From positions 310,001 to 374,000 of the forward strand of contig NZ_LNSG01000002.1 in NCBI RefSeq assembly GCF_001468395.1: a DNA stretch of 64,000 nucleotides. The letters run 5' to 3'. Position numbers and translations under genes: made by a program. This DNA comes from Sphingopyxis sp. H073. GTDB taxonomy: Bacteria > Pseudomonadota > Alphaproteobacteria > Sphingomonadales > Sphingomonadaceae. Under the pieces are notes generated by a model. The model was not told the DNA's origin. It did no database searches and saw nothing but the letters and a program-made list of their open reading frames with translations. Numbering within the stretch: position 1 is the first letter of the stretch; every line of letters begins with the position of its first letter. This document shows, in pieces, positions 1-64,000 of this stretch.

Positions 1-68
1 ATGCGAAAAGGTCACGCTGGCGGTAACCCGAGGAGGGGCAGGCGGACAGGGGACGGGAAGGCAAGGCA

Positions 69-710
69 ATGGATCAGCCGCGCTCATCGGCGCCGCTAAG
101 GGCGGAAGAAACGGGGAATCCCGACAAGACACCGCGCACCGAGCGCGGGCGGCGGACCTTGCGCAAGCTGCTCGACGCCGCGGCGACCGAGTTTGGCGAG
201 CGCGGGTTTCACGATGCGTCGATCAGCGGCATCACGCGCCGCGCCGGCACCGCGCTCGGCAGTTTTTACACCTATTTCGATTCGAAGGACGAAATCTTCC
301 AGGCGCTCGTCCGCTATATGAGCGAGCAGTTGCGCGACCATGTCACCCCGCGCGTGCAGGCGGCCCCCGACGAGATCAGCGCCGAGCGGATCGGCCTTGA
401 ATCCTTCCTCGGCTTCGTGCGCGAGCACAAGGAAATCTATCGCATCATCGACGAGGCCGAGTTCGTCGATTACGCAAGCTATCGCCGCCACTATGAAACG
501 ACGGTCGAACGTATGCGGCAGCGGTTGGAAGCCGGTGCGGCGCGCGGCGAAATTCGCGCGGATGCGAGCGAGGTCCATGCCTGGGCGATCGCGGGGATGA
601 ACGTGTTCCTCGGGATGCGCTACGGATTGTGGGATGCCGACGCCGACATCGCCGATGTGGCGCGGATCGCCAACGACATGCTCGCGAACGGACTGAAGAA
701 GCGGGATTAA
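69..710 (+). CDS. TetR/AcrR family transcriptional regulator
   Basis: A 213-residue DNA-binding regulator. The N-terminal helix-turn-helix is plain: a helix around LLDAAATEFGERGF (residues 34-47), then ITRRAGTALGSFYTYFDSKDEIF (about 54-76), the classic TetR recognition-helix region. The C-terminal ligand domain (about 85-210) is of the general TetR_C kind and gives no clue to the effector. It converges on metW: its TAA and the metW TAA share bases 708-709. What it controls is unknown; family members usually repress an adjacent or divergent gene, but no upstream partner is visible because the window starts 68 bases earlier. The AGGGGACGGGAAGGCAAGGC stretch just before the ATG is purine-rich and supports this start. 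Confidence 0.9.
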   Translation: MDQPRSSAPLRAEETGNPDKTPRTERGRRTLRKLLDAAATEFGERGFHDASISGITRRAGTALGSFYTYFDSKDEIFQALVRYMSEQLRDHVTPRVQAAPDEISAERIGLESFLGFVREHKEIYRIIDEAEFVDYASYRRHYETTVERMRQRLEAGAARGEIRADASEVHAWAIAGMNVFLGMRYGLWDADADIADVARIANDMLANGLKKRD

Positions 711-1300
711 CCGCGCGCGATCAGGAAGATCGCGTGCTCGGCGCGCCAGCTCGCGGCGGCGTCGCTCGTCGGCTTGTCGCCCGACAGATACCAGGCGCCC
801 TCGACCCGGATGCCTTTTTCGCGCAGCAGCTCGCGAAAGTCGCGGACGGTCACATGGTGGATGTTCGGCGTTTCGTACCAGGCGACGGGCAGCAGCCGCG
901 TCACCGGCATCCGGCCCGTCCATAGCAGCGACAATCGCACGCGCCAGTGCGCGAAATTGGGGAAGCTGACGAACGCGCGCGGCGCGATGCGGAGCAGTTC
1001 GCCGACTACGCGGTCGGGGCGTTCGGTCGTCTGCAGCGTCTGCGACAGGATGGCATAGTCGAACGCGTCGTCGGGATAATCGGCGAGGTCGCGGTTTGCG
1101 TCGCCCTGCACCACCGACAGCCCCTGCGCCATCGCTGCCTCGATCGCCGCAGCGTCGATTTCGAGCCCGCGCGCGTCGATCCGCTTTTCGGCGCGCAGTT
1201 CGGCCATCAACGCGCCGTCGCCGCAGCCGATGTCGAGTGCGCGCACGCCCGCCGGAATCGCATCGGCGATGATGCGCAGGTCGGGACGAAGCGCGCTCAC
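707..1300 (-). CDS. metW: Methionine biosynthesis protein MetW
   Basis: A class I SAM-dependent methyltransferase-fold protein of about 197 residues. Motif I is visible as [12 protein letters not shown] near residues 20-31, followed by DARGLEID and a [10 protein letters not shown] segment. These, together with [14 protein letters not shown] and ETPNIHHVT, are hallmarks of MetW. MetW works with MetX in homoserine acylation for methionine synthesis; its exact chemical role is not settled by sequence. I start it at GTG 1300, which overlaps the metX TGA (GTGA), so the two genes are translationally coupled. A much longer upstream extension in this frame would run through metX and is a shadow. Confidence 0.93.
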
Positions 1301-2418
1301 CAGCCGGCTCCGAGCGCGCCCGCCATGATCCGGTCGAGCGCAGGGACATCGAGCAGGAAGCTGTCGTGACCGAAGGGCGCCGACAGCTCGACGAAACTCG
1401 CCGCCGCACCCACCGAATGGAGCGCCTGGACGATGCGCCGCGATTCGGCGGTCGGATAGAGCCAGTCGGTGTCGAAGCTCACCAGCGTGAAGCGCACATC
1501 CTTGGCGTTCGCGAAGGCACCTGCAAGGCGCCCGTCGTGCGGCTCGGCGAGGTCGAAATAGTCCATCGCGCGGGTGATATAGAGATAGGCGTTGGCGTCG
1601 AAGCGGTCGGTGAAGGCCAGCCCCTGGTGCCGCAAATAGGATTCGATCTGGAAATCGGCGTCGAAGCCGAAACTCTTGATGTCGCGCGCCTGCAGCCGGC
1701 GGCCGAACTTCTCGGTCAACCCTTCCTCGGACAGATAGGTGATGTGCGCCGCCATGCGCGCGACCGCGAGGCCTTTTGTGGGCGCCCGCGCGCTGCCGTA
1801 ATATTGGCCGCCCTGCCAGTCGGGATCGGCCATGATCGCCTGCCGTCCGACCTCGTGGAACGCGATATTCTGCGCCGAATGGCGCGCTGCGCTGGCGATG
1901 ACGACCGCGGAACGCAGCCGCTCGGGATAGGATGCGGCCCAGGCGAGCGTCTGCATCCCGCCCATCGATCCGCCGATGACGGCATGAAGCCGTTCGATGC
2001 CGAGATGATCGAGCAGCATCGCCTGCGCGCGCACCATGTCGGTGATGGTGATGACGGGAAAGGCCATGCCCAGTGGTGCGCCGGTCGCGGCGTCGGGGGT
2101 CGCGGGGCCGCTCGACCCCATGCAGCTGCCGAGGACGTTGGCGCAGATGACGTGGAAGCGATCGGTGTCGATGGGCTTGCCGGGCCCTACCATCCGCGCC
2201 CACCAGCCGGGCTTGCCCGTCGCAGGATGGTCGCTCGCGACATATTGGTCGCCGGTGAGCGCGTGGCAGATCAGCACGGCATTGGACTTGTCGGCGTCGA
2301 GCGCGCCATAGCTTTGCCAGGCGATCGTCACCGACGGCAGCGACTGGCCGCTGTCGAGCGGCAGGGCTGCGGGAATCGTCACGCTCTGGTGCTGGATCTG
2401 GTGAAGCAGGCTTGCCAT
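1297..2418 (-). CDS. metX: Homoserine O-acetyltransferase MetX
   Basis: Transfers an acyl group (acetyl, or succinyl in some proteobacteria) to homoserine in the first committed step of methionine synthesis. The protein is an alpha/beta hydrolase of 373 residues. The nucleophile elbow GGSMGGMQ is seen near residue 150, HALTGDQY near 55 forms the oxyanion region, and FDTDWLYP and GHDSFLLD hold the catalytic Asp and His near the C-terminus. I chose ATG 2418, whose product starts [16 protein letters not shown]; an in-frame ATG 129 bases upstream would overlap hisC and adds non-conserved residues. It is the first gene of a metX-metW pair and is divergent from hisC, with 79 bases between the starts. 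Whether acetyl or succinyl is used cannot be told by eye. Confidence 0.94.
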
Positions 2419-2497
2419 CGTGCGCGCGGGGCTAAGCGGGCGCGGACAGGCTGTCAACGTGCTGGACTTGGGGCGCACAGCCGCTAAACGGCGCGGC

Positions 2498-3613
2498 ATG
2501 ACCGACGCGACCCCGACCCTCACTCCGAAGCCGTGGATCAGCGGCATCGCCCCCTATGTGCCCGGCAAGTCGGCCGGCGCCGACGGTCGTCCGCTGATCA
2601 AGCTCAGCGCGAACGAAAATCCGCTCGGTACCGGGGACAAGGCGCGCGCGGCGTTCGCGGCGTCGCAGGCGGCGGCCGACGCGCTGTCGCGTTACCCCGA
2701 CCCGGGCGCGAACGAGCTGCGCGCGGCGATTGCGGCGAAGTTCGGGCTCGACCCGGCGCGGGTCATCTGCGGGAACGGCTCCGACGAGTTGCTGCACCTG
2801 GCGGCGGGCACTTATGCGGGGCCGGGCGACGAGATTCTCTATGTGCGCTATGGCTTCGCGGTCTATGAAATCGCCGCGCGCCGCGTCGGCGCTACGCCGG
2901 TCGAGGCCGACGATCGCGACTATGCGACCGACGTCGATGCGCTGCTTGCGGCGGTGACCGACAAGACCCGCGTCGTCTATCTCGCCAACCCGAACAATCC
3001 CACGGGCACGCTCGCGACGCGCGAGGAGGTGCAGCGGCTCTATGCGGGGCTGCCCAAGGACGTGCTGTTCGTGATCGACCAGGCCTATAGCGAATATCTT
3101 TCGGCGGCCGAGGACGATGGCGGGCTCGAACTCGCGAAGACGCAGCCGAATGTCTTCGTCACGCGCACCTTCTCGAAGATCCACGGCCTTGCCGCCGAAC
3201 GGATCGGCTGGGGCTATGCCGCCGCCGAGGTGATTTCGGCGCTGCACCGTATCCGCCTGCCGTTCAACGTCACGCGCGCGGGGCAGGCGGCGGCGATTGC
3301 CGCGCTCGGCGACGAGGATTTCGTCGCGAACAGCCGCGACCATAATGCCAGGTGGCGCGCGTGGCTGGCGCAGGAGCTCGAAAGCCTCGGCAACCATGGC
3401 GTCCGCGTCGTGCCGTCGGCGACCAACTTCCTGCTCGTGCTGTTCGAGGGCGAGGTCAGCGCCGAGACGGTCTACAACCGGCTGATGGATGCGGGCTATA
3501 TCGTCCGCTGGCTGCCGGGGCAGGGGATTCCGCAGGCGCTGCGCATGACGATCGGTACCGAGGCGGAAACGCGCGGGCTGGCGGCGGCGGTCCGCGCGGC
3601 GCTCGCCGGCTGA
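2498..3613 (+). CDS. hisC: Histidinol-phosphate aminotransferase
   Basis: A pyridoxal-phosphate class I/II aminotransferase of 371 residues that converts imidazole-acetol phosphate and glutamate to histidinol phosphate; in alphaproteobacteria it often also serves aromatic amino acid transamination. Visible marks are [12 protein letters not shown] at the start, the LSANENPLG signature near residue 40, ANPNNPTGT near 165, and the Schiff-base lysine in [18 protein letters not shown] near 232. The ATG at 2498 is preferred over the ATG at 2420, which adds 26 residues with no homology. The stop codon overlaps the ATG of the next gene (TGATG), so hisC and tyrC form a coupled amino-acid operon. Confidence 0.93.
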
Positions 3614-4515
3614 TGGCGATCGAGCGGGTCACGGTCGTCGGGCTGGGGCTGATCGGCTCGTCGATCGCGCGCGCCGCGAAGGCGCGGCTGCCGCAGGTGA
3701 CGGTGACCGGCCATGACGCCAGCGCCGATGTGCGCGAAGAGGCGCGGGCGCTCGGGCTGTGCGATACGATCGCCGACGATCCCGCCGCGTCCGTCCTGGG
3801 CTCCGACCTCGTAATTCTCGCGGTGCCGGTGGGGCGGATGGCCGATGCGGCCGCCGCGATCGCCTCGGGACTGAAGCCCGATGCGATCATTTCCGACGTC
3901 GGATCGTCGAAGGCGGGGGTCGCCGATGCACTGGCGAAGGCGCTGCCCGACCATGTCGTCATTCCCGCGCATCCGGTCGCGGGGACAGAGAACAGCGGAC
4001 CCGCCGCGGGCTTCGCGACCCTGTTCGAGGGGCGCTGGTGCATCGTGACGCCGGGCGCGAGCGCGCCCGCCGACGCCGTGGCGGCACTGTCGGGCTTCTG
4101 GGAAGCGCTCGGCGCCAAGGTCGACACGATGGATGCGGCGCATCACGATATGGTACTCGCGGTGACCAGCCACCTGCCGCACCTCATCGCCTATACGATC
4201 GTCGGCACCGCGAGCGAGCTGGAGGAAGTGACCGAGAGCGAGGTCATCAAATATTCGGCGGGCGGCTTCCGCGATTTCACGCGCATCGCGGCGAGCGACC
4301 CCGTGATGTGGCGCGACGTGTTCCTGGCGAACAAGGATGCCGTGCTCGAAACGCTGCAGCGCTTCAACGAGGATCTCACCGCGCTCCAGCAGGCGATCCG
4401 CCGCGGCGACGGAGCAAAGCTCGAGGACTGGTTCACGCGCACCCGCGCGATCCGGCGCTCGATCATCGAACAGGGGCAGGATGATGCCGCGCCCGATTTC
4501 GGGCGGCGGCATTGA
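3613..4515 (+). CDS. tyrC: Prephenate/arogenate dehydrogenase (TyrA family)
   Basis: An NAD(P)-dependent oxidative decarboxylase of about 300 residues for tyrosine synthesis. The dinucleotide-binding GLGLIGSSIARAA sits at residues 8-20. Further conserved segments are SDVGSSKAGV (about 95), HPVAGTENSGP (about 120; the active-site His region) and TSHLPHLIAY (about 190). The start overlaps the hisC stop by one base, indicating one transcript. The pairing with an aminotransferase of the HisC/aromatic type is the usual alphaproteobacterial arrangement and favours prephenate or arogenate as substrate; the two cannot be separated here. No ACT domain is visible. Confidence 0.9.
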   Translation: MAIERVTVVGLGLIGSSIARAAKARLPQVTVTGHDASADVREEARALGLCDTIADDPAASVLGSDLVILAVPVGRMADAAAAIASGLKPDAIISDVGSSKAGVADALAKALPDHVVIPAHPVAGTENSGPAAGFATLFEGRWCIVTPGASAPADAVAALSGFWEALGAKVDTMDAAHHDMVLAVTSHLPHLIAYTIVGTASELEEVTESEVIKYSAGGFRDFTRIAASDPVMWRDVFLANKDAVLETLQRFNEDLTALQQAIRRGDGAKLEDWFTRTRAIRRSIIEQGQDDAAPDFGRRH

Positions 4516-4516
4516 T

Positions 4517-4534
4517 TTTCCGCTGACACGGAAA
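4517..4534. terminator. Possible weak bidirectional hairpin between tyrC and plsC
   Basis: TTTCCG and CGGAAA form a 6-bp stem around a 6-base loop in the 39-base gap between two convergent genes. There is no strong U-tract on either side, so this is only a weak candidate terminator. Confidence 0.3.
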
Positions 4535-4554
4535 GCGGCGGCGGGCCAGTGCCG

Positions 4555-5277
4555 CTATCTGGCCGAAAGCAGCGCCTCCGGCGGGTTCAGCGCATTGATG
4601 GCGCGCCAGACCCGCTCCTCGGCCTCTTCGCGCGGCAGGCCGGCGGGGATCGTCTCGCCGATCCGGTAGGTGATCGTGCCCGGCCATTTGACCCAGCGGC
4701 GCGGCGGATAGACGAGGCCGCTGTTCACCGCGACCGGGATCACGGGCACGCCGAGCATCCGGTAAACGCCTGCGAAGCCCGAGCGGAGCGGCGGCGCCGA
4801 CCCGTGCGGTACGCGCGTTCCCTCGGCGAACAGCACCAGCGGACGACCCTTCGCCAGCGCGGCCTTGGCGGCGTTCAGCATCGCGCGCATCGCCTTGCCG
4901 CCGCCGTCGCGGTCGACCGGGATCAGGCCATAGAAGCGCGCCGCCTGCCCCCAGACGGGGATCGAGAACAGCTCTTCCTTCGCGAATACCGCCGGATGCC
5001 TGAACAGCATCGGCTGTTCGATCGTCTCGAACGCGCCCTCATGCTTGAAGACGTAGAGGACGGGGATATCGGGCATGTCGCCCTCAACGACGATCCTCTG
5101 CCCGAGCACGAAGCGGCATATCAGCCGGTGGAATTGCGCCCAGATGCGCACGAACCAGATCGTCGCATGGTGCGAGACCGGCAGCGAAATGACGGCGCCG
5201 ATCGACGAGATGCTGCTCATGATCACGAACAGCAGCCAGAAGAGGATCGAGCGGAGAAGGGCGATGGTGTAGCGCAT
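4555..5277 (-). CDS. plsC: 1-acyl-sn-glycerol-3-phosphate acyltransferase (PlsC family)
   Basis: A membrane-bound acyltransferase of 240 residues that should acylate lysophosphatidic acid in phospholipid synthesis. An N-terminal hydrophobic segment (about 5-30) anchors it. The family motifs are YVFKHEGAFETIE near 75-87 (an HX4E variant of the usual HX4D box), GLIPVDRDGG near 115-124 and LFAEGTRVPHG near 150-160 (the FPEGTR box), then GVPVIPVAVNSG near 175. It is the last gene of a four-gene minus-strand run ftsE-ftsX-DUF218-plsC, separated from its predecessor by only 11 bases. Confidence 0.9.
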   Translation of the reverse strand: MRYTIALLRSILFWLLFVIMSSISSIGAVISLPVSHHATIWFVRIWAQFHRLICRFVLGQRIVVEGDMPDIPVLYVFKHEGAFETIEQPMLFRHPAVFAKEELFSIPVWGQAARFYGLIPVDRDGGGKAMRAMLNAAKAALAKGRPLVLFAEGTRVPHGSAPPLRSGFAGVYRMLGVPVIPVAVNSGLVYPPRRWVKWPGTITYRIGETIPAGLPREEAEERVWRAINALNPPEALLSAR

Positions 5278-5288
5278 CGGCGCGGTTT

Positions 5289-5819
5289 CTAGAGGCCGAG
5301 GAGCCCGCCCGCCAGCCCGGCGAGATATTTATGATATTCGCGGAACAGGGTCGCGAAGTTCGGCTGGCTCCGCACCGCGTCGGGGACGATCCGAACCGTG
5401 TCGCCGACCGCGCGGCCGATCTCATATTCGGCGCGGCGCATGTGCCAGTCGGTGGTGATCAGGCGGATGCTCTTGTAGTTGCGCCGCTGGACCCAACTCG
5501 CGACCTCGGTCGCGTTCGAGCGCGTATCCTCGGCCTCGAACCCCAGCGCAATGCAGCAGTCGAAGAGCTTTATGGAGCGCTTGTATTCGGCGGCGAGTTC
5601 CCCGGGCTTCACCTCGCGCGCGACGCCGCTGATCAGCAATCGCTTGGCATCGCCGGCCTCGAGCCGTTCGAGCGCGCGGTCGATCCGGCCGGGTCCGCCG
5701 GTCAGGACGACGATCGCGTCGGTCTTTTCGGCGGGTGCGGGCTGCGGCAACAGCAGCGCAAACCAGGCGAAGCCGAGCACCCAGGCCAGGAAGATGAGCG
5801 AAATCAGACGCTTGATCAT
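5289..5819 (-). CDS. YdcF/DUF218 family envelope protein
   Basis: A 176-residue protein with one N-terminal transmembrane segment (about 4-24) and a DUF218 domain. The recognisable segments are DAIVVLTGGPGRIDRALERL (34-53), LLISGVAREV (61-70), DTRSNATEVASW (98-109) and LITTDWHMRRAEYE (121-134). DUF218 proteins (ElyC, SanA, YdcF) act in the cell envelope, but no enzymatic reaction can be assigned. The ATG overlaps the ftsX TGA by ATGA, which links it to cell-division/envelope genes in one operon. Confidence 0.88.
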   Translation of the reverse strand: MIKRLISLIFLAWVLGFAWFALLLPQPAPAEKTDAIVVLTGGPGRIDRALERLEAGDAKRLLISGVAREVKPGELAAEYKRSIKLFDCCIALGFEAEDTRSNATEVASWVQRRNYKSIRLITTDWHMRRAEYEIGRAVGDTVRIVPDAVRSQPNFATLFREYHKYLAGLAGGLLGL

Positions 5820-6721
5820 AGTATCTTCTGGAGGGCGGCGAGCAGGGTCAGCCGCGCGGTCAAAGCTGCGAGCGCGATAGCCAATAGCGGCAGCGCCAGC
5901 AAGAGCGTCCAGCCGGCGGGGCCGAGCGACGCGGTCGCGGCGAGCCCCGAGGTGACCCCCGACCATTGCCAGCCGATCAGCAGCAGGATCAGCGCCGCGA
6001 CGACGGTGCCGAGCGCGATGCCATAAGCCGTGTCGATCGCGATCCGCCGCTGGAACAGCCGCGTGATCTGCTGGTCGGTCGCGCCGATCATGTGGAGCAT
6101 CTCGATCGTCGCATAATGGGTGCCGAGCGCGGCGCGCGCCGTCATGATCACGACCGCGGCGCTCGCGAGCGTCATCAGGACGACGAGGCCGCCCGCGACC
6201 CAGGCGAGCGAACGGATCAGCCGCGCGACGGGGCCGAGCCATTCGGCGTGCGGGATGATCCGCGCGCCCGGTGCCTCGAGCGCGACCAGCGCGCGGAGCT
6301 GGCCCATGTGGCGGGCGCGGTCCTCGCCGACGAAATCGATGTCGATCAGCGCGGGGAGCGGCAGCGACTGCAGCACCGGGTCGTCGCCTTCCGCACCGCC
6401 GAACCATTGGCCGAGCGTCGCCTTCAATTCCTCCTGTTCGACCGCGCGCGCCGAGCGGACGAAGGGCTGCGCGGCGGCGGCGCGGCGCAAGGCGACGGCC
6501 TGTTCGGCGCGGGTGACGGGGTTGGCGGTGACGATCTGCACGGTCACGCGCCCCGCGATCGCGTCGCCGATCGCGTTCGCCGAGCGCGCGAGACCGACAC
6601 CCGCTGCCGCTGCGAGCAGGGTGAGCAGCATCAGGATCGCGATGACCCACGGCGTCGGCCCCGACAGGCGGCGGTCGGGGAGCAGGCGGCGGTGCTGGAC
6701 GGGAACGCGGGGGATGATCAT
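5816..6721 (-). CDS. ftsX: Cell-division permease-like protein FtsX
   Basis: A 301-residue inner-membrane protein. It has a short cytoplasmic N-terminus, a first membrane helix at about 25-45 (ILMLLTLLAAAAGVGLA), a periplasmic domain, then three C-terminal helices (about 170-195, 220-240 and 265-285), the FtsX/MacB permease layout. With FtsE it forms the ABC-like complex that activates septal peptidoglycan hydrolases. It lies 7 bases downstream of ftsE and overlaps the DUF218 gene at its 3' end. The segment ATIEMLHMIGATDQQI near residue 200 is typical of FtsX. Confidence 0.92.
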   Translation of the reverse strand: MIIPRVPVQHRRLLPDRRLSGPTPWVIAILMLLTLLAAAAGVGLARSANAIGDAIAGRVTVQIVTANPVTRAEQAVALRRAAAAQPFVRSARAVEQEELKATLGQWFGGAEGDDPVLQSLPLPALIDIDFVGEDRARHMGQLRALVALEAPGARIIPHAEWLGPVARLIRSLAWVAGGLVVLMTLASAAVVIMTARAALGTHYATIEMLHMIGATDQQITRLFQRRIAIDTAYGIALGTVVAALILLLIGWQWSGVTSGLAATASLGPAGWTLLLALPLLAIALAALTARLTLLAALQKIL

Positions 6722-6728
6722 CGGCGCG

Positions 6729-7451
6729 TCACGATCGGTTCGGCGGATAGCGCAGCGCGCCGGTCGGGTCGGACAGGCGCCCTTTCTCGAGGCGCATCAT
6801 CTGCGCATTCTCGATGCGGCTGATCAGGTGGATATCGTGCGTCGCAACCACGACAGTGGTGCCGAGGCGATTGAGCGCCTCGAACAGCCCCAGAAGGCGC
6901 GTCGCCATCTCGGGATCGACGTTGCCCGTCGGTTCGTCGGCGACGAGAAGCTGCGGCCGCGCGATCACCGCGCGGGCGATCGCGACGCGCTGTTGCTCGC
7001 CGCCCGAAAGCGTCGGGGGAAAGGCCTCGGCGCGCTCGGCGAGACCGATCCAGCTCAGCATCTCGCCGACCGGGCCCGACAGATCCTCCTCGCTCACCCC
7101 CGCGATGCGCAGCGGCAAAGCAATATTGTCGCGCGCACTGAGGTGCGGGATCAGCCGGAAATCCTGGAAGACGACGCCGATACGGCGGCGAAACCCAGGC
7201 AGGCGATGGCGCGGCATCGACACCAGATCCTCGCCGAAAAGCCGGACGATCCCGCGGCTCGGCCGCTGCGCGAGATAGAGCAGCTTGAGCAGCGAGGTCT
7301 TGCCCGCGCCCGATGCGCCGGTGAGGAAATAGAAGCTGCCCGGCTGGAGGTTGAAGCTGATGTCGGACAGGATTTCGGCATCGGGGCCGTAGCGGAGCCC
7401 GACGCCGCTGAATTCGACCATCGCGCCGCCAGACCGGGGCGTCGACGTCAT
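6729..7451 (-). CDS. ftsE: Cell-division ATP-binding protein FtsE
   Basis: An ABC ATPase of about 240 residues. Walker A is [12 protein letters not shown] (about 47-58), the Q-loop VVFQDFRL, the signature [14 protein letters not shown], and Walker B with D-loop [12 protein letters not shown]; the switch His lies in VVATHD. I start at ATG 7451, which has a GGGGGCG stretch about 6 bases upstream; an internal ATG at 7421 ([12 protein letters not shown]) is a credible alternative that matches the usual FtsE N-terminus better. It heads the ftsE-ftsX-DUF218-plsC run and is divergent from the zinc-ribbon gene. Confidence 0.93.
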
Positions 7452-7712
7452 GACGCCCCCATGGCGCGCGCGGGGGCGCCCGACGAACCGTGGATGATGA
7501 CAGCCCCGACGCTCATGCGCCCGGCTGTTACATGCCTGTCCACAGAGGTAAAGTGCTCTGTTTCGCAGGAGGCGGCGCCGGCCCGTTCCCCCGCCCAACC
7601 TCGCGATACGATATGCTCTGGGAGGATGGGCGGGGGAGTGGGCCGGCACCGCGACAAGCTGCGCGTAACGCAGAGCTTGCCACGCGCGAATCGGCATGTT
7701 TAGAGGGGAGCC

Positions 7713-8516
7713 ATGATCCTTGCCTGCCCGTCCTGCCATACGCGCTATGTCGTCCCCGACACGGCGATCGGACCCACCGGACGGACAGTACGCTGCGCCA
7801 ATTGCCGGCACAGCTGGTTCCAGGAGCCCGCGGCGCCCGCCGCCGCAGCTCCACCGACCCCGCCGCCGCCGGCCGAACCGGCTGCGGCCGGGCCCGCGCC
7901 GGTCGTGCGCGAGCCCGATCCGGCGCCTGCCGTGCCGCCGCCCGAAGCGGTGCCCGAACGACCGGTTTTCGTCGAAGAGCCCGTCGCGGCTGCCCCGCCG
8001 CCGCCGCCCGAAGCCTTTGCCGCGCCCGAAACGCCGGTGATCCAGCCGCCGGCGGAAGACGCTCCGCTGCCCTTCCGCCGCCCGCGCCGCAACCCGGCGC
8101 GGCGCTGGACGCTGATCGCGGCGAGCGCGGCGCTGTTGATGCTCGCCGCGACCGGCGCGCTCTACTGGTTCGGGCTGCCCGGCTGGGCGCAGGGCCTCGG
8201 GATTCCCGGGATGACCGACGAGCCCGATCTGGTGATCGAGCTGCCGCCGAACCAGGACCATCGCGAACTGGCCGACGGCACCATCTATTTCGCCGCGTCG
8301 GGGGTGATCATCAACCCGACCGATCGCGAACAGCGCGTGCCGCCGATCCTCGCCGAGCTGCGCGATGCGCAGGGGACGATCGTCTATAGCTGGACGATCA
8401 AGCCGCCGGTGCGGATGCTGCCGCCCAACGAGAAGGTCAATTTCAGCGAGGCCAAGCTCGACATTCCGCGCCGCGCCACGCAGCTGACGGTGAGCTGGGC
8501 GCTACCGAAGGGCTGA
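7713..8516 (+). CDS. Zinc-ribbon (MJ0042-type) single-pass membrane protein
   Basis: A 267-residue protein in three parts. Residues 1-30 are a zinc ribbon with two CxxC pairs (CPSCHTRY and CANCRHSW). Residues 40-120 are a low-complexity proline/alanine-rich linker. One transmembrane helix follows (about 130-150, [20 protein letters not shown]), then a C-terminal domain resembling DUF3426 ([20 protein letters not shown]). The function is unknown; relatives are common next to ftsEX in sphingomonads. An intergenic space of 261 bases with opposing promoters separates it from ftsE. Confidence 0.8.
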
Positions 8517-8547
8517 TATCCCAGAGTGTTACGGTGACGTCACGGCG

Positions 8548-9609
8548 TCACAGGCTGATCGCGGCGGCCAGCGAAAACAGGAAGCTGGTCAGCGTCGCGA
8601 CGACGATCGGGGCGAAGCTGCGCCACCCCTGATCGAGCAGCAGGTGCAACCGCGCCTTCATTGCCGTCGCGACGATCGCGAGCAGCAACAGCGCCTGCGC
8701 GGCGGTATTCGCGGCGCCCTGCACTGGCTTCGGGATCGCGACCAGCGAATTGACCGCGGCGACGGCAAGAAAGCCGAGGATGAACCACGGCAGACGCAGC
8801 GGAATGCGCGTCTTGGTATTGGCCTCGCCGCTCCGCGCCAGCCAAAGACCGACGAGCATCAGCATCGGCGCGAGCAGCGCGACCCTCGCCAGCTTGACGA
8901 TCGTCGCGACCTCGCCCGCTCGAGCGGAAAAGGAGAAGCCGCCGCCGATCGCCTGCGCGACGTCATGAATCGATGCGCCGATCAAAAAGCCTGCCTGCTG
9001 GTCCGACAGGCCGAGTTCGGTCGCGAGTATCGGGTAAAGCGTCATCGCGAGTGCGCTCGCGACCGTGATGCCGACGAGCGTCAGGGTGAAGCGCGCCTGG
9101 TCGACGCGCTTGTCGCCGATCAGCGAATAAAGCGCGAGCGCCGCCGACGCGCCGCAGATCGCGGTCGCCCCGCCCGCGAGCAGCGCCGAATGCCTGTCCT
9201 GCCGGAACAGACGCGCGCTTGCGACGGTCGCGACGATCACCGTGAGCATGATGAGCACGAGCAGCGCAAAGGGCAGCGGCCCCAGCTCGACGAGCTGTGT
9301 GGCGGTGATCCGCGCGCCGACGAGGACGATCCCGATGCGCAGCGCGGTCTGCGACATCAGGTCGAGCCCCGCGTGCGTTCGCTTGTCCTGCGACAGGAAG
9401 CTCATCGCGAGCCCGATCAGCAGCCCCATCAGCACCAGCGGCGCGGCATAATGGTCGGCGAGCCACGCGGCGGCGAGCGCGGCGATGGCAGTGACGAAGG
9501 CGCCGGGCAGATAGTCGCGCAGCCGGCGCTTCGCGGGCGGTACCGCCTCGAGCTGCATTTCGCCATACAGGTCGGCCGCCATCGGCCAGCTCTGCTCGGA
9601 TGCGCGCAT
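8548..9609 (-). CDS. YeiH/UPF0324 family putative sulfate exporter-like membrane protein
   Basis: An integral membrane protein of about 353 residues with roughly ten hydrophobic segments. The family signatures LDLMSQTALRIGIVLVGARI (about 80-100), GGATAICGASAALAL (about 145-160) and GASIHDVAQAIGGG (about 215-228) identify the YeiH/UPF0324 permease family, whose substrate is not firmly known. The start is ATG 9609, preceded at about 7 bases by GGGGGAAAG; a longer reading to 9669 lacks conservation. This is the last core gene before the tRNA-Arg junction. Confidence 0.88.
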   Translation of the reverse strand: MRASEQSWPMAADLYGEMQLEAVPPAKRRLRDYLPGAFVTAIAALAAAWLADHYAAPLVLMGLLIGLAMSFLSQDKRTHAGLDLMSQTALRIGIVLVGARITATQLVELGPLPFALLVLIMLTVIVATVASARLFRQDRHSALLAGGATAICGASAALALYSLIGDKRVDQARFTLTLVGITVASALAMTLYPILATELGLSDQQAGFLIGASIHDVAQAIGGGFSFSARAGEVATIVKLARVALLAPMLMLVGLWLARSGEANTKTRIPLRLPWFILGFLAVAAVNSLVAIPKPVQGAANTAAQALLLLAIVATAMKARLHLLLDQGWRSFAPIVVATLTSFLFSLAAAISL

Positions 9610-9710
9610 ACGCTTTCCCCCAAATCGCCGCCCGCTTCGCACATCTGCGCGCGGCGGTCGATAGGCCATTGCTGGCGACGCCCTTGCTTGCTAGAGGCCG
9701 CGCTCTACCG

Positions 9711-9753
<43 letters not shown>

Positions 9754-9876
9754 GATGTCAAGGGCGGCTGGTCTTTAAGTGATGACGAAAAGGAGTTCGT
9801 TTACAAAGGTTTGCGAGAAACGCGAGTAGAGCTTCCAACTCACAGGTTTTCCGCGTAAGCACGGCGTAAGCAATAG
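9754..9876. other. Spacer between split and intact tRNA-Arg; putative element left end
   Basis: A 123-base stretch with no gene. It contains a near-tandem direct repeat of GCGTAAGCA (9853-9871 region: CGCGTAAGCACGGCGTAAGCA), of the kind seen as arm or excisionase sites near attachment ends. Assigning it to attL is inference. Confidence 0.4.
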
Positions 9877-9953
9877 GCACCCATAGCTCAGCTGGATAGA
9901 GCGCTACCCTCCGAAGGTAGAGGTCTCAGGTTCGAATCCTGATGGGTGCGCCA
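9877..9953 (+). tRNA. tRNA-Arg(CCG)
   Basis: A complete cloverleaf: acceptor GCACCCA pairs with TGGGTGC, the D arm is GCTCAGCTGGATAGAGC, the anticodon stem CTACC/GGTAG encloses loop CTCCGAA (anticodon CCG, reading CGG), the T arm is TCAGG-TTCGAATC-CTGA, the discriminator is G at 9950, and an encoded CCA follows at 9951-9953. The acceptor and anticodon-stem changes relative to the 5' fragment at 9711 are both compensated inside this copy, so it appears functional and of separate origin, probably supplied by the mobile element. Confidence 0.95.
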
Positions 9954-10294
9954 TCCCTGCCTTGATTGACTTCTGGGTCGAGCGACTGCTCCCCATTCGA
10001 AGCTACTCAGACTTACGTCACAGTTTGGTCTGTGACGGCGGGGCGGAGTAGACCCACTCCAGTTTCCACAACTTTGAGCCGGGCTTGGAGCACGGACATC
10101 ACCTGCGATGAGCTCCGATACTCGGCCTTCCCTGTATGGCCCAGTGCCAGCCCCGGCCGGCAGAGGCCTGCGCCTCATCGCGGCGGTGTATGTTCTGTGA
10201 ACCGTTTGCTTTCAAAGCCTGGCCGCCGACCCCACCGAGATGTCCCCCGATTTTCGGCTTATTAAGACACGCCAGTCCCGAAATTGATGGTGCC
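9954..10294. other. Non-coding stretch after the tRNA
   Basis: About 340 bases with no convincing gene. Short open frames exist on both strands, but none starts with a ribosome-binding site or shows a recognisable domain; one merely translates the antisense of the tRNA. It may be decayed element-end DNA. Confidence 0.5.
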
Positions 10295-10317
10295 ATGTGT
10301 ATCCGCCGGGTACACAT
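10295..10317. promoter_or_regulatory. Palindromic operator upstream of the RHH gene
   Basis: A perfect 7-bp inverted repeat, ATGTGTA and TACACAT, separated by 9 bases, ends 6 bases before the ATG of the small ribbon-helix-helix gene. Position and symmetry suit autorepression by that protein; binding is inferred. Confidence 0.55.
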
Positions 10318-10323
10318 AGGGCC

Positions 10324-10500
10324 ATGAAGGACTCAGGGCTTCGCATCCGCATTGAGCGGGATTTAAGGGAGAAATTCCTAGCAGCATGCCGGGAGCAGGA
10401 CCGGCCTGCTGCACAAGTCATTCGCGAATTTATGAAGAATTACATCAGTTTGCACACCAGTAATGCGGGCGCTTCAAGAGTCGGGGCGGAGAAGAAATGA
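10324..10500 (+). CDS. Small ribbon-helix-helix-like DNA-binding protein
   Basis: A 58-residue protein beginning MKDSGLRIRIERDLREKF. The pattern is a short beta-strand (LRIRIERD), then two helices (LREKFLAACREQD and PAAQVIREFMKNYIS), as in CopG/Arc-type ribbon-helix-helix proteins or the antidote half of a toxin-antitoxin pair. No toxin lies beside it. Instead its TGA overlaps the start of the methyltransferase gene by four bases (ATGA), so it is the first gene of the defence operon and most likely its regulator. The palindrome at 10295-10317 would be its operator. ATG 10324 is favoured over an earlier frame start at 10297, which lies inside the palindrome. Confidence 0.65.
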   Translation: MKDSGLRIRIERDLREKFLAACREQDRPAAQVIREFMKNYISLHTSNAGASRVGAEKK

Positions 10501-13277
10501 ACGCGGTTGAAATTGAGCAAGCCGTTAGCGATTTGGCCGAGCGCCCATTCGACCCAGTGGAATTCCCCTTCGCGTTTCTAGAGGCCTTCGGCAACAAGGA
10601 AACCACTATCAAGCGCCTGCGAAGCGGCGTGTCGAACAAGTCGGACATGGGCGGAGTCCTCCAAACTAACAACATCCATATCGTTAGCTGCGCCGTGGGA
10701 GAGGTCACGAAAACCCTTCTCGCGCTAAGGGCCAGTCCAGCCACCTCGCGGGCCAAGGCGAAGTTCGTGCTCGCGACGGATGGCGATATGTTCGAGGCGG
10801 AAGATATCGAGAGCGGCGAGACCGTCGCGTCCGCATATGGGGATTTTCCTGATCATTTCGGCTTCTTCCTGCCGCTTGCAGGGATTTCGACCGTTCAGCA
10901 AATCCGCGATAACTCGTTCGACATCAGAGCGACTAGTCGCCTCAATCGCCTCTATGTCGAGCTTTTGAAGGACAATCCTGATTGGGGCACGGCAGAGCGG
11001 CGGCCCGACATGAATCATTTCATGGCGCGCTTGATCTTCTGCTTTTTCGCCGAAGACACAGACATCTTCAGCAAGACAAGGCTATTTACCGACACAATCG
11101 ATAAGATGAGCGCGAAAGACTCGTCAAACACCCATAGTGTCATAGGCACGCTCTTCCGCGCAATGAACACCAAAGGCGAAGATCGAAGTTCGGCGTCTCT
11201 TCCTCGATGGGCCGAGCCGTTTCCCTACGTGAACGGCGGGCTGTTCTCGGGAAACACGGACGTACCGAGCTTCAGCCGGATCGCGCGATCATATTTAATC
11301 CATATAGGGAAGCTCGACTGGAGGCAGATCAATCCCGATATTTTTGGGTCGATGATCCAAGCCGTCGCAGACGACGAAGAGCGCAGTGCGCTCGGGATGC
11401 ACTACACCAGCGTGCCGAACATTCTGAAGGTACTGAATCCGCTATTCCTCGATGATTTGCGGCAGCGGCTCGAAGAAGCTGGCGACAACGCTCGCACGCT
11501 ATTTAATCTGCGCAAACGCTTATCGAAAATCAGAGTGTTCGATCCAGCCTGCGGCAGCGGAAATTTCCTTGTCATTGCCTACAAGGAAATGCGCGATATC
11601 GAAGCCACTATCAACACGCGGCGTGGCGAAGCCGATCGACCTTCTGATATCCCGGTGACGAACTTCCGCGGTATCGAGTTGCGTGACTTCCCTGCAGAGA
11701 TTGCGAGACTTGCGCTCATAATTGCAGAGTACCAGTGCGACGTGCTCTATCGAGGCCAAAAGCTGGCTCTTGCGGACCTTCTGCCGCTTGATGCCCAGAA
11801 CTGGATTTTTAGAGGCAACGCCCTGCGCCTAGATTGGCTAAGCATTTGCCCTCCAACCGGAACAGGGGTGAAACTGGTAGGTGAAGATCTATTCAGCATC
11901 CCGCTCGACCAGGCTCAAATCGACTTCGAGAATGAGGGTGGCGAAACGTACATTTGTGGTAACCCGCCTTACCTCGGAAGTAAGTGGCAGAACGAGGATC
12001 AGAAGGACGATTTAAGGGCGATTTTTGACAGTCGCACGCCCGCATGGAAGTCCCTAGACTATGTCGCAGGCTGGTTCATGAAGGCTGCGGATTACGGCTT
12101 GAGATCGAACGCCGCTGCGGCGTTCGTTTCAACCAATTCGGTCTGTCAGGGACAACAGGTTCCGATCCTGTGGCCCCTGATTTTCGGCACCGGCCACCAG
12201 ATCTCGTTTGCCCATACCTCATTCAAATGGGCCAATCTTGCGAGCCACAACGCGGGCGTGATTGTGGCAATCGTCGCCATTTCGCGGGAGGCACCGGCTT
12301 CCAAACGCCTGTTCTCGATCGCCGATGACGGTTCGGTGACCGAGCGGCAGGTGAGCAACATCAACGCCTACCTTGCGGCCGGCGCCAACACTTCCGTCGA
12401 TGCGGCACGAAGCCCGATCGGAGGTCTATCTCCAATGCTCTTTGGAAACATGCCGCGTGATGGCGGCCATTTCATCTTGTCGCCAGATGAGCGTAGGCAG
12501 GTTCTCCACCAGTATCCCGAGTTGGGTCGGTTCGTCCGGCCCTATCTGGGCTCCGAGCAGATGATTCAGGGAAAGCCCCGCTGGTGCGTTTGGATCGAGG
12601 CCAAGGACTCCGAGTTTGCGGAGGCCCACCCATATTTACGAGCCCTGTTAGCCCGCGTGCGGGATTTCCGCGCCAGCAGCGCAGCCGCATCGACTCGGGA
12701 TTTCGCTTCCAAGCCCTATCGGTTCGTCCAGATCGCGGGCACTGCCAAGCGCTACACACTGGCCGTGGCGAAAGTGTCGTCGGAAAGACGCCCCTACCTG
12801 CCCGTGCATCTTTTCGATCGGGAGACGATCGTAAGCGATCTGTTGTTCGCCCTCTACGATGCACCGTTGTGGAATATGTCGATCGTGGCGTCGCGGCTTC
12901 ATCTGGTCTGGGTCGCCACCGTCTGCGGAAAGCTAAAAACGGACTTCCGATACTCGAATACGATTGGCTGGAACACCTTTCCGGTTCCAATCCTCACCGA
13001 CAAGAACAAGGCTGATCTGACACGATGCGCGGAAGATATTCTCCTCGCCCGTGAGGCCCATTTTCCTGCAACGATTGCAGATCTCTATGAGCCCGAGCAC
13101 ATGCCGTCTGACCTGCGGCAGGCGCACGAGCACAACGACGAGGTTCTGGAGCGCATCTATATCGGGCGGAGATTTCGCAATGATACCGAGCGGCTGGAGA
13201 AACTGTTCGATCTTTACACGAAGATGACCACTTCGCAGGGCGAAACCAGAAGACGCAGGGCGGGGGCAAACGCATGA
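10497..13277 (+). CDS. MmeI-like class I N6-adenine DNA methyltransferase
   Basis: A 926-residue methyltransferase of the MmeI/YeeA type. The SAM-binding motif I, FDPACGSGNFLVIAY, lies near residue 346; the catalytic NPPY of motif IV is in GGETYICGNPPYLGS, near residue 488. These are gamma-class adenine methylase motifs. An N-terminal domain (1-200), a helical connector (FMARLIFCFFAEDTDIF, about 185) and a C-terminal target-recognition region (650-880) match the MmeI domain order. I see no D-x(n)-ExK nuclease motif in the first 150 residues (the related stretch reads TDGDMFEAEDIESG), so unlike true type IIL enzymes it probably only methylates. It is coupled by overlaps to the RHH gene before and the helicase after. 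Confidence 0.88.
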   Translation: MNAVEIEQAVSDLAERPFDPVEFPFAFLEAFGNKETTIKRLRSGVSNKSDMGGVLQTNNIHIVSCAVGEVTKTLLALRASPATSRAKAKFVLATDGDMFEAEDIESGETVASAYGDFPDHFGFFLPLAGISTVQQIRDNSFDIRATSRLNRLYVELLKDNPDWGTAERRPDMNHFMARLIFCFFAEDTDIFSKTRLFTDTIDKMSAKDSSNTHSVIGTLFRAMNTKGEDRSSASLPRWAEPFPYVNGGLFSGNTDVPSFSRIARSYLIHIGKLDWRQINPDIFGSMIQAVADDEERSALGMHYTSVPNILKVLNPLFLDDLRQRLEEAGDNARTLFNLRKRLSKIRVFDPACGSGNFLVIAYKEMRDIEATINTRRGEADRPSDIPVTNFRGIELRDFPAEIARLALIIAEYQCDVLYRGQKLALADLLPLDAQNWIFRGNALRLDWLSICPPTGTGVKLVGEDLFSIPLDQAQIDFENEGGETYICGNPPYLGSKWQNEDQKDDLRAIFDSRTPAWKSLDYVAGWFMKAADYGLRSNAAAAFVSTNSVCQGQQVPILWPLIFGTGHQISFAHTSFKWANLASHNAGVIVAIVAISREAPASKRLFSIADDGSVTERQVSNINAYLAAGANTSVDAARSPIGGLSPMLFGNMPRDGGHFILSPDERRQVLHQYPELGRFVRPYLGSEQMIQGKPRWCVWIEAKDSEFAEAHPYLRALLARVRDFRASSAAASTRDFASKPYRFVQIAGTAKRYTLAVAKVSSERRPYLPVHLFDRETIVSDLLFALYDAPLWNMSIVASRLHLVWVATVCGKLKTDFRYSNTIGWNTFPVPILTDKNKADLTRCAEDILLAREAHFPATIADLYEPEHMPSDLRQAHEHNDEVLERIYIGRRFRNDTERLEKLFDLYTKMTTSQGETRRRRAGANA

Positions 13278-15319
13278 CCGACGAAAAGAGATCCGTCCCC
13301 TCTGTTTCGGTTTCATATGTGCGCAACGGCGCTTCGACCAAAGCCAATGCGCTCGGCATGCGGCCCATGCAGGAGCGCGCCTTCGAAAAGCGCGGTGAGC
13401 AGTACCTTCTCATCAAGTCGCCTCCAGCCTCCGGGAAAAGCCGTGCGCTGATGTTCATCGCGCTCGACAAGCTGGCGCATCAAGACGTGAAGCAGGCTAT
13501 CATCGTCGTGCCGGAAAAATCGATCGGCTCCAGCTTCAATGACGAGCCGCTCACCCGGTACGGCTTTGAGGCCGACTGGCATGTCGAGCCGAGGTGGAAT
13601 CTCTGCAATGCGCCTGGCGGGGACAACGGCGGTAAGGTCAAGTCCGTCGTCGCCTTTCTTGATAGCGAGGACAAGGTGCTGGTTTGCACCCACGCCACGT
13701 TCCGCTTCGCCGTGGACGAATACGGCGTGGAGCGATTCGATGGCCGCCTGATCGCGGTGGACGAGTTCCACCACGTCTCGGCCAATCCCGACAACAAGCT
13801 CGGTCAGCATCTCGGCCAGTTTATGGCCCGTGACCGCGTGCATATCGTGGCGATGACGGGCTCGTATTTCCGTGGCGACGCGGAGGCCGTGCTCGCGCCG
13901 CACGACGAAGCGAAGTTCGAGAGCGTCACCTACACCTATTACGAGCAGCTCAACGGCTACGAGTATCTCAAGCAACTCGACATCGGATACTTCTTTTATT
14001 CCGGCTCCTATGCCGACGACATTCTTGGGGTGCTTGATCCCGCCGAGAAGACGATCATCCACATTCCGAACGTCAACTCGCGCGAGAGCACGAAGGACAA
14101 GATCAAGGAGGTCGAGCACATCATCGGCGAGCTGGGCGAGTGGCAAGGGGCTGATCCGCTCACAGGCTTTCAACTCGTCAAAACGCTCGAGGGGCGAATT
14201 CTGCGCATCGCCGATCTCGTCGATGACGATCCGGTCAAGCGGGATCGTGTCTCGCTGGCGCTCAAGGATCCCAGGCAGAAGAACAACCGAGATTTTGTGG
14301 ACATCATCATCGCGCTCGGGATGGCGAAGGAGGGTTTTGACTGGATTTGGTGTGAGCATGCCCTCACAGTCGGATACCGCTCCAGCCTGACCGAGATCGT
14401 CCAGATCATTGGACGCGCCACGAGAGATGCGCCGAACAAGACCCGTGCTCGCTTCACCAATCTGATCGCGGAACCCGATGCGTCGGAGGCGGCTGTTACC
14501 GAAGCGGTGAACGACACACTTAAGGCCATCGCCGCAAGCCTCCTCATGGAGCAGGTTCTTGCGCCGCGCTTCGAATTCAAGCCAAAGAATCCGGCGAGCG
14601 GCCCTTCGCCTGGCTTCGACTATGGCGAAGGCGGATACGACCCCACCAAATGCAATGTCGGCTTCAACGAGCAGACCGGCCAGTTCCAGATCGAAATCAA
14701 CGGGCTTGTGGAGCCTAAATCCAGCGAAGCTGCGCGCATCTGTCAGGAGGACCTCAACGAGGTGATCGCGGCCTTCGTGCAAGACAAGACCGCGATCGAG
14801 AGAGGTCTGTTCGACGAGGAGCTCGTGCCAGAGGAGCTTACGCAAGTGCGTCTCGGGAAGATCATCAAGGATAAGTATCCCGAGCTGAGCGACGAGGACC
14901 AGGAGGCGGTGCGCCAGCACGCTATCGCCGCGCTCACCCTGACGCAGCAGGCGAAGAAGGAAGCAGATGGCGAGCCGAGCGCTAACACTGCCCTGATCGA
15001 TGGCGTGCGTAAATTCGCGCTTAGCGTCACCGAACTCGACATTGATCTTATCGACCGGATCAACCCATTCGGCGAAGCATACGCCATCCTTGCAAAAACG
15101 ATGAGCGAGGAAAGCCTCAAACAGGTAGCTGCCGCCATCGCAGCCAAACGCACGACCCTCACGCCCGATGAGGCCAAGGAACTGGCCGTGCGCGCCGTGA
15201 AGTTCAAGAACGAGCGCGGACGGCTTCCTTCCATCAGTGCGACCGATGCGTGGGAAAAGCGCATGGCAGAGGGCGCGGCCGCGTTTGTCCGCTTCAAGGA
15301 TGAGGGCCGCTATGAGTGA
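13274..15319 (+). CDS. Superfamily II DEAD/DEAH-like helicase of the defence operon
   Basis: A 681-residue ATP-dependent helicase or translocase. Walker A is KSPPASGKSRA (residues 48-58, an unusual PPASGKS loop), Walker B DEFHH (163-167), motif III MTGSY (194-198) and motif VI QIIGRATRD (377-385). The C-terminal third (about 450-680) is acidic and has no domain I recognise. It overlaps the methyltransferase stop by 4 bases (ATGA) and the next gene by 8 bases. In related modules such helicases process or translocate on invading DNA; here the substrate is unknown. Confidence 0.87.
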   Translation: MTDEKRSVPSVSVSYVRNGASTKANALGMRPMQERAFEKRGEQYLLIKSPPASGKSRALMFIALDKLAHQDVKQAIIVVPEKSIGSSFNDEPLTRYGFEADWHVEPRWNLCNAPGGDNGGKVKSVVAFLDSEDKVLVCTHATFRFAVDEYGVERFDGRLIAVDEFHHVSANPDNKLGQHLGQFMARDRVHIVAMTGSYFRGDAEAVLAPHDEAKFESVTYTYYEQLNGYEYLKQLDIGYFFYSGSYADDILGVLDPAEKTIIHIPNVNSRESTKDKIKEVEHIIGELGEWQGADPLTGFQLVKTLEGRILRIADLVDDDPVKRDRVSLALKDPRQKNNRDFVDIIIALGMAKEGFDWIWCEHALTVGYRSSLTEIVQIIGRATRDAPNKTRARFTNLIAEPDASEAAVTEAVNDTLKAIAASLLMEQVLAPRFEFKPKNPASGPSPGFDYGEGGYDPTKCNVGFNEQTGQFQIEINGLVEPKSSEAARICQEDLNEVIAAFVQDKTAIERGLFDEELVPEELTQVRLGKIIKDKYPELSDEDQEAVRQHAIAALTLTQQAKKEADGEPSANTALIDGVRKFALSVTELDIDLIDRINPFGEAYAILAKTMSEESLKQVAAAIAAKRTTLTPDEAKELAVRAVKFKNERGRLPSISATDAWEKRMAEGAAAFVRFKDEGRYE

Positions 15320-16502
15320 TCTCAACCTCGATGAACTGCGCGAGGAGCTGGCCGAGTTTGCCCAGCCGGAAAAGAACGCCGGACGCTCCCAGCGTGAGGA
15401 GCGCATCATTGCGGGTTTTGAGGAAATCCAGCGCTTCACCGAGGAGCATGGCCGCGCCCCGAAGCACGGCGAAGAAGGGGATGTTTTCGAGCGGCTCTAT
15501 GCCGTCCGGCTTGACCGTCTTCGTGGTCTAGAGGAGTGCCACTCCCTTCTAGCGCCGCTCGACCATCAAGGATTGCTGACTGGTGCGGAGAGCGCTTCCG
15601 CCTCGTCGGTGGAGGAAATGGACGAGGATGAGCTACTCGCCGAGCTAGAAGGCGCGGCAGGATCGGCCGACATCACCGAACTTCGTCATGTGCGAACGAC
15701 CGCCGAAAAGCGTGCAGCGGAGGAAATCGCCAACCGTGAGCGGTGTGAGGATTTTGAGCGGTTTGAACCTTTGTTCGAAGCCGTTCAGGCCGAGATCGAT
15801 TCCGGTCTGCGCGAAACGCGTCCGTTCGAAATGAAAGCGGAGATCGGCCCCGGCGCATGGTTCATCGTCAGCGGGCAAAAGGCTTATGTTGCCGATATGG
15901 AGGAGGTCTTCGTCAACGCGCAGGGCAAGACCGATGCTCGGCTCCGTGTGGTTTTCGACAACGGCACCGAGAGCAATATGCTCATGCGCTCGCTCCAGCG
16001 GGCGCTGCATAAAGACGAGGTCGGAAGGCGTATAACCGACCCCGTTGCAGGGCCGCTGTTTTCCGGTGAGCACGCCGGCGATGATCTGGCTTCCGGCACG
16101 ATCTACGTGCTTCGGAGCAAGTCCGATTATCCAACCGTTGCCGCTAATCGCGATCTGGTCCACAAGATCGGCGTAACGAACATGAGTGTCGAACAGCGTA
16201 TCGCAGGCGCGCGCTTGCAGCCGACATTCATGATGGCCGACGTAGAAATCGTCGCGACCTACGATCTCTTCAACATCAATCGTGCCAAGCTGGAGCGTCT
16301 CATCCACCGCGTTTTCGATCCCGCGCGGCTGGACATCACCATTACCGATCGCTTCGGTAATCCTGTGGTGCCGCAGGAATGGTTTCTTGTGCCGCTGTTC
16401 GTCATCGACGAAGCGGTCGATCGCATCAAAGACGGCTCGATCACTGGGTTCGTTTACGACCCAAGCAAAGCCGCCCTCGTTCGATCGGGGAACAAGGCAT
16501 GA
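15312..16502 (+). CDS. GIY-YIG nuclease-domain protein (T5orf172/MUG113-like)
   Basis: A 396-residue protein. The first 260 residues are acidic and partly coiled (helices around 120-165), of unknown fold. Residues 262-335 carry a GIY-YIG domain: TIYVLRS for the first strand, VHKIGVTN for the second, an Arg in VEQRIAGAR and the candidate metal-binding Glu in AKLERLIH. This places it with T5orf172/MUG113-type proteins. It begins at ATG 15312 inside the helicase end and its TGA overlaps the next ATG, so it belongs to one operon. I infer that it is a DNA-cleaving effector; it could also be a binding module. Confidence 0.78.
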   Translation: MSDLNLDELREELAEFAQPEKNAGRSQREERIIAGFEEIQRFTEEHGRAPKHGEEGDVFERLYAVRLDRLRGLEECHSLLAPLDHQGLLTGAESASASSVEEMDEDELLAELEGAAGSADITELRHVRTTAEKRAAEEIANRERCEDFERFEPLFEAVQAEIDSGLRETRPFEMKAEIGPGAWFIVSGQKAYVADMEEVFVNAQGKTDARLRVVFDNGTESNMLMRSLQRALHKDEVGRRITDPVAGPLFSGEHAGDDLASGTIYVLRSKSDYPTVAANRDLVHKIGVTNMSVEQRIAGARLQPTFMMADVEIVATYDLFNINRAKLERLIHRVFDPARLDITITDRFGNPVVPQEWFLVPLFVIDEAVDRIKDGSITGFVYDPSKAALVRSGNKA

Positions 16503-17530
16503 GGCTGCGCACGTTCCTTCACAGCGATCAGAATTCACCTACGACCCTCTCGGAGATACAACGGGCTCACGATTGGATCGGCTCGGAAGAATATTTGGGC
16601 GTATACGCCTACGCCACTCAGTCCGGCGCTTCCGCCTTCAGCATTGCGATGTCGCCTGCCTTTTGGGCCGGAACGCAATCGCGATGGTTGTTCGGGCTGG
16701 ATTACGGACGGACCCAGCCTTACGCCCTACGGATAATCAGCGACAAACCCAATGCGGAGGTCCGCATCTACGATGGGGCGTGGATTGTCGAGCAAAACGG
16801 ATTTCTGCCCCGCCGAGACTTCCATGCGAAGTCATCGATATTGGCAAACCGTACCAACGGCCGAGCGGGGATGATCGTAGGGTCCGGCAACTTTTCCTCA
16901 AACGGCCTGCGGAAGAGTATCGAGGCGGGAGCCTCGATCTGCACCGATGTTCAAGTGGAATACGAACGCAGGATCCGCAATATCGAGGCGATGGCCGATG
17001 ACCTTTGGGCACAAGCCACACCGCTGGACGATATCCTGGAGATATATGAGGAACGCTGGAAGGCAGATTTCGCTGCGGTAACGGCTGAAGATGAGGACGA
17101 AGCCGGCCAACCAGCCCCAAACATGTTCTGGATTGAGGCTGGCTACGTCACACAGAATCGTGGACCGCATCGTCCTGGGAACCAGATCGATTTGCCGAGA
17201 GGGATGAGCGGTTTCTTTGGCTTTAATCCCCCTGCGAATCTTGCGCGCAACTCGGTAATCGGGACCATTACATTTGAACCGCCGAGCGGCGGCCTCGTTT
17301 CGCGAGACTTAAGACTTGGCAATAATCTGATGGAGAAGATAACGCTGCCGATCCCTGAAACGCATGGTTTTGACCTCTATGACGGCAAGGTTCTTGTGTT
17401 TCGCCGCAGCGGCAACCGGTTCAAGATGTGGGCATTGGAAGCGGACGATTTCCTCACGGCCTTTGGCAACAGGCTGCACGACGTCAAGGCAATGGCGAGT
17501 GGGAGACGTTTTGGACCGATAGCCGACTAG
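16499..17530 (+). CDS. Phospholipase D-like nuclease of the defence operon
   Basis: A 343-residue protein with a single HKD-type half site: His109 and Lys111 in DFHAKSSIL and Asn131 in VGSGNFSSNGL. One HKD motif per chain implies an active dimer, as in Nuc or BfiI. The C-terminal part (about 200-343) has no named domain. Its ATG overlaps the GIY-YIG gene stop (ATGA) and it is the last gene of the run. PLD-like proteins accompany helicases and methylases in DISARM-like systems (DrmC), but the other DISARM hallmark genes are absent here. Confidence 0.8.
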   Translation: MRLRTFLHSDQNSPTTLSEIQRAHDWIGSEEYLGVYAYATQSGASAFSIAMSPAFWAGTQSRWLFGLDYGRTQPYALRIISDKPNAEVRIYDGAWIVEQNGFLPRRDFHAKSSILANRTNGRAGMIVGSGNFSSNGLRKSIEAGASICTDVQVEYERRIRNIEAMADDLWAQATPLDDILEIYEERWKADFAAVTAEDEDEAGQPAPNMFWIEAGYVTQNRGPHRPGNQIDLPRGMSGFFGFNPPANLARNSVIGTITFEPPSGGLVSRDLRLGNNLMEKITLPIPETHGFDLYDGKVLVFRRSGNRFKMWALEADDFLTAFGNRLHDVKAMASGRRFGPIAD

Positions 17531-17719
17531 ACAATCACTAGTTGCGAGCCGTTCTCAAAAGCCCGGCTTCAAACCTTTTGCGGCCGTCGACTTGGCAGCG
17601 ATCGCGAAGCGGCTCTTATGGGGTGTACCACGCTGCGGACGCCAATCCGCCAGCTTGATTGAACGCTGCGCCTGAAGCGGCAGAAGTCCGTGTCGGGAGG
17701 AATGCCAGCGCAGCATTGG

Positions 17720-18205
17720 CTACTCAGGCAACGCGTTCTCCGAAAAATGTTTGCGGATGAAGTCGAGCTTCGGATCGATGTATCGACGACAGAAGGGTCT
17801 GTTCGGGTCAGTGCGATAATAGTTCTGGTAGCGCTCGTCCGAAGCTTTGAAGCCCGCGAACGGCAGGACGACGGTGTGGACGGGCGTGCCAGCCTCCTCA
17901 GCGAATTCGCGTATCGCCTCGTCGGCTTCGACCCGCTGGCTCTCGTCAAAGATATAGATCGCGCTTCGGTATTTGTTCTGCGGTGAGCGGGCACGTGTAG
18001 CGGAGTGTGTGCGCAGGTGCACCTCGGACAGTGTCCCCAGCCCGATAACGGAGGGTTCGAACGTTACAATCACCCCCTCGGCCCAGGTGTCAGCCGGAGC
18101 GGCCGATTGCAGAAAACCCTGGTCGACCTGCGTGACGCCGCGCAACGCTTGGAAAACGCCCTCGGTGCACCAGTGGCAACCTCCTCCAAAGCCCACCTTC
18201 GCCAT
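17720..18205 (-). CDS. Peptide-methionine (S)-S-oxide reductase-like protein (MsrA family)
   Basis: A 161-residue MsrA-family enzyme that reduces the S-epimer of methionine sulfoxide. The active-site segment reads GFGGGCHWCTEGVFQ (residues 5-19), the CHWCTE variant of the usual GCFWG; other family segments are VTQVDQGF, VTFEPSVI and QNKYRSAIYI, and RYQNYYRTDPNRPFCRRYIDPK near the end carries a further Cys. I start at ATG 18205, which has GGGAG about 7 bases upstream, rather than TTG 18211. It follows the hydrolase gene by two bases and is the first of three msrA homologues in the element. Confidence 0.85.
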   Translation of the reverse strand: MAKVGFGGGCHWCTEGVFQALRGVTQVDQGFLQSAAPADTWAEGVIVTFEPSVIGLGTLSEVHLRTHSATRARSPQNKYRSAIYIFDESQRVEADEAIREFAEEAGTPVHTVVLPFAGFKASDERYQNYYRTDPNRPFCRRYIDPKLDFIRKHFSENALPE

Positions 18206-18207
18206 AC

Positions 18208-19062
18208 TCAACTCCCGCGCAAAGGCACAACGGCCGGGCCAGACCTATCGAGCTGGCGCACGAACGCGATGATCCGCTGTCCGACATCGTTCGCCATTTC
18301 GACATGAGGGTAGTGCCCGGCACCCTCGACAATCATGGTTTCCCCATTGAGCCTGGAAGCCAAGCTCCGGGCTTCTTCGACGGGGTCCGGGAAATCGGGA
18401 TCCTTTGTGCCCATGACGATGAGGCTCGGCACAGAGATCTCGTCCAAGATCGCTGCGGTGTCGGACTTCGACAATGAGAGCATCGTCAAGAGAGCCTGCA
18501 TGCGCTTTGGCTCCCTGAGGTTTGCAGCAATCGCCGCTTTTACCTCAGCGTGATCCGGCGCCGGTTTCGTCGGGAATAGGCTGCTCCAGTAAGTGGTCCA
18601 AAACCAGGTTCGCCATGGCCCCGCAAATCCGAGCCCAAGGACAAGTTTCTGGATCGTCGTGAGGGGAAGGTCGCGAACGATCGGACCGAGCAGCACCACC
18701 CCGTTGACGTGACTAGGAGCTTCCTTGGCAGCCCAAAGCGCGGAGCCGGCTGCGAACGAGTTGCCCATGATCACGGCTGGCCCGGCAGCCAACTGTCGGA
18801 GGATGGCGACGGCGTCACGGCCGACCGCTCGCGCGGAGTAATCCGACCACTCCGGCGACGATTGGCCGAACCCGCGGACGTCCATCGTCACCACTCGGCA
18901 TCCCGCATGCTGCAGCATGGGCTTGATGAGCCGATACTCGGAGCGCAGGTCTCCCATTCCTGGGATGCCTACGACGAGAGGTCCGGTTCCGCCCGTATCG
19001 TCGAAGGCTATCCTACCGCCCTCTGTCTGGAGGAACTGGGTCTGCCCATCGTTAGGTGCCAT
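18208..19062 (-). CDS. Alpha/beta hydrolase
   Basis: A 284-residue single-domain hydrolase with a complete apparent triad: the nucleophile in MGNSFAAGS (about 98-106), the acid in IVMGTKDPDFPDP (about 222-234) and His in GAGHYPHVEM (about 253-262). GIPGMGDLRSEY near residue 33 supplies the oxyanion hole. Substrate unknown; the fold includes esterases, haloperoxidases and epoxide hydrolases. It ends 2 bases before the msrA-like ATG, so the two are co-transcribed, and it lies 29 bases downstream of dps on the same strand, possibly in the same transcript. Confidence 0.85.
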   Translation of the reverse strand: MAPNDGQTQFLQTEGGRIAFDDTGGTGPLVVGIPGMGDLRSEYRLIKPMLQHAGCRVVTMDVRGFGQSSPEWSDYSARAVGRDAVAILRQLAAGPAVIMGNSFAAGSALWAAKEAPSHVNGVVLLGPIVRDLPLTTIQKLVLGLGFAGPWRTWFWTTYWSSLFPTKPAPDHAEVKAAIAANLREPKRMQALLTMLSLSKSDTAAILDEISVPSLIVMGTKDPDFPDPVEEARSLASRLNGETMIVEGAGHYPHVEMANDVGQRIIAFVRQLDRSGPAVVPLRGS

Positions 19063-19091
19063 GAAACGATCCGATCCTTTGAGTAGCAGAC

Positions 19092-19586
19092 CTATCGGCT
19101 AACTTCGAAAAGGAACCACGCTCGGCGTTCCGCCTCGTCGGTCCAGGTATCGATCAGGCCGGAGGTCGCGTTGTCCTTCGCCTCGTCGGCGACGTCCTTT
19201 GCGCGGCGCAGCGACTCGACCATGTGAAGATTATCGGCGCGCAGCTCCGCCAGCATGTCCTGCGGCGTGACGAATTCCGCGTCGTTGTCCTTGATTGTCT
19301 GGTGGCGGGCGATATCGCCGATCGATCGTATGGTCGTATTTCCGGTCTTCCGGGCGCGCTCCGCCATCGCATCGGTCGCTGCTAGGATCTCCGCAGCTTG
19401 CTCATCAAGAAGCAGATGGTAGTCCCTGAAGTACGGGCCCGAGACATGCCAGTGAAAGTTCTTGGTCTTGAGGTAGACCGCATAGCTGTTCGCCAAAATG
19501 ATCTTCAACGCATCCGCGACCGTCATGGTCGCGTTTTCGTCGAGGTCAGATGGTGAAGGCACGGTTGCAGCACTGGAATTTGTCAT
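19092..19586 (-). CDS. dps: Dps-like ferritin (DNA starvation/stationary-phase protection)
   Basis: A 164-residue Dps-family protein that stores iron using hydrogen peroxide and protects DNA. The inter-subunit ferroxidase residues are visible in KNFHWHVSGPYFRDYHLLLDEQ (His, His, Asp and Glu; residues about 43-64). A short flexible N-terminus (TNSSAATVPSPSD) precedes the four-helix bundle. It probably heads a minus-strand run dps-hydrolase-msrA. The LysR/OxyR-like box at 19682-19710 lies about 96 bases upstream of the start, which fits the known OxyR control of dps in other bacteria. Confidence 0.9.
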   Translation of the reverse strand: MTNSSAATVPSPSDLDENATMTVADALKIILANSYAVYLKTKNFHWHVSGPYFRDYHLLLDEQAAEILAATDAMAERARKTGNTTIRSIGDIARHQTIKDNDAEFVTPQDMLAELRADNLHMVESLRRAKDVADEAKDNATSGLIDTWTDEAERRAWFLFEVSR

Positions 19587-19681
19587 CGCGTGAACTTCCT
19601 CGATGAGGGCTTGCGCAAAAGATCAGCGCCGATTCTCTGGCACGCTGAGGTATAGAAGATGAATTTACCTCAGATCGAAGT

Positions 19682-19710
19682 CCAATGGCCTGTGTCTATA
19701 GTTTCGATAG
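19682..19710 (-). promoter_or_regulatory. LysR/OxyR-like box upstream of dps (copy 1 of 3)
   Basis: Read on the plus strand: CCAAT, 3 bases, CTGT, 3 bases, then TATAGTTTCGATAG. The last part contains CTAT-N7-ATAG (the inner pair of the OxyR pattern) and a T-N11-A LysR box. The same 29-base composite occurs at 31937 and 40670 with the same internal spacing. Read toward dps, TATAGA could serve as a -10 element. Confidence 0.65.
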
Positions 19711-19779
19711 TTCTGGCGACCAGAAGGGGCGCTTGGAGCGGCATGGGAGCATAGGAAGGCAGTGAACCCCACATGCTCA

Positions 19780-19807
19780 TCAGGCATTCGGCTGATAGCC
19801 CAATACG
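19780..19807 (-). pseudogene. 3' end of a small gene cut off by the IS21-family element
   Basis: These bases, read on the minus strand after the ATACG repeat, complete the frame of the small gene at 22346-22584 with residues LGYQPNA and a TGA at 19780-19782. Removing the insertion and one ATACG copy rebuilds an 88-residue protein. Confidence 0.75.
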
Positions 19808-19928
19808 TGTGTTTCGGCTTGCAAAAGTGACCCCCATCTCGGGGATATCGGCGTCCAAAAATGACCCCCTGTCCTTGAGGCTTTGATGGCCAGATCGGCG
19901 GCTTGTGTAGCCGCGGATCGAGACGGGG

Positions 19929-21443
19929 ATGTTGGTAGTGGAGACGGTGGCGAAGATCCGGCGCGAGCACTTCGCGCGGGGCAAGGGCGTGAAGACGATC
20001 GCGCGGGAGATGGGCCTGGCGCGCAACACGGTGCGCAAGGTTTTGAGGTCGGGAGCGACCTCGCTGGAGTACGAGCGCCGCGAGCAGCCGCACCCGAAGC
20101 TGGGGCCGTTCATCGAGCGGCTGGAGGCGCTACTGGAGGCCAATGCGTCCGGCGCTCGCAAGGATCGGCTGACGCTGATGCGGATCAGCGATCTGCTGCG
20201 CCGGGAGGGCTATGACGGCGGTTACGACGCGGTGCGGCGCTATGCGGGGCGCTGGTCGGTTCAGCACCGAGGCGTGAGCTCTCCGGTCGAGGCCTTCGTG
20301 CCGTTGAGCTTCGCGCCGGGCGACGCCTATCAGTTCGACTGGAGCCACGAGCAGGTCGAGATCGGCGGCACACCTCTGACGGTGAAGGTCGCCCACGTGC
20401 GCCTCTGCCATAGCCGCCGCTTCTACATCCGGGCCTATCCGCGCGAGACCCAGGAGATGGTGTTCGACGCCCATGCCCGGGCCTTCCAGGCGTTCGGCGG
20501 CGTCACCCGAAGGGGCATCTACGACAACATGAAGACCGCCGTTGAAGCGGTGTTCACCGGTAAGACCCGCCGCTTCAACCGGCGCTTTGAGCAGATGTGC
20601 TCGCACTATTTGATCGAGCCGGTGGCCTGCACGCCAGCCTCGGGATGGGAGAAGGGCCAGGTTGAGAACCAGGTCGGCTACGCCCGTGACAACATCTTCA
20701 AGCCGCGCCTACGCTTCCGGAGCCTGGAGGAGCTGAACGGCTGGCTGGAGGCCGAGTGCGTGCGCCGGGCCCGCAACGATCGCCATCCCGAGCACCGCGA
20801 TCGCGTCGTCTGGGATGTCTACGAGGCTGAGCGGCCGTTCCTGGCTCCCTTCGCCGGCCCCTTCGACGGCTTCCACCAGATCGAGGCCGTCGCCCAGGCC
20901 ACCTGCCTGATCACCTTCGATCGCAACCGCTACTCGGTGCAGGCCAAGGCCGCGCGACGAGCCGTCCAGATCCGCGCCTACGCCGACCGGATCATGGTGC
21001 TGTGCGACGGCGAGGTGGTGGCCGATCACCCGCGCGGCTTTGGCCGTGACCATACTGTCTACGATCCCTGGCACTACCTGCCCGTCCTGGCTCGCAAGCC
21101 CGGGGCGCTGCGCAACGGCGCGCCATTCCAGGAATGGGCGCTGCCGCCCGCCTTCAACAGGCTGCGCAAGCGGCTGGGCTCTGGCGACGAGGCCGACCGG
21201 CGCTTCGTGCGGGTCCTGGCGGCGGTGCTGGACGATGGCCTCGACGCCGTCGACCACGCTGTCCAGGAAGCGCTCGACGCCGGCGTCGCCAGCGACGAGG
21301 TAATCCTCAACATCCTGGCCCGCCGACGCGAGCCGCCCAGGCCCGATGCGATCACGACTTGCCAAGCCCTGGCTTTGAGCCACCCGCCGATCGCCGACTG
21401 CGCGCGCTACGACCTGCTGCGAGGCTCCTGTGCAGCGGCATGA
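19929..21443 (+). CDS. istA: IS21-family transposase IstA
   Basis: A 504-residue DDE transposase. The N-terminal helix-turn-helix is [18 protein letters not shown] (about 20-40). Catalytic residues appear in [14 protein letters not shown] (about 136-149), [10 protein letters not shown] (about 197-206) and [19 protein letters not shown] (about 238-256; the Glu), in IstA order and spacing. The 3' end overlaps istB by 14 bases, the usual coupling in this family. Confidence 0.95.
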
Positions 21444-22158
21444 GATGATCCAGGCCCTGAGCGAGTTGGGCCTCAAGGGCATGGCCGGCGCCTTCGATGA
21501 CGCCGTCACCACGGGCCTGCAGCGCAAGCGCACCGCCATGGAGATTCTGGCTGACCTCGTGAAGGCCGAGGCCGCCCATCGTCAGGCCGCCTCGATCCGC
21601 TACCGGATCACCGCCGCCAAGTTGCCGGTGCTCAAGGACCTGGCGCACTTCACCTTCGAGGGCTCGCCTATCAACGAGAGCCTCGTGCGCGCCCTGCATG
21701 GCGGCTCCTTCCTGGCCGATCACCGCAACATCGTCCTGATCGGCGGCACGGGCACCGGCAAGACCCACCTGGCCATCGCCATCACCGCCAACGTCGTGCG
21801 AGCCGGCGCGCGCGGGCGCTACTTCAACACCGTCGATCTGGTGAACCGTCTTGAGGACGAGGCCCGGCGCGGCAAGACCGGCGCCTTGGCCGCCCAGCTC
21901 TCGCGTCTGGACGTCGTGGTGCTCGACGAGCTCGGCTACCTGCCATTCGCCCAGTCCGGCGGCCAGCGCCTCTTCCACCTGATCAGCAAGCTCTACGAGC
22001 GCACCTCAGTGATCATCACCACCAACCTGACCTTTGGCGAATGGCCCACCGTCTTCGGCGACGCCAAGATGACCACGGCGCTGCTCGACCGCCTGACCCA
22101 TCACTGCGACATCGTCGAGACCGGCAACGACAGCTGGCGCCTCAAGACCAGGGCTTGA
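21430..22158 (+). CDS. istB: IS21-family helper ATPase IstB
   Basis: A 242-residue AAA+ ATPase that assists IstA in target selection. Walker A is [15 protein letters not shown] (about 96-110) and Walker B is [12 protein letters not shown] (about 160-171); [26 protein letters not shown] near 198-223 carries the sensor and arginine-finger region. Length and motifs match intact IstB proteins. Confidence 0.95.
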
Positions 22159-22345
22159 TCCACAATCTATTCAACCTCCCCCAGACCCCCTCCGGGCAGC
22201 TGAATCTCACGCAGCTCACCCGGCGGCGACGCGCTGCGCTAGCTGACCGCTACGCGCCTCGCCGCCGGTCCGGGAACAGAGACCAGAGGGGTCAATTTTG
22301 GACGCCGATAGGGGGTCAATTTTCAACGCCGTTTGACACAATACG

Positions 22346-22584
22346 AAAGCGATAACCTTCTCCGAGGACATCTCGCACGGCTTCAGCGACGCACTGCCCG
22401 AAGCAACGCGATACAGATTGAAGCTGACTATGTCGTTCCCGGCTAGTTCTCGAGCAAAAAGGCTGTTCCTCCGTCCATCCTCCGACCGACGAACCGTCAC
22501 GCCGAAACGCCTGTCTTCGTAAGCGCCTTCGCTATACCCCTCAGGCAGGCGCTCGAAAGCCGTATCGAATTCTGGATGGTCCAT
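22346..22584 (-). pseudogene. Small unknown gene interrupted by the IS21-family element
   Basis: The first 79 residues of a protein beginning MDHPEFDTAFERLPEGYSEG read to the ATACG repeat and then run into the insertion sequence, where the frame continues for about 40 foreign residues. Rebuilding across the element gives an 88-residue product. It matches no family I recognise; the segment DRRFGVTVRRSEDGRR suggests a small soluble protein. The loss removes only the last eight or nine residues, so partial function is possible. Confidence 0.7.
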
Positions 22585-22646
22585 TCTGCATCACCGCCAA
22601 TCGGCCTTCGCCCTGCGAACGTGAGCGCCGCGCCATGCGATTGGGG

Positions 22647-23093
22647 TCATCGCGTCAGTCTGACGTTGCGGCCCCAAAGAAACCCCGCGTCATTAGCGCT
22701 AGCGAAGTCGGGGTCCACGTAGATGAAAACACGCTTGATAAGCGTGCCGTCGAACTCGAATACGTTGGCGAAACGGCCTTCGGACCGGCCTTCAACCGGC
22801 CACGCCGTGCCGTCAGCCATAACGCCACCTTCAAAGCCTTCGACGATCACGTGGTCGCCGGCTACGTGGAAGGTCATGCGATCGAAATCGTGCTCGATCC
22901 GCTGAAGCGACCCCAACAGACCCTTGGCGACTTCCATGAATTCGGCTTTGCCATATCCAACTCCGAACTTCGGGAAGTACGTCACGACATCGTCAGTCAG
23001 AATATCGAGAATGGTGGGATCTCCACTGTCGATTTTCCGGAAATAGTCGGTGGCGATGGCGATGCGCTCTTGGGTTAGCTCTGTATTCGGCAC
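22647..23093 (-). CDS. SnoaL/NTF2-like domain protein
   Basis: A 148-residue protein of the NTF2-like superfamily: helix RIAIATDYFRKIDSGD, then LDILTDDVVTYFPKFG, the MTFHVAGDHVIVEGF strands and GRFANVFEFDGTLIKRVFIYVD. Such proteins range from ketosteroid isomerase-like enzymes to ligand-binding proteins, so the activity is not assignable. It starts at GTG 23093. It lies near an SDR oxidoreductase gene on the same strand, 160 bases away, and could share a pathway. Confidence 0.75.
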   Translation of the reverse strand: MPNTELTQERIAIATDYFRKIDSGDPTILDILTDDVVTYFPKFGVGYGKAEFMEVAKGLLGSLQRIEHDFDRMTFHVAGDHVIVEGFEGGVMADGTAWPVEGRSEGRFANVFEFDGTLIKRVFIYVDPDFASANDAGFLWGRNVRLTR

Positions 23094-23253
23094 TCTATGA
23101 ACTCCTGAAATGCGGAAGCTTTATCCACTATGGCTTCGAGAATAATGGGCCCTGCAGGATCAGCCGATCTGCTGCCCGGATTTCAACGGAGCGCTGAGGC
23201 GCGGAAGCGATCGTCCTTCAGCTATCCGCGTGACACGCCCGTCGCGCATCGTT

Positions 23254-24009
23254 TCAGACCAGGACGCCCCCTGACACATCTATCACCGCGCCAGCTGTGT
23301 AGCTTGCAGCGGGACTAACGAGGTAACTGACGGCGCCCGCCACTTCTTCAATCGTGGCGATCCGACGGATGGGATGCATATCGATGACGGCCTGCGGAAA
23401 ATTCTCAGCAACTTCTCCGGTCATGTCCGTCGGCATGATGCCAGGTTGGACCACATTGACGGTAATGTTGCGTGGGCCAAGATCGCGCTGCACCCCTCGG
23501 GCATATCCTGTGATCGCTGCCTTGGTTCCTGCGTAGTCGGCAATTCCCGGCACGATCGCTCGGGTACCCAGGCCGGAACCGATGAAGACAATGCGGCCAC
23601 CGTCAGAGATTTTCTGGGCCGCCGCGCGCGTGATCGCCACGGTCCCAAGCACATTGACCATCCACTGCCTGTCGAACGCAGCGGAATCGAGCGTCGGATC
23701 GTCGACCAATTTTCCTTGGACGGCGATTGCGGCGTTGTTGATCAAGATGTCGAGCTTGCCGAGTTCAGCTACGACCTGCTCGACCATGGGCTTGGCGGCG
23801 GACGTATCCGCTTGATCGCATCGGATCGCGAGAGCGCGAACGCCTTTGGCCCTCACCACCTCGGCGACGGACTCGGCTTTATCGGCCGAAGCAGCGTAGG
23901 TGATAGCAATATCGGCTCCCTGATCGGCGAGCGTCGCCGCCAGCACGGCGCCAAGGCCCCGAGAGCCACCCGTGATGATAGCGACTTTGCCGTCCAAAAC
24001 TTTCGACAT
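23254..24009 (-). CDS. Short-chain dehydrogenase/reductase
   Basis: A 251-residue classical SDR. The cofactor motif TGGSRGLG (residues 13-20), NNAAI (about 92-96), the catalytic Ser in FIGSGLG and YAGTK (Tyr and Lys, about 155-159) are present. The C-terminal VIDVSGGVLV is typical. Substrate unknown; FabG-like quinone or carbonyl reductions are likely. Adjacent stress genes suggest reduction of reactive carbonyls, which is inference. AGGAAC lies about 8 bases before the ATG. Confidence 0.88.
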   Translation of the reverse strand: MSKVLDGKVAIITGGSRGLGAVLAATLADQGADIAITYAASADKAESVAEVVRAKGVRALAIRCDQADTSAAKPMVEQVVAELGKLDILINNAAIAVQGKLVDDPTLDSAAFDRQWMVNVLGTVAITRAAAQKISDGGRIVFIGSGLGTRAIVPGIADYAGTKAAITGYARGVQRDLGPRNITVNVVQPGIMPTDMTGEVAENFPQAVIDMHPIRRIATIEEVAGAVSYLVSPAASYTAGAVIDVSGGVLV

Positions 24010-24047
24010 CGGCGGTTCCTTTTTGAAGTCTAATGGCCGGCTGACGG

Positions 24048-24329
24048 CTAAGCGACGTTGACGCCTTTCCAGAAGGCGATGTGATCCTTGATGGAGTGCG
24101 CCGCCGGAGAAGGGTCGGCGTACGTCCAGGCGGCGTTTGCATTGCGCCGGTCGCCGACCTGGAGATGGAAGTATTGCGCCGTCCCCTTCACGGGACAGAC
24201 AGACGTGTACTCGCTCGGTTCCAGATACTGCCGGTCAACCGATTGAGGCGGGAAATAATGGTTTCCGTCCACCACCACAGTCTCGTCGCTGACCGCGAGG
24301 ATGACATCGTTCCAAACTGCTGAGACCAA
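24048..24329 (-). CDS. DUF427 domain protein
   Basis: A 93-residue DUF427 protein. The signature runs from VVVDGNHYFPPQSV to SVCPVKGTAQYFHLQVGDRR and ends AAWTYADPSPAAHSIKDHIAFW. The family function is unknown. The best start is TTG 24329, preceded by AGAGGA at about 8 bases. It follows the glutaredoxin gene by 21 bases, so the two are probably co-transcribed. Confidence 0.82.
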   Translation of the reverse strand: MVSAVWNDVILAVSDETVVVDGNHYFPPQSVDRQYLEPSEYTSVCPVKGTAQYFHLQVGDRRNANAAWTYADPSPAAHSIKDHIAFWKGVNVA

Positions 24330-24350
24330 ACCGGAATCCTCTCTTGTCGT

Positions 24351-24665
24351 TCAGCCACTTGCATCGCCCAGTGGCCCTATCGGGCGGGACAAATCAGTTT
24401 GCCGGGGTTGTCCGGCAAGCAGCTTGTCGAGCGAGCCAGTTGCATCGAGCGCAACGAGATCGTCGGAGCCGCCGACATGCGTCTCGTTGATGAAGATCTG
24501 CGGCACGGTGCTTCGCCCCGACGACTCGATCATCGCCTTCCGGTGTGCAGGATCGGCTTCGATATCAAGCTCGGTGAATGCCACGCCCTTCTCTTGGAGG
24601 AGCGCCTTCGCGCGGCGGCAGAACGGGCACCAACTCGTGGTGTAGATGAGGACTTCAGGCTTCAT
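24351..24665 (-). CDS. Glutaredoxin
   Basis: A 104-residue dithiol glutaredoxin (GrxC type). The active site is SWCPFCRRAK (residues 10-19). The cis-proline loop STVPQIFINETHVGGSDDL (about 52-70) includes the glutathione-binding TVP and GG-D residues. It reduces protein disulfides and glutathione mixed disulfides, and could regenerate the Msr enzymes nearby. Start at ATG 24665; an upstream extension to 24779 lacks conservation. Confidence 0.92.
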   Translation of the reverse strand: MKPEVLIYTTSWCPFCRRAKALLQEKGVAFTELDIEADPAHRKAMIESSGRSTVPQIFINETHVGGSDDLVALDATGSLDKLLAGQPRQTDLSRPIGPLGDASG

Positions 24666-24827
24666 GTCGTGTCTCCAATCGTTGAGGGATGACGGGCCGG
24701 CCGGATTCGCGGGGGCCATCCGAAGGTGAAGGCAAAGGCTTGCGCCCCGGGGTAGAGAAGCTCGATTTCGAAGGTGCACTCGTGGACCTCGCCGCTTTGG
24801 CGTCCGAGTTGGTTGAGGCGCTGGGCA

Positions 24828-25196
24828 TCACGCCGCCATCTTTCGGACCGTGTCCAAAACCCGGTCTTGCCGGTATGGCTTGGCGAAGAACACAACGTCC
24901 GCTGGAACGACGGCCTCGACCGGCCAAGGCCTCCCGGACGTGATGATGATCTGAATGGTCGGCCACCGCCGGCGGATGCAAATGGCGAGCATGATGCCAT
25001 CGATCCCGCCGGGCATGTTCACGTCCGTGAACACGACGCGCACATCCAGTCGTTCCTCCAAGGTCATGAGCGCGGCGGATGCATTCGGCGCCTGCAAGAC
25101 TTCGAAGCCCGCCTCCTCGATCATGTCCGTCGCAAACAGACGGAGAAGTGGTTCGTCTTCGACGACGAGCACCACGGGTTTCACCATTCCACCCAT
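24828..25196 (-). CDS. Single-domain response regulator
   Basis: A 122-residue receiver domain with no output domain. Acidic residues sit in VVEDEPLL (about 12-19), the phosphoacceptor Asp in VVFTDVNMPGG (about 59), Ser/Thr in IITSGR and the Lys in FFAKPYRQD (about 106). It is 7 bases downstream of a HWE-type histidine kinase gene, its likely partner. Such stand-alone receivers of the HWE group usually act by protein contact or in a phosphorelay. Confidence 0.88.
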   Translation of the reverse strand: MGGMVKPVVLVVEDEPLLRLFATDMIEEAGFEVLQAPNASAALMTLEERLDVRVVFTDVNMPGGIDGIMLAICIRRRWPTIQIIITSGRPWPVEAVVPADVVFFAKPYRQDRVLDTVRKMAA

Positions 25197-25203
25197 ACTC
25201 CCA

Positions 25204-26808
25204 TCAACCTTGAACCAGGTGACGCATGGAGGCGTGCAGATCGGCCGTTAACCCGGCGGGCTCGAAGCGAACATCGACGCCTCCGGTGCCGACCAGGCCG
25301 ATGTTGATCAGCTTCGATCCAAAGCCTCGGCGAGTTGGCGGCACAACCGGTGGCCCACCCCGTTCTCGCCATTTTACGCGGAGAAGGTCGTCGTCCTGGC
25401 CGACTTCGACATCCCACGACAGCGAGACGTGGCCGTCGTCACTGGTCAGCGCGCCGTATTTGCAGGCGTTCGTCAGCAACTCGTGGACGATGAGGGAAAA
25501 CGAGAGCGCCGCTCGTGGCCCCAGCGCCACCGCCGGCCCACTCATGTCGACCCGATCTGAGAACCCGATCGCGTCGATCACTGTCGCCGCGACAGCTTGT
25601 AGATCAGCTTGTGTCCAACTCCTTTGAAGCAAGGCGTCGTGCGCCGCGCTCAAAGCCATCAGCCGACGCTCGAAGGCGTAGACCGCTTCGCGATCGGTGA
25701 CGCTTCGCAGCGTTTGGCTCGCGATGGCCTGCACCATGGTGAGCATGTTCTTCAGGCGGTGAGCAATTTCGCCGTTCACTATGAGTTGCTGCTGCTCGGT
25801 ACGATGCCTCGCGACGCCTGCCTCGAGCCGGTCTGCCGCACTTCGCAGGAACGAGATTTCCTCTGCGGGCCAAGGTCGGGGATGCGCCGAATGAACGAAG
25901 AAAACGGCGATGGTTTTGCCACGATCTCGAACCGGCATGTCGACCAGCGACCGAACGCCGACCCGCATTGCGCTCTCTAGATTGTGCAGAGTGCGATCGT
26001 CGGTCAGGGCGTCCCAAACAACGAGAGGGTCGCCAACGACGAGCGGCTCGCGCAAGTTCCCGTACTCGTCGAGACGGTGGCGCCCGGCAATGCTCACGGC
26101 CCCGGGCGCCGTCCAATCGGTTTCGACGTCGATCGTATCGACGTCCTCGTTGACGGATCCGAACCCGGCTCGGTCCGCGGAGAGCGCTCGGCCGACGATG
26201 GCGGCGGTCGCCGAAGCCATCTCTGCGGTATCGTGGCTGCTCCGAATGGTCTCGCCGATCTCGACCAAGGCAGTCTGCAGGGCTGTGAGGCGCTCGCTCG
26301 CGGTTGCGATCCGGCGCAGCTCGAGATTTTCGCTGGCGAGACGGGCAAGCGCCTGCAGCATCGCCTTTTCCATCTCGCTGAGCCCTTTAGGCCGCGGAAC
26401 GGTATCGATGACGCACAGGCGACCCACGATCGCTCCGGATCGCAGGACGAGCGGTGCGCCAGCGTAGGCGCGAAAGTGCCTGGCACCTGTGACGAGCGGA
26501 TTGCGCTTGGTCCGCGCATCATTTGTGAGATCGACGATCTCGAGAAGATCGCCCTGATCGATCTCGATCCGACAGACCGAGTGTTCGATCTCCGTCTCGC
26601 ATACCTCAAGCCCGTACTTGGCTTTGAACCATTGCCGGTCAGTATCCAGCAGGGTGATGAGCGCGATGGGAACGTCACAGGCCTTTGCGGCGACAAAAAC
26701 GAGATCGTCGAAGGCTTGCTCATCCGGTGTGTCGAGCACCATGAGGTCTGCAAGCGCCCGCGCCCGTTGTGCCGCCCCGAAATCGGTTCTGTCAGCGCTC
26801 AGGCTCAC
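25204..26808 (-). CDS. Sensor histidine kinase, HWE/HisKA_2 family with two GAF-like domains
   Basis: A 534-residue cytosolic sensor kinase with no transmembrane segment. A first GAF domain lies at about 20-165 (ends SGAIVGRLCVIDTVPRPKG) and a second at about 180-335 (RGKTIAVFFVHSAHPRPW). The H-box is NGEIAHRLKNMLTMVQAI (about 345-362), and the ATPase N-box is LIVHELLTNACKYGAL (about 440-455). These mark the HWE family often found in light, redox or general-stress pathways of alphaproteobacteria. GAF domains may bind haem, flavin or a chromophore; a CRIEID motif with one Cys near residue 80 could matter. Starts at GTG 26808; paired with the response regulator downstream. Confidence 0.88.
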   Translation of the reverse strand: MSLSADRTDFGAAQRARALADLMVLDTPDEQAFDDLVFVAAKACDVPIALITLLDTDRQWFKAKYGLEVCETEIEHSVCRIEIDQGDLLEIVDLTNDARTKRNPLVTGARHFRAYAGAPLVLRSGAIVGRLCVIDTVPRPKGLSEMEKAMLQALARLASENLELRRIATASERLTALQTALVEIGETIRSSHDTAEMASATAAIVGRALSADRAGFGSVNEDVDTIDVETDWTAPGAVSIAGRHRLDEYGNLREPLVVGDPLVVWDALTDDRTLHNLESAMRVGVRSLVDMPVRDRGKTIAVFFVHSAHPRPWPAEEISFLRSAADRLEAGVARHRTEQQQLIVNGEIAHRLKNMLTMVQAIASQTLRSVTDREAVYAFERRLMALSAAHDALLQRSWTQADLQAVAATVIDAIGFSDRVDMSGPAVALGPRAALSFSLIVHELLTNACKYGALTSDDGHVSLSWDVEVGQDDDLLRVKWRERGGPPVVPPTRRGFGSKLINIGLVGTGGVDVRFEPAGLTADLHASMRHLVQG

Positions 26809-26874
26809 CGCAGTTCTCCTGGATGATGCCGCGAAGGTCGAGCGTGGCCGATCATCGGCGTTTCCCGCGTCATG

Positions 26875-27945
26875 TCAGTGCCCCCTCATGCGGGGCGGCC
26901 ACTGCGATGACGGCACGCCCGCTTGGCCGCTCTGATCGGCGATGGGGTCACCGACGGCGAGGACGATCTTGCCCTGGATATGGCCTGCCTCTGCGCGTTC
27001 GTGAGCGGCGGCTGCTTCGGAAAGAGGGTATGTGCTGTCGACGGCGACGCGAACCGCACCGCTGTCGAGCAAGCGAGCTAGCTTGGCCAACTGGTCGCCA
27101 CTGGAACGCACCTGCGTCGCCGAAACGGTCACTCCCCGGTCGGCAGCTTCATCATGTCCGGCAAAACCAAGGGGAAAAATCGGGAACAGCGCTCCGCCCC
27201 GACGTATGGTCCGAAGGAAGCGGCCGGAGGTCGGACCTCCGACGGCATCGACGACAAGATCGATGTCTCGCACATCGTCTTCGGGTTTGGTCTTCGTGTA
27301 GTCGATGAACTCGTCGGCACCCAGTTCGCGGAGGAACGCTTCGTGCCGGGTTGAAGCGACAGCGATGACACGCGCGCCTTCGTGCTTTGCCAACTGCAAT
27401 GCCAGATGACCGACACCCCCTGCAGCGCCGTTGATCATAACGCTCTTCCCAGCCAACGGGACCGGGCTGTGGCGCTCGGACTGCAGCGGGTTCTGCTCGT
27501 TATGGCCTAGCTCGATCAGGAACTGCCAAGCGGTCAGCCCCGACATGGGAACGGCGGCTGCATGAATGTGGTCCAGGTGTCGGGGCTTGGCCGCAAGGTC
27601 GGAAGCAGGCGCGGAAACATACTCGGCGTATCCCAGGCTCTCGCCGAAGCTGGGAAAGCGGATCATTCCGAAAACTTCATCGCCCGGCGAGAACGCGGTC
27701 ACATCGTCGGCGACCTTCTCGACGATCCCGGACACATCCGAGCCCGGTATGGCGGGGAATGTCACCGACGGCCGCCACTCGGGCGGCAGAGCCTTGTATC
27801 CCTCGCGGAGATACCAGTCGGGCGGGTTGAGGCCTGCCGCTTGTACACGGACGAGCACCTCTCCCGGCTTTATCACAGGTGTCGGCGCGTCCTCATAGCG
27901 AAGAACATCGGGAGCGCCGAACTCATGGAAGCGGATCGCCTTCAT
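26875..27945 (-). CDS. NADP-dependent zinc-type alcohol dehydrogenase/quinone oxidoreductase (MDR)
   Basis: A 356-residue medium-chain reductase. The GroES-like N-terminal domain has VRVQAAGLNPPDWYLREG (about 32-49) and PGSDVSGIVEKV (about 66-77). The nucleotide loop GAAGGVGHLALQLAKHEGA lies near 158-176, followed by VVDAVGG. Zinc-binding residues are absent, so it belongs to the zeta-crystallin/quinone reductase group acting on quinones or enones. ATG 27945 has GGAGGA about 8 bases upstream. It follows the thiolase gene on the same strand, 16 bases away. Confidence 0.87.
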   Translation of the reverse strand: MKAIRFHEFGAPDVLRYEDAPTPVIKPGEVLVRVQAAGLNPPDWYLREGYKALPPEWRPSVTFPAIPGSDVSGIVEKVADDVTAFSPGDEVFGMIRFPSFGESLGYAEYVSAPASDLAAKPRHLDHIHAAAVPMSGLTAWQFLIELGHNEQNPLQSERHSPVPLAGKSVMINGAAGGVGHLALQLAKHEGARVIAVASTRHEAFLRELGADEFIDYTKTKPEDDVRDIDLVVDAVGGPTSGRFLRTIRRGGALFPIFPLGFAGHDEAADRGVTVSATQVRSSGDQLAKLARLLDSGAVRVAVDSTYPLSEAAAAHERAEAGHIQGKIVLAVGDPIADQSGQAGVPSSQWPPRMRGH

Positions 27946-27961
27946 TTTTTTCGTCCTCCGA

Positions 27962-29227
27962 TCAGATGCGTTCGAGGAGGGCGACAGTGCCTTGACCACC
28001 ATCGGCGCAGATGCTGACGATCCCTCGAGATCCGACCGGCATGGCCCACAGCTCTTTCACAGCTTGGCTGAGATCACGCGCGCCGGTCGCGCCGAAGGGA
28101 TGTCCGATGGCTACCGAGCCGCCGTTCGGATTGACGCGATCCCAATCGAAGTTGCCCATCTCAGCCGAAACACGGGCCTTCTCTCGGACCCAGTTCGGAT
28201 CGGTGATGGCCGCGACGTTGGCCAGCACCTGTGCCGCGAAGGCCTCGTGGATTTCCCAAAGTGCGATGTCGGCGAAGCCAAGGTGATGGCGCGCGAGAAG
28301 TCGTGGAATGGCATATGACGGCGCCATCAGCAGCCCCTCCGTGCGCAGGTCGACCGCCGAGACTTCGTAGTCGATTATCCGCGCATAGGGCGTGCCATCG
28401 GGCAGCCTCTTCAGACCCTCCTCGTTGGACACCCAACAGCCGGCCGCCCCATCCGTGATGGGGGAGCTGTTGCCGGCTGTCAGGCTACCCATTCCGCTCT
28501 CACGATCGAAGGCGGGCTTCAAACCGGATAGACGTTCGGCGGATGTGTCCGCGCGCGGGTTCGCATCGCGGGAAAGCTCCGGCAACGAGATCACGAGGTC
28601 ATCGAAGAAGCCGCCGTTCCAGCCGGCGACGGCGCGCTGGTGGCTTTTTAGAGCCCAGTCATCCTGAGCCTCACGCGAGATGCGCCACGCCTTGGCGGTC
28701 TCCTCCATGTGATCGCCCATCGTCCTGCCCGTAAGGCGGTTGGCCCAGCCCTTCGTGGGGAGCACATAGTCTTGAGGGGTCAACGCCCCCAGGGCGGCAA
28801 GTGCTGCGGCCGGATCCTGCGCGAAGAGATCGGTGAGTCGTTTAGATGCCTCAGCGGTGAGAGCGAGCGATGGTCGGCTCATGACCTCAGACCCGCCGAC
28901 CAGTATCAGGTTGAGCCCGCCGCCGAGCATCCCGGCTGCGGCGAAGCTCGCGGTCATGCTGGTCGAGCACGCTAGGACTACGGAGAATGCTGGAACGTTG
29001 GGGTTGAGCTTCGCGTCCAGCCAGATTTCGCGAGCGATATTGCTCCAGCCCAGGTTCGGGATGACGGTTCCCCAGATCGACAGATCGGGCTCCGCAAGCT
29101 TCGCCATTTCTTGGACGACTGGCACTGACAATGAGGCCGCGTCATAATTTGCCAGCGCTCCTCCGCCACGGCCGAATGGTGTCCGCAAGCCTGCGGCTAT
29201 GAAAACTGGTTCAGCGAAGCGGCTCAC
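27962..29227 (-). CDS. Thiolase family acetyl-CoA acyltransferase
   Basis: A 421-residue thiolase. The nucleophilic Cys is in SVVLACSTSMTASF (about 80-93), the active His in LWEIHEAFAAQV (about 346-357), GHPFGATGARDL follows, and the second Cys is in SICADGGQG (about 402-410). It condenses or cleaves acyl-CoA; the direction is not evident. I use GTG 29227, with GGGAGA 5-6 bases upstream; a TTG at 29245 is less likely. It lies between two MDR reductases in one minus-strand run, hinting at a small catabolic module. Confidence 0.88.
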   Translation of the reverse strand: MSRFAEPVFIAAGLRTPFGRGGGALANYDAASLSVPVVQEMAKLAEPDLSIWGTVIPNLGWSNIAREIWLDAKLNPNVPAFSVVLACSTSMTASFAAAGMLGGGLNLILVGGSEVMSRPSLALTAEASKRLTDLFAQDPAAALAALGALTPQDYVLPTKGWANRLTGRTMGDHMEETAKAWRISREAQDDWALKSHQRAVAGWNGGFFDDLVISLPELSRDANPRADTSAERLSGLKPAFDRESGMGSLTAGNSSPITDGAAGCWVSNEEGLKRLPDGTPYARIIDYEVSAVDLRTEGLLMAPSYAIPRLLARHHLGFADIALWEIHEAFAAQVLANVAAITDPNWVREKARVSAEMGNFDWDRVNPNGGSVAIGHPFGATGARDLSQAVKELWAMPVGSRGIVSICADGGQGTVALLERI

Positions 29228-29302
29228 GGTGATCTCCCAAAGCAAAAGATTTTAATTAGACGAGGTGGCGTGGTGCGGTCCGCTGACGGCAGGCGCCGCC
29301 CG

Positions 29303-30316
29303 TCAGGGCGTCTCCCCATCCCTGAGGTCGATGACCATCTTTCCGATGTTTTTTCCGGCGAAGAGATCGAGGAACGCCGAAGGGGTTCTCTCGAGGCCGT
29401 GAACAACCGTCTCCTGCCATTTGACCTTCCCATCGGCGATCCACCGGGTGACGTCGCGCTGGAAATCCTCCCAAACCGACATGTTGTGGATGGTGACGAA
29501 GCCTTGCAGCAGGAGGCTCTTCTCAATAACCGCATAGATATTGCGGGGACCGACCGGCTCGCTATTGTATTGCTCGATCATTCCGCACAGAGCGAAGCGT
29601 GCGAAGTCATTGGCCGCCTCAAGCGCCGCTTCCAGGTGCGTGCCACCGACGTTGTCGAAATAGATGTCGACACCCTTAGGCGCAGCTTCGCGAAGTGCTG
29701 CGACCATGTCGTCCGTATTCTTGTAGTTTATCGTGGCATCAGCGCCTGCTTCCTCGCGCAGCCAACGCAATTTGTCCTCGCCGCCCGCGGACGCAACGAC
29801 TCGGCATTCCTTGATCTTTGCGATTTGGACAGCGAGCGATCCGACCGAACCCGCTGCTGCTGACACGAACACAGTTTCGCCAGCTCGCGGCTTTCCGATC
29901 TGGAGCATGCCGATGTAGGCGGCGAAGCCTGGGAAACCGAGCGGGCCCAGATACGCCTGCTCTGGAATCGTCGTATCGATCTTAGTAGCGGATGCGGCGT
30001 CGATGATCGCGCGGTCGCGCCAGCCGGCAAAGTGGCTCACGACCTCGCCAGGGCTGAACCGTTCATCCTTGCTTTCGACTATGACGCCGATCGCGGCGCC
30101 ATCCAGAGGCTCGCCAACTTGGAAGGGCGGCATATAGCTTTCTCGACCGGTCATGCGGCCGCGCATGTAAGGGTCAACGGAGAGCCACCGGTTGGCGACG
30201 AGCAGTTGTCCTCGCTCTGGCGCGGGGAGATCCTGCTCGACGAGTTCGAAGTTGTTGGCCTGCGGTAGCCCTTCGGGACGACTTTTAAGGTGAAATTGAC
30301 GGGCCATGATGGTCAT
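29303..30316 (-). CDS. NADP-dependent 2-alkenal/leukotriene-B4-dehydrogenase-like reductase
   Basis: A 337-residue MDR-family enzyme of the LTB4 12-hydroxydehydrogenase/CurA subgroup. Marks are LSVDPYMRGRM (about 46-56), LGFPGFAAYIGML (about 126-138), VSAAAGSVGSLAVQIAKIKE (about 152-171), DIYFDNVGG and IEKSLLLQGF. These enzymes reduce alpha,beta-unsaturated carbonyls such as lipid-peroxidation alkenals, which suits an oxidant-defence setting (inference). GGGAAAGG lies about 10 bases before ATG 30316. Confidence 0.88.
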   Translation of the reverse strand: MTIMARQFHLKSRPEGLPQANNFELVEQDLPAPERGQLLVANRWLSVDPYMRGRMTGRESYMPPFQVGEPLDGAAIGVIVESKDERFSPGEVVSHFAGWRDRAIIDAASATKIDTTIPEQAYLGPLGFPGFAAYIGMLQIGKPRAGETVFVSAAAGSVGSLAVQIAKIKECRVVASAGGEDKLRWLREEAGADATINYKNTDDMVAALREAAPKGVDIYFDNVGGTHLEAALEAANDFARFALCGMIEQYNSEPVGPRNIYAVIEKSLLLQGFVTIHNMSVWEDFQRDVTRWIADGKVKWQETVVHGLERTPSAFLDLFAGKNIGKMVIDLRDGETP

Positions 30317-30388
30317 GCGCGAAGCCTTTCCCGGACAGAGCTTGAGCTGGGCGCTCCCGCGTGATGGGATGCGATCATCTGGCCGCCC

Positions 30389-31135
30389 CTACCCACCGTA
30401 GCGCTCGGTCTTGATGATCGAGACGCCCAGCCCTGCCGACAATGCGCTGTCCGTCGCGATGTTGACGAAACCGTTCGACCCGCAAACGAACACGTGGCCC
30501 GGGTCGCGACCGAGACGTGCGATTGTCGCCTGGACCATCCCATCGTCGATCCGTCGGCCATAGTCCGAGGCGCGCGTTGGCGCTTCTCGCGTAATCGCGA
30601 GCGTCAAGATGAACGTGGGATCGCTCATCTCGATTGAGTGGAGTTCGCTGGAGAAGAGCACGTCCTCAGCGGTTCGCGCCGACAAGAGCAGAGCGACTGG
30701 AACGGCCTGTGCCGATGCCCGACGCTGCCGGATCATCGCCATCAGCGGCACCACGCCTGAACCTGCGCCGATCAGCAGCACCGGCTTGTCGGTAGGCTCG
30801 GGCCAAAGAAAGTGGCCTCCAAGCGGTCCCCTGAGTTCGATCTCGTCGCCGGCTGCGGCGACGTCGTGGAAGAATGGCGAAACTTCGCCATTCGGCAGGC
30901 GCTCGATGGCGAGTTCCAGGATCGGTGAAGAGCCCGCCGACGATGCGATCGAATAACTGCGCATCGCCTGATAGCCGTCTGGGGCGGTCAGCCGGACGTC
31001 GACGTGCTGGCCTGCTGTATGGACGAATGGTTCCTGCAACCGCAGGAAAAAGCTCTTGATACTCGGTGTCTGTTGGACGATTTCGTCGATCACGCCTGAC
31101 TGCCACGACGCGGGTTGCGCATCGAACTCAGTCAT
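30389..31135 (-). CDS. Ferredoxin-NADP reductase-like FAD oxidoreductase
   Basis: A 248-residue flavoprotein of the FNR family. The FAD motif is MRSYSIASS (about 59-67), the flavin loop GEVSPFF, the NAD(P) motif LLIGAGSGVVPLMAMIRQ (about 122-139) and the C-terminal VFVCGSNGFVN (about 217-227). It has no iron-sulfur domain. Its ATG overlaps the molybdopterin enzyme stop by 8 bases (ATGACTGA), so it is almost certainly its electron-transfer partner, much as YedZ/MsrQ serves MsrP but soluble and NAD(P)H-driven (inference). Confidence 0.86.
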   Translation of the reverse strand: MTEFDAQPASWQSGVIDEIVQQTPSIKSFFLRLQEPFVHTAGQHVDVRLTAPDGYQAMRSYSIASSAGSSPILELAIERLPNGEVSPFFHDVAAAGDEIELRGPLGGHFLWPEPTDKPVLLIGAGSGVVPLMAMIRQRRASAQAVPVALLLSARTAEDVLFSSELHSIEMSDPTFILTLAITREAPTRASDYGRRIDDGMVQATIARLGRDPGHVFVCGSNGFVNIATDSALSAGLGVSIIKTERYGG

Positions 31136-31733
31136 GGGTGTACCGTTGCTCGCGCCACGGATCACCGTAGATGTGATAACCGCGCAACTCCCAGAACCCG
31201 GCCTCGTCGCGAGTGGTGAACTGCAGCGCATTCACCCACTTGGCGGACTTCCAGAAGTAGAGATGCGGAACAAGAAGGCGCGCCGGTCCGCCATGGTCGC
31301 GGGGAAGCGGCTGGCCCGCGTAGCTCAGCGCGACCATAGCTTTGCCGGACAACATGTCCGCGAGCGGAACATTCGTCGAATAGCCATCGTAGCAGTGCGC
31401 GAGAACGAAGTCTGTTGGCTGTTTAACTTCAGCGTCAGCGAGGATGTCCTCGATCAGCACGCCTTCCCACTTCGTGTCGAGCTTGGACCAGGACGTGACG
31501 CAGTGAATGTCTTTGGTCACTTTGGTCTTTGGAAGGGCGTTGAATTCACTCCAACTCCAGACCTTCACGGGTCTCGGACCGATCTTGACCGTGAACTTCC
31601 AGTCGGACGTCTCGATACGAGGCGTTGGCCCAGCGGTAAGAACGGGAAAGTTCTCCACGAGATGTTGACCTGGCGGAATACGGCCCTCGTGGTCGCCGCC
31701 TGAACCGCGGCCGGTGAAACCTCTGGTGACCAT
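31128..31733 (-). CDS. Sulfite oxidase-like molybdopterin oxidoreductase
   Basis: A 201-residue protein with a single oxidoreductase molybdopterin-binding domain. The Mo-ligating Cys is in DIHCVTSWSKLDTKWEG (about 76-92). DYGYSTNVPL-type and PRDHGGPARLLVPHLYFWKSAKWV segments match the SUOX/YedY fold; there is no haem domain, dimer domain or Tat signal, so it should be cytoplasmic. Related proteins reduce sulfoxides or oxidise sulfite. With the FNR-like partner downstream, a reductive repair role is attractive here. The gap upstream holds a copy of the LysR/OxyR-like box. Confidence 0.85.
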   Translation of the reverse strand: MVTRGFTGRGSGGDHEGRIPPGQHLVENFPVLTAGPTPRIETSDWKFTVKIGPRPVKVWSWSEFNALPKTKVTKDIHCVTSWSKLDTKWEGVLIEDILADAEVKQPTDFVLAHCYDGYSTNVPLADMLSGKAMVALSYAGQPLPRDHGGPARLLVPHLYFWKSAKWVNALQFTTRDEAGFWELRGYHIYGDPWREQRYTHD

Positions 31734-32035
31734 GCCGAACCCCCTTGCTCGTCACGACAGACCGACCGACTTCATCTCAGGCTAATGCGTAGATGACCCT
31801 CGCAAAGGAAAGATATCGAGCGGATCGCAAAGCTGATGTTCAGACAACCGGGTGTTAAATCAGTAGAGACACGCAATTCATCACTATGACTCGCGATAAT
31901 CCCGCCTCGACTATAGCTTTATATCAGACTGCTTTCCCAATGCCCTGTCGCTATAGTTTCGATAGCTTTGAATCGGTATTGCGTGAGCGTTATGGCTCGT
32001 GGGACAGAGAAGCTTCGCGAGGTGAGGTCGCCAGC
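31734..32035. promoter_or_regulatory. Divergent promoter region between the molybdopterin enzyme and nadE
   Basis: A 302-base gap between divergent genes. It contains the LysR/OxyR-like composite box at 31937-31965 and, about 30 bases before it, CCTCGACTATAGC. A similar CCTCGACTATCGC precedes the msrB copy of the box. No gene is convincing inside; a frame could be extended upstream of nadE to 31886 but would run through the box. Confidence 0.55.
31937..31965. promoter_or_regulatory. LysR/OxyR-like box (copy 2 of 3)
   Basis: CCAAT, 3 bases, CTGT, 3 bases, TATAGTTTCGATAG, identical in fixed positions to copies at 19682 and 40670. It lies about 71 bases before the nadE start (plus strand) and about 204 bases before the molybdopterin enzyme start (minus strand). 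The orientation matches the minus-strand targets at the other two loci, so either neighbour may be controlled. Confidence 0.65.
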
Positions 32036-32917
32036 ATGCGACTGCGGCGTGCCCAGGAGGTCGTCATTCCCATCCAAGACGAGATTATCGCAGCGCTCGG
32101 CGTTTCGGCGTCGTTCGATGCCCGACGCGAGGCGGTAGAACGCGCCGCCTTCCTCCGCGACTATCTGAGGTCGTCGGGGCAGCGAGCGTATGTGCTTGGA
32201 ATCAGCGGCGGCGTCGATTCCCTGACGGCGGGCCTAATCGCGCAATCGGCCGTGAAGGATCTGCGTCAGATCGGGTACGAATGCGAGTTTGTAGCGGTGC
32301 GGCTGCCCTATGGCGAACAGATGGACGAGCGCGATGCTCAGCTTGCCTTGTCAGCCATCAGGCCCGACCGCGTTGCGGTGATCAATATAAAGCCCGCGAC
32401 CGACGCGCTGTGGAGCGAGATGACAGGCTCCAATTACGAGTCCGCCGACCCCGGCCTGCGCAGTACGGTGCTCGGGAACATCAAGGCACGCCAACGGATG
32501 GTCGCCCAGTTTGCTCTCGCGGGGACCCTGGGCGGCCTTGTGATTGGCACGGACCATGCAGCCGAAGCGGTGATGGGTTTCTTCACAAAGTTCGGCGATG
32601 GCGCGGCCGATGTTCTCCCTCTCGCCGGTCTCAATAAGCGGCGCGTTCGCGCGATCGCGTCTCATCTGGGCGCCCCGGCGGAACTGATCAGTAAGGTTCC
32701 CACGGCAGATTTGGATGACGCGATGCCGTTACACCCCGACGAAGACGCCTACGGCGTGACCTATGATGAGATAGACGATTACCTCGAAGGAAGGGGTGTG
32801 GCCCAGGCGGCGGTCGAGACGATCCAAAGAGCGTACCGAGCCACCGCGCATAAGCGCGCGCTGCCTGTGGCCTCCAACGTGCAGCTTCTGGCGCCGCAAG
32901 GGTCGAACGGACGCTAA
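32036..32917 (+). CDS. nadE: Ammonia-dependent NAD(+) synthetase
   Basis: A 293-residue NAD synthetase that amidates nicotinic acid adenine dinucleotide. The PP-loop is LGISGGVDSLTAGL (about 53-66). VIGTDHAAEAVMGFFTKFGDGAADVLPLAGL (about 168-198) is the substrate loop, and VPTADLDD and DEDAYGVTYDEIDDYL follow. There is no glutaminase domain. I start at ATG 32036; a longer frame from 31886 runs through the regulatory box. Sphingomonads normally carry a core NAD synthetase elsewhere, so this is probably an accessory copy (inference). Confidence 0.9.
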   Translation: MRLRRAQEVVIPIQDEIIAALGVSASFDARREAVERAAFLRDYLRSSGQRAYVLGISGGVDSLTAGLIAQSAVKDLRQIGYECEFVAVRLPYGEQMDERDAQLALSAIRPDRVAVINIKPATDALWSEMTGSNYESADPGLRSTVLGNIKARQRMVAQFALAGTLGGLVIGTDHAAEAVMGFFTKFGDGAADVLPLAGLNKRRVRAIASHLGAPAELISKVPTADLDDAMPLHPDEDAYGVTYDEIDDYLEGRGVAQAAVETIQRAYRATAHKRALPVASNVQLLAPQGSNGR

Positions 32918-32933
32918 ATTTGCTCCCGCCTAG

Positions 32934-32950
32934 GACATAGAAACTATGTC
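32934..32950. promoter_or_regulatory. Perfect palindrome GACATAG-AAA-CTATGTC
   Basis: A 7-bp perfect inverted repeat with a 3-base centre, 17 bases after the nadE stop and about 200 bases before the next operon. Its ATAG/CTAT arms recall LysR half-sites, but no T-tract follows, so it is more likely a protein-binding site than a terminator. Confidence 0.4.
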
Positions 32951-33019
32951 ACGCCGCTATTGGAAAAGACCGGCGTTGGAATTCATAGTCATCCACGTAA
33001 ACTCGTGGCCTCGTCGGGT

Positions 33020-33053
33020 ATAGTCGAGACAAGATTTTGGTCTTATCGACTAT
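33020..33053. promoter_or_regulatory. Long inverted repeat upstream of the thioredoxin-like gene
   Basis: ATAGTCGA at 33020-33027 pairs exactly with TCGACTAT at 33046-33053, and GAC/GTC inside extends the symmetry. It is about 100 bases before ATG 33152. It could be an operator or an RNA hairpin in the leader. Confidence 0.4.
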
Positions 33054-33151
33054 TTGACGCTCGGGCCGTGGGGCGGTGAAGTATAGCAGTTCCCCTGCGC
33101 TCGCGAGTTTTCGCTGCACGTCGGGCACATGCTTCGTGTTCGGAGAGAGGG

Positions 33152-33625
33152 ATGAGCGCGGCCGATCGTCAAGCGCCAGAGCTTCGCATTCATCGGTGGA
33201 TCGCCGTGGATGGAAGCGACCTTCAGACGCCGATCAAGCTATCGGATCTTGGCGTAGGGCCGAAGATCCTTTTCGCGTTTCAGCACTGGTGCAGGGGCTG
33301 CCATCTGCATGGGTTTCCCACACTGCAGAAATTGCATGGTGCGCTGGAGTCCAGAGGCGTCGGATTCGCAGTGATCCAGACGGTCTTCGAAGGAGCGCAC
33401 GAAAATACATTCGACAAGTTGCGCATCAATCAGGTGGAGTACCGTCTCCCCGTCGCCTTCGGGCACGACGAACCGCCGCCTGGTGCTGCGTTTCCAACGT
33501 TCATGGAGGATTACCGGACACGGGGAACGCCGTGGTTCACGGTCATCAATGCCGACGGTCGCATCGTCTTTTCGGATTTCCACCTGGACGCGGATCGTTT
33601 GGTGGCAAATTTGGAGAGCTCGTGA
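33152..33625 (+). CDS. Thioredoxin-fold protein (TlpA/AhpC-TSA-like)
   Basis: A 157-residue thioredoxin-like protein. The active site is FAFQHWCRGCHLHGF (CRGC, about 42-56) and the cis-Pro loop is RGTPWFTVINADGRIVF (about 123-139). There is no signal peptide, so it should be cytosolic. It probably reduces disulfides or peroxides. The DM13 gene begins 3 bases after its stop, and the MFS gene overlaps that, giving a three-gene operon. Confidence 0.82.
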   Translation: MSAADRQAPELRIHRWIAVDGSDLQTPIKLSDLGVGPKILFAFQHWCRGCHLHGFPTLQKLHGALESRGVGFAVIQTVFEGAHENTFDKLRINQVEYRLPVAFGHDEPPPGAAFPTFMEDYRTRGTPWFTVINADGRIVFSDFHLDADRLVANLESS

Positions 33626-33628
33626 AAC

Positions 33629-34120
33629 ATGCCACGGTGGCTCATTCTAGCCTGCACCCACTTCGTCGTTGGCATCACAGGCTTTGCTGCCGGCATCTAC
33701 ACGCTGCCTATCCTCACCGCGCCGGCGTCGCCCACTGAAGCTGCGTTGAGGAGTTCGACGCCTGAGGCGCTCTATTCGGGAAAGCTTTCTCGTGATCTAG
33801 CCGGCAGCGACCTGCTGCACTGGGGTGAAGGCGAAGTGCAGATCCTGCCTCACCGGATCGCACACATCGGCCGTCTCTCTCCCGGGCCGGACTACAAGCT
33901 TTATCTCGCCCCGCACTTCGTCGAGACCGAGGAAGCGTTCCTCGCGATCAAGGACGCGTCGGCCCGGGTCGGCGATGTGAGGACGTTCAACGGCTTCATT
34001 ATGGAGGTGCCCGCCGACATCGACGTTCGCGACTACAGCGCCGTTGTCATCTGGTGCGAAGCCTTTGATCAGTTCATCAGTTCTGCGGCGTATCAGCCTC
34101 CGCGCCAGGCTCGGAAATGA
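33629..34120 (+). CDS. DM13-domain membrane-anchored protein
   Basis: A 163-residue protein with an N-terminal hydrophobic segment (about 4-30, LILACTHFVVGITGFAAGIY) that is a signal anchor. A DM13 domain follows: ALYSGKLSRDLAGSDLLHWGEGEVQI through DYKLYLAPHFVETEEAFL to DYSAVVIWCEAFDQFIS, where the Cys near the end is the conserved DM13 cysteine. DM13 domains are proposed to bind redox cofactors or haem; the function is unproven. It is translationally linked to both neighbours. Confidence 0.83.
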   Translation: MPRWLILACTHFVVGITGFAAGIYTLPILTAPASPTEAALRSSTPEALYSGKLSRDLAGSDLLHWGEGEVQILPHRIAHIGRLSPGPDYKLYLAPHFVETEEAFLAIKDASARVGDVRTFNGFIMEVPADIDVRDYSAVVIWCEAFDQFISSAAYQPPRQARK

Positions 34121-35388
34121 GTCAGGCGATGAACAGCGTGAAGGCGGCCTGCGCGCGGGGGCTCGTTTTGGCGCCGGTCGCAGCGCTATTGTTGAGCGTC
34201 GCCACGTTGCTCTTGGGCAATGGTCTACTGGGTACGCTCCTGATCGTGAGGGCTGGGGAGGAAGGCTTTTCAGCTCAAACGATCAGCGCGATGATGTCCC
34301 TATACTTTGCGGGCTTCACCATTGGCGCTCTCACGCTGCCCAAGATGATCGTGTCCGTGGGCCATGTGAGGACTTTCGCTGGCTTCGCCGCGATCGCCTC
34401 AATGACGGCTCTTCTTCATGTCGCATTCGTGGAGGCGAACGTATGGATGCCGCTTCGCCTTGTGACCGGCTTCGCCTATGCAGGCATGATCCTAGCGACT
34501 GAGAGTTGGCTCAACGCGCACGCGATTCAATCCACGCGCGGTCAGCTTTTGTCGATCTTCGGCGTTGTTTCGATGGGTTCATGGGCCCTTGGTCAAGCGC
34601 TGCTCAACATCGCGCCGCCTGCAGACGTGACGCTATTCCTGTTCGTCTCGCTGCTGATATCTGCGGCCGTCGTCCCCGTCACGCTACTGCCCAGTCATCC
34701 CCCGGCCGAGGTTCAACAGGAGCCCGTCGCCTTTCGCGATCTCGTTGCAATTTCGCCCCTTCCGTCGGTCGGCGTTTTCCTAGCCGGCCTGGCCATCGGC
34801 GGCTTCTGGGGACTAGGCCCCAATTTTGCGCAGAGGATTGGCCTCGATGTGGGCGGCATTTCTGCGTTCATGGCTGCGGTCCTTGGTGGAACGCTCGTGC
34901 TGCAGTGGCCATTGGGATGGCTATCGGACCGCGTGTCGCGGACACTCGTCATTGCCGGCGCCGCCCTGGCTTCCGCGGCGGCTGCGATCGGCGTAGCGCT
35001 GGCTGCGGAGGCGCCTCTGCCTGTGCTACTTGCGGCGGGCGCGCTGTTCGGCGGCTTCGGTATTCCCATCTATTCGCTATGCCTTGCCGTTGCGAATGAC
35101 GACCTTCCTGCGGGTCGGCTGCTGGGGACCGCTCGCGGACTTCTCCTACTCAACGGGATCGGAACCGCCGCCGGGCCGCTCATCGGAGGCCTGGTGATGG
35201 ACCTCCTCGGCCCTGGCGGCCTGTTCCTCTACGCAGCGGCACTGCTGACTGCCCTGGCGGTCTTGGCCGGTGTCCGCAGGCACTCAGACCGCTCGGTCAA
35301 GACGAGAGCAACACGCTGCCCGAGCACGGCGATGATCACCGGGTCGCTCGACGCGATGATACGAACCCCGGCGGATCAGCGCCGCTGA
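34117..35388 (+). CDS. MFS transporter (YcaD-like)
   Basis: A 423-residue major-facilitator protein with about 12 hydrophobic helices. SLYFAGFTIGALTLPKMI, RLVTGFAYAGMILATESWLNAHA and SRGQLLSIFGVVSMGSWALGQ (loop 4-5) are typical of the YcaD subgroup of small-molecule exporters. Its ATG overlaps the DM13 gene stop (ATGA). The cargo is unknown; the operon context suggests export of an oxidised or toxic compound (inference). Confidence 0.85.
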   Translation: MSQAMNSVKAACARGLVLAPVAALLLSVATLLLGNGLLGTLLIVRAGEEGFSAQTISAMMSLYFAGFTIGALTLPKMIVSVGHVRTFAGFAAIASMTALLHVAFVEANVWMPLRLVTGFAYAGMILATESWLNAHAIQSTRGQLLSIFGVVSMGSWALGQALLNIAPPADVTLFLFVSLLISAAVVPVTLLPSHPPAEVQQEPVAFRDLVAISPLPSVGVFLAGLAIGGFWGLGPNFAQRIGLDVGGISAFMAAVLGGTLVLQWPLGWLSDRVSRTLVIAGAALASAAAAIGVALAAEAPLPVLLAAGALFGGFGIPIYSLCLAVANDDLPAGRLLGTARGLLLLNGIGTAAGPLIGGLVMDLLGPGGLFLYAAALLTALAVLAGVRRHSDRSVKTRATRCPSTAMITGSLDAMIRTPADQRR

Positions 35389-35464
35389 GACGCCTATGCC
35401 GACGACCGAAGGATTGCCAGTCGGCTGTTAGAGGAGCCTGGCTGAGAACAAGGCGGAACGTGTC

Positions 35465-36190
35465 ATGGATGAGAGCGTGAACGCTCTAGCCGCGAGAAAC
35501 GCATACGAGGCTAAACGGGGGGCGATCGCCATCCTCCCGTTGGCCTTGGGGGCCAGCGTGTACGGCTTGGCCTTTGGTTTCCTGGCCGTACAGGTAGGTT
35601 TCCCGTGGTGGGGCGTCGCGATCATGAGCGCCTCTACCCATGCGGGCTCTTCGCAAATCATCGCGGTTGAGCAGTTCGCTTCCACAGGTGTCGTGTTGGG
35701 CGCGGTTCTGGCCGGTGCGTCACTCAACCTGCGCTATGTCGGCATCATCGCCTCTTTATCCGAGGTGTTGGCCGGCTTGTCGCTGAGGAAGAAGCTCTTC
35801 GCCATCCACATTACTGGCGACGAGAACTGGGCTTTGACGATGTCCGAGCGGGCGAAGTCCCCCGATGTCGGAGCACCATTCCTCATAGGCTCAGGGCTGG
35901 TGAACATCTCCATGTGGACAGCCTCCACGACGCTCGGGGCCTTGCTTGGCGCCGCGCTGCCCGATCTCGGACGCTTTGGCCTGAGCTTCGCGTTCACGGC
36001 GGCCTTCATTGCGATGGCGCGAGGTCTGTGGCGGGGACGTTCCCAAGTTCTGCCATGGACCATGGCCGCGGCAGCGACCATGGCCGTCATCTCGCTCGGC
36101 ATGCCCAAAGCTTACGGGATCATCGTCGGCGCATTCTTCGGCTTGGTGGTGACCTTCTTGAAGCGCAGGATCGAGGCGGCAGCCCGATGA
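35465..36190 (+). CDS. azlC: AzlC family branched-chain amino acid exporter subunit
   Basis: A 241-residue membrane protein of the AzlC/YgaZ family with about six helices. ILPLALGASVYGLAFGFLA (near 20), STHAGSSQIIAVEQFAS (about 58-74) and HITGDENWALT (about 115-125) are conserved. With AzlD it forms an exporter for branched-chain amino acids or analogues. It overlaps azlD by ATGA. Confidence 0.9.
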   Translation: MDESVNALAARNAYEAKRGAIAILPLALGASVYGLAFGFLAVQVGFPWWGVAIMSASTHAGSSQIIAVEQFASTGVVLGAVLAGASLNLRYVGIIASLSEVLAGLSLRKKLFAIHITGDENWALTMSERAKSPDVGAPFLIGSGLVNISMWTASTTLGALLGAALPDLGRFGLSFAFTAAFIAMARGLWRGRSQVLPWTMAAAATMAVISLGMPKAYGIIVGAFFGLVVTFLKRRIEAAAR

Positions 36191-36483
36191 GCGCTTCGCA
36201 CTGGGGTGTTGTCAGTTTGCTCGTTGTGGCTGCGTTTGCGATCCGGGTCGCCGGATTGATTGCCGGTGAACGAATTAGGGTTTCCAGGCAGGCTTGGGTT
36301 CTGGACGAGTTGCCTGGGCTGATCGTGGTCAGCTTGGTCGCGTCGTCGTTGATCGGTCAGCCACCTCCAACCTGGATCGCGGCCGGTGTCGCGCTGGGTG
36401 CAGCGATCGCCACGAACCAGGTCATCGTGGCGATGGTATTGGGAATGCTCGCCTACGCAGGTCTGGGGTGGCTTAGCTCGTAA
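36187..36483 (+). CDS. azlD: AzlD family membrane protein
   Basis: A 98-residue small membrane protein with three to four hydrophobic segments, the AzlD/YgaH partner of AzlC. The segment VLDELPGLIVVSLVASSLIG is typical. It starts in the azlC stop codon and ends the operon. Confidence 0.9.
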   Translation: MSASHWGVVSLLVVAAFAIRVAGLIAGERIRVSRQAWVLDELPGLIVVSLVASSLIGQPPPTWIAAGVALGAAIATNQVIVAMVLGMLAYAGLGWLSS

Positions 36484-36589
36484 GTGCCGATCATCTGAGA
36501 GAAGCGGCAATGGGGAGGCCGGATGTCGTCCAGTAAGGCTGCGAACGTCGATGGCCCGCACTCACGATCCGAGGACCGCGGGTCCTCGC

Positions 36590-37039
36590 CTACGCAACAG
36601 CCTCCACGGTCAAATCGCGGCCATTGAACTGCACCGTTTCCCCGGCTCGCGCGCCTTCGATCGCCTCGTAGATCGGGGCCATCGTCGAGATGCCCATCAG
36701 TTCCTGCCCATGACAAATGAACCTGCCAGTCGAGACCGAAATGACGAAGTGCTTACCGGACAGCTTGACGACGGCGCCTTCCGAGACTTCTGACTTTGGT
36801 CCAAAATCGATTGTCCGGAGTTTGTCGAGCTTATCAACATAGTCATCGAGAGTGTCATCGAGCGCCTCAGCAAAGTCGCTCGCCACCTCGGCTTGCGCCT
36901 GCTCGTCGTTCTCGATCGGCTCGCTGCGATCGAGGCGCGCGGTGGAGACGTAATCCAGATACTTCTTGCGAGCGCTTTGCAGCGCCGCGGTTTCAAGCGA
37001 CAGCATTGTCTCGCGAATATGGTCCTTGTTCCAGTCCAT
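36590..37039 (-). CDS. GreA/GreB C-terminal-like protein with helical N-terminus
   Basis: A 149-residue protein. Residues 1-75 form long helices with many charged residues (HIRETMLSLETAALQSARKK and EALDDTLDDYVDKLDKL). Residues 85-148 resemble the FKBP-like C-terminal domain of GreA/GreB or Rnk: SEGAVVKLSGKHFVISVS through GISTMAPIYEAIEGARAGETVQFNG. The tip residues of a true Gre finger cannot be confirmed. It may bind RNA polymerase. ATG 37039 is favoured over 37081 because of the preceding GAGGCAGAG. Confidence 0.55.
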   Translation of the reverse strand: MDWNKDHIRETMLSLETAALQSARKKYLDYVSTARLDRSEPIENDEQAQAEVASDFAEALDDTLDDYVDKLDKLRTIDFGPKSEVSEGAVVKLSGKHFVISVSTGRFICHGQELMGISTMAPIYEAIEGARAGETVQFNGRDLTVEAVA

Positions 37040-37115
37040 CTCTGCCTCGTTATTTTTGACCTTAAGGGGCATCCCATCCATCGTTGGGGTCTGGGTTTCC
37101 CGCGCTCCGCCGACA

Positions 37116-37688
37116 TCATTCGTCGGTAATAACGTCTTCGCCCTGGTAGGGAATCCTGATCAGCCGGGGATCCCGAATAATGCTCGTCACGAGCCAGACG
37201 TATGATTGTTCTGCTGTATCGAAGCCGAGGATGCTGAAGGCTCCCCCGAACGGGCATGCCGGAAAGTCAGGGAAGCCTTCCCGCAAAACGTAACGCTCAG
37301 GGTCGCGATCAAACTCGCTTTTGTAGACTTTGCGCAGCCCATGCTTGCTCGGCACGTCGGCGTCACCGGCCGGAGCTGTTTCACGATGCTCAAGAAGCCG
37401 TTCGGACAGGTCACGGTGACATATCTCGTCGAACACATCGAAGGCATCGATAAGCAGACCTTTATGCTCGGTCGCCGGATCTGTGATGGCGTAGATGTTC
37501 GAGGCGTCTTCGGCTCCATCGCCGCTCTCAAGGCGTAATGCGGCATCGACACGAATGCTGCACGCGTCGAGGGTCGATCCGAGTTCGAGATCGACAAGAG
37601 CGCCGTCCTTCACACGGTACTCTCGGTCATAGCCCTTAGCCACGAAGGACTGTACGGCGTCCAGAACGTCTCTCACTGGAGTTGTCAT
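37116..37688 (-). CDS. Two-part protein of unknown function
   Basis: About 190 residues, starting MTTPVRDVLDAVQSF. The first half (LDAVQSFVAKGYDREYRVKDGALVDLELG, and later AEDASNIYAITDPATEHKGLLIDAFDVF) resembles the small proteins often mislabelled phosphoribosylpyrophosphate synthetase in other genomes. The second half has no match I recognise. There is no signal or membrane segment. It lies on the same strand as the GreA-like gene, with about 76 bases between them. Confidence 0.55.
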   Translation of the reverse strand: MTTPVRDVLDAVQSFVAKGYDREYRVKDGALVDLELGSTLDACSIRVDAALRLESGDGAEDASNIYAITDPATEHKGLLIDAFDVFDEICHRDLSERLLEHRETAPAGDADVPSKHGLRKVYKSEFDRDPERYVLREGFPDFPACPFGGAFSILGFDTAEQSYVWLVTSIIRDPRLIRIPYQGEDVITDE

Positions 37689-37782
37689 CAATGCACCTCG
37701 AGTTCGGATTGTAGGGGTTGCGCGCCGACCGAAGGCGCGCTTTGGCTCCGTGACCGACCAGCACTGAAGATGCGGAGCACCA

Positions 37783-38751
37783 TCATAGCCACTTGGCTCG
37801 CTTGAAGCGGACGAACAGGAAAAGACAGAACGTCAGCATTAGGCCGAGCACGACGAAATAGCCGTAAGCTGTGTCCAGCTCCGGCATGTTCCTGAAGTTC
37901 ATTCCATATATGCCCGCGATGGCCGTAGGGACCGCGAGGATCGCCGCCCAGGCAGCGAGCTGGCGCGTGATGACGCCTGTCCTCTGCGCCTCAAGAAGGC
38001 TGCTGAATTCGAAGACCGTGGACAGCACCTGGAGGAGGCCATCGACCATGGACTGGACCCGATCGACATGGTCGGCGACATCGTTGAAGTACGGCCGCAC
38101 CTCAGCGCTGATGCACGGGAAATGTCCGCGAACGAGCTTGCGCACCAGTTCCGCCATAGCGCCAAGGGTTCGCTGGAAACGCGTCAATTCGCATCGCAAG
38201 CCGAAGATGCGCGCGACCTCCGCCCGCCCCAGGAAGTCGTCGAGCGATCGCCTCTCCATCGCGAGCACGTCGTCCTCGATCATTTCGAAGATCGGCAGAT
38301 ACTGATCGACGATGCGGTGAAGGATGGCATGCAGGACGTAGTCGACACCCTTACCAAACTGAGCAGGCGAACCCTCAAGCTGCTCGCGAAGATTGCCAAG
38401 CGCTCCGGCGTTGCCGTGACGCACGGTGATCAGATGGTTGTGACCAGTGAAGATCGCGGTCTTGCCGTAGCGTATGCGGTCCCCAACCAGCTCGGCCGTC
38501 TGAGCGACGACGTAAAGCTCGCCGTTATAGACTTCGAGCTTCGGCGGGCACATCGGATGCATCGCGTTATCAATCGCCAATGGATGCAGATTGTAGGTCG
38601 ACTGAAGCGCCCTGAGTTCGCTTTCCGAAGGCTCGCTGAGCCCAATCCAGCAGAAGCCAGATCGGTTCTTGTCGAGCTCAACCCGCTCGTCGATAGCGAC
38701 TTCGCGGATGCGGCGACCCTCGTCGTAATAGTAAGCGGCGATGACGCTCAT
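37783..38751 (-). CDS. corA: CorA-type divalent cation transporter
   Basis: A 322-residue 2-TM-GxN transporter. A large N-terminal cytosolic domain with a long helix (about 160-250) precedes two C-terminal membrane helices. The pore signature is IAGIYGMNFRNMPE (YGMN, about 272-285), followed by YGYFVVLGLMLTFCLFLFVRF. It moves Mg2+, Co2+ or Zn2+. The ATG overlaps the stop of the GST gene by four bases (ATGA), an unusual pairing. Confidence 0.92.
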   Translation of the reverse strand: MSVIAAYYYDEGRRIREVAIDERVELDKNRSGFCWIGLSEPSESELRALQSTYNLHPLAIDNAMHPMCPPKLEVYNGELYVVAQTAELVGDRIRYGKTAIFTGHNHLITVRHGNAGALGNLREQLEGSPAQFGKGVDYVLHAILHRIVDQYLPIFEMIEDDVLAMERRSLDDFLGRAEVARIFGLRCELTRFQRTLGAMAELVRKLVRGHFPCISAEVRPYFNDVADHVDRVQSMVDGLLQVLSTVFEFSSLLEAQRTGVITRQLAAWAAILAVPTAIAGIYGMNFRNMPELDTAYGYFVVLGLMLTFCLFLFVRFKRAKWL

Positions 38752-39452
38752 GCGGGCCTCGCAGGGATAACCAGGCCCCGCTGCACGGCTGGTCGAGCGA
38801 GGCCGCGATCCAACCAACCCCGGACGTTCCGGTGTTCGGCGATGCGCAACAGGTCACCGGCGTCATAGGTGCTGACCAGGGCATTGACCCAGCCGAGCGT
38901 CGCGATGTCGGCGATGGAATAGTCGTCGACGATCCACTCGCGCCCATCCAGCTGGCGATCCAAGATCCCCAGCAGGCGCTTGGACTCGTCGGCGAACCGT
39001 TGCTGAGGCCGCTTGTCCTCGTAGTCCTTTCCGCCCCAACGCAGAAAGAAGCCCAGCTGACCGAACATCGGGCCGATCGCCGACATCTGGAAGAATACCC
39101 AACTCAGCACCTCATAACGCCTGGCTTGTCCCGGTGGGATCAATCGGCCCGTCTTCTCGGCGAGGTAAACGAGGATCGCACCGGACTCCCAAACGCCGAG
39201 CGGCTCACCATCGGGCCCTGACGGATCGATGATCGCAGGGATCCGCCCGTTTGGGTTCAGCGACACGAAAGCGGGGTCTTTGGCCTCGTTTGTGCTGATG
39301 TCGATAAAGTGCGGCTCGTATGGCAGGCCGGTCTCCTCGAGCATGATGGAGACCTTGACGCCGTTGGGCGTGGGCGCTGCATAGAACTGCAGGAGATCGG
39401 GATTGGAGGCAGGCCAGCGCTTGGTGATCGGATATGACGAAAGGTCTGGCAT
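38748..39452 (-). CDS. Glutathione S-transferase (YghU/YfcG-like)
   Basis: A 234-residue GST. The N-terminal thioredoxin-fold half reads LLQFYAAPTPNGVKVSIMLEE (about 19-39), LNPNGRIPAIIDP and WESGAILVYLAEKTGR (the glutathione-binding ESGAI); the helical half ends DYSIADIATLGWVNA. The TPNG motif is the Nu-class (YghU/YfcG) mark, whose members have disulfide-bond reductase and peroxidase activity. It is co-transcribed with corA. Confidence 0.9.
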   Translation of the reverse strand: MPDLSSYPITKRWPASNPDLLQFYAAPTPNGVKVSIMLEETGLPYEPHFIDISTNEAKDPAFVSLNPNGRIPAIIDPSGPDGEPLGVWESGAILVYLAEKTGRLIPPGQARRYEVLSWVFFQMSAIGPMFGQLGFFLRWGGKDYEDKRPQQRFADESKRLLGILDRQLDGREWIVDDYSIADIATLGWVNALVSTYDAGDLLRIAEHRNVRGWLDRGLARPAVQRGLVIPARPA

Positions 39453-39586
39453 GCTGGGGCAATCCTACCAAATCGATGGCCGGCAAGCGGCATGACCGCT
39501 TGAGGGGCCGTACGAGGACCGCATCGTTCGCCGATGCGGTCCCATTGCTTGCGATGCAGAGCGCTATGTCGCGATAGGCGCTGCAG

Positions 39587-40126
39587 CTATTCTGCTGCCG
39601 CTCCGGTGGTAGGCTGGGTAGCACCAGCGTCTTGACGCTTGGGGAGCACCCAATTCGCGCGCGGAAAATGGCACGTGTAACCGCCCGGGCGCTTCTCGAG
39701 ATAGTCTTGGTGCTCCGGCTCCGCTTCCCAGAAATCGCCGACAGGCTCGACTTCGGTGACGACTTTGCCGTCCCACAGTCCGGAGGCGTCGACGTCGGCG
39801 ATCGTCTCCTCGGCGACCCGCTTCTGCTCATCGTCCACATAGTAGATGCCGGATCGATAGGAGAGGCCGCGATCGTTGCCTTGCCGATCTTTCGTCGTCG
39901 GGTCGTGGATCTGGAAGAAGTATTCCAGGATGTTACGGTAACTTGTCGCTGCCGGGTCGAAAATGATCTCGATCCCTTCAGCGTGAGTACCGTGATTGCG
40001 ATAGGTGGCGTTCGGGACGTCGCCACCGGTGTATCCGACGCGGGTCGACACGATGCCGGGCTGCTTGCGGATCAGATCCTGCATGCCCCAAAAACATCCG
40101 CCTGCGAGAACAGCGCGCTGATGCAT
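39587..40126 (-). CDS. msrA: Peptide-methionine (S)-S-oxide reductase MsrA
   Basis: A 179-residue MsrA with the canonical active site [13 protein letters not shown] (residues 6-18), [45 protein letters not shown] and [20 protein letters not shown] near the C-terminus, where the recycling Cys lies. It reduces methionine-S-sulfoxide. ATG 40126 has GGAGGAGG 7 bases upstream. It begins 2 bases after the msrB stop, forming an msrB-msrA operon that covers both sulfoxide epimers. Confidence 0.94.
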
Positions 40127-40127
40127 G

Positions 40128-40571
40128 TTACGCCTCCTCCACCTGATCGAGATATTCGCCGTAGCCCTCGGCTTCCATCTCATCGCGCGGGATGAAGCGA
40201 AGGGCGGCCGAGTTAATGCAATAGCGCAGTCCGCCACGGTCGGCCGGACCGTCGGGGAACACGTGGCCGAGATGGCTGTCGCCATGGACCGATCGAACTT
40301 CCGTCCGGACCATGCCGTGCGAACTGTCCCGCACCTCGTTCACGTGCGCGGGGACGATGGGCTTGGTGAAGCTGGGCCAGCCGGATTTCGACTCGAACTT
40401 GTCCGTCGATGCGAAAAGCGGCTCTCCGGACACGACATCGACGTAGATGCCCGGTTCTTTGTTATCGTTGTATTCACCGGTGAAGGCTCGCTCCGTGCCG
40501 TCTTCCTGGGTGATCCGGCGTTGCTCGGGGGTCAGGCGGTCGATCGCTGCCTGAGACTTTTCAAACTTCAT
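40128..40571 (-). CDS. msrB: Peptide-methionine (R)-S-oxide reductase MsrB
   Basis: A 147-residue Msr[13 protein letters not shown] (about 65-76), [29 protein letters not shown] (about 100-128; the catalytic Cys in RYCIN) are clear. The two CxxC zinc pairs seen in many MsrB proteins are absent (the region reads [13 protein letters not shown]), so this is a zinc-free form. Start at ATG 40571, GGAGACG upstream. It heads the msrB-msrA operon and has the LysR/OxyR-like box about 100 bases upstream. Confidence 0.93.
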
Positions 40572-40669
40572 GATCGTCTCCAATACTTGGTTTCAGGGCC
40601 AAGGCACATTACGGACATCTTATCTTGCTTGACGGTCACCTCGACTATCGCAGTGCCAATTATATTTAT

Positions 40670-40698
40670 CCAATACGCTGTGCGTATAGTTTCGATAG
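40670..40698 (-). promoter_or_regulatory. LysR/OxyR-like box upstream of msrB (copy 3 of 3)
   Basis: CCAAT, 3 bases, CTGT, 3 bases, TATAGTTTCGATAG, in the 148-base gap between the LysR gene and msrB, about 99 bases from the msrB ATG. The distance is almost the same as for dps. The inner GTAT-N7-ATAG differs by one base from copies 1 and 2. Confidence 0.65.
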
Positions 40699-40719
40699 CT
40701 CCGCTGTGATCAGCGGCGT

Positions 40720-41595
40720 TCAGTTCCACGCGTATCTGGCCGCCATCTGCGCGATCTTCCTGATCTCAACCGGCGCCGTGGAGCCAGAGACCGTCGCGAT
40801 CACGACCTCTCGCTCGAGGACAAACCCATCGATCGGACGCGTAACCAGACCTTGGGCTGTAGCCGACCGCTCCGGAAGGATGCATATGGCCTCGCCGTCT
40901 GCGACGACCCGTTGCACCCAATCGTCACGATCGGACCGGAAGCGCGGCCGCATCAGCACCTCCCGTCGTGCGAAATGGTCTAGGATCTGCTCGCGAAACT
41001 CACACTTCAGACGATCAACGAACGGGAACTCCAACAAGTCCTCGCCTCGCACGATATCGCTCGCCGCGAGCGGGTGTTTCGCGGAACAGCCGAGTACGAA
41101 GCGCTCACGGAACAGAGGTCGCACATCAAGCTTGCGGTCCGGCCGCGTCTCGCGCGGCAGGATGCATGCGTGATACTTGCCCGACAGCACCTCCGATGTG
41201 TCTTCACTCGCCCCGAGCGAATGCATCTTGATCTCGATCGATGGCACTTCTGCCAACGCGCTTTCGAAGAAGGCCGTGAAAAGCTTCGGCCCGACGGTCG
41301 GGGCGACGGCTACGTCCAGCACCCGGTGCCTCCCCATGGCCCAGTTTTCAGAATGATGCCGAACACTTTTCATCGCGACTAACATGCGCCGAAACTCAGC
41401 CTCCACGTCCTGGCCAAGGCCGGTGAGACGGCTGTTCTTCCCATCGCGATAAATGAGCGGACCGCCGAGCTCTTCCTCCAAGCGGCGGATCGCGCGTGTC
41501 AGGCTTGGCTGGGACACACCGCTCAACCGCGCCGCTGCTGTAAAATTCAGCGTCTCGGCCAAGTTGATGAAATAGCTGACCTGATTGAGTTCCAT
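40720..41595 (-). CDS. LysR-family regulator with one OxyR-like cysteine
   Basis: A 291-residue LysR-type regulator. The helix-turn-helix is LNFTAAARLSGVSQPSLTRAIRRLEEELG (about 15-43). In the effector domain, FVDRLKCEFREQILDHFARRE (about 192-212) resembles the OxyR redox loop (HCLRDQ in E. coli) with the peroxidatic-type Cys but without the second Cys. That suggests thiol-based sensing by a single Cys (inference). It lies directly upstream of msrB-msrA on the same strand and is a good candidate for binding the composite box. Two MarR-type palindromes lie in its own promoter. Confidence 0.85.
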   Translation of the reverse strand: MELNQVSYFINLAETLNFTAAARLSGVSQPSLTRAIRRLEEELGGPLIYRDGKNSRLTGLGQDVEAEFRRMLVAMKSVRHHSENWAMGRHRVLDVAVAPTVGPKLFTAFFESALAEVPSIEIKMHSLGASEDTSEVLSGKYHACILPRETRPDRKLDVRPLFRERFVLGCSAKHPLAASDIVRGEDLLEFPFVDRLKCEFREQILDHFARREVLMRPRFRSDRDDWVQRVVADGEAICILPERSATAQGLVTRPIDGFVLEREVVIATVSGSTAPVEIRKIAQMAARYAWN

Positions 41596-41663
41596 AGCCC
41601 TTCGGCCTGCACGCCGTGAATGATGCCGCTTCCAAGACCGGTCTTTTCGACCGCCACCAGAAG

Positions 41664-41678
41664 TATGCGCGACGCATA
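41664..41678. promoter_or_regulatory. MarR-type palindrome TATGCG-CGA-CGCATA (site 1)
   Basis: Perfect 6-bp arms with a 3-bp spacer, 69 bases before the LysR ATG on the minus strand. Same sequence as the site at 47668. Confidence 0.75.
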
Positions 41679-41703
41679 TAATCACGCTTTAGGGGCTTGT
41701 CTA

Positions 41704-41718
41704 TATGCGCCACGCATA
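41704..41718. promoter_or_regulatory. MarR-type palindrome TATGCG-CCA-CGCATA (site 2)
   Basis: Perfect arms. It is 40 bp centre to centre from site 1 (about four helix turns) and about 104 bases before the hydrolase-OsmC fusion start, so the pair sits in a divergent promoter. Confidence 0.75.
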
Positions 41719-41821
41719 TAAAAAGAATGTCTTGGACGGCTAGTCCGGGCCTGATGGCGCTTCCGCCAGGGCCCAAGGGTTCCGGTGCACCCACTAAGTC
41801 GCCGTGGGAGGCTCGACGCTT

Positions 41822-43048
41822 ATGACAGGAAGACCGTTCACGTTTCCCGGTGGTGGAGGCTCTGATCTAACCGGGTATTTGGAGGCGCCCGAAGGTACGC
41901 CTCGCGGCTGGGCTATTTTCGCCCATTGCTTCACTTGCGGGAAAGACAGCCGCGCCGCCGTGTACATCGCACGCGCCCTCTCGCGGGCTGGCATCGGCGT
42001 CTTGCGGTTCGACTTCGCCGGCACAGGGATCGAGAGTTCTGCGGATGAAGCGATAAGCTTCGCTTCCGACGTCGATGATCTTAAGGCCGCCGCGGAGGCC
42101 ATGGCTGTCGCCGGTAAGGCCCCCTCCCTCCTTGTCGGACACAGCCTGGGCGGCACGGCTGCGATCGTAGCCGCCGCCGACTTGCCGGATATCGCAGCGG
42201 TAGTGACGATCGGCGCCCCGGCTGATCTTCAGCATATATTGCGCGTCTTTCAACCTGCCGACCTAGACGCGATAGCGAGCGAGGGCGAGGCATCGGTGGA
42301 TATTGCTGGCAGGCCCTTCCTGATCCGCCGCAGTTTCCTTGAAACGGTCGACGAAGTGGACATCGAGAGGTCTATCGCTGCCCTTCGACGTCCGGTGCTT
42401 GTGATGCATTCACCGGTGGATCAAGTCGTGGGTATCGAGCACGCCTCGCGCATCTTCGTCGCGTCGCGCCATCCCAAGAGCTTTGTTTCGCTCGACACGG
42501 CCGATCACCTTCTCACCGATGTCGAAGATGCGAATTACGCCTCAGCTATGGTCGCAGCGTGGGCAAGCCGCTTCCTGCCGCCGCTCGCGGCGGACCTTCC
42601 ACAAGTCGAGTTAGCGAATGGAGTCGTGGCGTCGGAAACGTTGGCGGGGAAGTTCCAACTCACGGTCCGTAGTGGCGAGCACACGCTGTTCGCCGATGAA
42701 CCAGAATCGGTCGGAGGTCTCGGCAGCGGCCTGTCTCCTTACGAACTGGTGTCGGCCGGACTGGCAGCCTGCACGGTGATGACAATGCGTCTTTACGCGA
42801 ACCGCAAAGGCTTCCCGCTGGAGCGAGCGACGACGACCGTGCGACACGAGAAAGTGGCGGACATGATGCCTCCCGACCGCTTCACGCGCACCGTCTCTCT
42901 CGATGGGCCGCTCAGCGATGAACAGCGGGCGCGCATTCTGGAAATCGCGGATCGGTGTCCGGTCGACCTGACACTCGTCCGAGGCTCGGATGTGCAGACC
43001 GAACTTTCGAGCGATGCGCAGCCTGCAGGTGCGGCGCCGGCGAACTGA
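41822..43048 (+). CDS. Alpha/beta hydrolase-OsmC fusion protein
   Basis: A 408-residue two-domain protein. Residues 1-250 are a serine hydrolase: [19 protein letters not shown] (about 36-54), [12 protein letters not shown], the nucleophile in [12 protein letters not shown] and the acid/His in [11 protein letters not shown] and TADHLL. Residues 265-400 are an OsmC/Ohr-type domain: [26 protein letters not shown] carries the first redox Cys and [10 protein letters not shown] the second. It should hydrolyse an ester and reduce organic hydroperoxides with one chain. ATG 41822 is preferred to GTG 41804. Confidence 0.88.
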
Positions 43049-43076
43049 TGTGGTGCACAGAGCGGAGGTTGATCGG

Positions 43077-43613
43077 ATGCAGAGTCTGCCCACTACCGAC
43101 CAGACGCCGACGCGAACCGAGCGAGCGATACTTGCGGGTGGGTGTTTCTGGGGCCTCGAAGATTTACTTCGCCGCGCGAAGGGCGTCGTGACGACGCGTG
43201 TCGGCTACATCGGCGGCGAAATGCCGGACCCGACTTACACGAGACACCATGGTCATGCGGAAGCGGTGGAGGTCACGTTTGATCCTTCGATACTGACATA
43301 TCGTGCTCTCCTGGAACTCTTCTTCCAAATCCACGATCCGACGACATACGAGCAACAAGGTAACGACGTCGGGCCAAGCTATCGGTCCGCGATTTTCTAC
43401 ACGTCTGAGAAGCAGATGGACGTTGCTCTGGAGACAATCGCCGAGATCGAAGCGTCGGGGCGCTGGCCGGGACCTGTCGTGTCCGAGATCAACCCGGAAG
43501 AGCCGTTCTGGGAGGCCGAGCCAGAGCATCAGAAGTACCTCCAGCGTCGACCCGGCGGCTATAGCTGCCACTTCGAGCGACCGGCTTGGCGATTGGACCG
43601 AGCGAAACGATGA
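43077..43613 (+). CDS. msrA: Second canonical MsrA
   Basis: A 178-residue MsrA with the active site [20 protein letters not shown] (about 16-35), [52 protein letters not shown] and [19 protein letters not shown]. It is clearly related to the msrA at 39587 (same FxIHDPTT..QGND and RPGGY-CHF blocks) but divergent, so it is not a recent duplication. It starts at ATG 43077 with GGAGG 9 bases upstream, 28 bases after the fusion gene, and is probably in the same operon. Confidence 0.93.
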
Positions 43614-43689
43614 GCGCGCTGGGACGATCGTCAACGATACGGACGCGAAGGCGCTCGCCCCGCGTCGCTAGGTCAGCTGGGTTCTTGCG

Positions 43690-44451
43690 ATGATACCCGA
43701 ATACGTAATCGCCGGCTTGTGGGGGCTTTTGTCAGGAAGCGGACTTCTGGTCGGGGCGGTACTTGCGGACGTGCTGTACGGGCGACTCACTCACCGCATG
43801 ATCTCAGCGGTGATGGGCTTCGGTGGTGGTGTGTTGATTGCCGTGGTCGCTACCGAACTCATCGGTGATCGCGTGTCGGCTGGCATGGGACCCTTGGCGA
43901 TCTTTGCGCTGCTCGCAGGGGCCGCAATCTTCAGCGGCACAAACTGGTTTCTCTCTGGCAGGGGCGCGAAGCATCGAAAGCGATGCGGTGAATGCACCGA
44001 GCAGGCCACTGAACAGGAGCGCCGCGGTAGCGGTGCTGCGATTGCGTTCGGCAGCGTTCTCGACGGCATTCCAGAGGCCCTCGTAATTGGGATGTCCGTG
44101 GCTGGCGGAGGCAGGATCAGCCTTGCAGTGGTGGCAGGCTTCTTTTTGGCTAATGTGCCACAGGGTCTGTCGAGCACTTCCGGAATGAAAGTCGCGGGCC
44201 GATCGCGAAGCTATATCTACGCGGTCTGGATCGGTATTCCGTTACTTGTTTGCATCGCCGCCGGCACGGGAAACCTTCTGCTCGGCTCGGCGTCCACTCA
44301 GGCCCCTGCCATTCTCTCGTTCGCAGCCGGCGCGGTCATAGCGATGCTGGCGGAAGCGATGATCCCTGAAGCTTTCGAGAAGGCGCCGCCGTTCATAGGC
44401 CTGATCACGGTCGTGGGGTTTCTGGCGGCGTATCTCATCGCTCAACACTGA
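43690..44451 (+). CDS. ZIP-family metal transporter-like membrane protein
   Basis: A 253-residue membrane protein with about eight helices. FGSVLDGIPEALVIGMSV (about 116-133) and FFLANVPQGLSSTSGMK (about 146-162) are the paired ZIP metal-site helices (H/N-x3-E-like positions N, P and D-x-x-P-E). A short Cys-rich cytosolic loop, KRCGECTEQATEQERR (about 98-113), may bind metal. It could import zinc, iron or manganese. It follows the second msrA by 76 bases. Confidence 0.8.
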   Translation: MIPEYVIAGLWGLLSGSGLLVGAVLADVLYGRLTHRMISAVMGFGGGVLIAVVATELIGDRVSAGMGPLAIFALLAGAAIFSGTNWFLSGRGAKHRKRCGECTEQATEQERRGSGAAIAFGSVLDGIPEALVIGMSVAGGGRISLAVVAGFFLANVPQGLSSTSGMKVAGRSRSYIYAVWIGIPLLVCIAAGTGNLLLGSASTQAPAILSFAAGAVIAMLAEAMIPEAFEKAPPFIGLITVVGFLAAYLIAQH

Positions 44452-44471
44452 AACCTGCGACTTCCAGAGCT

Positions 44472-45011
44472 CTAAGCCTCGCCGCCGTTCTCGCGGTCTA
44501 CGCCGCGCTCGTGCAACTCGGCATCGATTGGGCAATTCGTGCAGCCCTCGTAACAGCACAAGCGGCAGATGCGGTAGGAATGCTCGAGGTTTTCCAGGCG
44601 ATCGCGCAGCACGCGTTCAGCAATGCTGTAAAGAGCGTCCAACTCGGTAGGGGTGAGGATCGATAGTCCCTCAGCGATCACCTTGTCGCGCGAGGCCAAG
44701 ACCGCATCGCTCGCGACCTTGCCAGCCTCTGTAAGATGGAGGGACCGCGTGCGCCCGTCAGTCGAATGCTCGCGCCGCTCGACCAATCCCTCCGTCGACA
44801 AACGGTCCACCAAGCGGACGGTCGCGGCATGAGAAAGTCCCACCCCAACTGACAGCATGCGGATCGATAGCCCTGGCTTATGGGCAATCAACGCAAGCGC
44901 CGAGGCGGCGGGTCCAGCTTCTGGCGCCCGCGATGAACTAGCGCGAACGATGTCGTCGCTGATCATGAGTGCGAACGCCCCAAAGATATTTCGATCTCGA
45001 GGTCCATCCAT
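44472..45011 (-). CDS. MarR-family regulator with C-terminal cysteine cluster (A)
   Basis: A 179-residue winged-helix MarR protein. GLSIRMLSVGVGLSHAATVRLVDRLSTEGLVER (about 48-80) is the recognition region, then the wing REHSTDGRTRSLHLTEAG. The tail reads YRICRLCCYEGCTNCPIDAEL: five Cys, in a CxxC(C)x3Cx2C pattern, probably a metal or redox switch. The closely similar gene at 47702 shares it (CRLCDQARCADCP). I start at ATG 45011; the operator-like palindrome at 45025-45039 lies just before it. Confidence 0.88.
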   Translation of the reverse strand: MDGPRDRNIFGAFALMISDDIVRASSSRAPEAGPAASALALIAHKPGLSIRMLSVGVGLSHAATVRLVDRLSTEGLVERREHSTDGRTRSLHLTEAGKVASDAVLASRDKVIAEGLSILTPTELDALYSIAERVLRDRLENLEHSYRICRLCCYEGCTNCPIDAELHERGVDRENGGEA

Positions 45012-45024
45012 TGCCCCATCTATA

Positions 45025-45039
45025 TGTGCGCGAAGCATA
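45025..45039. promoter_or_regulatory. MarR-type palindrome, imperfect (site 3)
   Basis: TGTGCG-CGA-AGCATA, two mismatches from the consensus, 14 bases before the ATG of MarR gene A. It fits autoregulation. Confidence 0.5.
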
Positions 45040-45278
45040 GACAGCAAGCCATACCCCTCCAATGCCAAGGGATCGAGGTGACCCGAAAGCAGCGTCTTTA
45101 CAACGGCTTAGGACGTGCTGCGGATTGCGCGGAAGATTGAAATCCGGGATCTGGGTCGTCCGGTCGCATAAAATGGCGATACCTGGCGGCTATGGATCGG
45201 TGTGGGCTGTCGCGATTTTGGCTCCCAAAACGGCCGAATCACATCACCCCTGCGCCAGGGGCCATCCCTCGTCGGCAC

Positions 45279-45980
45279 CTATTGGCGCGGTTCGGCGGTA
45301 TGCTCTCTGCGCCGCACCTCGACCGTCTCGCCGCGTCCGATCACGACAGTGTCAATCTCGCTGAGAAACAAGCCGTGCTCCATGACGCCGGGGATGGCAT
45401 CGATCGCTCGGGCGATCTCAATTGGCCTAAGGCCCTCGCCGAAGGCTGCATCCAAGATGTGATTGCTCTGGTCTGTGAGGAATGGTTCTCCCTCGACCGA
45501 GCGAAGCCCCACACGGGCTCCAAGGTTGGCAAGATGCGTTCGAACGAACTCGCTCGCGAAGGGCACGACTTCGACCGCCAGAGGAAACTCGCCGAGCCGT
45601 CGAACGACTTTGCTTGCGTCTACGATCACGATCATCCGGCTAGAAGCGGCAGCCACGACCTTCTCTCGGAGCAAGGCGCCGCCACCGCCTTTGATCGCCT
45701 GAAAGTGGCAATCGATCTCGTCGGCGCCGTCGATCGTGAGGTCTACCGAACCGAACTGCTCAAAAGGAACGAGCGGCACCGCGAGACGACGAGCGAACAT
45801 TTCGGTCGCTCGGGAGGTGGCGACAGCGGTGATGCGAAGGCCCTGCCGAATGCGGTCGCTCAGGCTTTGAATGGCATACGCTGTTGTGCTTCCGGTCCCA
45901 AGTCCAACGAACATGCCGTCTTCGATCTCGTCGACCGCTCTAGCTGCAGCCAGCCTCTTCTCTGCTTCTCGGTTAGACAT
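45279..45980 (-). CDS. rpiA: Ribose-5-phosphate isomerase A
   Basis: A 233-residue RpiA that interconverts ribose 5-phosphate and ribulose 5-phosphate. MFVGLGTGSTTAYAIQSL (about 23-40) holds the phosphate loop, DLTIDGADEIDCHFQAIKGGGGALLREKVVA (about 80-110) is the catalytic region with Asp and Lys/Glu, and VIVDASKVVRRLG follows. It is divergent from gap with a MarR-type palindrome between. In most sphingomonads rpiA is a core gene elsewhere, so this is probably an extra copy. Confidence 0.92.
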   Translation of the reverse strand: MSNREAEKRLAAARAVDEIEDGMFVGLGTGSTTAYAIQSLSDRIRQGLRITAVATSRATEMFARRLAVPLVPFEQFGSVDLTIDGADEIDCHFQAIKGGGGALLREKVVAAASSRMIVIVDASKVVRRLGEFPLAVEVVPFASEFVRTHLANLGARVGLRSVEGEPFLTDQSNHILDAAFGEGLRPIEIARAIDAIPGVMEHGLFLSEIDTVVIGRGETVEVRRREHTAEPRQ

Positions 45981-46105
45981 CTAACGCCACTTCATCTCGC
46001 CGGCATGCGTGCCATCACCAGGTCGATTATGAAACCGGGCGGCGCAAACCTAATCCTCCATGCCGACATTGCCTCGTTGACCTGCAGCCAACAGACGGAT
46101 AGGTC

Positions 46106-46120
46106 TATGCGTGGCGCATA
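46106..46120. promoter_or_regulatory. MarR-type palindrome TATGCG-TGG-CGCATA (site 4)
   Basis: Perfect arms; the spacer is the reverse complement of CCA, so it equals site 2 read the other way. It lies midway between rpiA (126 bases) and gap (119 bases) in their divergent promoter. Confidence 0.75.
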
Positions 46121-46238
46121 CATAATGTGGATGGTCTGATCGGCAAGCTTTCGCTGCTGGAGACGACCACCGTATGCCAGGCGGCACTGAGCGAAGTGCG
46201 TATGCCGGAGCCAGTTCGGCGAACCAGGGGACACAGGC

Positions 46239-47246
46239 ATGACGGTCAAGGTCGCAATCAACGGTTTCGGTCGGATCGGACGACTGGCCTTACGGTCGAT
46301 CGTCGAACTACGGCGTGACGACATCGAGGTGGTTGCGATCAACGACCTCGGGCCGGTTGCTACGTTGGCGCACCTCCTGAAGTACGATTCAGTTCACGGC
46401 CCCTTTCAAGGATCGATAGCCACCGGCGAAGACTGGATCGACATCGGGTCCGGTAAAATCAAAGTGTCTTCGGAGCGCGATCCATCAAAGCTTCCGCATA
46501 ACGAGCTTGGAGTCGACGTGGCGCTCGAATGCACGGGTTTGTTCACCTCCAAGGAGAAGGCTGAATCGCACATCCGTGCGGGAGCAAAGCGCGTGCTCGT
46601 CTCCGCGCCCAGCGAGGGCGCAGACAAGACGATCGTCTTCAAGGTCAATCACGAAACGCTGACAACCGATGATGTCGTCGTATCGAATGGCTCATGCACC
46701 ACGAATGTCCTCGCGCCCGTCGCGAAGATCCTGAACGATCTATGTGGCATTGAGCGGGGCTACATGACCACGGTTCACGCCTATACCGGTGACCAACCGA
46801 CGCTGGATACGGTGCATAAGGATCTCTACCGCGCACGGGCAGCCGCGCTGTCGATGATCCCAACCTCGACCGGAGCCGCGAACGCAATCGGACGCGTGCT
46901 GCCAGAACTGAAAGGCAAGCTCCATGGCTCGTCAATCCGCGTGCCAACGCCGAACGTATCGGTCGTCGATCTCGCTGTTTCCGCATCCCGGGAGGTCACG
47001 ATCGACGAAGTGAACGACGCCATTCGTCAGGCTGCGAGTGGTCCTATGAGTGGGGTGCTCGCTTACACGACAGAGCCATTGGTGTCTGTGGATCTGACCC
47101 ACCGGACCGAATCCTCGATCGTCGCGCTACCCCAGACCGATGTCGTCGATGGCCGGATGGTTCGCGTGCTTGCTTGGTACGACAACGAGTGGAGCTTTGC
47201 GACACGCATGGCGGATGTCGCCGTGGTGATGGCGAAGCTCATCTAG
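46239..47246 (+). CDS. gap: Glyceraldehyde-3-phosphate dehydrogenase
   Basis: A 335-residue type I GAPDH. The NAD-binding INGFGRIGRLALR (about 6-18) and VAINDL (about 31-36) are followed by the catalytic Cys in VSNGSCTTNVLAPV (about 148-161), HAYTGDQPTLD (active His) and the C-terminal WYDNEWSFATRMAD. It oxidises glyceraldehyde 3-phosphate and its active Cys is itself a known oxidant target. An accessory copy under the same operator as stress regulators is unusual. A 98-residue HTH gene follows. Confidence 0.94.
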   Translation: MTVKVAINGFGRIGRLALRSIVELRRDDIEVVAINDLGPVATLAHLLKYDSVHGPFQGSIATGEDWIDIGSGKIKVSSERDPSKLPHNELGVDVALECTGLFTSKEKAESHIRAGAKRVLVSAPSEGADKTIVFKVNHETLTTDDVVVSNGSCTTNVLAPVAKILNDLCGIERGYMTTVHAYTGDQPTLDTVHKDLYRARAAALSMIPTSTGAANAIGRVLPELKGKLHGSSIRVPTPNVSVVDLAVSASREVTIDEVNDAIRQAASGPMSGVLAYTTEPLVSVDLTHRTESSIVALPQTDVVDGRMVRVLAWYDNEWSFATRMADVAVVMAKLI

Positions 47247-47312
47247 CGGATCGGTTGCGGGAAAAGTCGGATCTTGGCGACAAGATGCGTTCGCGAAACG
47301 GAGGCATTGAAC

Positions 47313-47609
47313 ATGAATGGGCCACTAGCACGTGCAGCGAGAGCGCTCATTCAGTGGCCGCGATCACATGTCGCCAAGATCGCAGGCTTGGAGGAAGAGG
47401 CGCTAGCTCAATTCGAAGCCGGCGCCAGCGTGTTTGCAGCCTCGGATCTGACGCGGCTGCGGGACGCGCTCGAACGCGGCGGCGCGGTCTTCATCGGCGA
47501 GGACAATAGCGGAGGGCTCGGCGTGAGGCTTAAATTCAACGCCAAGGATGTGCGTGCGATCAATCGGATGGAGGGCGAAGGTGGGCCGGTAGGCACCGAC
47601 GACGTCTAA
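47313..47609 (+). CDS. Small XRE-like helix-turn-helix protein
   Basis: A 98-residue protein. LIQWPRSHVAKIAGLEEEALAQFEAGA (about 12-38) resembles the helices of an XRE domain, and LRDALERGGAVFIGEDNSGGLGVRLKF (about 48-74) the C-terminal segment often seen in short XRE regulators. GGAGG lies 9 bases before ATG 47313. It may be co-transcribed with gap and lies before MarR gene B. Confidence 0.6.
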   Translation: MNGPLARAARALIQWPRSHVAKIAGLEEEALAQFEAGASVFAASDLTRLRDALERGGAVFIGEDNSGGLGVRLKFNAKDVRAINRMEGEGGPVGTDDV

Positions 47610-47667
47610 GCCTTCCAGCGAACGCTTGTACTCCGGCAAGAGGCTCGACACCGGCCCACAGATATTG

Positions 47668-47682
47668 TATGCGCGACGCATA
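47668..47682. promoter_or_regulatory. MarR-type palindrome TATGCG-CGA-CGCATA (site 5)
   Basis: Perfect arms, 19 bases before the ATG of MarR gene B, in a position to block its promoter. Confidence 0.75.
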
Positions 47683-47701
47683 TATTGCGTGAGTCGCGGC
47701 G

Positions 47702-48211
47702 ATGGATGACCCCTCGGATCGCTTGATCAACATCTTTGGCGCGCTGTCTCAAGCGGTGTCTGACCGCGTGCGCTTGGCGATCGCTGAAGCATTCAATGCG
47801 GGGGGCGAGACGGCCGCGGCGTTGATCGCGATCGGTCACGCGCCAGGAATGTCGATCGGCCAGGTACGGCAAACTCTCCGGCTTTCGCATGCAGGTGCAG
47901 TTCGCGTCGTCGAGAGGCTAGGCGAGCAAGGCCTGGTGGCGAAATCGTTATCGCCCTCTGACCGCCGGGTAGTTCATGTCTCGCTGACCTCGCGTGGTCA
48001 GGTGGAGCGGACCAAGCTGCTAGGTCTGCGGAACGCGGCGGTGTCCGAGCTGCTGAGCAAAGTGTCGGCTGACGATCGCGTCGTGCTGGAGCGGGCCGCG
48101 GACAACATCCTGTCGTCGCTGTTCTCGGACCTCCACGGCGGCTTGGCAATCTGTCGTCTGTGCGATCAGGCCCGGTGTGCCGATTGCCCAGTCGGCCACC
48201 ATCGTCCGTGA
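47702..48211 (+). CDS. MarR-family regulator with C-terminal cysteine cluster (B)
   Basis: A 169-residue winged-helix protein, homologous along its length to MarR gene A. GMSIGQVRQTLRLSHAGAVRVVERLGEQGLV (about 50-80) is the DNA-binding region; PSDRRVVHVSLTSRG is the wing. The tail LAICRLCDQARCADCPVGHH has four Cys (CxxCx4Cx2C). The same spacing in gene A implies a conserved metal or redox site. It heads an operon with the DUF417 membrane gene. Confidence 0.88.
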   Translation: MDDPSDRLINIFGALSQAVSDRVRLAIAEAFNAGGETAAALIAIGHAPGMSIGQVRQTLRLSHAGAVRVVERLGEQGLVAKSLSPSDRRVVHVSLTSRGQVERTKLLGLRNAAVSELLSKVSADDRVVLERAADNILSSLFSDLHGGLAICRLCDQARCADCPVGHHRP

Positions 48212-48246
48212 CGCCCTGACGATCATCCCCTTTTGAGGAGTTCGAT

Positions 48247-48753
48247 ATGAGTATTTTCGATCGGTATGAATTGCTTGTGCCCGAGCGCAGTCGGAAGGAA
48301 CTGGCGCTGTTGAGATGGGCGCTCGTGATCGTTTTCTCTTGGTTCGGCGCGATGAAATTCACGGCTTACGAGGCCGATGGCATCGCCCCTTTCATCGGCC
48401 ATAGTCCGATCATGAGTTGGCTGGGTATGTTCGGGGTACAGGGCCAAAGTTACTTTGTCGGCGTCATCGAGCTGTCGACCGCAGTCGTGCTGGCCTTAGG
48501 GGCTTTCCGCCCATCCTTCTCAGCGCTTGGCGCGCTTATGTCGGCGGCGACCTACTTCATCACCCTGACCTTCTTTTTTACGACGCCTGGGGTCGGGGAG
48601 CCGACTGCCGGAGGCTTTCCTGCGATATCCGCCGCTCCTGGCCAGTTTCTGCTGAAGGACGCAGTTTTGCTGGCGGCATCACTTGTGCTGCTGCTTGCGT
48701 CGGTCCAACCCAAAAATGAGCGCCTTGGGCCGATGACCATCGATCGGTCGTGA
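48247..48753 (+). CDS. DUF417 (YkgB/RclC-like) membrane protein
   Basis: A 168-residue membrane protein with about four helices. LLRWALVIVFSWFGAMKFTAYEADGIAPFIGHSPIMSWL (about 21-60) is the DUF417 signature, and a second conserved part is TLTFFFTTPG. In E. coli the DUF417 protein RclC belongs to the reactive-chlorine operon rclABC. Placement after a Cys-rich MarR regulator fits an oxidant role (inference). Its stop overlaps the next start (GTGA). Confidence 0.85.
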   Translation: MSIFDRYELLVPERSRKELALLRWALVIVFSWFGAMKFTAYEADGIAPFIGHSPIMSWLGMFGVQGQSYFVGVIELSTAVVLALGAFRPSFSALGALMSAATYFITLTFFFTTPGVGEPTAGGFPAISAAPGQFLLKDAVLLAASLVLLLASVQPKNERLGPMTIDRS

Positions 48754-49229
48754 ACATAGGCACGATGGTCTTGGACACGCTCCGTGGAGAGTGGGCGCTT
48801 CGTCGCAACGTCGATCCGACGGGCGAACAACTGATTGGCGACGCGGATTTCGCTTCGACAGGTGAATCCGCGCTCACCTATCGAGAAAGCGGGATACTTC
48901 GGCTTCGGGATGGCCGCGAACTCTCAGCGTCTCGGCAATATCGGTACTGCGCGGTCGGCCACCGAGTAGACGTTCAGTTCGCAGACGGACCGAACACCGG
49001 GAAGCTGTTTCTCAACCTTGCATTCTCGCGCAAGAATTGGGGGTACGAGGCAACAGACACCCACTTCTGCGGTGACGACGCCTATCACGCTTTTTACCGA
49101 ATTCTCGACGCAGGATCTTTCGAGACAGTTATAGGGGTCATTGGTCCACGAAAGGCGTACGACCTGCGGAGCCGGTACTCAAAGGTGTCACCAACGACGC
49201 CGGACCGTCTACTTTTTCCCCTGGCCTGA
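48750..49229 (+). CDS. DUF6314-like protein
   Basis: A 159-residue protein starting at GTG 48750 inside the DUF417 stop. LRGEWALRRNVDPTGEQLIGDADFAS (about 11-36) and FLNLAFSRKNWGYEATDTHFCGDDAYHAFYRI resemble DUF6314 proteins of unknown function. It is probably lipocalin-like (beta-rich). The 3' end overlaps the convergent broken yeeE gene by 21 bases. Confidence 0.65.
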   Translation: MNIGTMVLDTLRGEWALRRNVDPTGEQLIGDADFASTGESALTYRESGILRLRDGRELSASRQYRYCAVGHRVDVQFADGPNTGKLFLNLAFSRKNWGYEATDTHFCGDDAYHAFYRILDAGSFETVIGVIGPRKAYDLRSRYSKVSPTTPDRLLFPLA

Positions 49230-49511
49230 CGCGCCGTTCCTGGCCAGTCTGTCACGCGCTTCGAATCCGAAAACGATCGTGGTCGTCATCACAAGGTAGG
49301 CGACTATGCCGCCCGGAGAAAGCGTAGGCATTGCGGCAAGGATTAAAGCGTCGTTGCCACCGGGTATCAGGCCGATGCCTATTCCCATCAACGCGCCGCC
49401 GGCGATCGACCGCAGGATGCCGGCGGCCGTCGGCCGCTGGAGACGCAAGCGACCCTGGCGCACGGATGCCGTGATGGCTCCCGCAACTGAGGCAATGACC
49501 GCAACCAGTGC
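49209..49511 (-). pseudogene. 3' part of the YeeE/YedE-type gene split by the IS66 element
   Basis: Encodes AVIASVAGAITASVRQGR and then a GGALMGIGIGLIPGGNDALIL block typical of the C-terminal half of YeeE/YedE sulfur-compound transporters, ending in a stop at 49209. It has no start of its own. Removing the element and one ACCAGTGC repeat joins it in frame to 52622-53304 to give a 325-residue protein. Confidence 0.85.
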
Positions 49512-49547
49512 GTAAGCGCCGACGGAAGGTGGCGTTGACGCGGCCTG

Positions 49548-50141
49548 TCAGGCTTTGCGGCGTGTCCGCGGCGCCCATTTTTTCGCGAGCGCTTCCAGCC
49601 TTGCCTCGATCAGTGGGATATCGGGCTGGGCGTTGGGATCATGGTCGTCGCCGAGGGTATCGAGCGCTTCTTCATGATATTCATGCTGGGGGTCGCCGAA
49701 CGCTTCGAGTTTTTCGGCGTAACCCCATGGGCCGCCACAGTCCTCTGGCGGCCGCATGCCTACTGCATTGAGAATGAGCGGATATGTCAGGTGCGGGCTG
49801 GCCGCGCTGACGCGCTCGATCTTGACGCTATGCTCCCAGGCGTCGCCAAAGTCGTAGAGATATCGGAAGGTCTTTCGCCTGGTGTCCGCCAGAACCTGAG
49901 CGAGAGTGGCCTTACGGGCATCGAGCGGTCCGTCGAAGCCATATTCAGGATCAGGGATGCCGAAGCCGGTTTGCCCGAAGCTCATTTCCCACAGGTGAGA
50001 GTCCGTCCAGGAGAAGGCAGTCTGGAAGACGGTGTGCAGACGATCGAGCCGGATATTGAGCGGCACCTCCAGCGTTCGGCTGACGATGGGCGGGACATCG
50101 TCCAGCGTAATCTTCATCCGCACGACAGTGCCGTTGCTCAC
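49548..50141 (-). CDS. IS66 passenger: plasmid pRiA4b ORF-3-like protein
   Basis: A 197-residue protein of the pRiA4b ORF-3 family ([19 protein letters not shown], about 9-27; [16 protein letters not shown]; and [18 protein letters not shown]). The function is unknown; the family is frequent on plasmids and some mobile elements. It starts at GTG 50141, overlapping the tnpC TGA (GTGA), so it is translated with the transposase and lies inside the terminal repeats. Confidence 0.88.
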
Positions 50142-51733
50142 GCAGCCTTCTCCAGATCGTTGGTCAGCCTTGATGCCTGCCAGTTCCACGGCAAGAAGTC
50201 ATCGATCCGATTGATCGGGTGATCACCGATGCGCTCGATGACGTCAGTGAACCATGCCTCGGGCTCGACGCCGTTGAGCCGGCATGTGCCCGCCAGGGCG
50301 TAGAAGAGCGCCGCCGCTTCTCCCCCCTTCATGGAGCCGACGAACATCCAGTTCCGGCGCCCGAGCGCGACACCGCGCAGGGCGTTCTCCACCAGATTGT
50401 TGCTGATCTCGAGCCGACCGTCATCGCAGTAACGGATCATGGCCTGCCAGCGGTTGAGCGGATAGCGACAGGCACGCGCCAGATTGCTGTCGGAAGACAG
50501 GCCACGGTTCTGGGTTTCAAGCCAGACGCGCAAAGCCTCGAGCTTCGGCACCGCCTTGATCTGGCGGATGCGTCTTCGCTCATCAGGTGGCGCACCCTTG
50601 ATATCGCGCTCGATGGCGAAGAGTTCGGCGATCCGCACGACCGCCTCCGCCGCGATCGGTGACGGGCTCTTATCCAGGATGTCGGTAAACTTCCGGCGCG
50701 CGTGGCTCCAGCATCCCACTTCGACGATATCCCTGAGCGCCTTGGTCTTGGGGTCACGGTAAAGTGCGTTGTACCCGGCAAAGCCGTCTGCCTGTAGATA
50801 CCCCCGATAGTCGGCGAGATGTTCTGCCGGATGCGCTCCGCCACGATCGGCGCTGAAGCGGAAGACCACGGCAGGCGGGCTCATGTCGCCGCTGGAGCGG
50901 TCATCACGCAGATATACCCAGAAGTGCCCGGTCCGGCTGCCGTCGCCATTGCCCAGCAAGGTGACCGGCGTGTCGTCACCATGAATCTTGGCGGCTTCCC
51001 GGATATAGGCGAACAGCCGCTCGCCCAGCGGCGCCAGCAGCCATGCCAGTTTCCGTGCCCAGCGGCTCATCACGTCCCGATCGATGTGGAGTCCCACGCG
51101 GCGAAAGATCACTGACTGCCGGTGCCAGGGCTGATGATCGACAAAGCGGCTCACGACGAGGTGGGCCAGCAAGGCGCTGCTCGCCATCACCTTGGGCAGC
51201 GGCAGATCGACAGCGGGCGCCTGGCGGATCTGTTCGCAGGACCGGCACACCAGTCTTGGCCGCACGTGACGGATGACCCGGAAGCGCGCAGGGACATAGT
51301 CGAGGACCTCAGTGACAGCCTCGTCGATCTGTACTGACGGCCCGTTACAACCGGTACTGCACGGGCGGGGCTGATGATCGACTGTATGACGCGGGAAGTG
51401 CGAAGGAAGCGGAACACGGCCGCCGGATTTGCGGGCCGATTTCACCACAAGCGGCGCCGCCACCTCATCGTTGGCGGGTTCTGGTGCATCGACCTCCTCG
51501 AACATCAGCCGCAGCTGGGCGATATCCATTTTCTCGGAGCTGCGGCCGAACTGGACGCGCAGCAGCCGCGCGACGCGATGCTCGAGCTTTTCGATCCGCA
51601 AGGTCTGGGCTTTGACGGTGGCTTGCGCCGCCGTCAGTTCGGCCCGTTCCTGCTCCATGACATCGGCCATCTCCAGCAGCATTTTCTGCAGGAGAACCGG
51701 GTCTGTGGGAAGGCGATCAAGGGCGAACCGCAT
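50138..51733 (-). CDS. tnpC: IS66 transposase TnpC
   Basis: A 531-residue IS66 transposase. A coiled N-terminal region (about 15-55), the zinc-ribbon-like CSTGC and CRSC region (about 125-175) and the DDE part are seen, with [11 protein letters not shown] (about 252-262), [13 protein letters not shown] (about 311-323) and [18 protein letters not shown] (Glu, about 440-457) as the catalytic blocks. It is full length for the family. Confidence 0.93.
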
Positions 51734-51800
51734 GCCGCCGATAATAGCCGAAGCCCACGGTAAATCCTACATAAAATGGCGGTTTTCCTGATCTTTGTGG

Positions 51801-52157
51801 CTATGCGAGCCTCGGCGTGATCACCTCGTCGTGGACGATCGCCTGCTTCCAGTTCAGCCCTTCGACGAGCATCGCAAGCTGGGCTGCCGACAGGCGTAGC
51901 GCGCCCTCATGAGCACGAGGCCACACGAACTTTCCGCGCTCGAGACGCTTCGCATACACGCATAGCCCGGACCCGTCCCAGACCAAGGCCTTCAACCTGT
52001 CGCCCCTTTTCCCGCGGAACAAGAAAACCGCCCCCGAGAAGGGATCAAGCTGAAGAATATTGCGCACCTGCGCCGACAGCCCATCAAACCCCTTGCGCAT
52101 GTCGCACGGCGCCAGCGACAGATAGATTTTCGTCGAAGGCGGGAACGCCAGGCTCAT
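51801..52157 (-). CDS. tnpB: IS66 accessory protein TnpB
   Basis: A 118-residue protein with the IS66 Orf2 signature: YLSLAPCDMRKGFDGLSAQV (about 12-31), FLFRGKRGDRLKALVWDGSGLCVYAKRLERGKF. Required with TnpA and TnpC for transposition in this family. Its start overlaps the tnpA stop (ATGA). Confidence 0.94.
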   Translation of the reverse strand: MSLAFPPSTKIYLSLAPCDMRKGFDGLSAQVRNILQLDPFSGAVFLFRGKRGDRLKALVWDGSGLCVYAKRLERGKFVWPRAHEGALRLSAAQLAMLVEGLNWKQAIVHDEVITPRLA

Positions 52158-52552
52158 TGATCCAGCTCCCGCAGGACATCGAGCACCTGTTTCAGGGCGG
52201 CCCGATCGACCTCGCCATCAACCAACACCGTCAGGCCGCACCGCCCTCGAACCTCAATCCGCCCTGGCTCCCGAGCTTTGGCCGACGGCGAAGACGATGC
52301 CAATTCGACAGGCACGAAGCCCGCCATCGCTCCGCGAAGCAGCTGCTTGCGCCAGGTATAAAGCTGGCCTGTTCCAACGCTGTGCCGCCGAGCCACGGCC
52401 GATACGATCGCCCCCGGCGCCGTCGTCTCCTTCAGGATCGCCAGCTTCTCCTCGTCGCTCCAGTTCCGACGCCGCTTCACCCGTACAAGCGCTCCGCCAT
52501 CACCGCGACCGCTCATACGAGGCTCGTTTGACTGCTCGATGTCCATGCTCAC
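52154..52552 (-). CDS. tnpA: IS66 accessory protein TnpA
   Basis: A 132-residue helix-turn-helix protein. RRNWSDEEKLAILKETTAPGAIVSAVARRHSVGTGQLYTWRKQL (about 27-70) is a transposase_8-type HTH, followed by a short C-terminal tail. First gene of the IS66 operon. Confidence 0.93.
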   Translation of the reverse strand: MSMDIEQSNEPRMSGRGDGGALVRVKRRRNWSDEEKLAILKETTAPGAIVSAVARRHSVGTGQLYTWRKQLLRGAMAGFVPVELASSSPSAKAREPGRIEVRGRCGLTVLVDGEVDRAALKQVLDVLRELDQ

Positions 52553-52617
52553 GCCTCCTCAAAGGCCGCGAGCTTTCCTATTCCGGTGCCGGCAACAAGG
52601 CCGCCTTCCGTCGGCGC

Positions 52618-53304
52618 TTACACCAGTGCGACCTCGCCTGTTGGCGACATTCGAAGAGGAAGGCCGCGTTGGATAAGGTCAGCGAATGTCCATGCTGGCG
52701 AAAGCGCGTAGAGAAGCCCACCAGTGATACCGAGGCCGATCATTGAAGCGCCAAATGCCCAGCTCTGCCTTCTTCGCGGTGGGGTCTTCCGCGATACGAA
52801 GATCACCGCCAGCGCGAGCACGACGGCTAAGGCAAGAAGCGTCGCGGCCCCAGGGACACTCGGCCTAGCGATGGAACTTGGCCATGTCGCGACGGCGCCA
52901 AACCGGCCGAAATCAGCGGCCAAGATGCCGATTGCCAGTCCGGCAGGAAGGGCAAGCAACCGCATCTCTCCATCCCCTAACCGTGCCAGTGAACCTAGCA
53001 GGCAGGTGTCATTTATGAGCGCGCCGAGGCCGAAGGCGATGGCGCCGATGATGAGGAGGCCGTTGACGCTCGTCGAGAGTGGGAGGGTCGCGTTCAGCGT
53101 CCCCGCCCAGGCGAGCGGTATCGCAATAAGGCCAGCAGCCGCAGACGCCGCAACAAATCCGACGAACATTCTTGGTCGGCGCCGTTGCTGCAACTCATGA
53201 GCCGCTACGACCAAGCACGTGCCGCCTCGGTTCGCAGAATACCCGAACCAGAAGGCCAGTATGCATATGAGAAAGTCGAACGCGATCGATGCCAAAGATA
53301 TCAA
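52618..53304 (-). pseudogene. 5' part of the YeeE/YedE-type transporter gene split by IS66
   Basis: Encodes about 227 residues with six or so hydrophobic helices. FDFLICILAFWFGYSANRGGTCLVVAA (about 9-35) and GLGALINDTCLLGSLARLGDGEMRLL (about 91-116) match YeeE/YedE thiosulfate/sulfur transporters, including the conserved Cys positions (GGTC and NDTC). The frame ends at a TAA three bases into the element. The remaining C-terminal part is at 49209-49511. A truncated protein may still be made. Confidence 0.85.
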
Positions 53305-53322
53305 GCCTGCCTCGGTTTCTCG

Positions 53323-53856
53323 TCAGCCCTTGTGCGAAGGGCGCCGGCGCAGCTGGCGGGCGGGCTGAGATGCATTTTCAGCCGGTGTCTGTCCCCGGTA
53401 GCCAACCACGGGCCACATAGTCTCGACACCAGATTTCTCGTAACCGTTTGCGATAAGGAGCCGCTCGGACAATCGGCCTAGTTTGTTCAGGTCAGCCGGC
53501 GACAGCGGCGAGACACACGCTGCAATCACTTGTTCGCGCGCTCTGAGCAGAGCGCCGGTCATTTTCACACCTGCATTGGTCAAGTGGATAAAGCGCGCCC
53601 TCTTGTCCGCCGTGTGTCGCCGCCTTTCCACCAGGTGATCGGATTCGAGCCTATCGATCAATCGGACTGTTCCCGCATGCGAAAGCCGGATCCGGCTCGC
53701 AAGGACACTGATAGGTAATCCCGGCTCGAAGCTAAGGAAAACCATCAATGCAGCCGCGGGGCCGCTCGGCGAAAGCGAGGCTGATGCGCTCGCGATGCTG
53801 TCAGCTACCGCGAGCGCAAGTGCACCAAAATGATATTTGGCGGCCTCGGGCTCCAT
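53323..53856 (-). CDS. MarR-family regulator (C), without cysteine tail
   Basis: A 177-residue winged-helix protein related to MarR genes A and B. GLPISVLASRIRLSHAGTVRLIDRLESDHLVERRRH (about 48-83) is the DNA-binding part; KRARFIHLTNAG is the wing. The tail lacks the CxxC cluster and ends in a basic stretch. It has a single Cys near residue 113. I start at ATG 53856, 12 bases from a perfect palindrome; an upstream frame to 53922 would run through both operators. It is upstream of the broken yeeE gene, 18 bases away, and so probably drove it. Confidence 0.85.
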   Translation of the reverse strand: MEPEAAKYHFGALALAVADSIASASASLSPSGPAAALMVFLSFEPGLPISVLASRIRLSHAGTVRLIDRLESDHLVERRRHTADKRARFIHLTNAGVKMTGALLRAREQVIAACVSPLSPADLNKLGRLSERLLIANGYEKSGVETMWPVVGYRGQTPAENASQPARQLRRRPSHKG

Positions 53857-53868
53857 CCGGGAAGAATA

Positions 53869-53883
53869 TATGCGCCACGCATA
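53869..53883. promoter_or_regulatory. MarR-type palindrome TATGCG-CCA-CGCATA (site 6)
   Basis: Perfect arms, 12 bases before the ATG of MarR gene C; same sequence as site 2. Confidence 0.75.
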
Positions 53884-53904
53884 GACATCAAGCGCTCGAA
53901 TATG

Positions 53905-53919
53905 TATGACCGGCGCATA
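53905..53919. promoter_or_regulatory. MarR-type palindrome, imperfect (site 7)
   Basis: TATGAC-CGG-CGCATA, two mismatches in one arm, inside a larger inverted repeat ATGTATG/CATACAT at 53902-53922. It is 36 bp centre to centre from site 6, in the divergent promoter of MarR gene C and the LysR gene at 54061. Confidence 0.55.
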
Positions 53920-54060
53920 CATCTATCACGGATTCGGAGATGGTCATGCTCACTGATGGGCTCGGCTTGGATTCCCCATCTGAGATCGAAACGCGGGGCC
54001 TCCAGCAAAGGCTTTGGAGCATCGCGCGCTGCTCGTGTGAACGGAAGCCGGGAACCGGGA

Positions 54061-54972
54061 ATGCGCGTCATGCCTGATCTGACGCTCGATCTTCGATACC
54101 TTAAGTATGCTATCCATGTCGCCGAAGCGGGTAGTTTCCGCAGGGCGGCGGATCGCCTTTCAATATCGCAATCAACGGTCAGCCGCCGCGTTCAGATGCT
54201 CGAACGGCAGCTTGGCGTTTCCCTGTTCAAGCGCACGCGATCGGGCGCTGGATTGACGCCGGAAGGAGAGCGATTTCTGCAGCAAGCTGCGGTCGGGGCG
54301 AGGTATCTTCGCGAGGCCGCCACTGAGATGCGATCGGTCCGTAAACTTACGACTGGACTAGTCAGGTTCGGGATGCTCGAGGCGTTTCCGGCATGTCCCA
54401 TAATCGACCTCTTGGCGACCTTTAGACAGCGACACCCGACGATCGAGGTGAAGCTCGAAGAAGGCACGTCAGAGCAGAACACCCTCGGCGTGGAGCGCGG
54501 GCTGCTAGACGCGGCGATCAGCCTGGCCGCAACGAAGGGCCCTCCGTTTCAGATTCGACGGTTGTGCGAACCCGACCTCTTCGTTGCCCTATCACCCATA
54601 CACCAACTCGCGTCGCGACCGCGGCTCGCCTGGGAGGACATTTGCAACGAAGTCTTTCTTGTCCGCTCCGATGGTGCCGGGCGCGAACTCGCAGCTATTC
54701 TCCGGCGGATGCTGGGCGCTGCCGAAGAGGCGATCCAACTGTCTATCCAGCAGGTCAGCAGGGAAACACTTCTGACCATGGTCGAGCAAGGCTTCGGGCT
54801 GACGATAACGAGCGTCGTGGATCGGCCTGATATTGCATTGGTTCCGCTCACACCCGCGCGGGCGCCGACGGCGTCTATGATTTCGTCGAGCGATAACGAC
54901 AATCCGGCTCTGCCGCTGCTGCTGAAGTGCTTCAATGTCCTGCCAGCCTTCACGCGGAGCAGCGCCAGCTAA
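54061..54972 (+). CDS. LysR-family transcriptional regulator
   Basis: A 303-residue LysR-type regulator. The helix-turn-helix is AGSFRRAADRLSISQSTVSRRVQMLERQLG (about 21-50), and the effector domain (about 95-300) begins TGLVRFGMLEAFPACPIIDLLATF. It has no OxyR-like Cys loop. Two starts are possible, ATG 54061 and ATG 54070; the first has CCGGGA close by. It is divergent from MarR gene C, sharing sites 6 and 7. Its TAA shares two bases with the stop of the convergent DUF2274 gene, so the cargo meets the transfer genes here. Confidence 0.87.
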   Translation: MRVMPDLTLDLRYLKYAIHVAEAGSFRRAADRLSISQSTVSRRVQMLERQLGVSLFKRTRSGAGLTPEGERFLQQAAVGARYLREAATEMRSVRKLTTGLVRFGMLEAFPACPIIDLLATFRQRHPTIEVKLEEGTSEQNTLGVERGLLDAAISLAATKGPPFQIRRLCEPDLFVALSPIHQLASRPRLAWEDICNEVFLVRSDGAGRELAAILRRMLGAAEEAIQLSIQQVSRETLLTMVEQGFGLTITSVVDRPDIALVPLTPARAPTASMISSSDNDNPALPLLLKCFNVLPAFTRSSAS

Positions 54973-55208
54973 TCGGAGGCGTTCTGGGTCTTCGTACGCC
55001 TAGCCTTCGAGAACCCTCGATCGGTTGCGATGAACCGCTGCAACATCGGTACGATCAACCGCGCGGGCTCGACAGCAGGCATACCTTGTTCGCGCCCTAA
55101 CAAATCCGCGTAGTCGGAAAGGTCTTGGTGGAGAGCCGCCGGCAGCTCCACCTGAACCTTGATCGGCTTCTCGTCGGCGATGGGACCTAGCTTGAGCTTC
55201 GACATCAT
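54969..55208 (-). CDS. DUF2274 protein of the trb operon
   Basis: A 79-residue protein: KLKLGPIADEKPIKVQVELPAALHQDLSDYADLL and PARLIVPMLQRFIATDRGF. DUF2274 genes regularly follow trbI in conjugative elements of alphaproteobacteria; the sequence is ribbon-helix-helix-like in its first half, but its role is unknown. The ATG overlaps the trbI stop. Last gene of the transfer operon. Confidence 0.88.
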   Translation of the reverse strand: MMSKLKLGPIADEKPIKVQVELPAALHQDLSDYADLLGREQGMPAVEPARLIVPMLQRFIATDRGFSKARRTKTQNASD

Positions 55209-56428
55209 CAGCCCCCATAAGGTTCGAGAACGAGATCACGGGTCACGACGACACGGACAGGAAATCCCGGCCGGATCGTCAATGTTGGAGCCACGTTGAG
55301 CTGCCGTCTGACGATCTGCTGACCGGCATCGTTGATCGTGTCTTGACCGCCATTCCGGATCGCCTGGATGAGACGGTCGTCATTGTCGGCGGCGAGCTCG
55401 GCGCCGACTCCGAGAAGAGTCGAGAGACCGGCGGCCTTGGCAAGATCCCACCAGTGGTAATCGACGCCATCCTGCAGGCCGGCATAGCCTTCGACGTCTG
55501 CGCCGGGCTGGCGCTCGAGCACTATCGAACGGCCATTTGGGAAGATCAGTCGATTCCAGACTAGCAGGACGCGGCTTTGACCGAATTGCACATTGTTATC
55601 GTACTGGCCGATAATGCGCGTGCCTTGTGGCACGAGCAGAATGCGCCCTGTCGGGCTGTCGTAGATGTTTTCGGTCACCTGAGCGGTGATCTGGCCCGGG
55701 AGGTCGGATCGGATGCCGGTTATAAGAGCTGCCGCGATAACTGCGCCGGCCTGAAGTACATTTGGCGACGCTGGAGCAACGACGCGATCGGGCGACACCG
55801 TCCGTCGATCGGTCGCTGCGTTCAGGAAAGCGTTCTGACGCTCCTGCGCGGAGGGTGTGGCCGGCGGAGGCGCGAGGCCGAGGCTCGCCAAATCCGGAGC
55901 GTGCGGGAGTGCTGGGGCAGCTCCCGCTGCAGCGGGAGCGCCCCGGCTGTCCGATCCGGAGAAGAGGCGGCTGGTCCGCGCGGTCTCGATCTCCTGAAGG
56001 CGGCGCTGCTCTTCCGCGCTGATACCGGGGTTGGGCGTGGCGATAACGGGAGCGGGCACCGGCTGTCCGCGATCCTGGGTGCTGAGGATCGGTCGGCCGA
56101 GGTCACCGGGAAGGGGCGGACCGAGTTGGGGCACGCCACTGTAATCTCGCGGCAGGCCGGCCAAGCCGTCAGCCGTCGAGCGATTCTCGGTCGAATAGAG
56201 TTCGTCGTTGGGCCGACCGGCGTCGCGCGTCTGGAGCGCGTAGAGCAGTGCACCACCAAGGCCGACGCTGGCGACAAGACCAAGGCCGGCGAGGACCTTG
56301 CGCGATAGTCGAGTGACGCGGGGCGGTTCGGCGCGCAGACGCATCGGCGCTGGCAAGACCGGCTCGCCGGTCAGGGGCTGTGCATCATCGTCTGGCACTT
56401 CCTCATTTGGGGGCGAGTTCGCGCTCAC
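55208..56428 (-). CDS. trbI: Conjugal transfer protein TrbI (VirB10-like)
   Basis: A 406-residue VirB10 homologue spanning inner and outer membranes. A cytosolic N-terminus is followed by a transmembrane helix at about 47-67 (VLAGLGLVASVGLGGALLYAL), then a proline-rich periplasmic linker (about 90-230), then the TrbI/VirB10 C-terminal domain: AGAVIAAALITGIRSDLPG, IYDSPTGRILLVPQGTRIIGQYD and VGAELAA. It starts at GTG 56428 overlapping the trbG stop (GTGA). Confidence 0.93.
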   Translation of the reverse strand: MSANSPPNEEVPDDDAQPLTGEPVLPAPMRLRAEPPRVTRLSRKVLAGLGLVASVGLGGALLYALQTRDAGRPNDELYSTENRSTADGLAGLPRDYSGVPQLGPPLPGDLGRPILSTQDRGQPVPAPVIATPNPGISAEEQRRLQEIETARTSRLFSGSDSRGAPAAAGAAPALPHAPDLASLGLAPPPATPSAQERQNAFLNAATDRRTVSPDRVVAPASPNVLQAGAVIAAALITGIRSDLPGQITAQVTENIYDSPTGRILLVPQGTRIIGQYDNNVQFGQSRVLLVWNRLIFPNGRSIVLERQPGADVEGYAGLQDGVDYHWWDLAKAAGLSTLLGVGAELAADNDDRLIQAIRNGGQDTINDAGQQIVRRQLNVAPTLTIRPGFPVRVVVTRDLVLEPYGG

Positions 56429-57474
56429 GAGGTGGGCCTCCCGTCGGTTCGGACGATCCTGACGCGCTTCTGCTCGCGACCGGAACCGAACCGCAGTTCC
56501 GCCGCCGCGAAGAGTCGATCGACGATCATGTGGTGGCCGCGAACGCGGTAGTTCACCAGTTCTGAGGTGTTGCCCTCGGGCCCGACGACGAAGAGCGGCG
56601 GCATCTCGCCCTGACCAATGCCTCGCGGAAACTCGATGAAGACCTGGCGACCGTCGTCGAAGGCGCGCAGTGGGCGCCAAGGAGCGCGGTCACCCTCGAT
56701 GGCATAGCGGAAATTGACGTTCGCGAGATCGACACCGCTCGCAACCGGTTGAGCGGCCTGCGCGTCGGAATTCTGCCGGCGCAGCGCGATGAGTTGATCC
56801 TGCGGATACTGCCAGGACACTGAAGCCATGTAGGTTCGCTCTGTCGACCGCAACTCCATGTGATAGGTGCGCATGTTGGTGTTGATGACCAGGTTCGTCA
56901 TCAGGTCGGCCCGTGTGGGCTTCACGAGGATGTGGATCTGGCGCGTCGCGCCCGATCCGCTCTCGGTGTCGCCGATGATCCAGCGCACCGTGTCCCCGGC
57001 CGCAACAGGGCCTGCGCCGACGAGCTGTTCGCCGGGCTGAAGCGCGATGTCGGTGATCTGACCGACAGCGGTATATACCTGATAGAGCGCGCCTTGCGTC
57101 CAGGGATAGACCTGCATGGAGTTGATGAAGCCGTCGCGCACCGGCTGGACGCGGGCCGCCTCATTAGCCTGGTTGACGCGCGCCGTTGGGTTGGCGGGCT
57201 CGGGCGCGCGTCGCGTCTCCGGCACACGCTGCAACTGGCCGGGTAGCGGCAGCGGCCGCGGCAGTTCGACCACGGTGACGGGCGCTGGCGGATCGACGGT
57301 CTGCACGGCGGGAGCCGCGTTGTCGTAGGAGATCTCGGGCGGTGGGTTCGTGGTGGCGCAGCCCGCGAGCGCAGTTGTCGCCAGCAGGACCATCGGGATT
57401 GCGGCTCTGCGGAGAGCCGGGATTACAAGTGCGTGTGAAGCCGGGTTTCCGGCTTTACGGAAAGACGGCTTCAT
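56425..57474 (-). CDS. trbG: Conjugal transfer lipoprotein TrbG (VirB9-like)
   Basis: A 349-residue outer-membrane-complex protein. An N-terminal signal ends with a lipobox LAGC (about 37-40, TTALAGCATT), unlike typical VirB9, which lacks one. The VirB9/CagX domain covers about 110-345: QVYTAVGQITDIALQPGEQL, WIIGDTESGSGATRQIHILVKP, NTNMRTYHMELRST and RYAIEGDRAPWRP. ATG 57474 overlaps the trbF stop. Confidence 0.93.
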   Translation of the reverse strand: MKPSFRKAGNPASHALVIPALRRAAIPMVLLATTALAGCATTNPPPEISYDNAAPAVQTVDPPAPVTVVELPRPLPLPGQLQRVPETRRAPEPANPTARVNQANEAARVQPVRDGFINSMQVYPWTQGALYQVYTAVGQITDIALQPGEQLVGAGPVAAGDTVRWIIGDTESGSGATRQIHILVKPTRADLMTNLVINTNMRTYHMELRSTERTYMASVSWQYPQDQLIALRRQNSDAQAAQPVASGVDLANVNFRYAIEGDRAPWRPLRAFDDGRQVFIEFPRGIGQGEMPPLFVVGPEGNTSELVNYRVRGHHMIVDRLFAAAELRFGSGREQKRVRIVRTDGRPTS

Positions 57475-58154
57475 TGCCCAAGCTCCCGTGACCAATTGAT
57501 GGCGTTGACATAGATGCCGAGCGGGTTTGCCCTCAGCCGATCGGCGTTGCGGGGGACCTGCACGACGATCGTCAGGATCGCGGTCCAGCGCGTGGTCTCG
57601 GCGAGCTGGCCGTTCTCATAGCGGCGCTCGACCCAGGCGACGCGGAAGCTGTCGGGCGAGGCGCGGATGACGCTTGAGACATCGACAGCAACCTGCTGTC
57701 GGCCGACCCGCGTGAACGGGTCGTTCGAGCGAGCATAGTCGTTGAGCGCCATGGCGCCGCGATCAGTGGTGAAGTCGTACGCCCGTAGCCAGTTCTGGCG
57801 CACGATGATCGCGTCCGCCGGGATGCTGCGAACCTGTTCGATGAAGCGCGCGAGATGAAAGGCGATTTGTGGATCGGTGGGCCGGAAGTCGGCCTCGGCG
57901 GGTGCGACCGCCTGGGACTGACCCAGTCGATCGACCTGCACGACCCACGGCACGACGGTCCCGCGAGCTGATTGCACGACGAGGGCGGTGGCGAACCCCG
58001 CCGTAAGGATCAGCGAGCCGAAAGCCATCAGCCGCCAGTTTTTCGCCTGGATCCTGGAGGCCCCGATCCGATCGTCCCAGACTTGGGCAGCACGTTGATA
58101 CGGCGTCTCCGGCTCGGGTGCCTTGCCGTAGTGAGTGGATGGTCGTTTGAACAT
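57471..58154 (-). CDS. trbF: Conjugal transfer protein TrbF (VirB8-like)
   Basis: A 227-residue bitopic inner-membrane protein. One transmembrane helix lies at about 45-65 (LMAFGSLILTAGFATALVVQ). The VirB8-like periplasmic domain follows: HLARFIEQVRSIPADAIIVRQNWLRAYDF and FRVAWVERRYENGQLAETTRWTAIL. It starts at ATG 58154 in the TAATG overlap with trbL. Confidence 0.92.
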   Translation of the reverse strand: MFKRPSTHYGKAPEPETPYQRAAQVWDDRIGASRIQAKNWRLMAFGSLILTAGFATALVVQSARGTVVPWVVQVDRLGQSQAVAPAEADFRPTDPQIAFHLARFIEQVRSIPADAIIVRQNWLRAYDFTTDRGAMALNDYARSNDPFTRVGRQQVAVDVSSVIRASPDSFRVAWVERRYENGQLAETTRWTAILTIVVQVPRNADRLRANPLGIYVNAINWSRELGQ

Positions 58155-59509
58155 TAGCGGTCGCCTTGAGTCAGATTTACCGAGGAACCGCCGCCATGGG
58201 CGTCGCCAGAGCGGACGGCATGAGCCGTGGCCTGGGCGGCGTGAGTCATTTGCTGGGACCGGCGCATTCTCTGCGCCCAAGCCGGCGGCCCGCCAGCGCT
58301 CGCAGGCGCCGCGCCATCGCTGGCGGCATCACCCCCTATCGAGCCCATGGTGGACGTTCCGCCTGTCGCTTCGAACGCCGCTTTGCCGCCTGCGTTGAAG
58401 CTTGACCTCATTGTGTCGGCAGCGCGCGATGCGGCACGGCGCAGAGGTGAGACAGCCGCGCTGCCGCCTGCACGCGCAACGCCTCCGAGGCCGGAGGCCA
58501 CCCCGGCCGCGCCGGACTGTCCGGCTGCGCCAAGGCTGTAGGCTGTGGACGCTCCACCCGCGATGGCGGCGCCACCACGAGCTGCGGCTGCCGCACCGCC
58601 TGCCAAGGCCGCGCCGCCGGAGGCTGCTGCACCGACGGCGCCGGCGCCAAGAGCGACCACGCCGCCCGCTGCGAGGCCGGTTCCTATCGCCGCGCCTGCA
58701 CTGAGCTGCGGGCCGCCAGAAACGAGCCCGGTGGCGATTCCGGGACCAAAAATGCCGAGGCCGAGAAGTGACAACGCGGCCAGCACGATCGCCATGGCTT
58801 CGTCGATCGACGGATTCTGCCCGCCAAAACCGGAAGTGAACTCTGAGAAGAGCGTTGACCCGATGCCGATGATGACAGCGAGGACCAGAACCTTGATGCC
58901 GGAGGAGATGACGTTGCCGAGCACGCGCTCGGCCATAAACGCGGATTTGCCGAACAGGCCGAACGGGATCAGGACGAAGCCGGCGAGCGTCGTCAGCTTG
59001 AATTCAATGAGGGTGACGAACAGCTGGATGGCGAGAATGAAGAAGGCGAGCAGGACCAGCGCCCAGGCAAGAAACATGCAGGCAATCTGGATGAAGTTCT
59101 CGAAGAACGACCAGTAGCCCATCAGGCTGGAGATGGAGTCGAGCAATGGTCGACCGGCGTCTAGGCCGGTCTGCGCGACTCTTCCCGGGCGCATGAGGTC
59201 CGCAGTTGAAAATCCGGTGCCACTCGCCTTCAGCCCGAGACCGGCGAAGCTCTCGAAGACGATACGTGCGAGGTTGTTCCAGTTGCCGATGATGTAGGCG
59301 AAGACGCCGACGAAGAGCGTTTTCTTCACCAGCCGCGCCATGATGTCGTCGTCGGCGCCCCAGCTCCAGAACAGTGCCGCGAGCGTCACGTCGATGACGA
59401 TCAGGGTCGTGGCGATGAAGGCGACCTCTCCGCTAAGCAGGCCGAACCCGCTGTCGATGTAGCGAGTGAAGACCTCGAGGAAGTGGTCGATGACGCCGGT
59501 GTTGCCCAT
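58154..59509 (-). CDS. trbL: Conjugal transfer protein TrbL (VirB6-like)
   Basis: A 451-residue polytopic membrane protein with about six or seven helices in residues 20-300 and a long Ala/Gly/Ser-rich low-complexity tail (about 300-440). VFTRYIDSGFGLLSGEVAFIATTLIVIDVTLAALFW and FVLIPFGLFGKSAFMAERVLGNVISSGIKVLVLAVIIG are typical. The tail may be subject to length variation. ATG 59509 is preferred over longer frames. Confidence 0.92.
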   Translation of the reverse strand: MGNTGVIDHFLEVFTRYIDSGFGLLSGEVAFIATTLIVIDVTLAALFWSWGADDDIMARLVKKTLFVGVFAYIIGNWNNLARIVFESFAGLGLKASGTGFSTADLMRPGRVAQTGLDAGRPLLDSISSLMGYWSFFENFIQIACMFLAWALVLLAFFILAIQLFVTLIEFKLTTLAGFVLIPFGLFGKSAFMAERVLGNVISSGIKVLVLAVIIGIGSTLFSEFTSGFGGQNPSIDEAMAIVLAALSLLGLGIFGPGIATGLVSGGPQLSAGAAIGTGLAAGGVVALGAGAVGAAASGGAALAGGAAAAARGGAAIAGGASTAYSLGAAGQSGAAGVASGLGGVARAGGSAAVSPLRRAASRAADTMRSSFNAGGKAAFEATGGTSTMGSIGGDAASDGAAPASAGGPPAWAQRMRRSQQMTHAAQATAHAVRSGDAHGGGSSVNLTQGDR

Positions 59510-59513
59510 GATG

Positions 59514-59900
59514 CTATCGCGCTTCGTTGATCTGTGGCGTGCTCGGCGCGGTCGGCGCGTGATCTTGCGCGTCTGTCCCTCGTGGTTGAGGGCTGAAGAC
59601 GTCACCGATGGGTGATGCTACGTCCGGCAAGCGCTCGACGGGACGAGAACCGGGCGCGAGAAAGCGGTGTCGGTTCTCGGCCCAGGCCCGGCGGCAGGCG
59701 GGGTCTCGCGGACCTTCTTCACCGAGTGCCTGGCAGCGGATGAGCGCGTCGCGCAGGGGATCCGCAGTTTCTTGAGGCGTTCGTCCGGACGACCAAGCCT
59801 CAGGCACTTCCTCTTTCCGGGACATCTCGATCGCGGTCGCGGTGACCGCAACCGCGACGAAAATCACGGCGCCCATCCGAGCGACCAATTTGCCGTCCAC
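59514..59900 (-). CDS. TrbK-alt small membrane protein
   Basis: A 128-residue protein starting VDGKLVARMGAVIFVAVAVTATAIEM, one N-terminal membrane helix, a Cys pair (CQALGEEGPRDPACRRAWAENRHRF) and a proline-rich tail. This is the TrbK-alt family, placed in trb operons between trbJ and trbL and annotated as putative entry exclusion. I choose GTG 59900, with GAGGGG 8 bases upstream, over TTG 59915, which overlaps the trbJ stop. Confidence 0.85.
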   Translation of the reverse strand: MDGKLVARMGAVIFVAVAVTATAIEMSRKEEVPEAWSSGRTPQETADPLRDALIRCQALGEEGPRDPACRRAWAENRHRFLAPGSRPVERLPDVASPIGDVFSPQPRGTDAQDHAPTAPSTPQINEAR

Positions 59901-59911
59901 GGTCGGTCCCC

Positions 59912-60682
59912 TCAATTGCCGTTCGGGAACATGCGCGCATTGCCCGGCTGGTAGCCGCTGCCGGGCGTGAGAAAGCGACGGCGCTGCTCACGACCCTGTT
60001 CCGCCGCTGCGGCGCGCTCGGCTTCGGATAGGCTCTGAGCGCGCCCGTTAGCGGCGACGACGGCGGTGAGGTCGGCGAGCTGTTGGGCCTGCAGTGCGAG
60101 CAGTTGATTGCCGGCCTGCGTCGCCTGCAACGCCCCCGTCGCGCCCTGGCTTTGGCCGATAAGCGCTGACATCTCCGTACGGTTGGTGTCGATGTTGCCG
60201 ACAACACCCGCCTGGACCCGCATAGCGTCCTGCAGACCACCGACAGTGTTCTGCCAGCGCTCCCGCGCCTGTGTGACGAGCGCCTGATCCGAGGCGGACA
60301 TCGAGGCATTGCCATAGGTGGTCTGGAATGCTCGGTCGATCTGTTGGACGTTAAGGGCTATCCCCTGCGCCTCGCTCAGAAGCTGTTGCGTCCGCTGAAC
60401 CGACTGTTGAAGCTGCTGAAGCGAAGAGTGCGGGAGGCTGGCAAGATTGCGCGCCTGATTGATCAGCATCTGAGCTTCGTTCTGAAGCTGAGTGATCTGC
60501 TGATTCACCTGCTGGAGGGTCCGCGCCGCAGTGAGGACGTTCTGGGCATAGTTCGTTGGGTCGTAGACGATCCACTGAGCGGCAGCCGGGGTGCTGAGGA
60601 CCGGTGAAAGTGCGAGCGGGACCGCGAGGAGTGCGGCCGTCACGCGCAGTGCGCGACTGTGGGTTTGAATCAGACGTGTCAT
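59912..60682 (-). CDS. trbJ: Conjugal transfer protein TrbJ (VirB5-like)
   Basis: A 256-residue secreted pilus-tip type protein. The N-terminal signal peptide (about 1-30) ends TPAAAQWIVYDP. Long Gln-rich helices follow: NVLTAARTLQQVNQQITQLQNEAQMLINQARNLASLP and MRVQAGVVGNIDTNRTEM. The ATG overlaps the trbE stop by four bases. Confidence 0.92.
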   Translation of the reverse strand: MTRLIQTHSRALRVTAALLAVPLALSPVLSTPAAAQWIVYDPTNYAQNVLTAARTLQQVNQQITQLQNEAQMLINQARNLASLPHSSLQQLQQSVQRTQQLLSEAQGIALNVQQIDRAFQTTYGNASMSASDQALVTQARERWQNTVGGLQDAMRVQAGVVGNIDTNRTEMSALIGQSQGATGALQATQAGNQLLALQAQQLADLTAVVAANGRAQSLSEAERAAAAEQGREQRRRFLTPGSGYQPGNARMFPNGN

Positions 60683-63129
60683 GGACGTGCCTCCGGGTCT
60701 TGTTGATTGACGTTGGTGAGGTCGGTGATCAGGTCGGCAGCCCAGTCGAGTCGGTTGGCCGCCAGCCACTCGGCGAGGAACCCCTCGGTGCCGCTTCGGG
60801 CGTGGACATCGGCGATCATCGCTTGATGCTGTTTGGATGAGGCTGCGCACAGCGCCAGCGCCACATCCGACAGGCCCAGCTCGAACAGGCGATTGCCCCG
60901 TCGCGACTGGCAGTAATAGTCTCGCTTGGGCGTTGCCCGCGCGAGGATTTCGATCTGCCGGTCGTTGAGACCGAAGCGGCGGTAAATCGCGGTGATCTGC
61001 GGCTCGACCGCGCGCTCGTTCGGCAGGAGGATGCGCGTTTGGCAGCTCTCGATAATCGCCGGCGCTATCGCAGAGCCGTCGATGTCGGAGAGCGACTGGG
61101 TGGCGAAGATGACGCTGGCGTTTTTCTTGCGCAGCGTCTTCAGCCATTCGCGGAGTTGTCCGGCGAAGCCGTCGTCGTCGAGGGCGAGCCAACCTTCATC
61201 CACGATCAGGAGTGTCGGCCGGCCGTCGAGGCGGTCCTCGATGCGATGGAAGAGATAGGCGAGCACCGCTGCCGCTGCACCGGTGCCGATCAGACCTTCG
61301 GTCTCGAAAGCCTGGACATGCGCCTCGCCGAGATGCTCGGCCTCAGCGTCCAACAGCCGGCCATAGGGGCCGCCGACGCAGTAGGGTCGCAGCGCCTGTT
61401 TCAGGTCATTGGACTGGAGAAGTACCGACAGCCCGGTCAACGTGCGCTCGGCGACCGGCGCTGACGCCAACGACGAAAGCGCCGACCACAGATGCTCCTT
61501 GACCTCGGGCGTGACCGGCACGCTCTCTCGGGAGAGGATCGCGATCAGCCAGTCGGAGGCCCAGGCGCGCTCGGCGACGTCGTCGATGCGGGCGAGCGGC
61601 TGGAGCGACACACTCTCCTCGGAACCCTCGGTCAAACCGCCGCCGAGATCATGCCAGTCGCCCTGCATGGCGAGCGCCGCGGCGCGGATCGATCCGCCGA
61701 AGTCGAAGGCGAAGACCTGAGATTGTGCATAGCGGCGGAACTGGAGCGCCATGAGTGCGAGAAGCACCGATTTACCGGCGCCGGTCGGCCCGACGATCAG
61801 CGTATGACCGACATCGCCGACGTGGATGGAAAGCCGGAACGGGGTCGAGCCCTCCGTTCTGCCGTAAAGCAGTGGGGGTGCATCGAAGTGCTCGTCCCGT
61901 TCCGGTCCCGCCCACACCGCTGACAGCGGGATCATGTGAGCGAGATTCAATGTGCTGATGGGCGGCTGGCGGATGTTGGCGTAGACATGCCCGGGGAGTG
62001 AGCCCAGCCAGGCGTCGACAGCATTGATGGTCTCAGTCATCGCCGTGAAGTCGCGGCCCTGAATGACCTTTTCCACAAGCCGGAGCTTCTCGGCCGCGAC
62101 GCGGGGATCATCGTCCCAGACGGTGATGGTCGCGGTCACGTAGGCTTGGCCGGCATAGTCGGCGCCCAGTTCCTGCAGCGCCATATCAGCGTCAGCGGCC
62201 TTGTTGGCTGCGTCAGTGTCAACGAGCGCCGATGCCTCGTTGGTCATCACCTCTTTGAGAATGGCGGCGATCGACTTGCGCTTTGCGAACCACTGCCGCC
62301 TGATCTTCGTCAGCAGCTTGGTCGCGTCGGTCTTGTCGAGCAGGATCGCTCGGGTCGACCAGCGATAGGGAAAGGCGAGCCGGTTCAGCTCGTCGAGGAT
62401 GCCGGGCGTCGTCGCGGTCGGGAAGCCGACGATAGTGAGGATGCGTACGTGCGCATCTCCAAGCCGGGGCTCCAGCCCGCCGGTAAGCGGCTGATCGGCG
62501 AGCAAAGCGTCGAGGTACATCGGCGTTTCGGGCACGCGGACGCGATGGCGCTTCGTCGAGATCGTCGAATGCAGGTAGGTGAGCGTTTCGGCGTCATCGA
62601 GCCATACGCACTCCGGCATGAAGGCGTCTATCAGGTTGAGGATACGGTCGGTGCGATCGACAAAACTTCGGAGCACTTCGCGCGCATCGACGCCGGCATG
62701 GTCCCGACCCTCGTAGAGCCAGGTCTCGGCACGGGCGGCATCCTCGGCCGGCGGTAGATAAAGGAATGTGAGGAAGTAGCTGGACTCGAAATGGGCGCCG
62801 GCTTCTTCAAAGTCTGCCTTGCGCTCGGCATCGACAAGCGCCGAAGCGCTGTCGGCAAATGTGCTTGCCGGATATGACACCGCGCCATGGCGCTGCGCTT
62901 CGACGAATATGGCCCAGCCGGAACCGAGGCGACGGAAGGCGTTGTTCAGCCGGCCAGCGACGGCGACGAGCTCGGCTGGCACTGCGCTGTCGAGGTCAGG
63001 ACCGCGAAAGCGGGCCGAACGCTGCAGACTGCCGTCTTTGTTGAGGACGACGCCTTCGCCGGCGAGCGCCGCCCAGGGTAGGAAGTCGGCAAGCCGGGTA
63101 TTCCGATTGCGGTATTCGGATAGGTTCAT
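60679..63129 (-). CDS. trbE: Conjugal transfer ATPase TrbE (VirB4-like)
   Basis: An 816-residue VirB4 ATPase that powers pilus assembly. Walker A is LIVGPTGAGKSVLLALMAL (about 449-467), Walker B LLIVDEGWLALDDDGF (about 640-655), and SVIFATQSLSDIDGS follows; DIDGSAIAPAIIESCQTRILLPN is also typical. The first 300 residues are the CagE_TrbE_VirB4 domain. It starts at ATG 63129, 14 bases after trbD. Confidence 0.94.
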   Translation of the reverse strand: MNLSEYRNRNTRLADFLPWAALAGEGVVLNKDGSLQRSARFRGPDLDSAVPAELVAVAGRLNNAFRRLGSGWAIFVEAQRHGAVSYPASTFADSASALVDAERKADFEEAGAHFESSYFLTFLYLPPAEDAARAETWLYEGRDHAGVDAREVLRSFVDRTDRILNLIDAFMPECVWLDDAETLTYLHSTISTKRHRVRVPETPMYLDALLADQPLTGGLEPRLGDAHVRILTIVGFPTATTPGILDELNRLAFPYRWSTRAILLDKTDATKLLTKIRRQWFAKRKSIAAILKEVMTNEASALVDTDAANKAADADMALQELGADYAGQAYVTATITVWDDDPRVAAEKLRLVEKVIQGRDFTAMTETINAVDAWLGSLPGHVYANIRQPPISTLNLAHMIPLSAVWAGPERDEHFDAPPLLYGRTEGSTPFRLSIHVGDVGHTLIVGPTGAGKSVLLALMALQFRRYAQSQVFAFDFGGSIRAAALAMQGDWHDLGGGLTEGSEESVSLQPLARIDDVAERAWASDWLIAILSRESVPVTPEVKEHLWSALSSLASAPVAERTLTGLSVLLQSNDLKQALRPYCVGGPYGRLLDAEAEHLGEAHVQAFETEGLIGTGAAAAVLAYLFHRIEDRLDGRPTLLIVDEGWLALDDDGFAGQLREWLKTLRKKNASVIFATQSLSDIDGSAIAPAIIESCQTRILLPNERAVEPQITAIYRRFGLNDRQIEILARATPKRDYYCQSRRGNRLFELGLSDVALALCAASSKQHQAMIADVHARSGTEGFLAEWLAANRLDWAADLITDLTNVNQQDPEARP

Positions 63130-63143
63130 CACTGCCCGGCTCC

Positions 63144-63425
63144 TCAAGTCGCCAAGTGGCCGGGGATGCGCAGATGTTTGCGCACGACGTCGACAAATTG
63201 CGCATCACGTTTGGCCGCCCAGACGGCGGCGAAGTGGCCGACTGCCCATAGCGCCAGCCCGACCAGCCAAAGGCGAAGGCCCAAGCCAAGCGCGGCGGCC
63301 AGGGTGCCATTGAGGATCGCGAGCGAGCGCGGCGCACCGCCGAGCAGGATGTGCTCGGTCAGCGCACGATGAACCGGCACGGAAAAGCCCGGCACGTCCG
63401 CGCTATGATCCGCTCCAACGGCCAT
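63144..63425 (-). CDS. trbD: Conjugal transfer protein TrbD (VirB3-like)
   Basis: A 93-residue protein with two close hydrophobic helices (about 30-75, LNGTLAAALGLGLRLWLVGLALWAVGHFAAVWA) after GFSVPVHRALTEHILLGGAPR, the TrbD/VirB3 signature. ATG 63425 overlaps the trbC stop (ATGA). Confidence 0.92.
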   Translation of the reverse strand: MAVGADHSADVPGFSVPVHRALTEHILLGGAPRSLAILNGTLAAALGLGLRLWLVGLALWAVGHFAAVWAAKRDAQFVDVVRKHLRIPGHLAT

Positions 63426-63757
63426 CAGACAAGCGCCCCGCCGCCGAACGAGAAGAACGACAGGAAGAAGCTCGACGCGGCGAAGGCGATCGACAGGCCG
63501 AACACGATCTGGATCAGGCGGCGCGCTCCGCCCGACGTGTCGCCGAAGGCGAGAGTCAGGCCGGTGATGATGATGATCATCACCGCGATGATCTTTGCGA
63601 CCGGGCCCTCGATCGATTCGAGGATCGACTGCAGAGGAGCTTCCCATGGCATCGACGAACCGGACGCATGAGCGGCAGGTGCGAGGGCTATGGAAATGAA
63701 AGTGACGGAAGCCGCCGTGGCGATGTGACGGCGGATGCGCAGGGCATGCTTGATCAT
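63425..63757 (-). CDS. trbC: Conjugal transfer pilin TrbC (VirB2-like)
   Basis: A 110-residue prepilin. The signal peptide (about 1-31) ends ALAPAAHASGSS, followed by two membrane helices (about 52-70, AKIIAVMIIIITGLTLAFG, and 83-105, FGLSIAFAASSFFLSFFSF). TrbC pilins of this type may be cyclised after maturation. The ATG overlaps the trbB stop (TAATG). Confidence 0.92.
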   Translation of the reverse strand: MIKHALRIRRHIATAASVTFISIALAPAAHASGSSMPWEAPLQSILESIEGPVAKIIAVMIIIITGLTLAFGDTSGGARRLIQIVFGLSIAFAASSFFLSFFSFGGGALV

Positions 63758-64000
63758 TACCTGTCTCCTGAGATGGACGGAATTGTTGGAGTGACGCAGT
63801 AGTCACCGTCGGGGCCCATGCCTTCGACGCGGGCAAGCTCGGTCAGGCGGCGCGAGGAGCCGCGGCCGGAGAGCACCGCAACCAGATCAATGGTCTCGGC
63901 GATCAGCGCGCGCGGAACCGTGACGACGGCTTCCTGGATGAGTTGCTCCATCCGGCGAAGAGCGCCGATAGCGGTGCCGGCGTGGATCGTGCCGACGCCG
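63757..64000 (-). CDS. trbB: Conjugal transfer ATPase TrbB (VirB11-like), C-terminal part
   Basis: The last 80 or so residues of TrbB; the start lies beyond the window. The reading frame continues to the edge as GTIHAGTAIGALRRMEQLIQEA, matching the His-box HAGT and the LxRLEQLI helix of VirB11/PulE-type ATPases. A complete gene would have about 320 residues. It is the most upstream trb gene seen. Confidence 0.88.
   Translation of the reverse strand, partial: GVGTIHAGTAIGALRRMEQLIQEAVVTVPRALIAETIDLVAVLSGRGSSRRLTELARVEGMGPDGDYCVTPTIPSISGDR

Follow-up and report, generated by a model that had tools for sequence, protein, structure and literature searches.

LysR proteins share one common fold. 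Within this family, the site of OxyR consists of four half-sites, ATAG-N7-CTAT-N7-ATAG-N7-CTAT, with CTAT-N7-ATAG at its centre, and the protein carries a redox cysteine pair of the C199/C208 type. HypT, a LysR of E. coli that responds to hypochlorite, is activated via oxidation of Met123, Met206 and Met230 and has sulfur amino acid and iron genes as its targets (PMC7464077). In the SigF/NrsF-YedYZ-MrpX hypochlorite defence of perchlorate-reduction islands, sigma/anti-sigma control is joined to a periplasmic repair cycle (PMC4623255). Finally, an msrB-msrA-yfcG-corA cluster on carbapenemase plasmids has been named either a plasmid backbone or a neighbour of ISCR27 or ISEc33, and the available portions of these accounts give no regulator, box or regulon for it (PMC9984417, PMC4785139).

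Here we describe a 64,000-base stretch of the Sphingopyxis sp. H073 genome (the window, on contig C2) in which a 29-base box recurs ahead of oxidant-defence genes and beside a LysR gene. Like the OxyR regulon of Gram-negative bacteria, the locus combines a LysR-family protein with CTAT-N7-ATAG spacing, a cysteine at the first redox position (C198) and targets such as dps; unlike it, the local LysR scores far under the OxyR cut-off and has no second redox cysteine, only three of the four half-sites are conserved, and the regulon is mobile and local. With HypT the locus shares the LysR family and a tie to methionine sulfoxide repair (PMC7464077). In contrast to HypT, the 39 distinct LysR sequences compared have no invariant internal methionine and four invariant cysteines (C144, C170, C198 and C238), and a HypT-like methionine switch in the local protein finds no support in this set. 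The set was drawn from tblastn matches at E<=1e-30 covering at least 280 residues with no stops (44 distinct sequences, of which 39 reach >=60% identity; totals of 40 count the query twice). At E<=1e-10, the only solved structures matching the LysR were NtcB and an OxyR. The perchlorate-reduction system is likewise a mobile island uniting methionine sulfoxide repair with a molybdopterin enzyme, but it uses a sigma/anti-sigma pair where the present island has a predicted LysR operator (PMC4623255). The plasmid cluster matches the msrB-msrA-gst-corA order found here (PMC9984417, PMC4785139). Among the matches listed from the open-licence PMC literature, judged by titles and the starts of abstracts, no paper names this box or regulon.

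The composite box and the genes it faces

The three 29-base boxes reported in the initial annotation (boxes A, B and D in Table 1) lie where it had placed them, and the 14-base core TATAGTTTCGATAG is indeed the same in all three. The 4,309,020-base genome holds just three copies of this core, all within the window, and none of its reversed control. The layout described earlier stands as CCAAT-N3-CTGT-N3-TATAGTTTCGATAG without a separate leading C/G, since only this arrangement sums to 29 bases and the C/G is the last base of the second N3. Read toward the genes, the composite is CTATnGAAACTATA-N6-G-N3-ATTGG. A genome-wide search with it returned nine sites at up to three mismatches against none for the reversed pattern. 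These fall in two clusters, one in the window and the other, of six sites, in a paralogous island on contig C6 (C6:85680-114993); neither this second cluster nor a fourth, diverged site in the window (box C) appears in the initial annotation. Orthologues of box C were found in loci L072-L078, L129 and others. The genes faced by the sites include msrB, dps and those for a molybdopterin oxidoreductase, a thioredoxin-like protein, a quinone reductase and gnd. The distance from box to start codon is, as had been observed, nearly equal for dps (95 bases, ATG 19586) and msrB (98 bases, ATG 40571); for the molybdopterin oxidoreductase (ATG 31733) it is 203 bases.

Table 1. Features of the locus (window positions unless a contig is given)
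Feature	Position	Strand	Evidence or remark
dps (ferritin-like), box A target	19092..19586	-	Pfam Ferritin 3.1e-23
Box A, predicted operator/promoter box aimed at dps	19682..19710	-	0 mismatches to composite; no ATAGT downstream
Reductase ORF after molybdopterin oxidoreductase	30389-31231		FAD_binding_6/NAD_binding_1
Molybdopterin-binding oxidoreductase, box B target	31128..31733	-	Pfam Oxidored_molyb 3.2e-38
Box B, predicted operator/promoter box, toward molybdopterin oxidoreductase, away from nadE	31937..31965	-	0 mismatches; ATAGT 31910-31914
Box C, weaker predicted operator/promoter box pointing rightwards	32935..32963	+	4 mismatches; ATAGT 32985-32989
Thioredoxin/AhpC-like protein, nearest gene past box C	33152..33625	+	Pfam AhpC-TSA 2.9e-4 (21.2 bits, under cut-off 26)
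DM13 gene, next after thioredoxin/AhpC-like	33629-34120		DM13 2.9e-15
MFS gene after DM13	34117-35388		MFS_1 4.9e-20
corA, after gst	from 37783	-	CorA
gst, after msrA	38748-39452	-	GST_N
msrA, downstream of msrB	39587-40126	-	PMSR
msrB, box D target	40128..40571	-	TIGR00357 191 bits, cut-off 113
Box D, predicted operator/promoter box between lysR stop codon and msrB	40670..40698	-	0 mismatches; ATAGT 40644-40648
lysR, proposed cognate regulator, 291 aa	40720..41595	-	HTH_1 65.2 bits (cut-off 26.6), LysR_substrate 92.8 bits (cut-off 28)
Two TATGCG-N3-CGCATA palindromes (41664, 41704), proposed MarR operator	41664..41718	.	before lysR and divergent OsmC fusion
Alpha/beta hydrolase-OsmC fusion, divergent from lysR	41822..43048	+	Pfam OsmC 7.9e-13 and hydrolase domains
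Separate OxyR of the H073 genome	C5:191982-192884

The box co-occurs with the neighbouring LysR

The LysR encoded next to box D, to which the initial annotation had drawn attention, is the likely binder, judging by the co-occurrence of the two and by a gene neighbourhood that persists at LysR identities as low as 42%. A close LysR is encoded in 8 of 80 congeneric genomes and all eight carry boxes, while 71 of the 72 genomes without one lack the box (reversed control 0). The ninth box-bearing congener, G080, matches this island over 26.8 kb with 99.9% identity; the match stops between msrB and its box, so that the island ends just short of the LysR. Among 41 relatives, the box is present in three and a close LysR in the same three. 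Allowing four mismatches, 64 LysR loci (1.13 Mb) gave 146 matches versus none for the control, with at least one site in 60 of the 64, although these counts are not independent because most loci share recent ancestry and many are near-identical. At greater distance, a box with 2-3 mismatches stands directly ahead of msrB beside the Rhizobium LysRs (three loci, 62-63% identity) and those of G355 and G296 (42-43% identity), with an extra gene between lysR and box in G355. Order-wide matches at two mismatches are near noise, the reversed control giving five in 396 genomes, and we therefore took single matches in G178, G414 and G080:C4 as chance. Judged by these patterns of occurrence, the binder of the box is very probably the LysR beside box D rather than OxyR.

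A different island LysR, or several paralogues together, might bind the box instead. Besides a LysR at 32%, the H073 genome encodes a close pair (87% identical); genome G063 has one copy of this LysR type and a single island. Genome G413 has four boxes (1-3 mismatches) yet only a 32% LysR beside msrB, with no close LysR found there at E<=1e-70 among the at most six candidates scored per genome; the helix-turn-helix stretch QPSLTRAI is common to the local and G413 proteins. Against this, four genomes with only a 30-34% LysR (G012, G020, G028 and G040) have no box at up to two mismatches, and we regard binding by such paralogues as very unlikely.

Relation of the box to OxyR

The box had also been called LysR/OxyR-like, and here the two halves of the term part company: it does look like a LysR-type operator at oxidant-defence genes, but co-occurrence, model score and a missing second cysteine speak against OxyR. 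Similarly, the core described as OxyR-like has the half-site spacing CTAT-N7-ATAG-N7-xTAT in common with OxyR sites, while the fourth half-site is not conserved; those kept are the central two and the xTAT on the −35 side, and the upstream outer one shows no conservation. If OxyR were the binder, the OxyR encoded on C5 would control the box genes under peroxide, a reading favoured by the CTAT-N7-ATAG centre with its third half-site xTAT seven bases on, by dps among the targets and by plasmid record H19, which labels the LysR "hydrogen peroxide-inducible genes activator". We consider it very unlikely and rejected OxyR as binder because the box tracks the close LysR and the local LysR fails the OxyR model. 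OxyR is encoded in 79 of the 80 congeneric genomes as against nine with the box, and all nine H073 sites lie in the clusters on C2 and C6 with none on C5, the contig that carries OxyR. On the curated OxyR model the local LysR reaches 72.3 bits against a cut-off of 329, which is strict for this clade since even the OxyR of H073 scores no more than 230.9. C198 of the LysR aligns with the first redox cysteine of that OxyR, and there is no cysteine at the second position.

Promoter architecture

Of 106 distinct sites (those with at least 60 bases past the box), 66 have an ATAGT sequence resembling a −10 element, which is not part of the search pattern, 21 or 22 bases past the box; at any other single offset it occurs in at most three. 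The remaining 40 do not have it at the usual place, and in the H073 genome these include box A and the sites at gnd and P460. This fixed placement suggests an activator promoter and accords with the earlier reading of the boxes as promoter elements. A standard sigma-70 scan detected no promoter at box D, which we read as a sign of a weak, activator-dependent promoter but which also counts against the −35/−10 assignment. In a set of 72 diverged sites with 40 bases before and 60 after the box, the two T-N11-A LysR boxes, which overlap (positions 2-14 and 13-25), show T2/A14 at 0.90/0.79 and T13/A25 at 1.0/1.0, all four positions belonging to the search pattern. If ATAGT marks the promoter, these T-N11-A boxes would lie upstream of and near the −35 of the target promoters. 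Information content in the same set is 1.32 bits per position within the box, a value inflated by pattern-based selection, versus 0.12-0.13 in the flanks.

Nine reference genes were taken from those adjoining boxes in the H073 genome, and 99 of the 106 distinct sites stand ahead of a homologue of one of them. Orientation is kept, and 32 of 38 msrB sites lie 86-99 bases from the start codon. These regularities and the fixed place of the −10-like element make it extremely improbable that the boxes are non-regulatory pieces of a mobile or repetitive element, even though the island is mobile and an IS21-like element starts 135 bases past the dps box; we reject such an origin, like that from a single duplicated promoter, on the unrelated flanks of the three window boxes (22-31% identity).

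Proposed mode of regulation

The sequence itself shows where the sites lie, how they are spaced, which genes they face and that they are linked to the LysR gene; binding and activation we infer. With considerable confidence, we propose that the 29-base box is the predicted operator of the LysR beside box D and supplies the upstream half of a promoter that depends on an activator. ATTGG of the box would occupy the −35 place, with ATAGT 21 or 22 bases on in most sites. Once activated, by oxidation or otherwise, a LysR tetramer would sit on the dyad CTAT-N7-ATAG and the half-site adjoining the −35, and the bound protein would recruit RNA polymerase. A dispersed oxidant-defence regulon would thereby be turned on, comprising msrBA-gst-corA, dps, the molybdopterin oxidoreductase with its reductase and the thioredoxin-like/DM13/MFS genes, with quinone reductase, gnd and cytochrome P460 as putative members in the second island. 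Going by gene content alone, reactive chlorine or peroxide is the most likely inducing signal. Regulator, operators and targets would be carried as one set by a horizontally transferred island.

Mobility and the region upstream of lysR

The box near lysR and msrB is also found on plasmids of Enterobacteria and Aeromonas. By this distribution, one LysR and its box very probably travel on mobile DNA with stress and protein-repair genes, their range extending from bacteria of soil and water to plasmids in gut bacteria, and would offer an example of a LysR regulon and its operators moving as one. The hitherto anonymous msrB-msrA-yfcG-corA backbone cluster of carbapenemase plasmids gains a predicted regulator and operator and a set of genes expected to be under the same control, which makes its role in disinfectant survival directly testable.

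A bolder reading, which we offer only tentatively and think rather doubtful, is a self-contained, transferable reactive-chlorine defence regulon with two levels of control. A MarR repressor (candidate gene at 47702-48211), controlling lysR and the OsmC fusion through the palindromes, would stand above a cysteine-type LysR chlorine sensor of an undescribed class, which would open at least ten operators in two islands, core and operators having moved from environmental alphaproteobacteria to wastewater and clinical plasmids. Of 60 loci, 55 have two copies of TATGCG-N3-CGCATA, with up to two mismatches, ahead of lysR.

Composite boxes in two oxidant-defence islands

The three copies of a 29-base box that the initial annotation had placed near dps, a molybdopterin oxidoreductase gene and msrB are borne out and come out as one 34-base direct-repeat family; the 14-base core that they were said to share occurs three times in the whole genome, always within the window. 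A genome-wide search with the composite CTATNGAAACTATANNNNNNGNNNATTGG (read towards the genes, on the complementary strand) and up to three mismatches returned nine sites, three in the window and six at C6:85680-114993 on another contig, versus none for the reversed pattern, and allowing four mismatches added a fourth window site, box C. A chance origin of the boxes is excluded. Contig C6 carries a second island in which lysR-msrB-msrA-gst-corA is repeated with 76.5% DNA identity over 5.2 kb and whose LysR is 87% identical to that of the window. The two fetched loci that make up this paralogous oxidant-defence island (L031 and L032), with their own LysR and six boxes, match the window in pieces, at 66-83% identity.

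Features of the window
Feature	Position	Strand	Context
Box A	19682-19710	-	faces dps
IS21-like element	19846-22310		23-base inverted ends; starts 135 bases beyond the dps box
Transposase ORF	19929-21443		in the IS21-like element
IstB	21430-22158		in the IS21-like element
Box B	31937-31965	-	faces molybdopterin oxidoreductase
Box C	32935-32963	+	faces thioredoxin-like gene
Box D	40670-40698	-	faces msrB
lysR	40720-41595	-	ends 21 bases from box D; directly upstream of msrB, same strand
Palindrome pair in tandem	41664-41678, 41704-41718		between lysR and OsmC fusion
Palindrome	46106-46120		between rpiA and GAPDH gene
Palindrome	47668-47682		19 bases before MarR gene (47702-48211)
Palindrome	53869-53883		5'-end overlap of predicted MarR (53323-53922) and LysR (53830-54972) ORFs

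Box anatomy and target genes

Inside the box lie two overlapping T-N11-A LysR motifs (positions 2-14 and 13-25), the first of which is the dyad CTAT-N7-ATAG. Information content was calculated from 116 distinct 129-base stretches around the boxes of all loci fetched by then, 72 of which (<75% identical) were kept. Values above 0.5 bit were found at G0 (the base preceding the box), T2 A3 T4, G6, A7-A14, G21 and T24-G29, and beyond the box at A30, A32, A33, A51, T52, A53 and T55; G0, A30-A33 and A51-T55 lie outside the search pattern. The mean was 1.32 bits inside the box, a value inflated because the pattern itself served to find the sites, versus 0.13 upstream and 0.12 further downstream. The ATTGG of the box takes the -35 place, and of 106 distinct sites 66 have an ATAGT starting 21 or 22 bases beyond the box (any other offset, at most 3). 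These two features make an operator plus weak promoter the likely unit. In this genome, which has four sites in the window and six on C6, seven have ATAGT at the usual place; it is absent there after box A and the gnd and cytochrome P460 sites, and box A and the gnd site have TCATC(T/C)TC in common where it would stand. A plain sigma-70 scan at box D found no promoter.

Targets of the 106 sites were called as the first blastx match within 1200 bases against 12 reference proteins from these islands. The boxes face msrB (38 sites, with 32 lying 86-99 bases ahead of its start), the molybdopterin oxidoreductase (24), the thioredoxin-like gene (12), the quinone reductase (9), dps (7), gnd (3), a small ORF that precedes an msrA-like gene (3), cytochrome P460 (2) and the msrA-like gene itself (1); seven had no assigned target. 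Box B, initially assigned to the gap between the molybdopterin enzyme and nadE, is directed at the oxidoreductase and not at nadE. A three-mismatch site ending GGTATTTC or GGCATTTC is conserved in four fetched loci (L109 3509, L111 3546, L114 3470 and L154 1794), the first three with no target among the references.

The local LysR as candidate regulator

The box had been described as LysR/OxyR-like. Of 80 congeneric genomes, 79 have OxyR (the single miss is 88% complete) and nine have the box, so this near-universal regulator cannot explain where boxes occur and is an unlikely binder. The OxyR of this genome is 22% identical to the local LysR, which lacks the second redox cysteine of OxyR.

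The LysR encoded beside box D, initially suggested for footprinting, is very probably the binding protein: all eight congeneric genomes with this LysR (E<=1e-50) are among the nine with boxes. In the ninth, G080, the second island is 99.9% identical over 26.8 kb and ends between msrB and its box, and LysR is therefore gone. Among 41 relatives, the box (<=2 mismatches) and a close LysR (>=84%) occur in the same three genomes. An order-wide search of 396 genomes found the box in six and LysR relatives (E<=1e-70; at most six candidates scored) in three: this genome, G355 (42%) and G296 (43%). The latter two have a box just before msrB (2 and 3 mismatches, respectively) with a thioredoxin-like gene and OsmC-fusion sequence nearby, and in G355 lysR is separated from the box by another gene. 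The remaining box-bearing genomes, G178 and G414, have a single two-mismatch match each, as rare as control matches (5 in 396 genomes). A counter-example is G413: its island resembles loci L103 and L109 and has four boxes, but the LysR next to msrB is one of only 32% identity; either LysR was lost there or another LysR serves the boxes. At its locus, L154, the close LysR is missing, and upstream of msrB stand the 32% LysR and, read from translation, a peroxiredoxin-like ORF.

Sites, spacing, targets and linkage are read directly from the DNA; a LysR tetramer would bind the box, activate from the -35 side and sense an oxidant. Methionine sulfoxide reductases, molybdopterin oxidoreductase, Dps, GST, quinone reductase and NADPH supply have family roles in oxidant defence, and hypochlorite or mixed oxidants would fit this gene set. 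C144, C170, C198 and C238 are invariant in 39 distinct LysR sequences (>=62% identity), C198 also in five more distant ones, and no internal methionine is invariant in the 39. This pattern points to thiol sensing, in contrast to HypT, described in PMC7464077 as a methionine-sensing LysR. LysR regulons are a kind already known; this LysR, its operator and its regulon are unnamed in the titles and abstract openings of the literature searched, among the matches listed.

Horizontal spread

We fetched 64 loci with LysR from one-genome-per-species contigs, and 60 carry at least one box (146 matches versus 0 for the control, <=4 mismatches). Among the four others, L124 has a LysR match ending at residue 266 followed by unrelated sequence, L134 has 29 LysR residues at a contig end, and L135 only a 27% match. 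In L085 the sequence is unrelated from base 10 of the msrB box on (10861-11010); here an insertion seems to have knocked out the operator naturally. Records of Sphingopyxis, Sphingobium, Aliihoeflea, Roseomonas, Aurantimonas and Mesorhizobium carry LysR at 99-100% identity, and for Escherichia, Serratia, Pantoea, Mixta, Thauera and others the figure is about 90%; LysR is therefore transferred horizontally. It occurs at >=80% identity in 159 plasmid records. In E. coli, a 2-kb segment matched in 21 of 5426 genomes (five at >=80% coverage), at 23 places, all on plasmids. In each of the plasmid stretches examined the order lysR-msrB-msrA-gst-corA is retained and the gap from lysR to msrB contains a 0-mismatch box; the control matched once (<=4 mismatches, in L137). 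PMC9984417 and PMC4785139 already present the msrB operon as plasmid backbone.

Palindromes and a probable second layer

TATGCG-N3-CGCATA occurs five times in the window (reversed control, 0). Among 60 loci with enough sequence before lysR, three Rhizobium loci, L082 and L124 lack copies with <=2 mismatches, and 55 have two, a looser count made without a shuffled control; exact palindromes number two in 20 loci and one in 10. The palindrome is probably a MarR operator, and a MarR repressor likely acts over lysR.
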